This document shows, piece by piece, positions 1 through 64,000 of a stretch of DNA of 64,000 nucleotides (position 1 is the first letter of the stretch; each line of letters opens with the position of its first letter). A model generated the notes under the pieces. It searched no databases. It worked only from the letters and a program-made list of their open reading frames with translations, and was not told the origin of the DNA. The position numbers were made by a program, and so were the translations under genes. Source of the stretch: Mytilus galloprovincialis (Eukaryota; Mollusca; Bivalvia; Mytilida; Mytilidae); the NCBI RefSeq assembly GCF_965363235.1, contig NC_134839.1, forward strand, positions 75,603,410 through 75,667,409. The letters run 5' to 3'.

Positions 1-3
1 GTA

Positions 4-140
4 GAGCATACGTCTATGAAACATCAGCAGAGTATACGTCAATGATACAGCAGTATAGAATACGTTAATCAGACATCAGAAGAGTATACGTCGATGAGAC
101 AGCAGTATATTCTACGCAAATGATACATCAGTAGAGTATC
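4..140. repeat. 26-bp minisatellite (about 5.3 units)
   Basis: Five units of exactly 26 bases (starts 4, 30, 56, 82, 108), consensus near gagtatacgtcaatgatacag plus cagta. A decayed stretch of similar words recurs at about 575-700 and one word at about 39203. The array may extend left of the window. Confidence 0.85.
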
Positions 141-879
141 TATGGCCCGATAACTCAGTTATTTTGTAGTGCAATTGTTTTAGACAATAAATTCAAATAA
201 AAAAAATCGTACCTGCTCCCTCAATTATTATTTTTACAGTGTAGTGTACTATTATTTGGACAAATAATATAAAAATTATAGAAACTTCTACCACCTCTTA
301 ATCAAAGAATATTGACAATTTTGTGTCAAAGGGGGTCTAAAATTAAGTCTGACAGCTTCAGACGTACTAAAATCTGACCTTTTTTAACTGGACCAAATAA
401 CTACTTAACATAAAGATTAGCACCCAATTTTTTTAACATGTAATTTTCATTCCCTTACTTAATATTTCATTGATTAAATATCAAGAAATAAATTAGGAAA
501 CTGTATAAAAAATGCAAGTTATACACTGCTCAAACTATGGATACAAAAAAACAAAAGACGATAATTGTGTCCTTGGACCGTATGTCGATGAAACAGTCGA
601 CGAGACAGCAGTAGGGTATACGTCAACTAGGCAGTAAAAGAGTTTATTCTTATACTAGTAAAACAGCTGTAGGATAAACATCAATAAGACAACCGTAGAA
701 CTACCTGTGAAAATCATTTATTATAAGGCAGACATTACGTGTGAAAGGGAACGAAGTCTGTATGATATTTTTTTTAATTCAAACCTTTCTTAACGTCAAA
801 ATATGTTAAAAAAGAAACGGAAATTACGTAACGTTTCCGATTTTGGTTCTGTTGTTAGGGATTTTAGTTGTGATGTTAT

Positions 880-1483
880 TTAAGGTGGTATGGGTGTCTT
901 CCTCCATCTTGGATTGTAAAAAACAGAGAACCAAAGGTCCAGATTTTCCATCAAGTTAGCAAAATTTGATGCAGGAATGCAGATATTTAATGTGAATTTT
1001 CATTTATAAGAACCAATTTATGTAAAGAATATAACTTATAAATATAAATATTTTTGTAAATGTTAATTACTTTTGGTTGTTTTTAATTTTTTTTAAAATT
1101 GTCATTTTAAGGGGAGGTAACTCTAAAACAGTACAGTTTCTGAAGGATTCTACATGGAATTTTCCTATTTTGTATTTTAGCCGGAAAAAACGTACGGTGA
1201 CCCTATCTTTTCTTTTGATATTCTCAAAGCAGTGTCTGAAAGCTATCTTTTCCTGAAGTATTTAACAATTCTATCATTTTGTTTAGTTTCTAATTACAAA
1301 ATGGTGCTTTTTCCTGTATAACCCATACAAAATGTGTCATTTTGTCCCGTCCTGTAGCTTTAGAAAATGCGCGGTGACCTATCATTTTTATTTTATTTTT
1401 CAACATGTATCAATAGATACTACGTTTTGGCAAAGTATGAACAAATTCTATCATTTCTATTTTAGACTCCCATACCACCTTAA
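880..1483. mobile_element. 604-bp TIR element with TTAA ends (MITE)
   Basis: Starts TTAAGGTGGTATGGGTGTC and ends GACTCCCATACCACCTTAA, near-perfect inverse complements. It is non-coding and AT-rich. A related but decayed one-ended sequence (TTAAGGTAGTTCAGGGG...) starts at about 24194. Confidence 0.75.
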
Positions 1484-2112
1484 ATTGACGTTATATTCAA
1501 TGTAAACAAAGAAACGCAATCATCAGATGACGTTTTTTTTTCATATCAAGGAATGATTAAAAATGAAATTGGTATTGCGTTCCTTCATATATTTTACTAG
1601 CCTGACAAAAATATATTTTACCCAGTCTCATGCAATAAAATTAACGGTACCAATTTTCTTGCACCAGATGCGCATTTCGACAGTACATGTCTCTTTAGTG
1701 ATGCTCGTGGCCAAAATATTTGAAATCCAAAGCTTATATAAAACAAACGAGACAGGAAAAAGGAAGTAGATTTCTGCACAAATGCGGGAAAACACAAAAG
1801 TCTGAAAATAAAAAAGTTTACGATTTTGATTTTTCCAGATTTTTTTCCCCGTTTTTTTTTTTTTTATTATTATCATTTTGTTGATTTTACTACTGTTATA
1901 GGGGACTTCGTCCCTTAATTCTCTTCTATATTCATACTACCTTTGTGCAACTGATAGAAATGAATTAAATGCATTGATTAATCCCCATTATCATAACAAT
2001 CGATTAGCCTTTTTATACTTACTTTCAGTTCACTATTTTATAGACAGACATATTTATATGATGTAACATTATAATGCACCGAGACACATAATGCATATAT
2101 ATATATAATTAC
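1484..2112. other. Sequence downstream of copy A exon 4, with a dispersed repeat
   Basis: About 1630-1760 matches the repeat at 53035-53140 and 53405-53510 ('...ttaacggtaccaattttcttg...'). The part at 1920-2112 resembles copy B at 23400-23576. Exon 5 is not present here or elsewhere between 1 and 2112. Confidence 0.55.
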
Positions 2113-2393
2113 CCATCATAACCTTCCAATTTTCCAGCAAACCTTCCAGCTGTCATCCGTTCTGCTTTTGTATCTAGGATAGTAGGTTTTTCATCTTGGT
2201 AGCCGACAACCTTGATATCGAACTCCTCAAAATCAGATCCTTTATCTTCATTACAAGTGAGTGTTCCACTTAAATGTATTGGCTTTTTGAATTGTGATTT
2301 TTCATAATTCAATCTGATTTTGTCGCTGACAGATGCCACCAATGTTTTGGAGTTTAACGAGTGCTTTGCATATTCCATGTCAGGTCTTTGTAT
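2113..2393 (-). CDS. Copy A exon 4
   Basis: 281 bases (93 codons plus two bases), acceptor TTTCTGCAG|ATA, donor GG|GTAATT directly followed by a short (AT)n run. It encodes IQRPDMEYAKHSLNSK, then L-N-Y-E-K-S-Q-F-K-K-P, V-V-G-Y-Q-D-E and G-Y-D-G. There are about 18 residue differences from copy C over this exon. The following exon is not found in the 2.1 kb to the window edge. Confidence 0.82.
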
Positions 2394-5300
2394 CTGCAGA
2401 AAAGATTAAATACAACTTGCATCCGTTTATTAGCGTCAGCAAAGACACCATTACATTCTATTATCTTTTAAATAGTATTAATATTTTCTATGCGTGAAAC
2501 TTATGTGTGTTCTACTTTATGGAGCATATTTCTCAATGTTCTTTTTATGCCGACGTCGTTAATGATTTCAGTTATTCAACGACGTTACGTTTGTGGACTT
2601 AGATTTATGCACGCCGTCATACGACTTATCATTGACGATCAGATCAATATAGTTGTAAAGCCAAACAAGTACACAGTTAGAGAGCATTGAGGACCCAAAA
2701 TTTCAAAAAATTGTGCCAAATACGGCTAAGATAATCTATTCATGGAATAAGAAAATCTTTAGTTTTTCGAAAAATTCAAAGTTTTGTAACAGGATTTATA
2801 AAAATGACCATATACTCATCCATTATGTTTTACTAAACTTACAGTATATCCCTTTTCAAAACAAAATAAAGAAACCAGCCTGTGTGTTTTGTCAAATTGC
2901 TTCTTATTGACGTTTATCAACACATACATGTGTATTGATACACATGTTCATGTTATTATTAATTTAGACAAAACTCGAGAAAAAACATACCCTTGTCATT
3001 CTTTTATGTTCAATCTTCAACATGTGGAAAATAAATTTACAACAGTGACAAGATGGTACTGATTCAACGGTTAGTTTGGCACTTTAATGAACATTATTTC
3101 AAAGTGAGAGAAATTAATTCACTTTCATATCTATGAATCGTTTTCACGTCTAACTGATACAATGATTACATACATGCACATGTAGTTCAAAAATAAAAGT
3201 AAAATTGATTTTTTTTCTTTCTTTTTATCCTTTTCGTATTTGGGGTCTGAAAATTTATCCATTGCATACAAAGCTGATTTGGGGTTTCCAAGGTTGTTTA
3301 TTTCGCTTCATTCAGTTTTTTTCTATCAATATCTTTATTCAAGGAATCGATTGGTTAAATAGAGAATAATGCCGTATCATCCCGAGATACCAATATCAAC
3401 CAGAGGGACTTTAGGCCCGAGGGATGATATTGGTCGAGGGTGATACGGCATGTGATACGGATTTTGCCATGTTTTATACGCTTTATCATATATTTCAACA
3501 GGAGAGTATATATGAAATACTTTCTGATCCCTAGCACCTGGGTTACCTTCAGTTCTACTTTTGTCTTGTTTTAAAAGCTTTAAAAGAAATGCTCAATTAC
3601 TCATCCAAAGCACCCGGGTTACCTTACAATTTGCGTGCTGTTGTTTTAAAAATGTTTTGTTTATTGTATTTTTTTTTTGTGAGTTTTGTATGGTATTTCA
3701 TTGAGTTCTTTTTTATAGTTGCATTTCGTGTGTCAGAAATATGAATACTCGACGTTTGTGACGTCACATTCCAAACAATGACGTCATTTAATAAATTGCG
3801 TCACGTCCGAATGGCCGGTCATTTACGGGATCAATTTTGAGGAAAACATTTTTAAGAATATTTAAACTAGAGAAGCTTGCATAAATTAAAAAAGTTAAAA
3901 AAATTAGTAGGGGTGTGATAAAGGGTGCGATAAAGAGTAGAGGTGTGATGAAGGCTGTGATAAAGGGTATGATAAAGGGTGCGCATCAAAGTTGCGCGAT
4001 ATGGATTAAACAGAAGGCTATTTATTAAATATTCAGAACTACTGTATTTACTACTAAGTATATGATAAATTATAAATCTCAACCATGTGTACTATATAAA
4101 TTTGTATAATATACCGAATATTTAAGAGTTTGTTCTTTGTCCACGCTTCCTTTATCAAACTGTAAAACCAGCCGACCATCTCTACCAGTAGAAATAGTTG
4201 TTCCAGAAGGATGTACAATATTTTGTATCATCTTTGGGCCGTAAATTATTCCAAAACTGTTCATCCGATCGCAGGAAAATTCGACATAACCATTCTGAAG
4301 CAAAATATAATTGTTCTCACTATAGACATATTTGTAATGTGTATTGAACTTTAAATTTCCTCAACTGCTATGGTACGAACGAGCTAGGTATACATGTGTA
4401 GTATTCCTGGATATGTATACAGAGAATATAGTTTTTCATTGACTGTATGCTTCAAATCAATACAAAATTACCGTATTTCAATTTTTATATACCGGAATTG
4501 AGAATAAAAAGCAGGGACCAATTTCCTAAATTTGTGTTAAGACCAAAGTAATTTTAAGTTGAAACTCATATTCATATTTTCTCAAAACTAATAGCATTAC
4601 ATCTACATATATGTTTAGCATACTTTTTTTTAAGTGAAGTATTTTTTTTTATATATATCTTGTTGACAAATTATACTATATTTGTATAAAAGGTCCTACA
4701 TTTGTTTAGTTCGTCTTCTTCAATACATACACACTTTTCGTTTTTATTTGCAAATGCAGTTTTGTGCGTTTTTGGATGCTAAATTCACCAAACACTCGAC
4801 GATTCTAGTATTATTTGAATCAGATCCAAAATCCCTATGTCGTCAAATACTTTTAAAAGAAAAGACTGTAAGTACAAACAATACACAAAAAAAAACGTAC
4901 CATGTTGGCTGTATAATTAAAAAAAGACATGGTAAAGGAAATATTTTACACATTTGTTTTAATGTGGTTGAGCAATTTTTAAATGGCGTACACACTCACA
5001 TTTCATCAACGCATATACATATCTCCATGTTAATTTAACTGTAACTTATGATTAAAAACAATTGAAAATAACACGGTACGTTTTGTATCCGTCTGAAGCG
5101 CTTTTCTTGATGTACCTATCCTATAAACGTTCAATATAAAAAAAAAAACGAAGAGGTTTTATGATTGCAAATAGGACAACTCACATCAAGAGACAAAATG
5201 ACATAGAAATTAACAGATATAGGTCATCATTCGGCCTTTAACAATGAGCCAAGCCCATACCGCATAGTCAGATTGAAAAGGATACAAAATCACAAATGTA

Positions 5301-8300
5301 AAACAATTCAAACGAGAAAACTAACGACTTAAAAAATGTACATATTTTTTAACGAAAAACAAGTATGCAACAAACGACAACAACTGCATTTCTTACTTGT
5401 GACAGACAAATACATACAGAATGTGGCGGGGTTACCTTAGATGTATTTGGCAAAACTTTTAGAAAATTTGGTTCTCAATGCTCTTCAACTTCGTACTTTA
5501 TTTGGCCTTTTTTAACTTTTTTTTGGATTCAAACGTCGATGATGAGTCTTTTATAGACAAAATGCGCATCTGGCGTAGATACAAAATTTAGTCCTGGTGT
5601 CTATGATGAGTTTATATTAAACAGGCCATATATTTGAAAGTCAAGGTAAACTCCAAAATATCGGAAGAGGTATTTTACCCAAAATATGGCAAAAAATAAA
5701 ATCAAGATACAATTACTACTAAGTATATGATAAATTATATATCAAACTAGAATTTAAATGCCTATGAGTGATACCTTTTTAGAAACTGTTGAAATTAATC
5801 TTCCTAATGATCTAATAAAAAATGGGTGTTTGTTGCCTCATTTTTCGTAAAATTTTATCACAAAGTTCGTGCGACAAAAAATTAGAAAAACATTACAATA
5901 ATTGCCGGACCAATGTATGGTATGGATATGCAAATACGGACTGTCATACATAAAACAGCCTATATTACATACATTACATAATCTTGTCGTCCATATCAAC
6001 CCAATATGAAGGCTATTTTTATCCTCAATTTTCCAAAAATTAATTTTATTGCACATTAGCTCTTATATTTGAAAAATCCTCAGGGGCAAAAATACGAAAC
6101 TACACACCTAACTGTGGAGTGCTACCTTTTAAGAATAATTTTTTCCCCTCCTGCCTCGAATTTTAATACATGTTCTGTGTTCTACTAGCTGTTACGATTA
6201 AAATGGTACCCTAGTTTTTAAAATTGGTTCAGTAATAAAGATTTAATGAAGGTATCATAAAATTACCTTAAAAGAGAAACATTGTACGATTGTTAGGTAT
6301 TTAAAAGCACTAATAGGTCCATTTTGCTGTAAATAGCATACATAACCTTGGTTTAGAAGCTCTTGTGCAGGGTATACATTTCTAACAGTACTGACATCAT
6401 TAAATTTAATTAATGTCAAAATTAAGATATGAAATCCTGCTAGAAATGTTTATTTGACTTATTTGCATTCCAAAATATAAGCTACTTTAAGCTATCATTA
6501 TTGTATAAGGGACCAATTCAAAACAAAAACAAAAAGAAAACAAACAGAAATTAAAAACTGATTGTTCTCTGAAGGTTTTTAACTTAAAATGGTGATAATT
6601 AAGATTTAAATGAACTTAAGTTCTTTTTCTTTAAACACAAAAAGAAAGAAAAACGTTGTCAGATAACTTATCTTAACTTTAATACTTGTATAACAACCTA
6701 TATAACTCTATCAAATGATATATTTTACCACTGATATTATACAATGTATTGAAATTCTGAATAATTTTTTTTCTATCTAAACATGTTTACGTGAAATAAC
6801 ACTGCGATAACAGACAGTGTAATTAAGCTACGAATGTATTTATGTAATACTGAATTAATTAAAGTTTTATTTGTTAGTTATCACTCTTTCGAACATAAAA
6901 TTGAGAATGGAAATCGGGAATGTGTCAAAGAGACAACAACCTAATTGACTTAAAAAAATATTACCCTCAAAGATGCAGGTATGGGAGTCCAAGTATTACC
7001 ACATTCTACCCATGCCCAGTAAGTATTTATGTCTTTATCTTTGATTGGAAATTTGTTTTCATCCACTGGGACCTGGAAGGAAACTTGTCCATGATGTTTA
7101 TGAACTAAAGAAAATGAACACTGACTTTTCTTTATGTGTTTCTTTTCGTCAGGATTAGTGATGGTTTGCAAAGATTTTGTTGATGACGTGGTACAAAGAT
7201 TATAAATATTTGTCACAAATTTTATATTCCTTTGGTTACTTGGTGGTTTTAAGCCTTTATTTCGTGCTTCAGCGCTCCAAACAGTTGTGTTATAATGTTT
7301 TAACGCCCCTATTAGTTCTTCTGATGTTTTAACTCTAATACCATTTCCTATGTCTAAATATTGGAATTGTTCGTCGTAAGTTTCTTCCTCAGAACTATAA
7401 TAATAGTCGTTTAATCCCTCGTCTGAATCCGATTCAAATTCCTCCCCAGAGTATGTTTCACCAAGACAATCATCAACACTGAAGTCGTCGTCTACCTCGT
7501 CGTTTACAACTACACCGTCTTCTTCTTCACGTATTGCCCTGAAAATTATAATCTAAATGCAAATTGATTTTCATCTGATGACCATTATTTTTATTAGCAC
7601 GAACATGATGAAATAAAGATATGTCTTTTATTTTACAAAATTTAACGACTCTATTTAAAAATAAGAAGATGTGATCTGAGACAACTCTCAATCAGTGATG
7701 TTAGAATTACAAAAAAGAGTATCATTTCACTATTTGTGTATCACCCAACTGCTGTCTCCAACATATAATGGCACGGCTTAATCATGTAATATGAACGTTT
7801 GAAGAATCAAGGGAAAAGTTTTAAAATAATCTTATTAACATAACATCAGCGAATGAGTCTTATTCTTATCGTAGTGTCTCTAGTGGCGCAGGATCTGTTT
7901 ACCTTTCCAGAGCACATGGGAATTGTTGGTGGCGTCGTCATCCTAAGTCTTTAAAATAATTAGTTTTCTGTGTTGTGTTTTTTCGACTTGATTGGTTTTT
8001 CGACGTTTTTTTATTACGTTTTGTATCTTCTGTATCTGAGCTATTAAAGGTTTCTTTTGTAAACTTCTATCTTTTTTTTAAAACAAAATACTCATATATT
8101 AAAAGAAAATAGATAATGCCATCTATTCTTTAGACACAAACGAAAACTTTACTAATAATTTCTTTCTTTAATCATGACATTTGATTTAATGCTGAAATCA
8201 ACGATATTTCAAGTCAGCAGAAGAGTGCTTACGAGTGGAGATATTTTTGCAACGAAACATGTAAACGCAGTGGCAACAACCAATTTGTTTTTATATACTA

Positions 8301-8748
8301 TATCAAAATACATATGATCATGATTTAGTACGTAAGACTCGTTCTAAATTGTAACTGTGGAGTTATATTTTAAAATGCTCGTTTTTATACCGTGTGGAAC
8401 ATCGATCACACATGGCCAAAAAGACAAAAAGACACTGTCCCGTTCTATGAAATACCTGTGTTTCTTATATTTATATTTGGTTCGTGTGTCGTAATCTTTC
8501 GGTCCTTATCAGTGTTTTATGCATTGTCCGTTTAAACGATCTTCTTTTCTAGATATATATAAAATGAATCAGTTAGTGTCTGTTTCCAAAACAAGTACTC
8601 AGATAGCAAATATCTTAATAACAAATTAGATAACTTACTGTTGCACCATGTACGGCTGATGTGATTGTATGTTGACAAGACTTCCTCTAAAAATATTTCT
8701 TGGTGTTCTAACAATTTGTCCCAGTTTCCTAGCGGAACTCTCCGCCAT
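2113..8748 (-). CDS. Copy A of an unrecognised five-exon gene family (exons 1-4, 3' end outside window)
   Basis: Spliced gene on the minus strand: exons 8748-8639, 6965-7538, 4115-4294 and 2113-2393. I do not recognise the product. The junction phases agree (2, 0, 0, 2) and every visible intron has GT..AG ends. The four exons give 381 codons plus two bases and no stop. By comparison with copy C a fifth exon of about 195 codons should follow, so the whole protein would be about 577 residues. Residues 1-37 are basic and polar. Residues 41-92 are strongly acidic (runs of E/D with Y and S). Residues 93-228 are a mixed alpha/beta-looking block ending in a W-A-W...W-T-P motif. Residues 229-288 contain F-G-I-I-Y-G-P and G-R-L-V-L-Q-F. 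Residues 289-381 are lysine-rich with a G-Y-D-G end. No signal peptide or membrane segment is evident, so a cytosolic or nuclear protein is inferred. It is the only copy here without a visible lesion. Confidence 0.8.
3370..3450. repeat. Imperfect inverted repeat
   Basis: TGCCGTATCATCCCGAG...CCAATATCA on the left pairs with TGATATTGG...GGTGATACGGCA on the right around a short loop. It is probably the tip of a foldback-type repeat. Confidence 0.6.
3910..3984. repeat. 12-bp tandem repeat
   Basis: Repeats of gggtgtgataaa with one- and two-base variants, about six units, inside copy A intron 3. Confidence 0.75.
4115..4294 (-). CDS. Copy A exon 3
   Basis: Exactly 60 codons, acceptor TGCTTCAG|AAT, donor TCG|GTATAT. 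It encodes NGYVEFSCDRM followed by F-G-I-I-Y-G-P, H-P-S-G-T-T-I-S and G-R-L-V-L-Q-F-D-K-G-S. This is a short beta-rich-looking block, highly conserved in copies B (25318-25497) and C (about 45745-45912). Confidence 0.82.
4295..6964 (-). other. Copy A intron 2
   Basis: 2.67 kb, AT-rich. It contains a dispersed repeat at about 5160-5420 (shared with 59.2-59.4 kb) and a mussel-type repeat end at about 5480-5620 ('...cgcatctggcgta...'). The stretch before exon 2 at 6660-6730 matches copy B at 26400-26475, which shows the intron was duplicated together with the exons. A 118-codon plus-strand ORF at 4682-5038 looks accidental. Confidence 0.5.
5160..5420. repeat. Dispersed mussel-type repeat
   Basis: Shares '...caatgagc.aagccca....gcatagtcag...' and '...caattcaaacgagaaaactaac...' with 59270-59420. 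The reverse orientation occurs at 16280-16480. Confidence 0.6.
6965..7538 (-). CDS. Copy A exon 2: acidic segment plus conserved block
   Basis: 574 bases (1 + 191 codons), acceptor TTTTCAG|G, donor AGG|GTAATA. It begins AIREEEDGVV and carries about 50 residues rich in Asp/Glu, with tyrosine and serine among them (SSEEE). A non-acidic block follows with K-T-S-E-E-L, P-V-D-E-N and N-T-Y-W-A-W-V. It is open along its full length, unlike the copy C equivalent, and has no counterpart in copy B. Confidence 0.82.
7539..8638 (-). other. Copy A intron 1
   Basis: 1.1 kb of AT-rich sequence between exon 1 and exon 2. At about 7880-8060 it holds a weak match to the '...gcaggatctg...gagcac...' tail that follows the reverse-transcriptase fragment near 29.2 kb, so an old retroelement scrap is likely. 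The rest shows no coding signal. Confidence 0.5.
8639..8748 (-). CDS. Copy A exon 1 (start codon)
   Basis: It starts with MAESSARKLG, 36 codons plus two bases, and ends at a consensus donor (CA|GTAAGT). The start is supported because the same ATG is conserved in four exon 1 copies in the window, at 8748, 27754, 52082 and 54182. The exon ends in phase 2, which fits exon 2, whose first base completes a Gln codon. Confidence 0.82.
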
Positions 8749-9180
8749 TATGTTGCAGTGAATAATATCTATCTAACTTATCTAATATAAATTAAATAAA
8801 TGAATTTAAGTGTAGAAGTATTTAAAGTTTTAAATTAGTGAAACCCGTACCGGTGTTGAGTGTTCAAATAAATCATGATATATATTACATTTTTATAGTT
8901 GATTCGCTACAATTAACATAATATTAGGTATTTAATATATATATCATTTTATGTAAAATTGCATGTGAATACACAAGGAGCAGATATATATCGGATCATG
9001 TCATAACGTTATTTTTCATTGTTGGATTTTATTCCAAGGCGCTCAAATTCCAGAATTATTTTCAGGTCATCATTTTCTGAGTTGACTTGAAATTTATTTA
9101 CTATGCGTAATGATTCGATAAATTAATTCATCTGTCACACTATTAATAACTTCGTAATAAGAAGGCGCGTTTTGTCTAGT

Positions 9181-10400
9181 GATTTTGTCATTTTGTAAAA
9201 AATCTTATTTTTATTGTTAAATTTGGCAAAATCGTAGTTAAGTCGCTTTCAAAAATACGAAAATGATTTGCAAAATGGTTCCTTCTGATTGTAAAAAATG
9301 TAAAAGCAATTGACATCGGACACAAGCATTCGATAAAGTAAAAAAATACTTTCGCTACTGACTGCACAATTCTAGTTTCTGTAATAACCTGTTGACCTTC
9401 AAAAATATGAAATGCTGATTTCGAGAGAATGTAAACCGAAAATGACAACATTAAATCATCTTTGCCAAAGCAATGTGCACTTTTATGTGACTTATAAATT
9501 ACAAATAGCAGATCCAATGCTATTTAAAAAAAAATGTTTAGAAGATTAAAAGTTGTTCACTAGAAATTGTATCTGCTTTCTTGACATTAAAGTGACTTCG
9601 TTTTTGTTTTATCTTTCGACGAGACAGTTTCAAGTAAATACATAAACATTCCCATATCTTTTAAACTTAGGAGTTTATAGCATATGCAGGTGTACCCATG
9701 TTAGAAACTACACAATTAAGTGCTTATTTTCCATGTTTTTTCGTCATTTTAAGGCATAATCTTTTATGTGTGTAACTTTCGACTGTTTTTTCAAATTTAA
9801 TTGTGGAGAGTAACCAAATTACATTATAAAATGGCTGAATTCATTATAAGTTAAAGTATTACATTGTGAAAATATGTAAAAGGTGAGTATAAAATACAAA
9901 AGTGAGGGTTATGTTAGCTGTAGAATAAGGTTTTACCCAATATTTTATCTCGAAAAATGTCTGTATCAAGTCAGGAATATGGTAGTTGTTAGTCACCTGT
10001 TCCGTTTATTGAATAACTCGTAAGTCCTTATAAACACATGCAGGAGTTATATAAACTATTGTTTGCATTATAAATGATACAGTGTAATTGCACATTACAT
10101 TTTAATAAGTAAATTAATATATACTTTTTTATAACAAGTGTTTGAAAGACTTGATGTGAGAAATTTTGGAAATAGTGTTATCAAAAACCCAGCTGTTTAC
10201 ATACGTCTGGTTTTTTTTCAACTTACACCACCTTGTCTGTTTGTTTACTTGTCTTGCCCTTTTTGCAGTGTGTCATTTTGTGATTTGTATTTATTTGTTT
10301 ATCAGTCTTGTGTTCAGAGTGCTTTGTTAGCAGATATAATGTTCACATTTAAGGTGCAGTTGTCTGTTGATATGGTTCATTTGAGAATATAATTTAAAAG
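9181..10400. other. Upstream flank of copy A, duplicated near copy B
   Basis: Related to two separated pieces upstream of copy B: 31310-31620 and about 34840-35900 (for example the words around 9400 and 31530, and around 9560 and 34860). The gap in B is filled by later insertions, including the palindrome at 32371. The ORFs inside (9188-9517 minus, 10138-10392 plus) are not conserved in frame and are rejected. Confidence 0.55.
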
Positions 10401-10604
10401 TGAGGTTTTATTTTCAAATATATAAAATTCAAATATCAGGTAAATAATTGGTATTTGATCGAACAATTATCTAAAGGAATTTAAAAAATCTTACAACTTG
10501 TAGAAGGTTTGATACACTTAATCGTTTTAAAGACCGTAGTGCTTTCGTATGAAATATTTGTACTACACATACATACTTTAATATATGAATGTATATATTT
10601 TTTT

Positions 10605-11272
10605 ACTCGTCTACTCATCAAACCGACAATGTTAGATCTGTAAATTTGCTTTCGCAAATTTTTTGTTCTTCCCTTGTCGGGATTCAAACCCATGCTACTA
10701 GGTATCGTGACACCAAATCACCTGCACTGTAACCGGCGCTAGACCACAGGACCACCTGGGCTTCATAAAAATGAAGCTTTTGGTGGCCGTGTGTTACCTT
10801 TCCACGTCAGTTTAAATCTAGCGTCGTACTACAGAACATGATATATAAGGCATGAAGATTTTATACAAAATGTACACAGCCATGTATCACCATCACTGCT
10901 GGTAATCCGATGGATAAATCTGTTGTAGAGTTGTCACGGGTTCAGACGTACTTATAAATATAATTATTTCTGTGATTGTATCTTGCATTATTTGTAGGAT
11001 CCTTTACAATAGATGATTCAGCTGACCTGTAACAATAACATCTGCATGCCTTATATATAAACTGACGATGAAAGGTAACACCCGGCCACCGAAAGCTTTA
11101 TTATTGTGAAGCCCAGGTGGTTGAGTGGTCTAGCGCGATGGATACAGTTCAGGCGATTTAGTGTCACGATATTTCAGTAGCATAAGTTCGAATCACGATG
11201 AAGGAAGAACAAAAAAATTTACGAAAGCAAATGTACAGATCTAACATTGTTGGGTTGATATTTAGACGAGTT
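10605..11272. mobile_element. Head-to-head inverted pair of tRNA-related SINEs
   Basis: The left copy (10605-10858) is on the minus strand and the right copy (11042-11272) on the plus strand. Both have a promoter-like A box around TGGTCTAGCG and a B box (GGGTTTGAATC on the left, AGTTCGAATC at 11185-11194), then a shared tail 'gaagaacaaaaaattt.cgaaagcaaat'. They are about 80% alike and separated by a 180-base spacer. Confidence 0.75.
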
Positions 11273-11491
11273 GTATAGATATATGTAAGACTCTAATGTG
11301 CAATGGGTAAATTAAAGTACGATGGTCTCGCTTAAGTGCTATGGTCTACGTCAAAGTGCAATGCTTACATACGATAAAAATATAGACGTAAATACGTAGT
11401 TTGATTATGATGCCAACCAAACATTACTGTTCATGCTATGATGCCGGATGATAGATTAATGATATTTAATTAAAAACTTTTAAACCGGAAT

Positions 11492-11590
11492 GTTCATGAC
11501 TTAACAATATATGTCCATGACTTACCAATATATGTCCATGACTTACCAATATATGTCCATGACATTACAATATATGTCCATGACTTAACA
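11492..11590. repeat. 21-bp tandem repeat
   Basis: Nearly five units of tccatgacttaccaatatatg with one or two substitutions each. Confidence 0.85.
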
Positions 11591-14210
11591 ATAGTTTAAA
11601 CAATATTTTATATTTTCAAAGGTGCACATAATACAATAGAAAAACAGGGATTCGGTCCCATAGGAACTGATATAAATCCGCCTCACTTTAAAAAAATGAC
11701 AAAATAAGGAACATATAATGTAATTTAAAACTCAAATTACATGTTTATTACTTGACTTAATTTCAAACCTAACCGGGCTTTGTCAGCTGAATCGAATGTT
11801 TTTATTTTTGGTACTGGAAGACGGACTTGTGTCCGACAGTCGACCAAATTTCTATAAAGATACAAGAAAGTATACGTATATATATACCCTGTATCCTGCT
11901 TCTATTGGAAACGAACAGTTACATTAAAATCATTGTTTACTTTGCAATTTACTTAGGGGTCCAATTTAAATAGTGTTGATTTTATTGAAATTTAACGTTG
12001 GTAAAATAAAGGTATTTGGGACTTACTGTTACGACTGTGTGAACGGTAAACTGCACCAATTATTCAAACATTTAATATGCCCATATCGTTTAAAAAATCA
12101 TTTGACAGGACAGACACACCATACTTTCTTTTAGAAATTATTACGTGGTTTAGAAACAATCACTTAAGCCAGTCGGTAAATTATAACTAAGAATAAATTC
12201 ATCATAGATACTAGGATTAAGTTTTGTATTTACGCCATATCACATATGTTACACCTTGGCATATTTATATACTAGCTTTTTCAAAAAGACATTTTTTTAA
12301 ATCCGTGTACTTAACCGTTTTGATTCCCCAAACATGTACAACTGGTCAATTGCACTTTAGTGTGATATATTATCGTACATTGGCAAAACAACAACCATCG
12401 CATAAACAAGAATACCGAATCGAAGGTTAGTTCAAATCGTAAAGTCCCTTAATAAAGCTCAAACACATCAAACAAATGGAAAACAACTGTTCTATTCCAG
12501 AATTGGCACAAGCATATTCATGTAGAAAATGGTGGATTAAACATGGTTTTAATCTAGCGTAAACATTGACTTGTATTACAGTCGCATACAATTTTATCAT
12601 ATTAACAACATATGAACAAAACAAACAGGCATAGGCGGTAAAAAGACCAAAAATAGGGGTACAGCAACTCTATATAAACCAGAAAATATGTCAACAAAGA
12701 AAACCATTTAATAAAAATTAGTCTTTTTTGTCGAAAAAAAAGTATAATAACAAAAATACCGAACTACAAGAAAAATTCAAATCGCAATGTCCCTCATCGA
12801 GAAGCAAAATCAAAAGCCTAAACACATTAAAAGAGCAGAAAACAACTTTCATATTCATGACTTGTTAAGGCATTTTTGTATGTGAATAAAACCTAGTTTT
12901 AATGGCTAGTAAAACCTCTGACTTGTATAACAGTCGTATAGCAGAATGAAATGAACACTATTTTTGTCCTCTCATTAACTTCGCGCCACCCATTCAAAAA
13001 GTACAGAGGAAGATGACTTTTATTAACAAATTGCGATACAGTTGTCTTCTAGAATTGAAAAAAAAAGTAAAAACACAAAAATAGTGAAAGAGTAAGTCCT
13101 TTTGTTGAACATTAGTTTCTATGTATGTTGGAGTTTATTAGTTGCACTTCAGTGTTCCTGTTGTTACTTTGTTTTACTCTTACAGTTAATGTGTTTCCTT
13201 CTATTTAAGTTTGAAGCCGGATTTGTTTTTTCTCTCAATCGATTTATAACTATTGAACGCCGGTGTACTACTGTTGCATTTATATAGTGGAGATAATAAT
13301 TGTACAAAGCAATCTAAAGCAAGACATTTAACTAATAAAATGAATAAAGACAACAGAAGTATACCACGGTTCGATAGTCATAAATATTCATGCCGTTAGG
13401 CTCAAAACTAGTATAATACTCAGGGACAGGACAAGTCCACCAGCAATAATTCCGATCCGAGATTGATGAATAAAGGTAATAATGGTAAACTTTTAATCAA
13501 TAGTCATGGGTATATATGATGTTGGTCTAACGGACTTGTACCTTTTTTGTTGATTATATTACTGATTATGTTTTTTTCTTTTATCTTGTTCTCTCTTTTT
13601 ACTTAAGTTTTTGCATTTATACAATGGAGTGGCAGAATATACCAAAAGATTATTCAAATTCATCAGTGGAAAACGAGCCGAAAATGCCATGGCGCAAAAT
13701 ATAAGAAAAACAACAGTCTTTACAAAAAAAAAAAAACACAGAAAACTAAAGAAAGCATAGACCAGCATGAACAAATGTTAGGTATTGCATCAGACTGATA
13801 ATAAAGAAACTATTGCAATTATTGCAAAATTAAGTTTTGGTTTTATCATATTTCATAATTATGGGAATTGTATATTAAAAAAAAAAGTTAAACATAGGTT
13901 TCTTGTTATTGTTTTTGACTTTTTTGGTTAAGAATCATCACAATTGGCAATAACTTCTATTGAAGTCAACTGAAATGTCAACCTTGTTGATAAGTTTTCA
14001 GTTCTTTTCTCTATTATAATTTTCGTTGTTACAATTTTCATAACCTTCTATAGTAATGACCAAATAATGATCAACATCAACATGATCAAAGGATAATAAC
14101 TTTTTGAAAGAGTCAAGAGATGATTTCTGCCATTTTTATAATTTCCTGTTTACATTTTTCTTTGTCAGTATTGAGCATATTGACAAACCATCCTTCCAAA
14201 TTTTAAAGCT
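11591..14210. other. Repeat-rich intergenic region
   Basis: Contains two copies of the 'cacatcaaacaaatggaaaac' family (about 12420-12680 and 12720-12960), a related piece at about 13090-13290 shared with 54900-54990, and AT-rich unique sequence. No supported gene. Confidence 0.5.
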
Positions 14211-14212
14211 TT

Positions 14213-14443
14213 GTGGCAAATAATCTCAATAAAGCAGTTTTCAAAAAGATTTTTGAAGTTCATGCGCTTCCCTCATTTTCGTTTTCCGCCTCGATTGTTT
14301 TATATGCAGGGATGCCATTCTCCGGAAATTGTCACCAAGGAATTTTATGCGAAGATGTTCGCGAACTTGGTCAACAGCCAATCATCAGCAGAAGCAGATA
14401 CGATGTCTACAGATTGACCCACAATGATCCAAGCCGGGCCTAA
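14213..14443 (+). other. Unassigned 76-codon open frame beside the Harbinger remnant
   Basis: Open from a GTG to TAA, with higher GC than its surroundings and a second overlapping open frame (14211-14417). The middle part reads A-G-M-P-F-S-G-N-C-H-Q-G-I-L-C. I do not recognise it. It may be a fragment of the neighbouring transposon or an orphan exon; a 'tatatgcag' just before GGATGCC could act as an acceptor. Confidence 0.3.
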
Positions 14444-14749
14444 TACGAAGGTAAGACAAAGAGAGGAATTTGTATTACCATGTGTACCTACATGACCACA
14501 CGATCGTTGTATTGAGAGTGTGATGCTTTCGATTTGTGACTTTTAAATACCGGTAAATTACTGTTGTCGTTATTTATCAATCTATGCAGGGAGGTGTCAA
14601 GTCAATAGACTATATTAAAGTAGTTTTCAATGAAATTTAAAAAAAAACAATTATTACTCCATAAATACTTTTACTTGATTTACAATACATTATGTGAAAA
14701 TACGTTGTTTATCATCACAATGTACTGTCCCTGCCTTGTGAGAATAATT

Positions 14750-15610
14750 ACAAGATTATTTCGTCATGCCACTTCTCCTGGGTTCCAGTGTTCATTTTCC
14801 TTTCATGGTGAACAACCTTTAGTTCTTTGCCATTTCTCCATCGCCCTGGAAAGACATTCCTGTTCTGGTCCTCCAAGTCTAACAGATTGTCGATGGTCGC
14901 TAGATGTCGCAGTCAGGTCAGATTGCTAATGATCATTTAAGTTGTGATGACTTTTTCTGCATGTATCTGGCTTCTGTTCCATATTCAGCAGCAAAACTCG
15001 GAAGTCCTCCACTACACGCCTGGTTCTGTAGAGTATGTTATTAAATAGCGTCTCATTTTGCTTTTTTACTTTAAAACAAGTTAATCAGCGGTTTATTGAT
15101 TTAAAAAGCAGTGTTCCATACTATTCAAAATTGGATAGGAATGTCGTCGCTAAGAAAACACTTCTCTTTAAGTAGATTGAATATGTTGTTAGAAATTTCC
15201 AGGCTTTCCGTCATATCTGACCCACTGTATAAACTGGAATCGTTTTTGAAATTGCCAAAGCCGATATTCCAAAGACAGGCTACCGCAACATGTTTGCCAT
15301 ACAACAAGTGTGGAAAATTCTGTCTCTTGTGATTCAACAATGGCGGTCCATTCCTCGGTTTTAGCAGGAAATTAAATCACCCTAGCAGTAAACCCTGCTT
15401 TGATGGTATTGCAGCCTATATAAATGATAAGGTAGATATTGTTTGAAATCACTCTGAAGTTGTAGAACCTGGCTAGATATTTGTACTACAGGCCAGATTT
15501 CGTATGAATAGAGTAAAAAAAAAGCTTGAGACCAGGAGGAAAATGTTTTCTGTCTTTTTCTAATTTGCCTGCTATCCTTCGCATGACTTCTTCATAGAGG
15601 CACCTGCGAT
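14750..15610 (-). pseudogene. Decayed PIF/Harbinger-type transposase
   Basis: The minus strand carries an ordered series of fragments in changing frames. Near 15.61-15.49 kb is L-Y-E-E-V-M-R-R-I-A-G-K-L. At 15340-15125 is K-H-V-A-V-A-C-L-W-N-I-G followed by Y-S-G-S-D-M-T-E-S. At about 15020-14940 is R-R-V-V-E-D-F-R-V-L-L-L-N-M-E-Q-K-P-D-T. At about 14920-14750 is N-V-F-P-G-R-W-R-N-G-K-E-L. The order and the patterns 'KH.A..CPWNxGS', 'RRVVE..F..L' and 'N.(I/F)PG.WR.G' match my memory of Harbinger nucleases. Stops, frameshifts and gaps (for example between WNIG and FKN) make it non-functional. Confidence 0.6.
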
Positions 15611-17200
15611 GTTTTTAATAGTTTTGGAAGCCCTCCTTATTTTTTGTTTTCATCTACTTTAGTGCTGTAGTAGCTCTATCGTTCTCTTCATTTCCTGATC
15701 TATATAAACTTTAATTTCCTTGGAAAATTAAAAGAAAAAAGTAAAAAGTACATTAGAAAATGTTAGAAAAGCAAATAGCAATAACAAGACATGACAACAT
15801 TATATATATTTGTATACCTCTAAGAGGAATTGGTGGGCATGTACGATTTTCTCATCATGTTTCACCTTTTTGTCGTTTGTCAGATGTTGTACTTCCAATG
15901 GTATAAACCTAAACTGAAATGAGTAACCGTAGGTATAAATAAATTCAACCGTTAAAGAACAATTTCTTAAGGTTATGAACCTGTGGCTTCAGTAAATGTT
16001 CAATGCAAAAACAAATTGAATAAATATATGTTTGTTTTGTTTAGAAAGTATAATTCCTCGTGTTGTATTAAAAAAGGGGAACAAAAGATACCAGAGGAAC
16101 AGTCAAATTGAAATAGTGTGAATGAAAGCTGACTTAAGGTTGATAAGATGACAATCAATGAGTGCGTGAATAATTGTCATTACTGTCCACTCAGTTGTAT
16201 AGCGGGTCAAAAAGGCTCAAATAAGTAAAATGGACTCTGTTTTACATATTTGTTTTTTCTTTTTTTTTTTTTATATATAAATAAGGCTGTTAGTTATCTC
16301 GTTTAACTTGTTTTACATTGTCTTATAGCTTTTATAGCTGACTATGTGGTATGGGCTTTGCTCATAGTTGAAGGCCGTACGATGACCTATAGTTGTTAAT
16401 GTCTGTGTCATTTTGGTCTCTTGTGGACAGTTGTCTCATTGGCAATCATACCACATCTTCTTTTTTTTTTTTATCTATTCGGGCTTCTTATATTTTATTA
16501 CCACTGCACGTAATTGTAAAAACCTACAACATACACAACAATAAAAAATACACATTACATAGAGAGCACATAACAACATAAAAATAAATATAGTTAAAGG
16601 GGAATAAATAAAATATATTCCAATCTAATATTTCTCAATCTTATATTGAAAAAAGTAAAATAACAGAAATACCGACCTTTTAGGGAAATTCAAAAAGTCC
16701 TTCATAAAATGACAAAGTCAAAAGCTCAAACACATCTAACGAATGGAAAACAACTGTCATATTCCGGGGAGAGTACACATATTTTCTAATGTATACAAGG
16801 TAGAATTAAGCATGGTTTCATAGCTAGCTACACCTTTTCTATCTTGTATGACACTCGCACTGAATTCCATTCTATTGACAACAATTCTTTTCCAGCAGAT
16901 ATATATTCAGATATGATGAATAAGATACAAGTTAATCGAATAATTCGTGCGCTATTGGAGCAGTTAAGGTCATATTTTATATAATTTAGAAAGTTAAACA
17001 TGCTCTTTAACATCGAACTTTATTTGGCCTTTTAACATTTTTCTATTCGAGCGTCACTGATTAGTGCTTGGTAGACGAAACTTGCGTCAATCGTAAATAT
17101 AAGATTTCAATCCTGGTATCTGATAAGTTAATATGCATATTTTCTTTCATATTTTTCTTTTCCAATACGAATGAACATAGGGTCTGTATATTGATTATGT
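15611..17200. other. Repeat-rich intergenic region
   Basis: Holds an inverse copy of the dispersed repeat (16280-16480, ending '...ggcaatcataccacatcttc', also at 58784-58815), another 'aaacacatctaacgaatgg' copy (about 16640-16870) and a '...ttgcgtcaatcgtaaat...' repeat end at about 17030-17130. No gene is seen. Confidence 0.5.
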
Positions 17201-20200
17201 TGTATTAACTCATAATCCTAGTACCTTTGATAACTATTTTATTTTTAACAAACGGAGAAGTTAAGATTTGAAACACTCAATATTTTTTTTTTTCATTTAT
17301 AATTGTTTTGTTTTGGTAAACTTTGATAACATTCCTAATGAAAATTCAGTTATTAGTCTTTTTAGTGTGTCTTGCTCATCTACTGCCTGGATATCATATA
17401 TCCTAAATATCTTGATCATAATTGTAAAGATAGCTTTATGTGATCAACTCATTTTATCACTTTTTACCGTTTCCCTCTATGCATCAAGTGGCATTGCACT
17501 TTGAAAACACTAAATTGAATATAAAGTACATTCAGTAAGAATTTTTTGTCTGACATGAAAATACGTTCCTCAACATCCCACTGCTACATTAACACACACA
17601 TTCCTTATCACTTTTTTTACGAAATAATTATATATTTATTTTTTTTAAGAAAGACCAATATTGCAAATATATATATTACAATTAGCATATTTAGAGTACG
17701 TCGACAAATCGCTGATTGATAATTCATCATTGATGAAGGCTTGGCAACTGTCGCTAGTATTCAATCGGACAAAGGTTTCGTACGGTGTTGCTGGAAAAAA
17801 ATTGTTATTTTTTTAAGGCACTTTTGTTTTCCGTATCAACTTTAAAGAATCAAGCACTTTTATGTTGAAGTTTTGGACCACTAATTCAAAATAATTTTGG
17901 TTTCAACATCGAGCTTTGTAACCTCGGAGAAAAAGTTGAGTTGACACAACTTATAAAAACTAAAGACCGAGTAAAACCACCTTTACAAAAAGGGGTAATC
18001 TCGGGAGCTCAAGGAGCAGATCTTTCTGTACAAACAATAACCATCGGTATGCTCATGTAAGTACAAACCTGGTGATAACCAAATAATGGTAGGTCTAATT
18101 TGGGAAAAATTAGTACATAATTATGGTTATGACGAGTTTGGCATATCCGTCGTCATCTATGCACAGATATTCCCTAACGGTCAACAAACTGGTGAAAACG
18201 TTCGTACAAACAAACATACTGATGAGTCTTATGTAGACGAAACGCGCGTCTGGCGTACTAAATTATAATCCTGGTACCTTTGATAACTATCATACAATTT
18301 CGGGAGGATGATTTAAACTTCACCACTTGGAACGCTTGGTTTAATAATTTCTTTATGAGCAAAAACAATCTATCAAGGAAATCATGATTTGAAACGCAAG
18401 CCATGGAATAACTTATCAACTAGGAGATATATACTCCACATGCAGACGCTGCTGGAATGATAGAACCTAAAGCAAATATTGTTGTAAATGTTGTCGTATA
18501 CGTTCAGTGCCTTCACCTGTATAGTTCATGCTTTGTCAAATAGAAATGGACCATCATCATAATAAAAAAAAGAGTAAAATTTAAAGGTTCCATGTTGACT
18601 TCCCACAAAGATGTTTAAGCATGCCTCAAACCATGAATCAGTAACCCTGTGGCTGCTGATGGTTTCTGTTTTCCATGGGTGTTTTTCTATTATTGTTGAA
18701 GCATCAAAATGGCTATTGGTTTTTATTTTTTAAATGGTTTCATAATAGGTTATTTCAGGCTTTTTATAGCTTACCTTTTGATTTGGCATGTGGTGACTTT
18801 TCTATTGTTCTAATTTGCTTTCATTATGTTTATTACGGATAGTTGTGTCCTAAGCAACAAAACTACATCTCTTTACTTCAATGTTACTAATAAACAAACA
18901 TACGCAAACCCAGATATAATTCGGCTAAACGAATCACAGATGCCAACCGTATAGCTGTCAATTCACATATAAATAATAACACTGTCAAATGTACTGATGA
19001 AACACTACTCGATACCTAAATGAATCGCAGGTGCCGACCGTTTAGATGTCAATTCACATATAAATAATAACACACTCAAATGTACTGTTAAACACTACTC
19101 GATACCCTAAACAAAATGTAATTACTTTTGACATTCGGCTATATCAAACTCACATTCATGTGAACTTAAAATGAAAAAGTCTCATCAAACCCTTTGTAAG
19201 TCGAACCTTTTTTATGCTAAAACAATTTTTTGCGGTCTACATTTTAACTTGTAACCATTGGTATAACATGTTTTGTGTAGTGTAAAATGCACCTAGGATA
19301 TTAAGCACAACAAGGGATTTACGCACTCCATAAATTAACTTTGATAATTTAGAATCATAACCTTCTCAGATATATCCTTTGTCGAGTTAAAGGATTCATT
19401 TATAAATATACACCAACTTAGTATCGCTGTTGTATATTTTTTGGTTAACAAATGGGTGCTGAGTTACGGAGTTACATTTAAATATGTCTACTGCTTTTTG
19501 TTGTCGTTTTTATGGTAAAACAATTGTAATGTATTTTGAATTAGATGCTTAATTCTGTCTCTCATATTGACGGATTGATTGATAAGTTGATTGATTGATT
19601 GATTGATTGCGCGATTGATTGTTGGTCTTACCCGCTACTATTAATCAATAAAGGCTGTATCGTTCCAGAGATGTTTTAAATGTGGAGAATGAGTATGCAA
19701 AGTAACGGTACTCAATAAGATTATATGAACGGATGCCACTAGTGGATCATGATCTTTTTACCTTCACAAAGTACTTGAGATTACTGCCAGTTGATTTTTG
19801 TGTCCATGTTGCGCCATTATTAGTTTTCAAACGGTTTTATCATTGCGTTTTAGTTTTTTTCTTGGACTTCTGAGTGATAACCCACCATGTTGTGAGGAAC
19901 ATATTGGTATATGTATGTTTGTTTTTAATAGTAAGTCACACAGTATATTGAAATCTACAACACAAACTCGCAACGGAAAATATTGGTTGATAAACTACTG
20001 TATTAAGTCGAATGCTAAGATATATGATAAAAATGGTCATGTAATTTTCAATCATAATATACAGATAGTTAACATACACAATTAGACCCTGAATGCATGG
20101 TCGATGAGACCAGCTCATTTTCGTTTTAAAGCAACCATCATCCAATAAAATTTGTATAAGTAAGTAGATCTATGTTTGTCTACACTAGAATTATAGTGTT

Positions 20201-20250
20201 TACATTGTTTCCTGATAATGGAAAGATGTTTGATTTTCTCGAAAGAAGAA
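17200..20250. other. Downstream flank of copy B, shared with copy C
   Basis: Segments around 17560-17640, 18420-18540 and 18930-19110 resemble 41220-41300, 41320-41440 and 42140-42250 beyond copy C exon 5, so the duplicated unit extends at least 3 kb past the gene. At 18930-19105 a unit of about 90 bases is itself tandemly doubled ('...gtcaattcacatataaataataacac...'). A repeat end with 'cgcgcgtctggcgtac' lies at 18210-18290. Confidence 0.5.
19573..19621. repeat. (TTGA)n microsatellite
   Basis: About ten tetranucleotide units with a 'gcgc' interruption. Confidence 0.85.
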
Positions 20251-20839
20251 CTAAACATTGTTTTTTAAACCGCGCATATTTGTGGAAGAGCGTGGTTGTG
20301 GTCTCAAGATATCACTCATTGTCGAGTTTGCTCGACTCAATGTTGGTCTTTGATTCCCACTTGACAAAAAATCTAAACTGAAGTCCGCTTTTGTAATTTC
20401 CCCTCTTCTTTGGTTATCCGCTGAAAATTCTATTATAGCATTCGTTGATCTGCCCATTCCTCTATTTAATTCTACAGAAACCAACGTGTTATTCTCTTTC
20501 GTAACATACATGAAGAAAAGAAATGGATGATTTTTTATATCAGGTTTGAGTCCTCAACAACCAGTTGGCCGAATTCGAATCCGTTGATGCGGAGGTAGTA
20601 AAATATCCAAAGATTTGAAAACTAGTTTGTGTTCCTTTTTTTTAGCAATTATGTCAACTAAATTTCCCTGCATACAACATTCAGCTTTAAAATATAAAGT
20701 TGTATTATCTTTCGAGGTATAGAATAATAAAACTTTGCACACCTTTCGATTTCCGTAAAATAAATCCAGTTCGTTTTTTAACGTTTCTGCCAAATTTTCA
20801 TTATCCTTCTGTCCACGTTTAATTGCAACTAACGCTCCT
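20251..20839 (-). pseudogene. Copy B exon 5 with in-frame TGA
   Basis: 589 bases, the same length as copy C exon 5. It reads GALVAIKRGQK... to RIRPTGC, meets TGA at 20554-20556, then stays open in the same frame (GLKPDIKNHPFLFFMYV...) to a terminal TAG at 20251-20253. The two halves look like separate ORFs but are one exon. Confidence 0.8.
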
Positions 20840-23576
20840 CTGCAAAACACCAATAATACGTAATTATATACATTTCAAAAGTTAAGGAACGACTATTATC
20901 TTTTTTCTGTCTATGAAAGAAATAACACCAAACACGTGTTCTCCACTGTATAACACGCGTAGGGGTTATGTAAAAGTGTGCACCATAATTGTCTTATGTT
21001 ATTATGAATAGACAGTAAGTTTTTTTTGATAAATGCAAAATTAAGGAGTAAATCATGAAAGAGAAACGTTGATGGCGTCACGATCACGTGACACATTTGT
21101 ATCTATGAGCTGATAGACAAAACATATAAAAACAGAAGACATCCACATAACATGCATAAGGATTATTTATGAATAATACAGTTGAATTCCTATAAGATAG
21201 TTTTCTCGTTTTATGCATAACTAGGTTGATCCAAAAGCGGTTTATACGTAGAGAAAACTAAATTTACGGAATTATGAATATAAAAGTGCTTCTTGTAAAC
21301 GTGCATCGTGCTGTCTTTGTTAACAGTCTGTTGATCTTTATTTGTGTTAAGTTATATAGGATGGTAGTGGTCGAGTTTATAACCATTGATAAAAAGATAC
21401 AAATTGGCAATCAAAAGTTGTATGGTAAAATACAACAAAAAAAAAACAGTACAATATGTATTCAATCATTTAAAAGTTGCCATATATATCTTTTAACTTT
21501 CCATCTACTACAATTATCTTTTTTCGTCCATGTAAATATGTTTCGGGATATGGAAAAACGATAAACTAAACAAAAAAGAAAAAATCAAACTCAAGACGTT
21601 ATTATTCGTAATGCGGGAAAATGATAAACCCTTAATATTTAATTGAAGGTATGTGTGATAGGCCTTTCAAGTAAGATATTTTGCAACTTACTAATATGTT
21701 GTTTATAAAAATATTGTATTGAATACCTTTAGCTTGAAACTTTTATTTAACATTTCCCAAACACAATTATGTCATCTAGGTCATTTTGATCAAATATAAA
21801 TTACAAAACACACCAAACATTAAATTAAGTGAATACAAATATTTTTTTCTGAAAGTTTAGTTTTTTGTAATTTTACTTTTTACAACTAACGATTGTTTTG
21901 TAAATAAAGGCAACAGTAGTATACTTCTGTTCAAAACTCGTTAATCGATGGACAAAAAACAAAATCCGGGTAACAAACTGAAACTGAGGGAAACGCATTA
22001 AATATAAGAGGAAAACAACGACACAACATTAAAATGTAACACACACACACACACCTTATTTTACGACAGTTGTATCGTTAAGTAAGTTTGGTAAATACGG
22101 GTCTGCATAAGAATCAGACGGTAGTTAAAAAATCACAAACAAAAACCTGCTCAAATTTACGTTGTAGTTCAAGTTAAAAATGTATAATGGTTCAAGATAT
22201 TCCGGTTAAAAAAATATAATTTGTTTGAATTTTCGCTAGAAATTATCATTTATGGGAAGCTGTCTAAATCATATTGAGGGTAACTTTAAAATAGAATGGT
22301 AATGAAGGCGTTTTGTTTTTTGTCTTGTAATAATTATTCTTCTAAACTGCACGGTTCTTACAAAGACTGGCATTTTAAATATATCTTGTGAAGGTAGGTC
22401 AATATGAAGAACAAGAAACTAGAAGGTCACTGGAAAAAAAGTTTCTCGATTTGATGCCAATGTTACTTTACAACCAAACGGATGCAGTTATTACCAGGAT
22501 TCCTTACGAATAAGGGCAGGATGCGGAGAAAACCGAGGTGCACTTAAAATTCATCAATCAATAAAATAAAAACGACGGAAATAAAAACAGCGTACACAAA
22601 ACATTTATATAAATACTGAAATACACCAAATTATATGTTTCACGAGTGTTACAAAACCAAAGATTCTCCACGAAATTCAGCGATTAATTTGACAGGAACT
22701 TTTGACAAATCCGCAAAAGTTTATACTGTTATGCCGCAAAATGGATAAGTATATGTTAATTTACTCCATAAGGCAATCTATTCCTATCTCTACGTGGTAT
22801 TAGCATTATGTATATTTTAAGACTTAACTACAACGTAGACATATATTCATGTGTAGTAAATTAGAGGGACAAAACTCTTATGAAACAGACAAAAATGTAT
22901 TTACTATGTTCGATACGGATTAAACTTGAGACTTAAAGACGGCCTCGAGCTCTGATGAGGGTTTACTTTGGAATATTTTTGAACAAACATATCAAATGTA
23001 CGTAGTGTCAGTTTAGAAAAATTTATGCCATCTCATAAATTAGTGGGTTTAAAGTCATTTTATAAACATCCTACGAGTTATTCACCATACGACCCTACCA
23101 GAAGGTCAACTTTTGAAAATGAGCAATTAAATATATAATACTAGTACGAGCATCAATTTTCAAATCAAGTTGTTTAATTTTTATCCGCCTAATTCGAAAA
23201 TCAGTCACAAAAATTTTTTTTGTTGAATATAAACTAAATCATTTTTTTGTTCGTTTAAACAAATTTTTTTTATCAAAAATCCTCTGAAAGGGGTTTAATT
23301 AAAGCAACGGTATGCAGAGGAGAGATACTTATTAAACACCTATCTAAAAATCTAGTTATACCTGCCTTATTTAAGTAAAGTATATAACACTATATATGTT
23401 CTAACCTTCTTACTACCTTTGTGCAACTGATGAAAAATGAATGAAATGCATTGTTTGCCTCATAACAATAACATTTAATATGCCATTTCATACCTACTTT
23501 CAGTTTACCATTTCCTGAACATGGTTGTTTATGATGTTACTTGAAAATGCATCGTTCACATAATGAATATAATTAC
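20840..23576 (-). other. Copy B intron 4, enlarged by repeats
   Basis: 2.7 kb against 0.85 kb in copy C. It contains a repeat at 21901-22060 ('ggcaacagtagtata...ggtaacaaactgaaactgag') that recurs at 41520-41680, ending in a (CA)n run at 22039-22054. A stretch near 22380 ('aatatgaagaacaagaaac') also occurs in copy C intron 4 near 43090. Confidence 0.55.
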
Positions 23577-23857
23577 CCATCATAACCATCCAATTTTCCA
23601 GTAAATCTCCCAGCTGTCACCTTTTCTGTTATTGTATCTAGAATAGAAGGTTTGTCGTCTTGGTAGCCGACAACCTTAACATCGAACTCCTCAAAATTAG
23701 ATCCGTTTTCTTCATTACAACTGAGTGTTCCAAATAAATGTAAAGGCTTTTTGAATTGTGATTTTTCATAATTTAATCTGATTTTGTCGCTGACAGATGC
23801 CACCAACGTTTTGGAATTTAACGATTGCTTTGCATATTCCTGGTCAGGTCTTTGTAT
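23577..23857 (-). pseudogene. Copy B exon 4
   Basis: 281 open bases, acceptor CTACAG|ATA and donor GG|GTAATT, beginning IQRPDQEYAKQSLNSK. It is the same length and phase as in copies A and C. Confidence 0.78.
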
Positions 23858-23955
23858 CTGTAGAAAAAATCAAATATAAAAAGATGCATTCGGTTACTAC
23901 CTGCTGCAATGACAACATTGCATTCAATTTTAATAGGTAAACCATATAACAATTA

Positions 23956-23969
23956 CTCTCTCTCTCTCT
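23956..23969. repeat. (CT)n microsatellite
   Basis: Seven CT units in copy B intron 3. Confidence 0.8.
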
Positions 23970-24849
23970 GCATGAAACTTATGTGAATAATCCTTACTGA
24001 TGCAAAGATTTTCAATGTTACTTGCAATAATAGATAAATAGATATTTTTGAATAGAAACTTATGTGTATATGTTTTGTTAACTCTCTATAATAATCATCC
24101 GTTAGTTTTACCAAACAGTTATCCATTTCCATAACAAAAAACAATACATCAGCCTATTGTTTCTGCTTAAACTTGTTTTGTTACATTGCTTCTTAAGGTA
24201 GTTCAGGGGTATACCGCCATCTTGAATTGTACAATCACAGTAAATAATTGGTCTAGTTCTTTGCCCAAATCTGCAAATTTATAAGCAGATTTGCAATTTA
24301 TTGGTTTTACTGTTTATCTTTATATAGAAAACTTAACTTTGTTATTCATTGGATTATCGAAGATGTTATAATAAATTAACAATTATTTGTGCTTTTAGAA
24401 TAAATTGTTTAAATAAGCCATTTAAGGGGATATAACTCTTTAAGTACAAAACTTAAACTGGGCATACACGGAAATATTAATTTTTTACTTGTAGCTAGAG
24501 AACAAGTTCGGTGACACCATTTTTTTCTTTTTATTTTCTTAAAATACATTATAAAACCTATCGTCTTATTTTTTTAATCTAAAACTTCTGTCTCATAGAT
24601 TTCTTCTTATGCACCTAAAAGTGATTTATTATGAATAATCTAAGCAAATATTGGCAATTTTGAGCGACTCGTACCTTGAAAAATAGCTAGGTGACCCATA
24701 CTTTGATCATTGTTTTCAATCACAATTATCAACTTATAATTGTGCATTGATACTTACGAGTGCCGAATTTTTTCACATAGATGGCTTTCGGCTGTTTTCT
24801 GCTCTTTTGTCGGGTTGTTGTCTCTTTGGCACATTCCCCATTTAATTCT

Positions 24850-25270
24850 CAATTGTATGTACATGTAATCATTAATTATACATACTATCATTGTATATTT
24901 AGTACTGTCATTCTATTGTTTTCAGTCTTCCTCATTTAGAGAATAAATTTACAGTAGTGTAAAAATGGTACTTGGTCAACAGTTAGTGTGTAAAATTCGT
25001 GAACATTATTTTAAAGTGAAACAAACTAAATAGATTGTATTCAATTTATAAATTGTTTTCACGTACATGTACATGAACTTAAAACATATAAGTAAAAATG
25101 AATGGTTTTGTTTATCTTTCTTTCCTTTTATTATTTGGTGTCGTCTTGAAATTTATCCATTGCATACAATTTACAAGGGTTTTCTATATGCTTGTCTATT
25201 TGTTGTTAGGTACAAAACAATATAGCGTTATTAATATCTTCTTACGAGGAACCGATTGATTAAAATATTA
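24850..25270 (-). other. Copy B intron 3 segment shared with copy A
   Basis: Colinear with 2930-3350 of copy A (for example 'gagaataaatttacag.agtg' and 'atttatccattgcatacaa'), showing that introns were duplicated with the exons. Confidence 0.5.
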
Positions 25271-25317
25271 ATCTTTAATTAAATACAATGTGTATTGTAT
25301 ATATTGATATAATATAC

Positions 25318-25497
25318 CGAATATTTAACAGTTTGTTCTTTATCCACACTTCCTTTATCAAACTGTAAAACTAGCCGACCATCTTTACTGGTAGATATAG
25401 TTGTTCCAAGAGGGTGTACAATATTTGTCATCACCGTTGGGCCACAAATTATCCCAAAACTAGTCATTCGATCGCAGGAAAATTCGACATATCCATT
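25318..25497 (-). pseudogene. Copy B exon 3 with mutated acceptor
   Basis: 60 open codons equivalent to copy A exon 3 (NGYVEFSCDRM...). The expected acceptor AG just before AAT is AT in this copy. The donor TCG|GTATAT is kept. Confidence 0.75.
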
Positions 25498-26479
25498 ATG
25501 AAGCAAAATTTGATTGATCTCAAAATAGAAATTGTATTGTGTTTTCAATTTTTTTCATCAACTGCTTTGTCATGATCGAACTAGTCATTACAAAATTGCT
25601 GTACTGCAACGTTACAAGATAACAGAACATGCTTTAAGTTGATTTAAATACAAGTAAGAAAGTTGTCTGTCAAAGTTTTATTCTAAAGTGTAGATTTTTA
25701 CATCCCAATTAAGTTACAGTAAGGGTTTTTGCCGGAATTTGATCAAATTAACCGACTTTCAGCCAAATTTTGGACCAGAAAAAACATAGAGCGCAGACAT
25801 TGACAAATTAAATATTCAGGTAAGAATGAAAAATGTCATGACAAACATTACTTTTAAAGATATTTTTTGGACGTATGCGCTCTACGTTTCCTGTCCAATT
25901 ATCAAACGAAATTTTACCATTTTCATTGATTTGTCGTGGAAACCAAAATGAGTAACATTTGTGACGTCATTAATAAAACACAGGAACGTAATTTTTCAAC
26001 AAAAAGACTTATTACCTATCTAGTCACTGATTCATTATAATATTGGACACTTAATCCTAATTTGAAATTAAGTTAAAAAAAGGGGGCCATGTTAGGGAAC
26101 CATTGAATCTGCTCTTTCGCGTTTACACTAAAATCATTTGGAATTAAATTCATCTTCATTCGTTCTCAAAGTTCAGAGCACTACGTCTATATATTCATAT
26201 GTTTAGCAAACTTTTTTCTTTATACACATAATTTGTTAACCAACGTATTAAAAAACAAAAAAGGAAGTATGAACACAGAAAATAAGAACCAATTGTTCTC
26301 CAAAAGGTTTTTCCAATTCCCATGATTACAATTAAGGTTGAAATAAAGTTTTATCAAAAATTCTTATTTTAAATACAAAAGAATAATTTTCGTGAAGAAA
26401 TGCGGTGTCAGATGATAACTTATTTTAACCTAAATAATTGTCTAGCAACCTATATAATTTTATCACACGTTACATTTAA

Positions 26480-27480
26480 AGGGGCACTAGCTGCGAAATT
26501 CATGTTCACCGATTTCACTCGAATTATCTTTTGATTTATAACAATGTAAAACATTATTCTGAACTATTGAAAGTCTTAGATAAACAGTTTACATGTCGTA
26601 AGCTAGATAAAATGTAGCTTCGTTTCGTGTTTATTTAAGTCTAGACTCTATTTAATTAATTACTGAGTTGACCCCCGAACACATCCGATGACCATATTAG
26701 CGATATCAACATAAATATAGATATAAATAGATTAAGCAACTCGTGCAATTGGATTTTTCATTGTCTGTTTAATTTGATATTGTAGATTAAAAATATACGC
26801 TTATCATCGTTGTTACTTGTATAAGAATGTTTTTGTATGAATCGAATCAGTCAATCAAATGATTTACTATTGTTTCACATTCAATGTTGACATTCTTTTC
26901 CTTTAAATTATTAACTTAACACGGACAATGCATGCGATATCTATCTCTAGCTGAGCGTTCATATGAATAATGATTCAAGGAGGTCGAATTGTTCATTCCT
27001 CAGTGGTTTTTTAGCTTATTATACCCCCATGCAACGAGGATGCGGAGTGTAGAACGTTTTGACCCGTCCATCTGTCCATCCGTCAGGCCGTCATGCCTCA
27101 GGCCTGTTCTTGTCATCGTTACTCCTCTAAAACCACAGGAAATTATGATTCATTTTTTTCTAAGAGTTACGCCTGTTTGAACTAATTTGCTTCAATATAC
27201 TTCTGCAACAATTTGTCATTGCAACTCCTCTGAAACCATACGACATATGTTCATGACACTTTGAAGAAAATAAGAACATACTATGTAGATGTGCATATCA
27301 ACATGAAATTGTGATTCAGGTTTTTTTTCTAGGAGTTACGCCCCTTTGAACTTATTTACCTCAATATACTACTGCAACAGTTTGTCATCAAAACTCCTCT
27401 GAAACTTCACAAATATATAAAACTTATACCACTTTTTACTTGCAATTCCACTTAGGTGCCTCTAGCAAAACATAAACCAC
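26480..27480. other. Replacement DNA where copy B should have exon 2
   Basis: Similarity to copy A ends at about 26475. The interval then holds unrelated AT-rich sequence and, at about 27000-27430, a repeat with internally doubled units ('...gcaactcctctgaaacc...', '...gagttacgcc.......gaac.....tg') and a 'gtccatccgtc' tract. Similarity to copy A upstream sequence resumes at about 27480. Confidence 0.6.
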
Positions 27481-27647
27481 CAGTTTATATTGGGTTCGTG
27501 TTCTTTAATCTTTGATTTCCTATAAGTGTGTTATGCATTGTCAATTTCGAAGATATATTATTTTCTAAATTAAATCATATAATTACAATTTAAAAAATAA
27601 ATACTTAAAAATAGTAGTAGAAATTTCGAACCATAAAAGTAACTTAC

Positions 27648-27754
27648 TGATTCATGTACGGATTATGTGCTTGTATTTGAGCAAGCCTTCCATTAAAACT
27701 AGTTCTTGGTGTTCTGACCATTTCTCCAGGTTTAATTGCGGGACTCTCAGACAT
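27648..27754 (-). pseudogene. Copy B exon 1
   Basis: Open for 35 codons plus two bases, beginning MSESPAIKPGEMVRTPRTSF, with donor CA|GTAAGT. It is intact by itself but has no matching exon 2 downstream. Confidence 0.75.
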
Positions 27755-28266
27755 TGGACTGCAATAAATAATGTCTAAACAGCTTATCTAATATGAAAAC
27801 AAATCAATGTACATGATTGTAGAAGTATTAAAAATTAAAATTTGAACCTGTATCGGTGTTCGATGTTTGAAAACAATCTATGATATATTAATTTTATAGT
27901 TTATTTGCTGCATGCTTTTAGGTATTTAATATTTCTCATTTTATGTAAAATCGCATGTGAATACACATTGAATAGATATAATCAGATCATGTCATATAAC
28001 TATTCATCATCGTTTGATATTAATCACAGGCGTTTTAAATTTAAAAAAAAAATAATCAAAAAAGGTCATCTTTTCCTGAAAGGGTTTTAAACATGTTTGC
28101 TATGCGTAATGATACTTTAAGTTAATTAAATTATCACACGATAATGAACCTCATTGGTTGATATCTTTGGCGGAAGTATATGTGAAACATCCTCATTCTT
28201 TCAATATCAAATCTGTGGGGTGGTCGTGCTTCACGTGTTTATATTCTATAAGTTATAAAAACAATT

Positions 28267-29794
28267 TTAAGGTAGCACAATACAAAGATTTTTGATCACC
28301 AATCAGACATCTTGAAACTGATGTAATTCTGCTCATCTTTCTTTAAACTTTATAAATGAGGTAACAATAGAAAGAAGTGTGATTAATCTTTCAAATTGTG
28401 ATATAACTATTACATAATTAATTTTTATGTAATAAGTTGCCATATTGTGATGTCCATATTTGAATGAATTTAGCTTCTTTGTTATTCATAGCATCCAAAA
28501 ATATTTTATAGATTCTTGCACAACACAGTTTGACCTCCAAAACCGTGTCTCAAATTTTTTCTATTGTATTTCATTCTCTCATAAATCTTCAATGAAGTTT
28601 GCAACATCAAGGAAGAAAAATAAGAAGTTAGCAATATCCTTCAACTCTACTTTCCGCTATATAGATGATGTTCTTTCAATAAATAATTCTAAATTTGGTG
28701 ACGATGTGGAACGCATATATCCCATCGAGCTAGAGATAAAGGATACTACAGATACAGTTAAGTCGGCCTCATATCTTGACTTACATCTAGAAATTGACAA
28801 TGAGGATCAGTTGAAAACAAAACTTTACGACAAAAGAGATGATTTCAGCTTTCCAATTGTGAACTTTCCATTTCTAAGTAGCAACATTCCAGCAGCACCT
28901 GCATACGGGGTATATATCTCCCAATTGATACGATATTCCCGTGCTTGCATTTTCTATCATGATTTTCTTGATAGAGGATTGCTGCTCACGAGGAAGCTAT
29001 TAAACCAAGAGTTCCAAATGGTGAAGTTGAAATCATCCCTTCGTAAATTTTACGGACGCCATCACGAGTTGGTTGACCGTGATGGAATAACCGTTTCACA
29101 AATGATATCGGATATGTTCCTTACGTCGTAACTACAATCCCCTTTCCTTTCATGAATGTGACCTACCAAATTAGACTATTTACCGGATTTGTTATCACAT
29201 AAGCAACACGACGGGTGCCACATGTGGAGCAGGATCTGCTTACCCTTCCGGAGCACCTGAGATCACCCCTAGTTTTTTGGTGGGGTTCGTGTTGTTTATT
29301 CTTTAGTTTTCTATGTTGTGTCATGTATGCTGTTGTTTGTTAGTCTTTTTCATTTTTTATCCATGGCGTTGTCAGTTTGTTTTAGATTTATGAGTTTGAC
29401 TGTCCCTTTGGTATCTTTCGTCCCTCTTTTATAAGAGACCACTACATTCAATTGGGTATAAAATTTGTTCTATTGATGTTCTATTGGAAATCTGAGACAT
29501 GGCTTTGGAGGTCAAGCTGTGTTGTACAAGAATCTATAAAATATTTTGGGATGCTATGAAGAACAAAGACCCTAAACTCATTAAAGTGTGGACATCACAA
29601 TATAGCAACTAATTACATAATAATCAATTATGTAATAATTATTTCATAATGAAATTATCACAATTTGAAAGATTAATCTTTCTTCTTTCTTTTTGGTACC
29701 TCATTTATAAAATATAAAGAAGGATGAAATGAATAACATCATTTTAAAGTTGTCTGATTGAGAGTGAAAAAATCTTTGTATTGTGTTACCTTAA
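28267..29794. mobile_element. 1.53-kb element with ~280-bp terminal inverted repeats and TTAA ends enclosing the RT fragment
   Basis: The left arm (28267-28543) begins TTAAGGTAGCACAATAC. The right arm (29502-29794) is its imperfect reverse complement and ends in GTGTTACCTTAA. Similarity runs through the whole arm, for example 'gacctcc' at 28532 against 'ggaggtc' at 29507. TTAA at both outer ends is the target-site hallmark of piggyBac-type insertion, but no transposase is present. Confidence 0.72.
28460..29131 (+). pseudogene. Reverse transcriptase C-terminal fragment (retroelement remnant)
   Basis: One open frame of 223 codons to TAA. The first about 40 codons overlap the left inverted repeat and are probably not native. 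From about residue 65 there is F-R-Y-I-D-D-V-L-S, the catalytic-aspartate motif of a reverse transcriptase palm, then S-A-S-Y-L-D-L-H-L-E-I (the pattern that usually follows the palm), then K-L-Y-D-K-R-D-D-F and a thumb-like region ending K-L-K-S-S-L-R-K-F-Y-G-R. The fingers, N-terminus and any nuclease are missing, so it cannot work alone. Many near-identical fragments of this type occur in bivalve genomes (my recollection). The clade is unsure; a Penelope-like or other non-LTR source is possible. The tail after the stop, with '...gcaggatctgctta...', recurs in part near 7.9 kb and, inverted, near 35.62 kb. Confidence 0.72.
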
Positions 29795-30124
29795 ATGAAC
29801 AATGCTAGTCTTGGTGGCTTTAAGACTTTGGTGTTCATTTATATTTGCCTTGGTGGCGAAATATTTTGGGATTTAGATCTTAAGTGGTTATTATAAACCC
29901 AGGTGGTTAGATAAGTGTTATGCCGTTCGTTGGTTAAACGCCGGGCAAATTGCTATGCCGTTAATATATTTTAGGTAAAAGTGGGGCTCTGTCGATTTTG
30001 GAGACATGTATTTGAAAGTAGAGTAATAATTTGAATAGATTGTTTTTGTTTTTAGATGGTGTAACCAACAGTTTTGTCAAGCTTATGAATAAAAGAAAAG
30101 CAAGATGACATTGCACGATAATTC

Positions 30125-30178
30125 ATGTCAATGAGTTCGGTCAACATTCAAGAACAGGATTTGTCTGATCAGAATCTG
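30125..30178 (+). other. Possible orphan first exon
   Basis: ATG followed by 18 open codons (MSMSSVNIQEQDLSDQNL) ending exactly at CTG|GTGAGT, a strong donor. No partner exon was found downstream, and the intervening sequence to 31.3 kb shows no clear coding. It may be chance. Confidence 0.25.
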
Positions 30179-30218
30179 GTGAGTACTAGTTCAAGTAATG
30201 TTTTGAATTCAGAATATA

Positions 30219-30236
30219 TAATAATAATAATAATAA
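30219..30236. repeat. (TAA)n microsatellite
   Basis: Six ATA/TAA units. Confidence 0.8.
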
Positions 30237-32109
30237 AGAGAAGAATTGGTCTAAATATGGATATAACACTAAATTATGTTTGTTTGTATTGAGCAGAAAG
30301 GCGGAAAATGCAAATACGGCACGGTGCTTGAAAAACAAAATAAAGAAGGAAATATCTTGTATTCGGTTGTCTCCTATAGAGTTTTCTACGCTTATAACTT
30401 GACATGTACTAGATGCAAGATGATATCAATCAATAAGGATATAGTTATAGCGTCATCATATCAAAGCGCGTCTAGTAACGTGATTTTGACATGATTTGTT
30501 TCTGTTGGGCATGATTGTGTTAGATGTAAATTCTTTTAATGACAAACAAATACTCAATATTAACATTCTGGTGTTTTGGAACTTTGTAAATAAAACTGGT
30601 GTCTTATAAAGTTTCGCAATTTTTAGCCCACCGACTGTTTGAATGCATGCACAAACAGACTCCACTTGAGGTGACCTATTTTCTCACGATTAATAACATA
30701 CTAAGAAACATATCCGACTATAAATGTCAAAAAGAAAATTGCATGGGCTCTTTATCATAATTGAGCAGAATTTCACTGGTTCTATATACTAGACTTTATA
30801 AATAACCATCGAAATGACTCTCGAAGACTGATGATTTTCAGATATAAATAAGTAAGCAACACCTGCAATCGTATAATTACAATTGCCTAAGTCTGTTTTA
30901 TTTCCTGTCACATATTTTTGTTAGCTGAATTGGTGAAAGAAATGAGTTTTCTTGGTAGCATATTCTTTTTATTTTCTTTTTATTGTTAACCTACTTTTCC
31001 TTTAATAACTTTTCCTTTTTCCGAATACTCTTATCACATGCGTAACCCTCCAGCTAAAAATTTAAATATTTCAGAACAGTACCATTAACGCGTAACACTG
31101 TAAATATATCTATAAATTTTATTTTGTTGTCAATATTTTCAAATCCAACTAGATATCAGTTTCGCAAGTTGATATTCGATTACTGGTTATCAAGATGTTG
31201 AATCTTTGACTTGCAGGCCGATGGTGACTTGCGATGTTTCTGTGCTTATTTACACAACATAGACGCAAGCAGACTGCTTTAAAAAGGGGAAAACACTTTT
31301 AAAATGTCTAAAAAGGAAATGATATTTTTATTTATAAACTTGTCAAAATCGCACCTTCATATAAAGTAGCTTTCAAAAGTATCAAAATAAATTTTGACGC
31401 GACATTTTGAAAATGACGTCCTTTGTATTGGAATAATTGACAACAGAACGAAACCATACCATACCCAAAGTTAAAATACGTAATGACTGCAAACAACACA
31501 ATACATGTACTTGTTTCTTGAAAAGCATGTTGACCTTCAAGTATATTAACCGTTTCTGTTTGAGAGCACGTCATCCGAAAATAACTGAGTACAGCAATAA
31601 ATTAAAGGACAAGGTATGATAAGAGGTAATTTCGGCCATATGAGGTATAAATATAGCAATATTTAAAGATTAAGCTACTGTAAATGATTTTTCTTTCATA
31701 TATATGATGTCTGAGTCATCATTATTTTTTTTCAAGAAAATGAAATTGACCATAGCAACCTAAAAGTTGCTTAGCAACAACCGAAAAAGATAGAAATTAA
31801 ATTGAACTACAAAAAAAAACCTTTTGATTTTTAATTGTACAAATTAGAGTGAAATCAGGTTAGATTGGTTAATACATGCAAGAATAATTAGCAGTAAGAA
31901 CTGAATGCAAGTCAATTGTATATCATGCTGATAAAAAGATTAGCAAACCAAAATAGTGCTTAGCAACGGTTAAATAATGTATTTTTTTTTTTGTAAACAG
32001 AAGTAGGTTTTTGGCATTATTATTACATCTTGATGATGTAAATATTAAATCATATGCTGTTACCAAAACAGGGTTGAGATCTAAAAAAAAACAAATGTTT
32101 AACCCCGCC

Positions 32110-32300
32110 GCATTTTTGCGCATGTCCCAAGTCAGGAGCCTCTGACCTTTGTAAGTGTTGTATGATTTTTAATTTTATTTTCTTGTGTATAATTCGGAGT
32201 TTAGTATGACGTCAATTATTACTGAACTAGTATACATATTTGTTTGGGGGCCAGCTGAGGTTGTGAGTTCGATCCCCACTCGTGCGGGTGCACACGTTTT
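32110..32300. repeat. Dispersed repeat with tRNA-like B box
   Basis: 'aggagcctctgacctttgta' through 'actgaactag' matches 38575-38670. It is followed by a tRNA-like GTTCGATCCCC (32267-32277), possibly a fused SINE fragment. Confidence 0.5.
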
Positions 32301-32370
32301 CAACTTTAATTTCTCCTTTCAATGTTGATCTATTTATTATTTCATTCTGAATGTCTTCACTTGCAGGACT

Positions 32371-32713
32371 GAATGTCCAACCAAAAGGTTTCAACTTTCA
32401 AGATTTACAGGCGATTTCATGGAGTGTGAAGCGAAAGGTAAAAATCTTTGGTAAGCTTGCTTGTTAGCTGAACCGTGAAGTCATTATTATGTCAGGTTTA
32501 CTACCCTCCTTTCAAGCAGCATAGTCCATCAGACAGATAGATTGGTAATCTGCTGGACTAGTATATATTCTTAAAGGAGAGTAGTTAACCTGACCTAACA
32601 GTGACTTTATGGTTCATCTAACAAGCAAACTAACTAAAAATATTACCTTTGACTTCACAATCAATGAAATCGGCTGTAATATTCACCAAGTTCAACCTTT
32701 CCGGTTTGAATAA
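32371..32713. mobile_element. 343-bp palindromic (foldback) element
   Basis: The left half pairs with the right half almost end to end: 'aaggttgaactt' type ends, 'gcttgttagctgaacc' against 'ggttcatctaacaagc', and 'ggtaatctgctggactag' around the centre near 32545. It is non-coding and MITE-like. Confidence 0.75.
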
Positions 32714-33169
32714 ATATTTGAAGTTACTAAAAAAATCTTATTTATTGCATTAGGGTCATTAACATGATTAATCTATAGTACTAGTAGTGCAAGTTGTGCC
32801 TTCAATAGCAAGTGAGAGGGAAAACAAGTTCAACTACCGTTTTTGGTGAATATTCAACAACTACCCTAATTGTTTTTTAAGTAGCAAGAAGTATTGACTA
32901 AGTCCAAAAATCTGACATCTTTAGAATATTTGAAGAATAATAAAAATCCGATGGCAATACATGCTTCAATTATGTGTACAATAAACCTATTATAGGTATT
33001 AAAGCTGTATCTCAAAAACTGTAGGAGGATAACCCAGTCTTTATATATATAGCTTGTATCAAAAATACCGGACATTTAAAGAAAATTTTATAAAAAAATC
33101 CAAACCCTGTAGACATACACACCTCTATTATAAATAAAAAGCTTTTAGGTCAAAAAATGAAGGAGATAG

Positions 33170-33245
33170 CTAGACGTATATGTCCGGACAGAAACAGACG
33201 AACGGACGAATGGACGGACGGACAGATCTAAATTAACGAACGTGC
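33170..33245. repeat. GGAC/CGGA-rich repeat end
   Basis: 'gaacggacgaatggacggacggac' type tract after 'gacgtatatgtccg', typical of a dispersed bivalve repeat; fragment only. Confidence 0.45.
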
Positions 33246-34423
33246 TCGACATTTTGTCCCGTGAGGGGAGAGGGGAATGTGAAATAGAATTTAGAGGACA
33301 TAGTTTACATGTACATTAAACAGCTAGATAATAAGTACCAGTGCACTCCAGTAATCGGCATAGGTTTGACATGAAATTTTTTCACTTACATAGAACTCTA
33401 GACAAAACAAAATACACATTCGAAATGGCAAACAAATACACATGTTTTTTTTTTCGCGCATACTTCATAAGTTTTTTTGCCATGGGTCTTATCCAATTTG
33501 TATTTATGCAAGTAAAATATGTTAAAAGTAATTTCGCTATAGCATATTTTATTTGATAATCCATATAGGATCTGAGTCAATTGAATGCTACATGTGTACT
33601 TTTATTTTATGATTATATCTTGTCAAAAGAGTGCTCTGACACATATATAAGAAAAATTATTAGTGTACCGATATATGAATAGGCTGGAAATACATAATTT
33701 ACGGTATAGTATAAGTGTAGTTAACTTAATATCAGTATCAACTGCTCTTTACCTGGAATCATGTTTCTAATTACATTTCATACTTTGGAATTGATACTAA
33801 CTGCACATGCATAACGTATTATCTTAGTTCAGTACGCAGAGTTTTGTCTAACAACAAGTGATTTTAATATTCTTAATTCTCTGTTCACATAACTACTTAA
33901 TTATGGACAATGCACATGTGCAGGTTCTAACCCTTACGGTAACAAACATGTGCACGAAATGGATATGATACATAAATCTATTTTTCTGTAGATGGTTAAA
34001 TAGAAAACTTCAAAGTGCAAAATATATACGTTTTGATGAAATGATTTTCTTCAGAACTACAAAAAGAGTTTAAATATATTGAGAATTTATTATAAAATTC
34101 ATTTGTAAGATTTCGTTGAATATTTGAAAATTATAATGAATAAAAATTGATTCACCATATTTCAAGGGACACAACTCTGTATTTGGCTGCACAGTGTAAG
34201 ACTATTTTAATCATTATGGGTCTAATTTCACTCACAACATATTTCTTTTTAAGAGAGTGACATGTCTTGATGACTGGATACGACATAAAACAATCCGTAC
34301 GTGATATTCTGATCAATTATGAATCCCGGAATAATTTCGTACGCGTGCCGTTCACTTTGACGTACTATAATGACTTGTCAAAATATGTAAACAATCGGAT
34401 TATTTTTCAAATTTTTAGACATG

Positions 34424-34519
34424 AGCGCCAACGTAGACCACCATGATATTTTATTATGTGAAAGATACAGAAGAGTACAGTTGATGGTTGAAAATTTCAA
34501 GATGGTCTACGTTGGCGCT
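34424..34519. repeat. Perfect 17-bp hairpin stem
   Basis: AGCGCCAACGTAGACCA at 34424-34440 and its exact reverse complement at 34503-34519, with a 62-base loop. It is GC-rich against an AT-rich background. Confidence 0.7.
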
Positions 34520-36896
34520 GATGCCAAATTTTGTCTCCGAACATGACGAAATTGTAGATTTTTTACACTTTTCGTCGTTTAGGGTTTTTCAAGGTCTCAG
34601 TTTGAACATATTTGAGTACATAACACCTAAAAATAAGGTTCTACATGGACCATCAGATACTGTAGTTCATAACACAGGCGTGATGGGTTTCAACTTCAAA
34701 GTTTAAAAATTTTGAAAAAAGGGGGCCAAAAACGGCCCTTATCATACCTTGTCCTTTGCCCAAGATATCTTCACTCTTGTGGGATTTATAACCCATAAGT
34801 AGCGATTAAGATCAATTACTATGTAAAAATAAAATGGCTTAAAAGATTTAAATTTTTCACTAGAATTCATAACTGTTTTCTTCATATTAAATTGACTTCC
34901 TTTTTGATTGTTTGTACAATACATTCAAGTGAACACATATTTATGTATACTGTGAAGAGCTTTTGTCGTGTTGTTTCGGCATTTTATGGCATAATCTTCA
35001 AGGTAACCAATTCACATTACAAAATTGCAGAAACCTTTAAAATTGGAGTATTATAACCTTGTGGAAATATGTAAAAGGCGAATTAAAAATGCAAACGAGC
35101 GAGGTTTTGTTAGTTATAAAACCAGGTTTTTACCCATCATTTTCTTCGAGAAATTCCTGTACCGGGTCAGGAGTATATGACAGTTTTTTCCCACCTATTC
35201 CATTAATTAATAACGTTTGATTTTGTCAGATGTTTTGGACTTCCCTTTTTTAATGTGGCTTTCTGTTCGTTTGTTTTGTTATACTTATTTTAACTATTCT
35301 AAGCTGACATTTATATATATTTTTTTAAATGTGAAATAATCAAGTTAAAACTATAGACAGAAAAATAACAAATTGAAATCAAACAACAAGGATGGTTACA
35401 TTCGCTTGTCATTTTGGTATTTGATAATGTTCAAGGCCTATACACACATGTAGTATTTATATAAACTATCGTAATACTTTCTTCACCAAACAGTGTAATG
35501 GCAAACAATATTTCAATCAGATTATATATATATTTCTTTAAAACATTTATTTGAAAGGTTTGATTTGAGAGCTCAAAACCATAACCCCTTCCGGTCTACA
35601 CACGTCTGTTTTTCAAGAGAGGGGCGAAAGATACCAGAGGGACAGACAAACTCATATATCAAAAATAAACTGACAACGACATGGCAATAAAATAAAAAGA
35701 CAAACCTACCATACCTTTTCTGTCTGAGTTGTCTAATCCAGAGTCTGATTGTGTCTCTCGTTTTGTGATTTTTGTGATTTTATTTGTTGATCAGTGTTGT
35801 GTTCAGACCTCTCTTTGTATCTAACATTTAATGTGCAATTGTCTGTTTACAGTAATGTCAATGTTGTATGTAGTCTGTTTTATCTGTGCTGTTTGTGGTA
35901 TTTTCAGTGTTGTTCCAGCATTTCAGGGCATAATCTTCAGCAGAGGACGCTTACCATATCGACACATCCAGTCTCGCTCCATTTAGGGTTAATGATATTC
36001 CTTCAATCTCAGTTTTGTACCTTGGTGATTTGCATTTGCTTTATCTGAGATTGATTTGCACATTAAGTTAGCTGTTACTGTGTCACTTTTCTTTATAACC
36101 GATTTGCTACTTTAAATTTTGCGTTACTGTATGCCTGTCTTGTTTTAACATCGTTTTGTACGCTTGTCTTGTACAATATATGTTTGTCAGTCTTACTTAA
36201 GTTTTTGTATATCTTCCATGTCTTATATCGGTTCACTGGTGTATATTTCAGTAGTCGTGTTGTCATAAATGTATGTACACTTTTCTGGTTGTGGGAGTTG
36301 ACTGTACAACACATTTGTGTTATGGTTGTATGTACACCTACTTTGCTTAAAGGATGTGTGTACACTCGTTTTAGTTAAAAATTCGCCTGTATACAGTTTC
36401 ATGAATTTCTCTAGTCACATTTTACATTCACGAATAAAATTGAGAATGGAAATGGGGAATGTGTCAATGAACAACACAACACCACTACCAAGGAGCAGAA
36501 AATCTCGCACCCATATGCGGGTTTCAGATGTACTCTACTCTACTCTATATGTACTGGTTCAATGAAAATGGAAGTTACACTAAAACTCCAAAACATATAA
36601 AGGAACTAAAATTAAAAATAACATATATAACTTACAAAGGTCAGAAGCTCCAGACCAAGGACAGGCGCAAACATGCGTCAGTGTAAAATGTTTTATGATA
36701 TACTAATGGACCTTCTATACCTCTAGTCAATGTAGAATAAACAAACGCACAGCAAAAATCAGTTTTAAGGAAATCTGAGTCCGATGTGAGAAAAGGGAGC
36801 ATTAAAAACTAAGCAAAATGACAACAATAATTAAATTTAACACATGACTGCTAACAGCATGTGAGTTCCTTACCTCAATTTTACTGATTAAATACA

Positions 36897-38981
36897 TAGT
36901 ATCGAATTCATAACAGTGTGGCTATGGACATTGATTGACGCACTTTAATATCCCATTGACTGGGACAGATTAGGTGAACGTTCGTCTATAACGCCCATTG
37001 CTCACGACGTCCTTAATATAAACATTTAAACCGTGGGGTCACCAAAGGTTCTCAACGCCTATATAAAATAATTCGAAATACTAATCAGGAATTTGTGTTT
37101 TGATTTATATTGATTAATTAAACGTCCTTTACTTGTGTTTTTGTTATGTTTCGACAATCAATTTTCATAATAAGATATCGCAAAGCCATGTTCTTTCAGA
37201 AAAAAGAATGACTTACTGAATGCATGTATTGATTGATTATCTTTTTCGGATTTAACAATTGCGATTGTCGAGTTATGTAATCTTTTAACTTTTATCTGCT
37301 CTAATTTTATTTTAGAACGAATGCATAATCCACTTTCAAAAGTTGTGCAAATACGAAACATAAAGACAAAATATACTTCTGCCCTGTCTTTTTTGTACTT
37401 GAAAGTTATTGGATAGTAAGAAAGCTATTTGGATTAAACCTTGTGAAATTTGCATGCATTTACGTTATTGTATTAGCAAAATGTATCATTTGGTGTATAT
37501 AGGAAACTTAAACCGTTCTGCTATACTGCTACTATACTTGTGAAAAACACTTGGCAACAGAAACGCATTCATCTTATCTATATAAAAAAATCGACCCAAT
37601 TTACATAGAAATGGACGTCTTCGTGCATTTGTGATCGCAAATAAAATATGTTCTGGACCTTATGAGTATTTGGACCATACGTGTATGGTTGGACCATATT
37701 AGTATACCCTTATGGTCATGATATATGCGTATGGTCCAAATACTCATATGGTCCGGAACACATACATGATATTCTGTGCGTTGTCGGTCGTCTATTAATT
37801 TTTTTCTTTTGTTGATGGATTTGACGTCTTTCTGTGAGTGATTATTTGTTCATGACTTAAAACTTACTTGCAAATAATTTAAAAACAAGACTTGATTTAT
37901 AAAAATGTCCAAACAAACCATGATTTTTTTTTAAACATACATCACATCCATTGCAAAAGGCTAAAATTCGCCAGGTCTTTAATTTCAACTAAGTGAGTTG
38001 ACTAAATTAATGTTGCGGACCATTTTCCAATTTCCATGCGGTATCCCTATTTTTTTTTCTCGCTCATCTTTTATGTTTGTTTTTTCGATCATCCCAAGAC
38101 CTCTTGGAGCTTTCATTCTATAAAGTGTGTATTTTTCTAATGGTCGAAGGCCATACGGGGACCTATAGCTTGATAACGCCTGTTGGTCCCTGGAAAGAAT
38201 GTGTCTGATGGCCTATCACACTTCATATTCTTATTTTAACATGCAGTTATATCTATGATAAGAATATAAATTGAATTGTCATTGAGACAAAAACCCAACC
38301 AAAGAGCAAAAAAAAAGAAGAAAAAAAAAACCCAAGGCAACATGTAGATCTTTCGTATCAAGGGAATTGCTATAAATATATTTATTTCAGGTTAATAGTA
38401 TTAGGCCATACTCAAGTTATAAAATAGATCTTGTCGTCAACTTTTGCAACCAGCTTCTATGTTTCTATAATGCACTGTTCATCTTTTTTGGGCTTCGACT
38501 TTTCCATTGGACAGACAATTTTGTTTTCGACTGTTTTAAAAAGATGCATTTTTTTACAAAATCATACAAGTAAGGAGTCTCTGGCCTTTGGTAGTGTTGT
38601 ATGTTAATTAATGTTTGTTTATTTATTTGTTTAGGAAATAAGTATGACGTACATTTTCACTGAACTAGGACACTTTTTATATTAGTTTTTCGATATCGCT
38701 CGGGCAAAAATAATCACGAATATAATGCCTACCCATGTTAAAACTACAATAAAGTATAGTTTGCATCAATTATTTCTTGAACCTACCATTTTTTTTTTTT
38801 GTCTGTGTTGGATTTGTGTGGCATTGAAAAAAAACGGGTATAAACTACACAGTGCAGCTTCCAACAAGAATACAAGATTTATTGATTTTCAAAATGCGAC
38901 CAAAATTAAAAATTTTCTCGCAGCGGAAAAAATGCAACAGTTTGATTTTCATTGAAATAAAATAATTGTTATAATTTACAC
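36897..38981 (+). repeat. 2.08-kb near-identical direct repeat, copy 1
   Basis: Matches 61915-64000 with only a handful of substitutions and small indels (for example a 5-base 'gactt' gain in copy 2, C to T near 37299, poly-T length). It contains a large hairpin (37648-37763) and several older dispersed repeat ends. No credible ORF; both 67-69 codon frames inside are AT-rich. Confidence 0.9.
37648..37763. repeat. Hairpin with nested 'ggaccata' words
   Basis: The left arm 'ctggaccttatgagtatttg' pairs with the right arm 'caaatactcatatggtccgg'. The loop repeats 'tggaccatat' and 'tatggtc' again. The same structure is at 62666-62781. Confidence 0.75.
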
Positions 38982-39678
38982 ACCGTTACCTTTTCCAATA
39001 TAAATATTCGAACTATTTTGTTTGTTGTTTCCTTTATAAATTTACATCATTTTCAAAAAGACCACGTCTCTTCGATATTTAGAAGACTATAAAAGCGATG
39101 TTCATTATCTTTCTTCTGCTGTAAGTTTAATTTAGTTATTTTGTGTCATAATTGCCATCTCGTATGTTTTAAATTTGAATAAAGAAGATTCAGGTTGTCT
39201 TATACGTCAATGATACACAAAAAAAAACCGATAACAAATAAAATAAGGTGCAACATTCATTCTCCATGAAATGAATACATCACATGGATGTCATTTTTGT
39301 AAGAAAAATACCAATTTCGTGAGAAGTTGTGTGTTGGACTTGAAGAGCCAAGGCAAACTGACAAATATCTGAATGAACGAATCGATTTATGGTATATATA
39401 AAAAAAAAAAACAAAGCCCACATGGTTAGCATTGAATAAATAGAAGGCCACTCTTAAATGATCACAACGTAGAAGTTTTTGTTCTCTTAATCAATAAGAT
39501 GTTTTCTGAAATAACGCGGGTCCCTATTAACTTAAAAGTTTTTTTGGTTTTTTTTTACCATGAATAAACATTTTTTTTATTATTATTATTTATTGATATC
39601 AGCTCTGGACATTAATATTCTTAAAAGTGAAACTGTTGTAAGTGATGGTATAACAATTATTTAAAATAAATTCCTTAA

Positions 39679-39951
39679 ATGATATGTGAAAAGAAAGTTT
39701 CATTTTATGTATCAAAATGTGTAACAAATGATTATTTAAATCCCCACTTGAAGGCCTCCGATAGACTGAGTGAGCATAAAATCATCGCCCACGACAAACA
39801 AGTTAAAGGTAAACTTTTCAGTACAATTACTAATAAACGTTTTACTGTCGACCACACTGTTATGAATTTCGTTCTATGTTTTCATCATATGAAAATCAAG
39901 CACAGACCCTCCTGCTTGGCGTTTAATATCATATCATCCTTAAATATATGA
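39679..39951 (+). other. Unassigned 90-codon frame
   Basis: Open frame with a polar segment (L-K-A-S-D-R-L-S-E-H-K-I-I-A-H-D-K) and slightly raised GC at 39745-39920. No homologue is seen elsewhere in the window and no domain is recognised. It could be a transposon scrap or chance. Confidence 0.2.
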
Positions 39952-41519
39952 GAAAAACCTTGATTTAGAAGAATGCCTGTTACTCAGTTATTTCGGTACA
40001 TTGATGCTTTTGTGTCTTGCTTCCGTTTTTGTCTACAAATCTTTGCTATTTTCAGAGTTGTTTGTAGCCAGCTTTTGTTTCGTTGTTTTCTATATACCTT
40101 TCTTGTTGCTAGAGTTTTCTGCACGCCTTTACATGTTTTTAATAATTAAATATATATAACAATTATCAAGTCTTGAAGGAAGGTTGACTATACTCTTGCT
40201 TCTTGGTTTGTTTTATAACTGTTCTTTGTCTATGTTTTATGTACATTATTTGAAAATGTCTTTTCTTTTTCTACATTTCTTTTTTTTAACTTCTTATTAT
40301 CATCCATCGTTGATGACGATCTAAATATTACTTAAACCAAATATTTAAATTTACTACAGGACATTTCATGGCCAGCGAAACCTCCCGCTTTACATTCTTT
40401 ATGCCAATTTAAAAACACTAAATGACAGAAATAGAGCACAAACATAACACAGAAACAAATAATATAATAGTCGACACAACATGCAAGCTGCAGACAACAA
40501 CGAACATATTCCATCAACAATAAACACCACATGATATTAAAATCAATGATGCGTTAACGTAACTAACATGCAAACTAGAACTTATACAATTATTTGAAAA
40601 TGATGGTAGGTAAGGGCTATTTTATTATTATTTGGACTACAAACAATAAGACATTACAGATGATCCAATCGAAACCATAAAAAAATCATCATAAATAAAT
40701 CCATGAAAGTTGGATGTACAAAATATCAAGACACGCCACCCAGCAATGCACATTCTCATTCAGTAGAACATTTCTTTTTAAATTAATAAAAAATTCAGGA
40801 TATGACCAAAACTCCAGGCATAATATACTTTTATAACTTTCGAAAAATCAAAACAAAAGAAAAAACATCCAGGAATCTGAAATAAAAATCATCTTATCTG
40901 GGTTTTTCACAAACGTAAGTTATTTGGTACTTGTGACCATTTATCAACTTGGTGGTTTTTTTCAACAAATCTAAAATATGAAAAGTTCAATTTTATTTTT
41001 AGTTATACTATATATCTTTAGAAAACTTTGATTACATTTCAAATGAATATTGTATAATTAGTCTTTTTTTTTTTTATTGCTGGTCTATTGGTTAATTAGC
41101 ATGTTTGAACCGGACACATTTTAATGTTTTTACCGTCCCATTATATACATCAATAGGCATTCCTCTCCCCGTTGAAAACGTTTAAATCGCATATAAATTA
41201 CAATCGTTAAGAAGTTTTCGTCTGACGGGAAAATTAATCCCCAACATCCCATGGCTTCATTTACACACACAGTGCACTTAGTTTTTTACGGGGGAAACTA
41301 ATTCAAAGCGAGGCCAATATTGCAATTAGGAGATATATACTTCATATACAGGCGTTGCTTGAATATTAATACATTTAACACACATTGCTGTAAATGATGT
41401 CGTATAACTGTCCGTATAATTCATGCTTTGTCAAACAGAATTGATAATCATCATAAAAAGATTGGTAAGGGAGTATCATTTATACGTTCAAGGATCGGCT
41501 TGAGTGCCCACAAATATAA

Positions 41520-41860
41520 TTAAATAAAGGCAACAGTAGTATACCGCTGTTCAAAACTCGTAAATCTATGGAAAAAAAACAAAATCGGGGTAACAAACTA
41601 AAACTGAGGGAAACGCATTAAATATAAGAGGAGAACAACGACAAAACATTAAAATGTAACACACACAGCAACGGACTAAGCATTAGACAAAATCCGATGA
41701 GAATAACCAATATAACATCAAAACCAAATACATGAATTTGGGATAGAAAAGTACCGTGACACGTCTTATAGTAATGTGAATTCACATTCAAATATAGGAG
41801 AAAACAAACGACACAACGGAAACACAACGTAAAAATGTTACACACACAGAAACGAACAAG
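41520..41860. repeat. Dispersed repeat with 'cacaacg...taacacacac' units
   Basis: Closely related to 21901-22060. The second half repeats 'atataggag.aaaacaa.cgaca.aac' twice. It lies just downstream of copy C. Confidence 0.65.
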
Positions 41861-42336
41861 GATATAACAATGGCCATTTTCCTGACTTGTTACAGGATAT
41901 TTTTAAAGAAAAATTTAAACCTGCCATTTTGTAATTATTGTTGCAGCGTCAATATAGCTGTAAGTATTTCCATTTTTGATTGCTCCATAATTTCTCATTT
42001 CGTGCCTTTAATAGCTAAGTATTTAGTTTCAAATTTGCTCTTTGTTGAATGGCGTACGGTACTTGCTGTTGTTCTAATATAATGTCCTTAAGTTTTTAAC
42101 AGATAGTTGTGTCATAAGCAATAATACTACTAAATGCAAACATAAGCTAACCTACGCCTTATACAAAACGAATCACTCAGGCTGACCGTACAGCTGTCAA
42201 ATCACCTAAAAATAGCAACATTGTCAAATTTATTGATGAAAATTGAAACACTTCCATCAACCAATGGAATTTGTTTATAAGTTATATACTAGAAATATGT
42301 TTTATACTGAAATATTTACTTACAATGCACATACAT

Positions 42337-42342
42337 TTTATT
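42337..42342 (-). promoter_or_regulatory. Candidate polyadenylation signal after copy C exon 5
   Basis: AATAAA on the minus strand, 15 bases beyond the TAA stop of exon 5. The position is unusually close to the stop codon; a later signal could be used instead. Confidence 0.35.
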
Positions 42343-42357
42343 TTCTCGAATGTAGAA

Positions 42358-42946
42358 TTAAACAGTGTTTTTTAAATCACGAATTTTAGTGGCATTATTT
42401 GGTTGTGTTCTAAAAATATCACTTAGTGTAGAGTTTGCTCGACTCAAATTGTGTCTTTGATTCCCACTTGACAGAAAATCTAAACTGAAATCCGCTTTTG
42501 TAATTTCTCCTCTTCGTTGGTTATCCGTTGAAAATTCTATAATAGCATTCGTTGATCTGCCCATTCCTCTATTTAATTCTACAGAAAACAACGTGTTATT
42601 CTCTTTTGTAACATACATGAAGAAAAGAAATGGATGATTTTTTATTCCAGGTTTGAGTCCTAAAGAACCGGTTGGCCGAATTCGAATCCTTTGATGTGGA
42701 GGTAGTAAAATATCCATAGATTCGAAGATAAGTTTGTGGTCCTTGTGTTTAGCAATCATGTCATCAGAATTTCGTTGCAAACAACACTCAGCTTTAAAAT
42801 ATAAAGTTGTATTATTTTTCTCGTGAAAAAATAAAAAAACTTTGCACAACTTTCGATTTCCGTAAATTAAATCCAGTTCGTTTTTTAATGTTTCTGCAAA
42901 ATTCTCTTTTCCCGTCTTCCCGCGTTTAATTGCAACAAAGGCTGCC
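42358..42946 (-). pseudogene. Copy C exon 5 (terminal coding exon, open)
   Basis: 589 bases: one base finishing a Gly codon, 195 codons and TAA. The acceptor is TTTTTCAG|G. It has A-F-V-A-I-K-R-G, then a block with L-K-N-E-L-D-L-I-Y-G-N-R-K and C-K-V-F-L-F-F, a K-A-E-C-C pair, L-L-P-P-H-Q-R-I-R-I-R-P-T-G, H-P-F-L-F-F-M-Y-V, and a polar Arg/Asn/Ser-rich tail after F-S-L-D-F-L-S-S-G-N-Q-R. I recognise no named domain. It gives the family's natural C-terminus. Confidence 0.8.
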
Positions 42947-43484
42947 CTGAAAAAGACCAATAACAAGTAATCAATTTGTCTATATTGAGTAGCAGTCCAT
43001 CTTGTTATTATGAAAATGCTAGTTATACAAATTTTGACACATGTGAATGTTAAAACACAAGTAAATTATGTTCTGAAAGGTTGGTCAACATGAAGAACAA
43101 GAAACCAGAGGTTTTTGGATACGATGAACAAAACTAACGTACAGATCCTGAAATAATTGTTGCAAGTCTACCTATTGATAAAAAAAGTTGAGACTTTAAT
43201 GTATAGCATACCAATTTGCAATCAAATTTCCACAAATCAAAGAAAAGCAGCCAGAATTTTTTCGAACCATAGCCATAGAAAAACAACAAAAAGCTGACAA
43301 AAAACACTACTAAGGAAAAAGAAAGATTCAGCAACACATGCTAACCAAATATATCATGTAAAGTCTAAGGTAATGTTTTCACATTTTTGTTCATTAATAA
43401 AAAAAAAAATATCCTATTGCATATATTGGTAGATGGAAAGACAAATATTAAAAAAAACATCACTCATAATGAAGTAAAACTTAA

Positions 43485-43640
43485 AATAAAATTGAAAAAG
43501 GAAATGGGGAATGTGTCAAAGAGACAACAACCCGACCATAGAGCAGACAACAACCGAAGGCCACCAATGGGTCTTCGATTTAGCGAGAAATTCCCGCACC
43601 CGCAGGAGCCCTTGCTTTTTTGTAGTTCAGTGCATAACAT
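43485..43640. repeat. Dispersed repeat with 'aatggggaatgtgtcaaagag' head
   Basis: Fragments with the same head are at 6895-6945, 36430-36480 and 50940-51040, and inverted near 24810-24850. It is inserted in copy C intron 4. Confidence 0.65.
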
Positions 43641-43810
43641 TAAATATTGTCCTGTATTGATACCATCATAGTGCAACTGAAAACAAGTGTTTAAAACTGT
43701 TTTCCGTAACATTTAATACGCCTTCTTATACCTTTTCTCTGTTCAATACTTACATAGACATAATGATTACTAATGTAACTTTAAAATTAACAAATAATAC
43801 TTATAATTAC

Positions 43811-44091
43811 CCGTCATAACCTTCCACTTTTCCGGTAAATCTTCCCGCTGTCACCCTTTCTGCTATTGTATCTAGGATGATAGGGTTTTCATCTTGGTAG
43901 CCAACGACCTTAATATCAAACTCCTCAAAATCAGACCCTTGGTCGTCATCACAACTGAGTGTTCCACTCAAATGCATTGGCTTTTTGAATTGTGATTTTT
44001 CATAATTCAATCTGATTTTGTCGCTGACATATGCCACCACATTTTTGGCATTTAATGAGTGTTTTACATATCCCTGGTCAGGTCTTTGTAT
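43811..44091 (-). pseudogene. Copy C exon 4
   Basis: 281 open bases, acceptor TTTTAG|ATA, donor GG|GTAATT, beginning IQRPDQGYVKHSLNAK. Length and both phases match copies A and B. Confidence 0.8.
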
Positions 44092-44139
44092 CTAAAAGAT
44101 AATATAAAATATAAATCTGATTATAACCTAATACCGTAG

Positions 44140-45090
44140 CGACAGCTTAGCGAAAGTGCGATTCTAGACGGGGAGACTGCGCTCCGATCTCACTGCGACT
44201 TTACTACGATCTCACTACGACCATCACGTTCTAACCGCGACCCAAACACGCTTCCACTACGACTTTACCACGTTTATACCACGCTTATATCACGCTGTTT
44301 AAGATCATAGTATGCCCATGCCGTCCTCATCACGCTCTTCTTTTGACCTTACCACGTTTATACTACGATCATCATGCTGATTGACATTGTCATATAAAAT
44401 TTATAAATGTTCTCCAGCTTTTGAATGTATGTATGTATGTAATTTGAACCTCTTTCACCTGTGTCATCCCTACTATCGTTCACTAAAGTTTCGTTTTTGA
44501 TCTTGATGGACCAGTAATAATTTTTGATTCAGGGTGGATTGGTCGGTCAGACATAAATCTTCTGGATCATGATTCGTTACTATCAGAACTCCCTCAGCCT
44601 CTACCTCTACCCTTACCCTTGTGTAGATTTTGGTTGCATGACTGCGTTGTTTTTGGGAAACTCTACCTATCAATGAGAAATATCTAACGAATGATACAGT
44701 ATTTATATGGAACACGATGTTGCAATTGACGTTATTGCTGAGAGCGTAGTAAAATCGCGGTATGAATGTGGTATGAACGTAGTATGGTCGATGTACGAAA
44801 GTGCTATAATCGTAGTAGAAATGTGTTGCAATTGGATAAATCGTGGTATTGTCGTAGTGAGGACGTGATGATCGTAGAAAGATCGTGATACTCGTAGTGA
44901 GGTTGCAGAAACAGCGTGGTGAGGACGTTGTGTAATTGTAGCGGGATCGTTGTAGAAGCGTGATGAGGACATAGTAGCATCGTGACTGAAACGAAACTTT
45001 ACCTTTGCATGCCGTTCATACTGCGAGTTCACCACGATCTTAATTTATTAAAGATCATTGTGAGCGTGGTGCGATCGTGGTATAGTGGGA
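44140..45090. repeat. Two-armed array of degenerate 'CGTAGT/CGTGGT' units
   Basis: The left arm (about 44140-44370) is full of 'ctacgac', 'taccacg' and 'atcacg' words every 10-12 bases. The right arm (about 44720-45090) has the complementary 'gtcgtag', 'cgtggta' and 'cgtgat' words. A 350-base spacer separates them. GC content is clearly above the background. The array lies in copy C intron 3. Confidence 0.75.
44473..44715 (-). other. Unassigned 80-codon frame between the arms of the CGTAGT array
   Basis: A minus-strand frame with a less AT-biased composition, including E-V-E-A-E-G-V-L-I-V and H-D-P-E-D-L-C-L. It lies exactly in the spacer of the inverted array, so it may belong to the inserted element. 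No family is recognised. Confidence 0.25.
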
Positions 45091-45730
45091 CTGGGTCTTT
45101 ATGCAATGACAGCATTAGATTCTGATATTTTTTAATAGTTCTTACCACATAACTAAAACATTTTTTTTCTGAATGCAACTTGTGTGCGACGTTTTGGGAC
45201 AAAGACAAACACATATACCAGTAGTCTGTTAAGTTCAAGTCTTCAACATTTGGAGAATAAATTTACAAAAAAAGTAAAATAACAAAAATACTGAACTTTG
45301 AGGAAAATCCAAAACGGAAAGTCCGTAATCAAATGGCAAATCAAATGATAAAACACATCAAACGATTGTGAATTAGAGTTGGTATTGTGTAAAGAATGGG
45401 AATGTTGTTTAAAATCAAAGATAACAAGGTATGTGAATACCAGTTTTAACAAATGTATGCATTGTACGCTTAATAAATACAATGTATACATACTATTATA
45501 ATACAAATGAATGTATGATGGGGTGTTTATCCGTTTTTTCTATATGTAGTGTTTTTTTGAAATTTGTGTAAAATAATTTATAGTCTTTAAATGTTATCTA
45601 TACCATACGAATATAATTGAGGTTCCTATGATTGTTTATTTCTTTAAGTTATATAAGTACACTGCATTATACATATCTTCATTGATTTTTATTATTAAGT
45701 TCAACAATGTGTTATATTAATGTACTATAC

Positions 45731-45912
45731 CGAATATTTTAAACTTTATGTTCTTTATCCACACTCCCTTTATCAAATTGTAAAACTAGTCGACCATCTT
45801 TTCCAGTAGAAATAGTTGTCCCAGAAGGCTGTACAACATTTTCCATTATCTTTGGACCGTAAATTATTCCAAAACTCTTCATTCGATTGCAGGTAAATTC
45901 GACATATCCATT
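45731..45912 (-). pseudogene. Copy C exon 3 with 2-base shift at its 3' end
   Basis: Acceptor TTGCTTCAG|AAT, then NGYVEFTCNRMKSFGIIYGP and G-R-L-V-L-Q-F-D-K-G-S-V-D-K-E. After this it is two bases longer than copies A and B, giving a TAA before the conserved TCG|GTAT donor. An alternative in-frame end is 45745, using GTTTAA as donor. Confidence 0.72.
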
Positions 45913-46150
45913 CTGAAGCAAAACATTGTTGTTCTCAATATACACATTGCAATGTTTATTTTAATTTTTCAACGACTACCATGTCATTAACTTGCTAGGT
46001 ATATGCTTTGCATTACGCAATATCCGTACAACAGAAAAAAAGTCCCTCAATGACAGTACGATTCAAATCAGTGAACAGCTTCTGTGTTACACAATTAATA
46101 CACCTGAGTTCACAAAGAGACGATCGGTGTACTTTCTAAGGGTTGAATAT

Positions 46151-47456
46151 TTTTAACTAGAGGCTCTAATGAGCCTGTGTCGCTCACCTTGGTCATGTGA
46201 ATATTTAACAAAGGAAGCAGATGGATTCATGACAAAATTGTGTTTTTGTGATGGTGATGTGTTTGTACATTTTACTTTACTTAACATTCTTGCTGCTTAC
46301 AATTATCTCTATCTATAATGAACTTGGCTCAGTAGTTTCAGTGGAAAATGTTAGTAAAAATTTACAAATTTTATGAAAATTGTTAAAAATTGACTATAAA
46401 GGACAATAACTCCTTAGGGTCAATTGACCATTTTGGTCATGTTGACCTTATTTTAGGTCTTACTTTGCTGTACATTATTGCTGTTTACAGTTTATCTCTA
46501 TCTATAATAATATTCAAGATAATAACAAAAACAGCACAATTTCCTTAAAACTACAAATTCAGGGGCAGCAACCCAACAACGGGTTTTCCGATTCATCTGA
46601 AAATTTCAGGGCAGATAGATCTTGACCTGATTAACAATTTTACGCCTTGTCAGATTTGCTCTAAATGCTTTGGTTTTTCAGTTATAAGCCAAAAACTGCA
46701 TTTTACCCCAATGTTCTATTTTTAGCCATGGCGGCCATCTTGGTTGGTTGGCCGAGTTACCGGACATATATTTTAAACTAGATACCCAACAATGATTGTG
46801 GCCAAGTTTGGATTAATTTGTTCCAGTAGTTTCAGAGGAGAAGATTTTTGTTAAAGATTACTAAAATTTACGAAAAATGGTTAAAAATTGACTATAAAGG
46901 GCAATAACTCCTAAAGGGGTCAACTGACCATTTCGGTCATGTTGACTTGTTTGTAAATCTTACTTTGCTGAACATTATTGCAGTTTACATTTTATCTTTA
47001 TCTATAATAATATTCAAGATAATAACCAAAAACAGCAAAATTTCCTTTAAATTATCAAATCAGGGGCAGCAACCTAACAACAGGTTGTCCAATTCATCTG
47101 AAAATTTCAGAGCAGATAGATCTTGACCTAATAAACAATTTTACCCCCATGTCAGATTTGCTCTAAATGCTTTGGTGTTTGAGTTAAAAGCCAAAAACTG
47201 CATTTTATCCCTATATTCTATTTTTAGCCATGGCGGCCATCTTTGGTGGTTGGCCGGGTCACCGGACACATTTTTTAAACTAGATACTCCAATAATGATT
47301 ATTGCCAAGTTTGGTTTAGTTTTGCTTAGGAGTTTCAGAGGAGACGATTTTTGTAAAAGTTAAGAGACGACGCCGGACGACGACGACGACGACGGACGGC
47401 GGACGCAAAGTGATGAGAAAAGCTCACTCGGCCCTTTGGACCAGGTGAGCTAAAAA
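46151..47456. mobile_element. 1.3-kb element with internal duplication and GAC-rich tail
   Basis: Begins near 'gaggctctaatgagcctgtg...gctcacctt' and ends 'gctcactcggccctttggac..aggtgagc'. Two internal units of about 500 bases are repeated (for example 'aggggcagcaacc' at about 46561 and 47061, 'atggcggccatctt' at about 46729 and 47231). A (GAC)n stretch is at 47367-47405. It belongs to a familiar bivalve repeat type and has no ORF of note. Confidence 0.75.
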
Positions 47457-47602
47457 TGAATACTAGTATGCTGAACTAGGAAAAGCTTGAAATAAATAAC
47501 CTTGCATAAGACAGAAAAGTACAAATAATTTTTCGCGCACAAAATGATTAGCATGCGTAACATCAGATATAAATGAAACAACAATCCAAAACCAATTTAC
47601 GT

Positions 47603-47616
47603 CCCCCCCCCCCCCC
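47603..47616. repeat. Poly-C tract
   Basis: Fourteen consecutive C bases. Confidence 0.9.
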
Positions 47617-48035
47617 TAAATATCAAATGGAGGTCCCCTAAACAATACATTGGCCAATTGCCTGAGAGTAAGAGTTTTTATTCATTTATTCAGACCATTT
47701 CAAATTCAAATTTCACATTATTTTTTCTCATAAAAATCTTTGTTCAGCAAACAAAGCGTATTGTTTCATTTTGGATTTTAATTCACCAAATTACTAATAT
47801 TGACGAGGTTGATCTTGCATTAGTTTATGATTTCTTCTGCAAGTCTAGCAATACATTATTCGTGTATTTGCAAAAGTAGCTTCTATAACATTTAGCATGC
47901 GACGGATGGACAAACAGAGTCAAACCTATACCTCCTTCTTTTTGACCAGTGATGTAGGTACATTGATTTGTGTATTACTAGTAATAGACTCTTTAAAACA
48001 ACCTAAGGTATGTATTGAACTTAAAGAAATATTAC

Positions 48036-48606
48036 CATCAAAGATGCGGGTATGGCCCTCCAAGTATCCCCAATTTCTACCCATGCCCAGTAAGTATTTA
48101 TGTCCTTGTCCTTAATAGGAACAATGTTTTCATCCACTGGAACTTGGAAATAAACCTTCCCATGGTATTTGTCAACCAGAGCAAATGTGCACTGTTTCTC
48201 CTTAACAAGTTTCTTTTCGTCTGCATTGGTGATGTTTTGCACAGCTTTTGTGACTGCTCTTGTAGAAAATTTATAAATATCTGTCACAAATTTTACATTC
48301 TTTTGGTTATGTGGTGGTGGTTTAAAGTGTTTATTTCGTTCTTCGTTGCTCCAAACAGTTGTTTTCTATTGTCCTAAAGGCTCCATTAGTTCTTCTGATG
48401 TTTTAACTTTAATACCATTTCCAACATCTATATGTTGAAATAGTTCGTCCTCATTATCTTCTTCAGAACTATAATAGTCGTTTAAGCCCTCGTCTGAATC
48501 AATTTCAAAGTCGCCGTCATATGTATCACTAGCAAAATCATCAGGACTGTATTCGTCGTCTACTTCGTCATTAACAACAACACCGTCTTCTTCTTCTCGA
48601 ATTGCT
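48036..48606 (-). pseudogene. Copy C exon 2 with in-frame TAG
   Basis: 571 bases (one codon shorter than A), acceptor TTTTCAG|A, donor ATG|GTAATA. It opens AIREEEDGVVVNDEVDDEYS and continues with the acidic stretch to E-L-M-E-P-L-G-Q, then TAG at 48366-48368 where copy A has a Tyr codon in an H-Y-N context. The frame stays open after it through N-T-Y-W-A-W-V-E-I-G-D-T-W. Confidence 0.78.
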
Positions 48607-48922
48607 CTGAAAAGTATCAAATTTTAGTCACAAAATACTCTTTTTACAAATTGTTTTATATCAGAAGATCTTTGTTTACCGTCACAGTATATTTATGCCA
48701 GATATTGTATAAACCCAATTTTCGAATGAAGTTTATTGTTAGTTGCATTATTACTGGTTTTATTTCAGACACCATGTTTTATTTCAATGAAATGCAAATC
48801 CTGAATAACAATGCTGCTAATAACATCGATAGTTACCAAAGGTACAAGGCTTATAATTTGATATGCCAGTCGTCAGAGCAATGACGACTCAAAATCCCAA
48901 AAGGTTGTGCCAAATACGACTA

Positions 48923-49549
48923 TTAAGGGCATACGATACAGTTTTGAACCTGTATTTACAAGTTGATGAAAATTTGCATATAGGCTATTTTTTACCTCCT
49001 TAAATTAAATATGTAATAAAAAATATACCTTCATGTGCTACTTTTTGAGTAAAATGAGTTTGAAATTTTGTATATTTGCTCAAAATTCAGATTTGTGTCC
49101 GTATTTTCTTTTTCGAAAGAAAGACATAACTTTTTTGTTTTAAAAGATAAACACAAAATGGTTTTTGTTAAATAATCGGTAATTTCTGTATTTTATAAGT
49201 ATCATTAAAAATTATGCAATTTTTATTCCGAAATAACTCTATATTTATCAAATGTTCATGGATAGAGGAAAAAACGTCATTTTTTGCTGCATGTTTATCA
49301 AAATTAAAAAAAATTGCGCTATTTACAGTTTTATAAAATTTGGGTCATAATCTCCTTGCAAAATGAAACAAATTGCTGTTTTAAAAAATAGGGGTCCATG
49401 AACTAGTTTTCAAATTAAATCAGTTTGAATGATAAAAATCAGTCGAAAAATGCATCTTTTCCCGATATGTCACAGTTTGACGTCGCGAAAATAACATTTT
49501 ACGTTAGCAACATCATTACCTTCCCTGTAACTGTATCGTATGCCCCTAA
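48923..49549. mobile_element. 627-bp TIR element (TTAA-like ends)
   Basis: Starts TTAAGGGCATACGATACAG and ends CTGTATCGTATGCCCCTAA, an 18 of 19 inverse match. The interior is AT-rich with no transposase. The ORF at 49425-49727 starts inside it and is not credited. Confidence 0.72.
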
Positions 49550-51972
49550 GGTAATGTATGCTCTGGATAGTAAAATCCCAGCACTTCGAATAATCTATTC
49601 TTTTGCAATAGTTAATTTAAAAAATTACCATATAATTGATATTCATTTCAACACCGAAGGTCTGACTTCATGGCTTGTGATACCCTTGAGGACGAAACGT
49701 CCAGTTGCAGTGGCATCAACCCAGTGATGTCAATAGTAATCAAAGGTACCGGATTTACCAATTGATGTCGCTACAATTTGCGTTGAAACAAATTTTATTT
49801 AAGAATGTAATATTTAAACCTAACATTAATTGTGCAAATATTTTTCGAAACATTCAAAGGTGTTCACTTCGCTTTAAATTTTATCGATATCATTAAAACA
49901 AATCTTATCACAAGACTTCGTGTAGGATAATTTGTTTTGATTCAATCTGTATGTTATTTTCTTTGTGTAAATTTAATAACGTAAGCATATGAACATTTGT
50001 CATGTAAGCTTCAAAACTACATACCTTTTGTGGTACAATTATATACATATTCGATTACTGAATTAGTTTAATCAAAGCTGGGGTTACTTAACAACGTGGT
50101 AACCAAGAAATGTTACTGATTGCTTATTATCTAACTGATATCTCTAAAATAAAGTGTTAATACTTCGGTATGTACTTTGAAAGATAAAAGTCCAAGAAAA
50201 CCCAATGGTTTTAAATATTCATAAAACATAGATAAAATCATGTCTCTTCAGGCCATTGTCGTCATATGAACACCTTCGATTGACACTAAACACGTGTAAA
50301 CCTGATTCTGTGCAACTATATCAATCTACATTGAAATGACATTTTTGTACAATCACATTTAACGTCACTTGTTCGGTACTAATGCCTCCTTGTCTTCACA
50401 AAATAATGAGCTCTGATGTACAATGTGCACGGATAAACCAAGGAACGCGCTTCGGACACATTACATCAACATATTGGTATTCTCATTTCTTTTAATGTTA
50501 TAATAGATGATGATTATTTTATCAGACGAAGCTTTAATATAGTTCTTTAAGACTGAAATAAGAATAATCATAAGGTTGATGATTTTACAACTATTGGTTC
50601 GATGCCACTGCTGATAGACGTTTCGTTATTCAGCATATCACTAGCATCGTCGAATATGTGCTAGCATGAAATAAAACTACGAGATAATTTTTCTACAGCA
50701 TACATAGATGTGCAAAGCGAGATTTGGTATAACGTTTTAATATTTCTGGGCTATTTATAATGATCTTCAACACTGAGTTTGATTTGGTCCTCCTTTTTAT
50801 TTTAGACAGTAGTGTATATACGTAGTTAGCCTCAATATTTAATGTAAATTATGTATATTTACATGAATAATTAAGCAGTTATACATTTATGAACAAAATG
50901 AACCTAACAAGGATAGCAAAATAGATCTTAGGTCATTAAAATTCAAAATGAAAACAGGGAATGTGTCAAACATACAAAAATCCGACCAAAGAGCAGAAAA
51001 AAGTCTAAGACCATGGAAGGGTCTTCAAGACAACGAGAAAATCCAGTGAAAATGTATAAAAAATCAGACTTTGTTTGAGTTAGTCTTCTGTACATGTATT
51101 GCTTAATGTATTCTTTTTTTAATATCTAAAACTATAACTGTCTAGAGTGGATGAAAATCGTATCTCAAGCGATGCAATGGTAGAATCCATACATACGTGT
51201 ACATGTATCGGCATTATATTAGCATAAAATAGGCAGTTAGTATACCAACTATTTTGTGCGTACTAAGAGCTTTTTTTATTTAACTTTCAGGAAAAAATTT
51301 ATAATACCGTTCTGAAGAGAATAATTCGACATCCGAGTTCCTCCAGTTTATGTTGAATTCGTATACTTTTAAAAAGTAAACTCACAAAAATACTGTTCTC
51401 CGAGGAACGGAAAGTCCCTAATCAAATGGCAAAATCAAAAGTTTAAACACATCAAACGAATAGATAACAACTGTCATGTTCTGGAATTGCTACAGATATG
51501 TTCTTATATGGAAAATGGTGGATTATAGCTAGCTAAACTTCTCATTTGTATGACATTTGCACCAAATTCCATTATATTGACAACGTTGTGAACAAAACAA
51601 ACAGACATAATAGGTAAAAATGTAGCAAATAGGGTACAGAAGTCATATTATCTTGATCACTATATTAACTAAAAACATGTAACTAAGAAGCACAAAAAGG
51701 CATATAGACAAAGCACAAGAGCAAAAATGAAAGACCAGAATACAAAAATTATCATAGAACAATAACAAAATGAAGAAGGTTTTGTTCATGTGTCTCCTAT
51801 TTTCATTTTGGTAATGCTGTCTGTTTTATTCAACGTATTGATAAGATCGTCCATATGATATTTCCCCCTCTAATTTCTTCTGGACTGTTTAACAAAATTC
51901 ATTATAGTATTTCAAAATAAAACACAATTACCCAGATGGCAGAAATTTTAAATGACATATTAGATAATTTAC

Positions 51973-52082
51973 TGTTGCACCATGTACGGCGGATGTGATT
52001 AAATTTGGCCAAGACTTCCTTTAAAATTAGTTCTTGGTATTTTAACAGTTTGTCCCGGTTTCCTAGTGGAACTCTCCGCCAT
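51973..52082 (-). pseudogene. Second exon 1 of copy C, with in-frame stop
   Basis: A duplicate of the exon at 54073-54182, lying 2.1 kb nearer to exon 2. It starts MAESSTRKPGQTVKIPRTNF, but codon 28 is TAA (after L-G-Q-I), and its donor is the weaker CA|GTAAAT. It belongs to a tandem duplication of the 5' region: about 51122-52280 is repeated from about 52290, the second unit being enlarged by later insertions. Confidence 0.75.
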
Positions 52083-53032
52083 TGTATTGCAATAACTTTT
52101 TTCTAACTTTCTTTGCTTATACAATGAATTTATAGTAGTGAAGAAGCAATTGTTATTAAAGGTTTTAAACGTTATTAATCAACTTTATTCTTAACCTTAT
52201 CTATTTTAAATGTTTGAACAAATCATGATAGATTGTATATGCTCTCAATTTATATACTTTTGATTTCTACATATTAAATATTATTAGGATTCTAAAACTA
52301 TAACTGTCTAGAGTGGATGAAAATCGTATCACACTCGATGCAATGGTAGAATCCATACATATATGTACATGTATCGGCATTATATTAGCATGAAATAGGC
52401 AGTTAGTGTACCAACTATTTTGTGCGTACTAAGAGCTTTTTTATTTACATTTCAGGAAAAAAATTATAATACCGTTCTTATGAGACTTAAATTACGACAA
52501 TGGAGATGATTCCTATTTTCTCGTTTTTAACTTTTCTCTTCCGAGAATTAACAGTCGCTAACACCTGCATAAGTTGAACCGTTGGTCAGACAGTTAAAAC
52601 CTGAATGCCAGAATTGCGTACTCTTATTGCAACGTATTCGACCTATAACAATTTGTTCACTTGTTATTAGTGTAGTGCCGGGTGCTTCTAGAGGAGCATT
52701 ATCTGATTACCTATCTGAGGCATCCGAGTTTCTCCAGTTTATGTTGGATTCGTATACTTTTAAAAAGAAAACTCACAAAAATACTGAACTCCGAGGAACG
52801 GAAAGTCCCTAATAAAAAGGAAAAAATCTAAAGCTCAAACACATCAAACGAATAGATAACAACTGTTATGTTCTTCACTTGCTACATGTATGTTCTTATA
52901 TGGAAAATGGTGGATAAAACCTGGTTTTATAGCTAGCTAAACTTCTCATTTGTATGACAATCGCATCAAATTCCATTATATTGACAACGGTGAGGGAACA
53001 AAAAAAAATAGACATAATAGGTAAACATAAAA

Positions 53033-53715
53033 TTAACGGTACCAATTTTCTTGCACCAGATGCGCATTTCGACAATACATGTCTCTTCAGTGATGCTCGT
53101 GGCCAGAATAGTTGAAATCCAAAGCTTATATAAAAGATGAAGAGCTATAATCCAAAAGGTCCAAAAAGTATAGCCAAATCCGTGAAAGGAATCAAAGGGA
53201 GATACATTCCTTAATCTATAATAATTTCTATCATTTTGTATGAGGGAGATACATTCCTTAATCTATAATAATTTCTATCATTTTGTAACAGCAACTTTTA
53301 ATAACACAAAAAATCCGTATTTTCATGCCAGTGGCTACTGGGCTGGTGATACCCTCAGGGGCTAATAGTCCACCAGCAGAGGCATCTACCCAGTGGTAGT
53401 TATAAAATTAACGTTACCAATTTTCTTGCACCAGATGCGCATTTCGACAATACATGTCTCTTCAGTGATGCTCGTGGCCAAAATAGTTGAAATCCAAAGC
53501 TTATATAAAAGATGAAGAGCTATAATCCAAAAGGTCCAAAAAGTATAGCCAAATCCGTGAAAGGAATCAGAGCTTTGCATGGGGGAGATACATTCCTTAA
53601 TTTATAATAATTTCTATCATTTTGTAACAGCAAATTTTAATAACACAAAAAATCCGTATTTTCATGCCAGTACCGAAGTACTGGCTACTGGGCTGGTGAT
53701 ACCCTCGGGAACTAA
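53033..53715. repeat. Tandem pair of a dispersed repeat
   Basis: Two units of about 370 and 310 bases beginning 'aaaattaac.gtaccaatttt' (53033 and 53405). A 50-base piece ('agatacattccttaatctat') is doubled inside the first. It is related to 1630-1760 and, inverted, to 55140-55230. Confidence 0.75.
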
Positions 53716-54072
53716 ACATGTAACAAATAGGGTACAGCAGTCAACATTGTTTTATAATCGTGATCACTTTAAAAACAAACAAGCATGTAACAAAGAAGCA
53801 CAAAAAGGCATATAGACAAAGCACATTAGCAAAAATGAAAGACCAGAATACAAAAACTAACATAGAACAATAACAAAATGAAGGTTTTGTTCATGGTTTC
53901 TTTCTCCTATTTTCATTTTGGTAATGCTGTCTGTTTTCTTCAACTTATTGTAAAGATCGTTCATATGATATTTCCCCCTCTAATTTCTTCTGGACTGTTT
54001 AACATAGTATTTCAAAATAAAACACAATTACCCAGATGACAGAAATTTTAAATGACATATTAGATAACTTAC

Positions 54073-54182
54073 TGTTGCACAATATACGGTTGATGGGATT
54101 GAATTTGTCCAAGACTTCCTTTAAAATTAGTTCTTGGTGTTCTTACAATTTGTCCCGATTTCCTAGTGGAACTCTCCGCCAT
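54073..54182 (-). pseudogene. Copy C exon 1 (outer, intact version)
   Basis: Starts MAESSTRKSGQIVRTPRTNF, 36 codons plus two bases, donor CA|GTAAGT. It is open and phase-compatible with exon 2 at 48606, which makes it the likely first exon of copy C. Confidence 0.75.
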
Positions 54183-55059
54183 TGTATTGCAATAACTTAT
54201 TTCTAACTTTCTTTTCTAATACAATTGATAATATTGAAGTAGCAATTGTTATAAAAAGTTTTAAATGTTATAACTCAACTTTATTCGCAGCCTTATTTAT
54301 TTTAGATGTTTGAACAAACCATGATAGATTGTATATGCTGTCAATTTATATACTATTGATTTCTTCAGATTACATATTATTAGGATTTAAGCCTTTGAAT
54401 TATCACATATCTTGTAAATGATGGGCGAAAGATAAATTGCATGCAAGTAAACAATGAAGATATTCATTATATAATCATAAATCTTTTTTTCCAGATTTTG
54501 TGGGTTCCAAGTGCTTTTACTGAATGACTTTTATTGATGCTCAAATCCCCAAAATAAAGGTCAAGAATGTATAAATTCCTGAATACACGAGGAGCGTATA
54601 ACAAACAGAGATCTACTATTAGAATACTCAAATCCATGTCAGATCATATTTGAGTGATTTGGAACCTTAATTTTATAATGGTTCTTATATACATAATTAT
54701 GTAATGAGATATGAACATATTTTAAAATAAACATCTCACTATATAATCAATACACATGACTGAAAAACATAACAAACACAGCATAAATATAACTATAAAG
54801 AAGAGGAAAGAGTCACCACAAATGGGTGCAACCAGGAGGTGCTGAAAACAGAAACCAACAAAAACCCACCATTTTTTTCTTAAATCGTCCTGTACCAGGT
54901 CAGGAATATGGCAGTTGTCATCAAATAGTTCGTTTCTATGCATGTTGGCGTTAGTTTCTGTTGCACTTCAGTGTTCCTGTTGTCACTTTTCAAATACAGT
55001 TCTTGGCCTACAATGTTTCGATTACTTATCACAGAAACATGTAAAAATATCATTTAAAA

Positions 55060-55500
55060 CCAATTGTTCAATGAAGGTAAATCCAGAAAAGCGCTTCGGA
55101 CGCAAGAAATTATTAAACGTGTTGTTTCCATTTTTTACATCACTGGGTCGATACTTCTGCTGGTGGACCATTAGTCCCCGAGGGTATCATCAGCTCAGTA
55201 GTCATTACTTCGGTACTGACATGATTTAACAAACTTTACTAAAGTTGTCCGTTTATAAATTTGGAAATTATTAAGAAACTAAGGTTTCAATTCCCTCAGG
55301 CTAAAGTTGGCTTTAGATGAATCTAGCTATTAATTTTAGGTATTTTTGACATAAAGCTCTTCAACGTTGTCGGTACTTTTACATCTTCAGATTTCAAATG
55401 TTTGGCTTTGAGCGTTCCTGATGAATGTAAATCCAGAAAAGCGCTTCGGACGCAAAAAATTATTTAACGTGTTGTTTCCATTTTTTTAAAGGTCCTTTCA
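55060..55500. repeat. Dispersed repeat, inverse orientation, with doubled end
   Basis: 'aaatccagaaaagcgcttcg' occurs at 55080 and 55430. 'agtccccgagggtatcat' is the complement of the end of the repeat at 53690-53710. Confidence 0.6.
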
Positions 55501-57716
55501 CCCAAATTCATTTGAGATAACAAAATTGGATAAAAACAGTAAGTGCGATCTTACATGAATGTTTATCACACACTATGTTGTAGATACATTGTTAAACCAC
55601 TTTTTTCTTCAATTAAGGGAGATAATATCAACTTCTGGTTAAAATAAATTCGCTTCCGGTTTTAAATAAAAGCTTACTTTATGCTGATTCCAAAAACAAA
55701 TTTACGTATATTTTTTATTTGAATAAGAAAGATAAGTTGCTTCTTCCTGTTTACAAAAGGTCTCTTCTAGCAAAGGTCAAAATCTAGAAAGTCAAATTTA
55801 CCTTTACGTCCACTATATATGGGAAATTAGTTATTTATCAATACAGCTACTTTTAAGTATAATAGGAAAGGAAACTCCACTCAATATCAGCGCACCCTTT
55901 TTAACAAAATATACATGCTACGATATGTCACAACTAATTAATAGTTTGTCAATATTCCATACGGTTTCTGGAAAGTAATAATTAACCAAAATCAAAATTA
56001 ATGAGATCCTGAGTGTCCTTGACCTTAGACCTTGACCTCGTTTTCTTCTTGATGGACTGAAGATCTCATATCAAAAGACCCTAAGTCTATAACTCATGGT
56101 TTAGACTTCACTCATTTAAAAAACAGAATGGGTTAATAACTCGTATAGAGTCTCGTCTCCGGAATGCTTCAGTAAATATTATACACAATGTTCTACGGAT
56201 ATGATAAGCAATTTGGTGAAATAATTTTACGAAATCTTTAACGGTGCGCACAAAAGAAAACAGTATCAGGGAGATAACTCTTACAATAAAAATGTTCGGT
56301 TAAACAGGATTAGTTTCAAAAGTGCAATAACTGTTCGATAACATATGCAAAATATTATGATCCCTTATTGACATCTTGCAAAACCACTTTACACCACAAG
56401 AAGAAAATGTGGCAGAAGAAGAAAAAAACGATTATAGTAATCTGAACAAATACAATAGGTCGATCAACAGAAAAGTTTAAAGATCTATAAAACAACAACT
56501 GAACATGATATTGTTCCCGCGTTTAAAGAAAAGCGGCAAATATTTGTAGCTACGATGTTCATGAATTTATAATTTAGTTGTGTCTAAAATTTCATATACG
56601 GGAAAATATTTTGAAAACCTCCACTTTCTACCCAACAGTCGTAGTGTGAAAATAGACACCAGGTTAGATTCTTCAATTCGAGAAGCCATTGCTAACGAGA
56701 TTAATAAGTGCCATCGCTAGTTCTTAGTAGGACATGTTAAACTACCGTACAAGTAAACAAGCCTTGTAGATGTTTTACTTGTGGAAATAGAGGTAATTGG
56801 AGTGTTATGAAAATAAGAAGTCCCAGATATTAAGTACATTCATTTTATTACCTTTACAAAAACGATTTGAATTCACCTGAAACTACTTTATAGACACCTG
56901 TAGGTAGTTTAAAGATAATGTTAAATAAATGGAAATTGGTAACTGATAATCAAAACATACTAGACGTAATAGAGAACAATTACAAAATACCGTTCAAAAC
57001 AGAACCTGGTCGTTTACATATTAGGAAAAAAATCATCATTACATGTAGACAATATTTATCAAATCATATATTTATTTACATTTCATAATAATTCTCTAAA
57101 GTGTTTAAACTATAATTTTAATAACATTTTAGGGGATGACTAATTGATATTCGGTCCTAGCGGCGTAGGAGTATTTGTTATGGATTGACTTTTAATTTTC
57201 ATCTGGTGCTATGCATGTGTTGGTGTTTTTTTTTTTTTTTTTTTTTTTTTTTTTCTTTTTACTGCATGACAATTTATTTTCCTTTATGTACACACTTGTT
57301 TCCTGAACTCTGTGATGCAAATCAAATTTATTCCTTCGTGTCTTTTTCAAGGTTATTTGTTTTCAGGTCTAACAAGGCTCAGATCTTATCCATTTTTCAA
57401 AATCCTTCCCCGAAAATTAAATGATCGTCATACCTGTTTTCAAAAGATCAATATATGAGTTCACCATGATCGTATTTAAATGTACAGGCTCTATAAATAA
57501 AATCACTGTAAAAAATGGGACGTGATATCTTTTTTTATTAGAACAGTTACGTTACAGATACAGCGCTAGCAAAACTCTATAAGAAAATCTTTGTATCTAT
57601 GAAAGAATTCACTGAAAGTTTAATTAATTTGTGGTAAAGACTTATAATACACAAATAACGTTCATTGAAATCTAAAACGCGACAAAAAAACATGAGCATA
57701 TTGAATGAATTGTTAA
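55501..57716. other. Intergenic region without a supported gene
   Basis: AT-rich. At about 56010-56330 there is a repeat-like stretch with 'ccttgaccttagaccttgacctc' words, and a 29-base poly-T at 57226-57254. The remainder shows nothing I can assign. Confidence 0.5.
57226..57254. repeat. Poly-T tract
   Basis: Twenty-nine consecutive T bases. Confidence 0.9.
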
Positions 57717-57995
57717 GAGCCGTGGTGTAGTTGTTAGTGCATCGGACTACTAACACAAAGGTTCCTGGTTCGATTCCCGTTCCAGGATGAAAATTGCAGG
57801 GACTTGAAACCATTTGCCAGTATGGTCTTGAGGACACGATGATGGTCCGTCGGAAGGGGACGATAAATGGCTGACCCGTGTTAAGAGAGAGCCATATCTC
57901 TTGCACGTTAAAGACACCCTTGTAGATTTCGAAAAAGAGCAGACTAATGCCACTACAATGCAGCACTCGCACCCGCAAAGTGAAAAGGGATTGAT
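57717..57995 (+). mobile_element. tRNA-headed SINE with conserved core
   Basis: A tRNA-like head with A box TGGTGTAGTTG (57723-57733) and B box GGTTCGATTCC (57767-57777) is followed by a core with 'gacgataaatggctgaccc' and 'ttgcacgttaaagacaccc'. I associate that core with V-SINE/Meta-type SINEs of molluscs. The minus-strand ORFs across it are shadows. Confidence 0.7.
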
Positions 57996-57999
57996 ATAA

Positions 58000-60191
58000 G
58001 TTGCAAAAATTGTTTACCAATCCACTATAAATAAATATGTTCAAACTAAAGGGGAAAGTTAACATTTAGAACAATCATTTTTCATTGTTGTCGTAAACTC
58101 TTGAATATAGCATATAGTTTGATTCTGAAATATCCAAATCTAGAAAAAAAGACAAAAATTGCTTTCTGGATTAGATTCATTTCAAATAATCGCTTCATTA
58201 ACTTTATTTAGTATTAAATTAGAAAGTTCTTGTTTTTGAAAGAAAAAATATCATCAGGGTGAGGGTTTTTAAATTTATTACAAAACGCAATTTAGACGGA
58301 TCTTTAAGTTTAAATCTACCTTAACCTTCAAACGCGAAAATAAATAAATCATTCTTCTTTTCAAATATTACAACACAATTGCATTTATTTGCACTTTAAC
58401 AGATTGTAATCATTACCAAAAATAGAGAGAAAAAAAACAATGATTATAAAAATTTAAAAATACCAATTGGAAAGATAATAGAGGTATACACTATGTAAGG
58501 ATGTTTTAAATCTGTTTGAATAACAACAGGATTAATACATTTACCCATCTTTATCTATGTCCACCTCGGAGAACCCCCCACTTCAATCTGAAACCTAAAT
58601 AGGTAACAATAATGTAATGCTATTTGCTCCAGGTAAAATAAGTATTAAGTCTGAAGGATCAGGTATATTTACAATTTTATGTCGGAAGGTAAGTGTTTGA
58701 TACACTAATTTATATGGGTTGTCTTGTTAGACATGTCATTTAGTTGTACTGTTTTACATCTATACATCTTCTGTGGATAGTTGTCTCATTGGCAATCATA
58801 CCACATCTTCTTTTTTATATGTTAATTTTCTACTGTTTAAGACCAACAATGCTGAACTCCAGACATTTGTTGTTTTAATTTTGTATGAGTTTGGGTTGCT
58901 GTCTCATTAACATGTATCCTCCGTCTCTGCTATTCAATCTAAGACAAATAACTGCAGGACAATAAGAAAGTTCATTTCGAAGTCGTGTGCAATAGTTAAA
59001 AACGAACAATTTACAAAAAACAAAATCAATCGTTTATTATCTTGAATATAACACACATGCTATATCAGTTGGATCAGAATGAAACAAGTATATGTAATGA
59101 CAACGATACAAAACAGTAGTTGGGATACTCATTGTTGAAGGCCGTACGGTGATCTATGGTTGTCAATTTCTGTGTCACAGTTCGCTTGTGAATATAAAAA
59201 AGAAGATGTGGTATGATTATCAATGAGACAATTCTCCATAAAAGACCAAATGACACAGAAAGTAACAACTATAGGTCACCGTAACAAACTTCAACAATGA
59301 GCAAAGCCCATGCTGCATAGTCAGCTATAATAGGCCCCGAAATGACAAATGTAAAACAATTCAAACGAGAAAACTAACGGCCTAATTTATATACAAAACA
59401 ATGAACGAAAATCAAATATGTAACAAAATATGTACAGAATGTGGCGGGGTTGAACATGTTAGCAAGGTCCCAATCCTCTCCTAACTGGGACAGTGGTGTA
59501 ACAGTTCAACATAAGAACGAACTATAAAAATCAGTTGGATACAAACAGAACTACAACTTACAAAAACACAGAGTGAACGTGACCGGGTACTTGCATATCC
59601 TAGCAACAAAAAGACACTAAGTACAGATACTACCAAGCATACTAGAACAGGAATTCATTTTCCACAATTTTCTACATAAGAAAATGTCTGTACCAATTCA
59701 GAAAAAAATGACCGTTGTTTTTCATTTATTTGATGTGTTTGGTATTATATTTGATTGCCATTTGATAGGGGACTTTCCATTTTCAAATTTCCATGAAGTT
59801 CTGTTATTTTGTTATTTTCCTTTTTTTAAAACAAACATGCTTGTCACACCAAGCAAAACATTCAATAAATAAGCCCAAAATAAATGAGACTTAATCTTTA
59901 AGAAATTTTCTGCAGATATGCATTTGATAATATTTTATTTTGCGCAATAGCCTTTTAGTAGTTCGAATCATGCACAATAAATCAAATAGATTATCTTTTT
60001 ATGGTTAGGTATTCAAACCGTCAGTTTTTAAACCGGATGTATACATTTACAGTCAATATTACATTTGATAATGCCTTTCCATGTACTTATAAAACATGTT
60101 TTAAAAACAAGATTACTCATCAACAAGATATTTTGTACTATTATCTTAAGGTCTAAGTTGAAACGGCAACAGTTAGCTACTATTTTGCCAA
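58000..60191. other. Region upstream of the CNT-like gene, repeat-bearing
   Basis: Contains the dispersed repeat at about 59110-59420 and a plus-orientation piece at 59690-59840 ('...tttgccatttgata.gggactttcc...' type), plus AT-rich sequence. No clear promoter motif was identified before the ATG at 60192. Confidence 0.5.
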
Positions 60192-60308
60192 ATGGCTGTT
60201 GAGCTGAAGTCGGTCAAAGCAAGTCCTGTCAACTCTAATGGATCAGATTTCGACCGGATTCCAGTTGGTCAACTATCATACCAAAATGAAGGATTTCAGA
60301 CTGACAGG
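60192..60308 (+). CDS. CNT-like gene exon 1
   Basis: 39 codons, MAVELKSVKASPVNSNGSDF followed by a Q/N/T-rich end. The ATG lies in CCAAATGG and the donor is AGG|GTAACT. The exon is entirely hydrophilic, as expected for a cytoplasmic N-terminal tail. Confidence 0.6.
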
Positions 60309-61512
60309 GTAACTATTATTCAATACAGTTATCTTCTAAACCATTAACTTTGATAGCATAATAATGATAAGGGTAAGATTCCGGAAAATAGTATAATAAA
60401 ATGAAAACAAACGATTACAGGGAAATTTCTTTTTAAATAATTAACCGTCATCATTTTCTAGTAAATCTAACAATAAACAAACGATGATAGCAGCAGGCTA
60501 TTGGAGATTTGTGTAAAATTAGTTTTAAATGTTGCTATATGTATCAATCACAATCTTCAATCGCTGTATTTGTCGAGAGAAACTGCCATAACTCGTTAAC
60601 GTGCTTATATACATAAATGATAAATTGTTACAAGCTTATCGTCCAGTGGCAAATATTTCAAAGATATAAGAAGATGTGGTATGAGTGCCAATGAGCCAAC
60701 TCTCCATTCAAGTAACAATTTATAGAAGTAAACTATTATAGGTAAAAGAACGGTCTTCTACACGGAGCCTTGGCTCACACCGAACAGCAAGCTACAAAGG
60801 GCCCCAAAAAATTACTAGACAGTGTAAATTCATTCAAACGGGAAAACCAACGGTCTAATCTATATAAAAAACGAGAAACGAGAAACACGTATGAACCACA
60901 TCAACAAAAGACAACTACTGAACATCAGGTTCCTGACTTAGGATAGGTGCAAACAATTGCAACAGATTTTAACGTTCTAATGGTACAACACCTTCACCTT
61001 TTATATCGTAAACAATTTAAAATATCAATTGAAACGGCTATACTCTTCATGACACTTCTCTTGTCTTAAAATAAAAGTATTTCTATTAAAGGTAAACATG
61101 ACTTTTTTTTTGTTTTCCAGAATGATGCTGATAGTTCTGTTACAAATGAAAAAGTTCATATGGAGATTGAAATGTCACATGATAGTAAATCCGATTGTTG
61201 TTCCAGACAAACTTTACAGATACAATTGGCGGTTTACTCTTGTCTAGAAAAGAACAAAACAATTATAAAATTTGTTTTTAAATCAGTATTACTTCTGGCA
61301 TATCTATCTTATGTAGCGTATGCTATGTACTACAGATTTGGTGGTGAACCGGAATGGAGACTTCTTGTTTGTTCTGTTTTTGGTCTGATGATGATAATCG
61401 GATTTTGGTTTTCAAATCGTTTTAAAAACAATATAAAGAATTGGAAACGTGATAGACTTGTATCTTGCTGTAACAGCTCTAGTACAGAAAGAGTAATGTT
61501 CCATATTAAGTG
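60192..61512 (+). CDS. Start of a concentrative nucleoside transporter-like (SLC28/CNT) gene, partial
   Basis: Two exons on the plus strand. Exon 1 (60192-60308) is 39 codons starting MAVELKSVKA and ending at AGG|GTAACT. Exon 2 begins at 61121 after a T-rich tract and TTTTCCAG, in phase 0, and is open to a TAA ending at 61642. I place its real end at about 61512, before GTATGT, because the coding after I-K-W looks less family-like; the alternative is read-through to 61642. The protein has a polar N-terminal tail, then a hydrophobic segment with L-L-L-A-Y-L-S-Y-V-A-Y-A-M-Y-Y-R-F-G, then R-L-L-V and a second hydrophobic stretch. The Y-A-M-Y-Y-R-F-G...R-L-L pattern is what I associate with the first membrane segments of sodium-coupled nucleoside transporters; this is recalled knowledge, not a search. 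The transport core is not in the window. It could be a 5' fragment or truncated gene. Confidence 0.6.
60309..61120 (+). other. Intron 1 of the CNT-like gene, with a dispersed repeat
   Basis: 812 bases with GT and AG ends. Positions about 60665-60990 hold a mussel-type dispersed repeat ('...agatgtggtatga...ccaatgag...'), related in part to copies at 5160-5420, 16280-16480 and 59110-59420. Confidence 0.55.
61121..61512 (+). CDS. CNT-like gene exon 2
   Basis: Follows a polypyrimidine tract and CCAG. It encodes N-D-A-D-S-S-V-T, a Cys-containing polar stretch, two hydrophobic segments (about 61261-61330 and 61365-61410 in DNA), then a basic loop (N-R-F-K-N-N-I-K-N-W-K-R). Beyond 61512 the frame runs to TAA at 61640-61642. 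Confidence 0.58.
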
Positions 61513-61914
61513 GTATGTGGAGTTAAACTGCAACATTTTTATTACAAAACCCATTAGTGCTTTACATGTATATATCTCTTTATCCTATCTTCTATTTCTG
61601 ATTATTGAATCGCTTTTGAGACATCACGTGCTGACTGTATAAAATAAAATAGAAAAAGAATGGCATGATTGCCAATGAGACAACTTATCTAATACACGAT
61701 GTGTACAAGAGTTATGATCGTTCTTGACAACGATAGTATACGACATCTGCTAATTGGTAAAACAAGTATGAAATATACTCATATTTTTCAGATTCAGATT
61801 CATATAGGATATACATTTTACGCAGTCTATCAGTGACTAAATACGCCCTCGCTCAATATTAATTTACTGGTTGTGTAAGTTAGAACATCATCTATTTTAC
61901 GGAAATGTGAAATA

Positions 61915-64000
61915 TAGTATCGAATTCATAACAGTGTGGCTATGGACATTGATTGACGCACTTTAATATCCCATTGACTGGGACAGATTAGGTGAACGTT
62001 CGTCTATAACGCCCATTGCTCACGACGTCCTTAATATAAACATTTAAACCGTGGGGTCACCAAAGGTTCTCAACGCCTATATAAAATAATTCGAAATACT
62101 AATCAGGAATTTGTGTTTTGATTTATATTGATTAATTAAACGTCCTTTACTTGTGTTTTTGTTATGTTTCGACAATCAATTTTCATAATAAGATATCGCA
62201 AAGCCATGTTCTTTCAGAAAAAAGAATGACTTACTGAATGCATGTATTGATTGATTATCTTTTTCGGATTTAACAATTGCGATTGTCGAGTTATGTAATC
62301 TTTTAACTTTTATCTGTTCTAATTTTATTTTAGAACGAATGCATAATCCACTTTCAAAAGTTGTGCAAATACGAAACATAAAGACAAAATATACTTCTGC
62401 CCTGTCTTTTTTGTACTTGAAAGTTATTGGATAGTAAGAAAGCTATTTGGATTAAACCTTGTGAAATTTGCATGCATTTACGTTATTGTATTAGCAAAAT
62501 GTATCATTTGGTGTATATAGGAAACTTAAACCGTTCTGCTATACTGCTACTATACTTGTGAAAAACACTTGGCAACAGAAACGCATTCATCTTATCTATA
62601 TAAAAAAATCGACCCAATTTACATAGAAATGGACGTCTTCGTGCATTTGTGATCGCAAATAAAATATGTTCTGGACCTTATGAGTATTTGGACCATACGT
62701 GTATGGTTGGACCATATTAGTATACCCTTATGGTCATGATATATGCGTATGGTCCAAATACTCATATGGTCCGGAACACATACATGATATTCTGTGCGTT
62801 GTCGGTCGTCTATTAATTTTTTTCTTTTGTTGATGGATTTGACGTCTTTCTGTGAGTGATTATTTGTTCATGACTTGACTTAAAACTTACTTGCAAATAA
62901 TTTAAAAACAAGACTTGATTTATAAAAATGTCCAAACAAACCATGATTTTTTTTTAAACATACATCACATCCATTGCAAAAGGCTAAAATTCGCCAGGTC
63001 TTTAATTTCAACTAAGTGAGTTGACTAAATTAATGTTGCGGACCATTTTCCAATTTCCATGCGGTATCCCTATTTTTTTTCTCGCTCATCTTTTATGTTT
63101 GTTTTTTCGATCATCCCAAGACCTCTTGGAGCTTTCATTCTATAAAGTGTGTATTTTTCTAATGGTCGAAGGCCATACGGGGACCTATAGCTTGATAACG
63201 CCTGTTGGTCCCTGGAAAGAATGTGTCTGATGGCCTATCACACTTCATATTCTTATTTTAACATGCAGTTATATCTATGATAAGAATATAAATTGAATTG
63301 TCATTGAGACAAAAACTCAACCAAAGAGCAAACAAAAAGAAGAAAAAAAAAGCCCAAGGCAACATGTAGATCTTTCGTATCAAGGGAATTGCTATAAATA
63401 TATTTATTTCAGGTTAATAGTATTAGGCCATACTCAAGTTATAAAATAGATCTTGTCGTCAACTTTTGCAACCAGCTTCTATGTTTCTATAATGCACTGT
63501 TCATCTTTTTTGGGCTTCGACTTTTCCATTGGACAGACAATTTTGTTTTCGACTGTTTTAAAAAGATGCATTTTTTTACAAAATCATACAAGTAAGGAGT
63601 CTCTGGCCTTTGGTAGTGTTGTATGTTAATTAATGTTTGTTTATTTATTTGTTTAGGAAATAAGTATGACGTACATTTTCACTGAACTAGGACACTTTTT
63701 ATATTAGTTTTTCGATATCGCTCGGGCAAAAATAATCACGAATATAATGCCTACCCATGTTAAAACTACAATAAAGTATAGTTTGCATCAATTATTTCTT
63801 GAACCTACCATTTTTTTTTGTCTGTGTTGGATTTGTGTGGCATTGAAAAAAAACGGGTATAAACTACACAGTGCAGCTTCCAACAAGAATACAAGATTTA
63901 TTGATTTTCAAAATGCGACCAAAATTAAAAATTTTCTCGCAGCGGAAAAAATGCAACAGTTTGATTTTCATTGAAATAAAATAATTGTTATAATTTACAC
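61915..64000 (+). repeat. 2.08-kb near-identical direct repeat, copy 2 (runs off the window)
   Basis: Same sequence and orientation as 36897-38981, starting at 'atagtatcgaattcataac'. It lies downstream of the CNT-like exons, where further transporter exons would be expected. The right end is outside the window. Confidence 0.9.

Follow-up and report, generated by a model that had tools for sequence, protein, structure and literature searches.

A partly decayed tandem gene family in Mytilus galloprovincialis, apparently a divergent branch of the ZU5-UPA proteins

Tandem gene copies in the mussel Mytilus galloprovincialis, initially annotated as an expanding family without a nameable domain, raised the question of what kind of protein they encode and how many of them could still encode it. 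The window, that is, the whole 64,000-nucleotide stretch of DNA analyzed (C2:75603410-75667409, in a genome of 1.385 Gb and 331 contigs), contains three related multi-exon copies, A, B, and C, all on the minus strand, within positions 2113-54182.

Gene structure of the three copies

We determined exon borders by three-frame translation and by reading the boundary DNA, and the splice letters were then checked by script. Copy A is laid out as follows, the domain labels being those proposed below.

8639..8748, minus strand: copy A exon 1 (MAESS start, phase 2 donor)
6965..7538, minus strand: copy A exon 2 (acidic linker and a domain inferred to stand at the place of ZU5-N)
4115..4294, minus strand: copy A exon 3 (SF motif, probable start of ZU5-C)
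2113..2393, minus strand: copy A exon 4 (remainder of the probable ZU5-C)
C2:75602358-75602946, outside the window: copy A exon 5 (UPA-type)

Exon 5 lies 463 bases past the low end of the window. The five joined exons gave an open frame of 577 codons plus a stop, so that the protein length of about 577 residues initially proposed holds to the residue for copy A when the exon 5 outside the window is included. The frame starts with an ATG, with in-frame stops upstream, and ends with a polar tail in exon 5 followed by the stop, before any death domain. Every intron of copy A was found to be of the GT...AG type, and the phases after exons 1 to 4 were 2, 0, 0, and 2, the same across copies. The linker is strongly acidic, with 25 acidic residues and 1 basic residue between positions 38 and 100, and no transmembrane segment was found in copy A, the highest 19-residue Kyte-Doolittle mean being 0.66.

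Copies B and C consist of the following exons.

27648..27754, minus strand: copy B exon 1
25318..25497, minus strand: copy B exon 3, acceptor AG lost
23577..23857, minus strand: copy B exon 4
20251..20839, minus strand: copy B exon 5, in-frame TGA at 20554-20556
54073..54182, minus strand: copy C exon 1, open
51973..52082, minus strand: copy C second (inner) exon 1, internal stop
48036..48606, minus strand: copy C exon 2, TAG at 48366-48368
45731..45912, minus strand: copy C exon 3, 2-base insertion giving TAA at 45739-45741
43811..44091, minus strand: copy C exon 4
42358..42946, minus strand: copy C exon 5 (UPA-type), open

Exon 2 of copy B was not detected by tblastn at an E value of 0.01, and its exon 3 is preceded by CAT in place of CAG. 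The three copies had been described as equal in exons, phases, and splice sites; they are indeed related and multi-exon and share their phases, but copy B has no detectable exon 2 and lacks the acceptor AG of exon 3, and copy C carries stops. Copies B and C are broken, and copy A is the only one of the three able to encode a full-length protein. Judged from its sequence, copy A is apparently an intact, working gene, which makes it the exception among the three copies of the window. Intron 2 of copy C contains a direct duplication of about 530 bases with 87% identity (window 46330-47362).

Family members across the genome and coding constraint

The family is larger than the three copies in the window. 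Searching the whole genome with exon 5 by tblastn gave at least 13 matches, 8 of which (A, B, C, D, E, F, I, and J) lie in a cluster at C2:75.528-75.646 Mb; the matches outside this cluster are G and H at C2:36.2 Mb, K at C2:107.55 Mb, and M and N on C6. Exon 2 gave 7 matches in the genome. Among the eight cluster members, copy A alone is complete over five exons. Exons 2-5 are open in F, I, and J, and exon 1 of these three was not found. Four of the eight (B, C, D, and E) have disabling defects or are fragmentary: D has a stop in exon 2, while E lacks exon 3 and consists of a partial exon 4 plus an exon 5 whose reading frame changes. The exon phases of copy A recur at the boundaries read in other copies. 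In a tree of 13 exon 5 rows, M and N, I and J, and G and H were joined with starred support; the pairings of A with B and of C with E were less firm, and the deep forks were weak. Since family stretches of at least 400 bases are 75 to 91% identical, the copies are too diverged to be haplotype duplicates, and we rejected this explanation. The description of the family as expanding thus applies in part, as it is multicopy and tandemly duplicated with at least 13 exon 5 matches, but half of the cluster members have decayed. The cluster would have evolved by local duplication accompanied by frequent decay.

Between copies, the coding exons showed about 70 to 90% DNA identity, while the introns shared only patches shorter than about 300 bases. 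Since exon sequences are kept and introns, apart from these patches, are not, the conservation is coding. Over 13 pairs, dN/dS ranged from 0.16 to 0.65, with 0.33 to 0.50 among A, B, and C and 0.37 for A-D; the values of 0.30 for A-F and 0.16 for F-G both come with a dS of about 1.84, near saturation. Seven of the 13 pairs were subjected to a z test of pS > pN, and z was >3 in five of them (A-B, A-D, A-F, F-G, and I-J), with no significant constraint in G-H (1.0) and M-N (1.8). Together with the dN/dS values among A, B, and C, these five pairs support the initial claim that conservation acts at the protein level. Branch-wise substitutions were too few to separate broken from intact lineages (silent/replacement, 5/6 for A, 4/7 for B, and 8/7 for C).

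These data also bear on whether the cluster is a relic on its way to disappearance, in which even copy A would make no protein of consequence. The four broken or fragmentary cluster members and the two pairs without significant constraint speak for such a relic, but copy A is open over 577 codons with intact splice sites, F, I, and J are open over exons 2-5, and z is above 3 in five pairs; we therefore regard a mere relic as improbable.

Domain identity from paralogue profiles

Single family sequences searched against Pfam, NCBIfam, and the PDB gave nothing significant, and no family member reached the gathering cutoff of Pfam ZU5, UPA, or UPA_2. Exon 5 of copy I, alone among 12 members, matched positions 5-112 of the 131 of UPA_2 at an E value of 0.01, below the cutoff. 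The NOMO model of Pfam scored similarly (E value of 0.0095) over 28 residues compared with 112 for UPA_2; such sub-threshold matches, among them NOMO, T9SS_plug, and DUF5992, were dismissed, as all are far below cutoff and none occurred in more than 2 of 12 members or 1 of 7. Ankyrin repeats gave no Pfam match in exons 2-5. Genome-wide scans with Pfam ZU5, UPA, and UPA_2 found 11, 4, and 3 places, respectively, none at the family loci; we take these places to be ankyrin, UNC5-like, and ZO-1 genes.

Profiles built from the paralogues gave a different picture. When exon 5 was taken from all 13 loci except copy B, which was omitted for its stop (alignment A1, 12 loci), only ankyrin-3 and ankyrin-2 were found in the PDB below an E value of 1, in their UPA region (2.1e-4, 3.8e-4, and 6.2e-4), the sole further match having an E value of 1.3. 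The matches became stronger when the profile covered exons 3-5 and was drawn from seven of the 13 loci (alignment A2, comprising A, D, F, G, I, K, and M), namely, 7.3e-7 for ankyrin-3 (6m3p), 2e-6 for ankyrin-2 (6m3q), and 5.6e-6 for ankyrin-2 (4d8o), and these ZU5-UPA structures were the only ones below 0.1, the next match, at 0.13, being unrelated. In both printed alignments the A2 match consists of two colinear stretches, which cover ankyrin residues 168-257 or 168-259, the start of the second ZU5 (FAVVSRIKQ...GPEGG), and then residues 345/346 onward, in the UPA (to about 453); we take these regions of the matched structures to be ZU5-C and UPA. The ZU5-C stretch taken alone has an i-E value of 0.7 to 1.1. 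Since the three ankyrins are closely related, they count as one piece of evidence. Reversing the rows of A2 gave a best E value of 0.28 and no ankyrin.

Adding exon 2 (alignment A3, exons 2-5 of 6 loci) again returned no sequence besides the three ankyrins (3.4e-5 to 4.3e-4), a match weaker overall than that of A2, and a profile of exons 2 and 3 (9 rows), where ZU5-N is expected, found nothing in the PDB. Comparison by hhalign with the UNC5-like ZU5 of the same genome (5-row alignment) was not significant (P values of 0.16 for A3 and 0.11 for A2); the aligned segment in these runs was the corresponding one, and reversed rows gave a P value of 0.67.

On the basis of these profiles, exon 5 is shown to be a UPA-type domain, and a ZU5-C domain is probably encoded by exons 3-4, as suggested by the order of the two stretches. 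The order and length of exon 2 lead us to infer a second ZU5 (ZU5-N) there. Because the paralogue profiles match the ZU5-UPA core of ankyrins, exons 3-5 are significantly similar to a well-described family, the outcome initially named as refuting an undescribed one, and by this sequence comparison the family is not one of an unrecognized domain. The initial view that no domain can be named held for single-sequence Pfam searches but not for the paralogue profiles, with their E values of 7.3e-7 to 5.6e-6.

Could the likeness to ankyrin be a chance resemblance of an unrelated beta-rich family? The unreached Pfam cutoffs, the nonsignificant hhalign comparison, and the failure to find ZU5-N would fit that explanation. 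It is nevertheless very improbable, given that below an E value of 0.1 the A2 profile retrieves three ankyrins and nothing else, in two colinear stretches, that exon 5 alone and exons 2-5 return the same three ankyrins, that the reversed control was negative, and that the sub-threshold Pfam match is to UPA_2. We thus favor, with a probability of roughly 0.7, the reading that the family encodes ankyrin-type ZU5-UPA proteins that are divergent and free-standing and probably act as scaffolds.

According to PMC5135030, canonical ankyrins carry 24 ankyrin repeats, followed by ZU5-ZU5-UPA and a death domain, and the cassette is specific to true ankyrin genes. The family matches ZU5-C and UPA in the same order as in the ankyrin core structures (4d8o/6m3q and 6m3p). 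Unlike ankyrins, however, copy A has neither ankyrin repeats nor a death domain, and the family has many loci, a single-exon UPA, and a divergence beyond Pfam detection. The genome's ankyrin gene appears to lie at C9:87.36-87.38 Mb, where the UPA is split over two exons; as the family UPA is contained in one exon, a recent ankyrin copy is unlikely. The order of ZU5 followed by UPA is also found in UNC5 and UNC5-like receptors, but copy A has no transmembrane segment and ends before any death domain, and the UNC5-like loci of this genome, so named by reading, are detected by Pfam ZU5/UPA while the family is not. Elsewhere in the genome, UPA_2 matched weakly (E value of 1.67, 18.3 bits) in an open frame of 612 codons (C7:20276366-20276611), which could be a further, intronless relative.

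Among the matches listed for the open-licence literature on ZU5 in bivalves, Mytilus, or oyster, including PMC8195603 and PMC6641155, the available portions of text did not describe the family. No relatives were found in prokaryote genomes, scanned with one protein, or in viral contigs, a result that is uninformative on molluscs. Overall, this is apparently a real, unreported branch of the ZU5-UPA proteins, some of whose tandem copies have decayed. If so, a module thought to be bound to ankyrins also occurs in an amplified gene family of its own, which escapes Pfam-based annotation, and an "orphan" family can be placed by paralogue profiles from one genome. The family would then offer a testable case of cytoskeletal or cell-death scaffold reuse in an invertebrate.

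The SF motif, candidate partners, and neighboring sequence

An SF dipeptide is invariant in all nine rows of alignment A6, near the end of the domain preceding ZU5-C. It is followed by G in A, B, C, D, I, and J, by L in F, G, and H, and by C in K and M; a serine is thus absent after SF in all 11 loci read (E lacks exon 3, and N was not among the 11). As stated in PMC3210808, CARD8 and NLRP1 are cleaved at SF/S near the end of their ZU5, the second serine being required. The SF of the family is placed like this site in the FIIND of CARD8/NLRP1 and in the ZU5-UPA of PIDD, but the serine nucleophile of the autoproteolytic HF/S or SF/S site is replaced by G, L, or C, and no CARD or death domain was found in copy A. 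Since the residue after SF is not serine, we do not expect these proteins to cleave themselves by the known route; in K and M, the cysteine might conceivably serve instead.

The placement of SF raises the alternative that the proteins, instead of being ankyrin-like cytoskeletal scaffolds, are cell-death or immune regulators of the PIDD/UNC5/FIIND kind which have lost their death domain and act in trans on death-domain adaptors. Besides the position of SF and the cysteine in K and M, this is suggested by the TRADD-N cell-death proteins, which, according to PMC8195603, are expanded in bivalves and in some animals fused to UPA-ZU5 modules. The tandem turnover with decay seen in the cluster fits as well. 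Such turnover is common in immune genes. We consider this alternative unlikely, however, since the profiles match ankyrin and not UNC5 structures, the serine nucleophile is missing from every locus read, and copy A has no death domain. A candidate death domain beside K (L026:5539-5934, an open stretch downstream of exon 5 that might be an additional exon) was recognized by eye only and, as no search supported it, was rejected.

Under the preferred reading of an ankyrin-type ZU5-UPA family, the protein would consist of a short N terminus, the acidic linker, the exon 2 domain at the place of ZU5-N, ZU5-C (exons 3-4), UPA (exon 5), and the polar tail. It would be a cytosolic, nonenzymatic beta-sandwich module which, by analogy, may bind a partner through its packed ZU5-UPA core, with the acidic linker as a putative flexible docking segment. 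The ankyrin core binds spectrin, and ZU5-UPA units clamp a death domain; the sequence cannot decide whether the partner is of the spectrin or of the death-adaptor type. As a tentative proposal, more doubtful than the domain assignment, the family could be a mollusc-restricted, free-standing ankyrin-type ZU5-ZU5-UPA family, separated from ankyrin repeats and death domain and amplified in tandem, of fast-turnover cytosolic regulators serving as decoys for spectrin or for a death adaptor.

In the linker, an L-N/Q-D-F/Y motif recurs in A, C, D, F, G/H, and M, in segments picked by eye, and was not seen by eye in I, J, and K. In the acidic exon 2 linker of the M locus, a DNLQDFASSFGSIRP-like unit occurs in three imperfect copies (L036:5109-6000 into L027).

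Rfam gave no match in the window. Upstream of copy B, window 28451-29131 contains a fragment with a YIDD motif, presumably reverse-transcriptase-like, which Pfam did not match. Related fragments adjoin G (C2:36261.5 kb) and H (C2:36222.3 kb), and one beside F (C2:75534.3 kb) shares the 5' part of the copy B fragment. Upstream of copy I (C2:75595.7-75597.5 kb), a broken frame looks by eye like a retroelement integrase. An open frame at window 61070-61642, with hydrophobic segments and a YRFGGEPEWR stretch, has an apparent likeness to the beginning of a concentrative nucleoside transporter, although neither Pfam nor the PDB confirmed it. Finally, a 3-kb block occurs twice, 25 kb apart, with 99.2% identity (window 36896-39876 and 61914-64892, the latter reaching beyond the window end), and is perhaps a recent mobile element.
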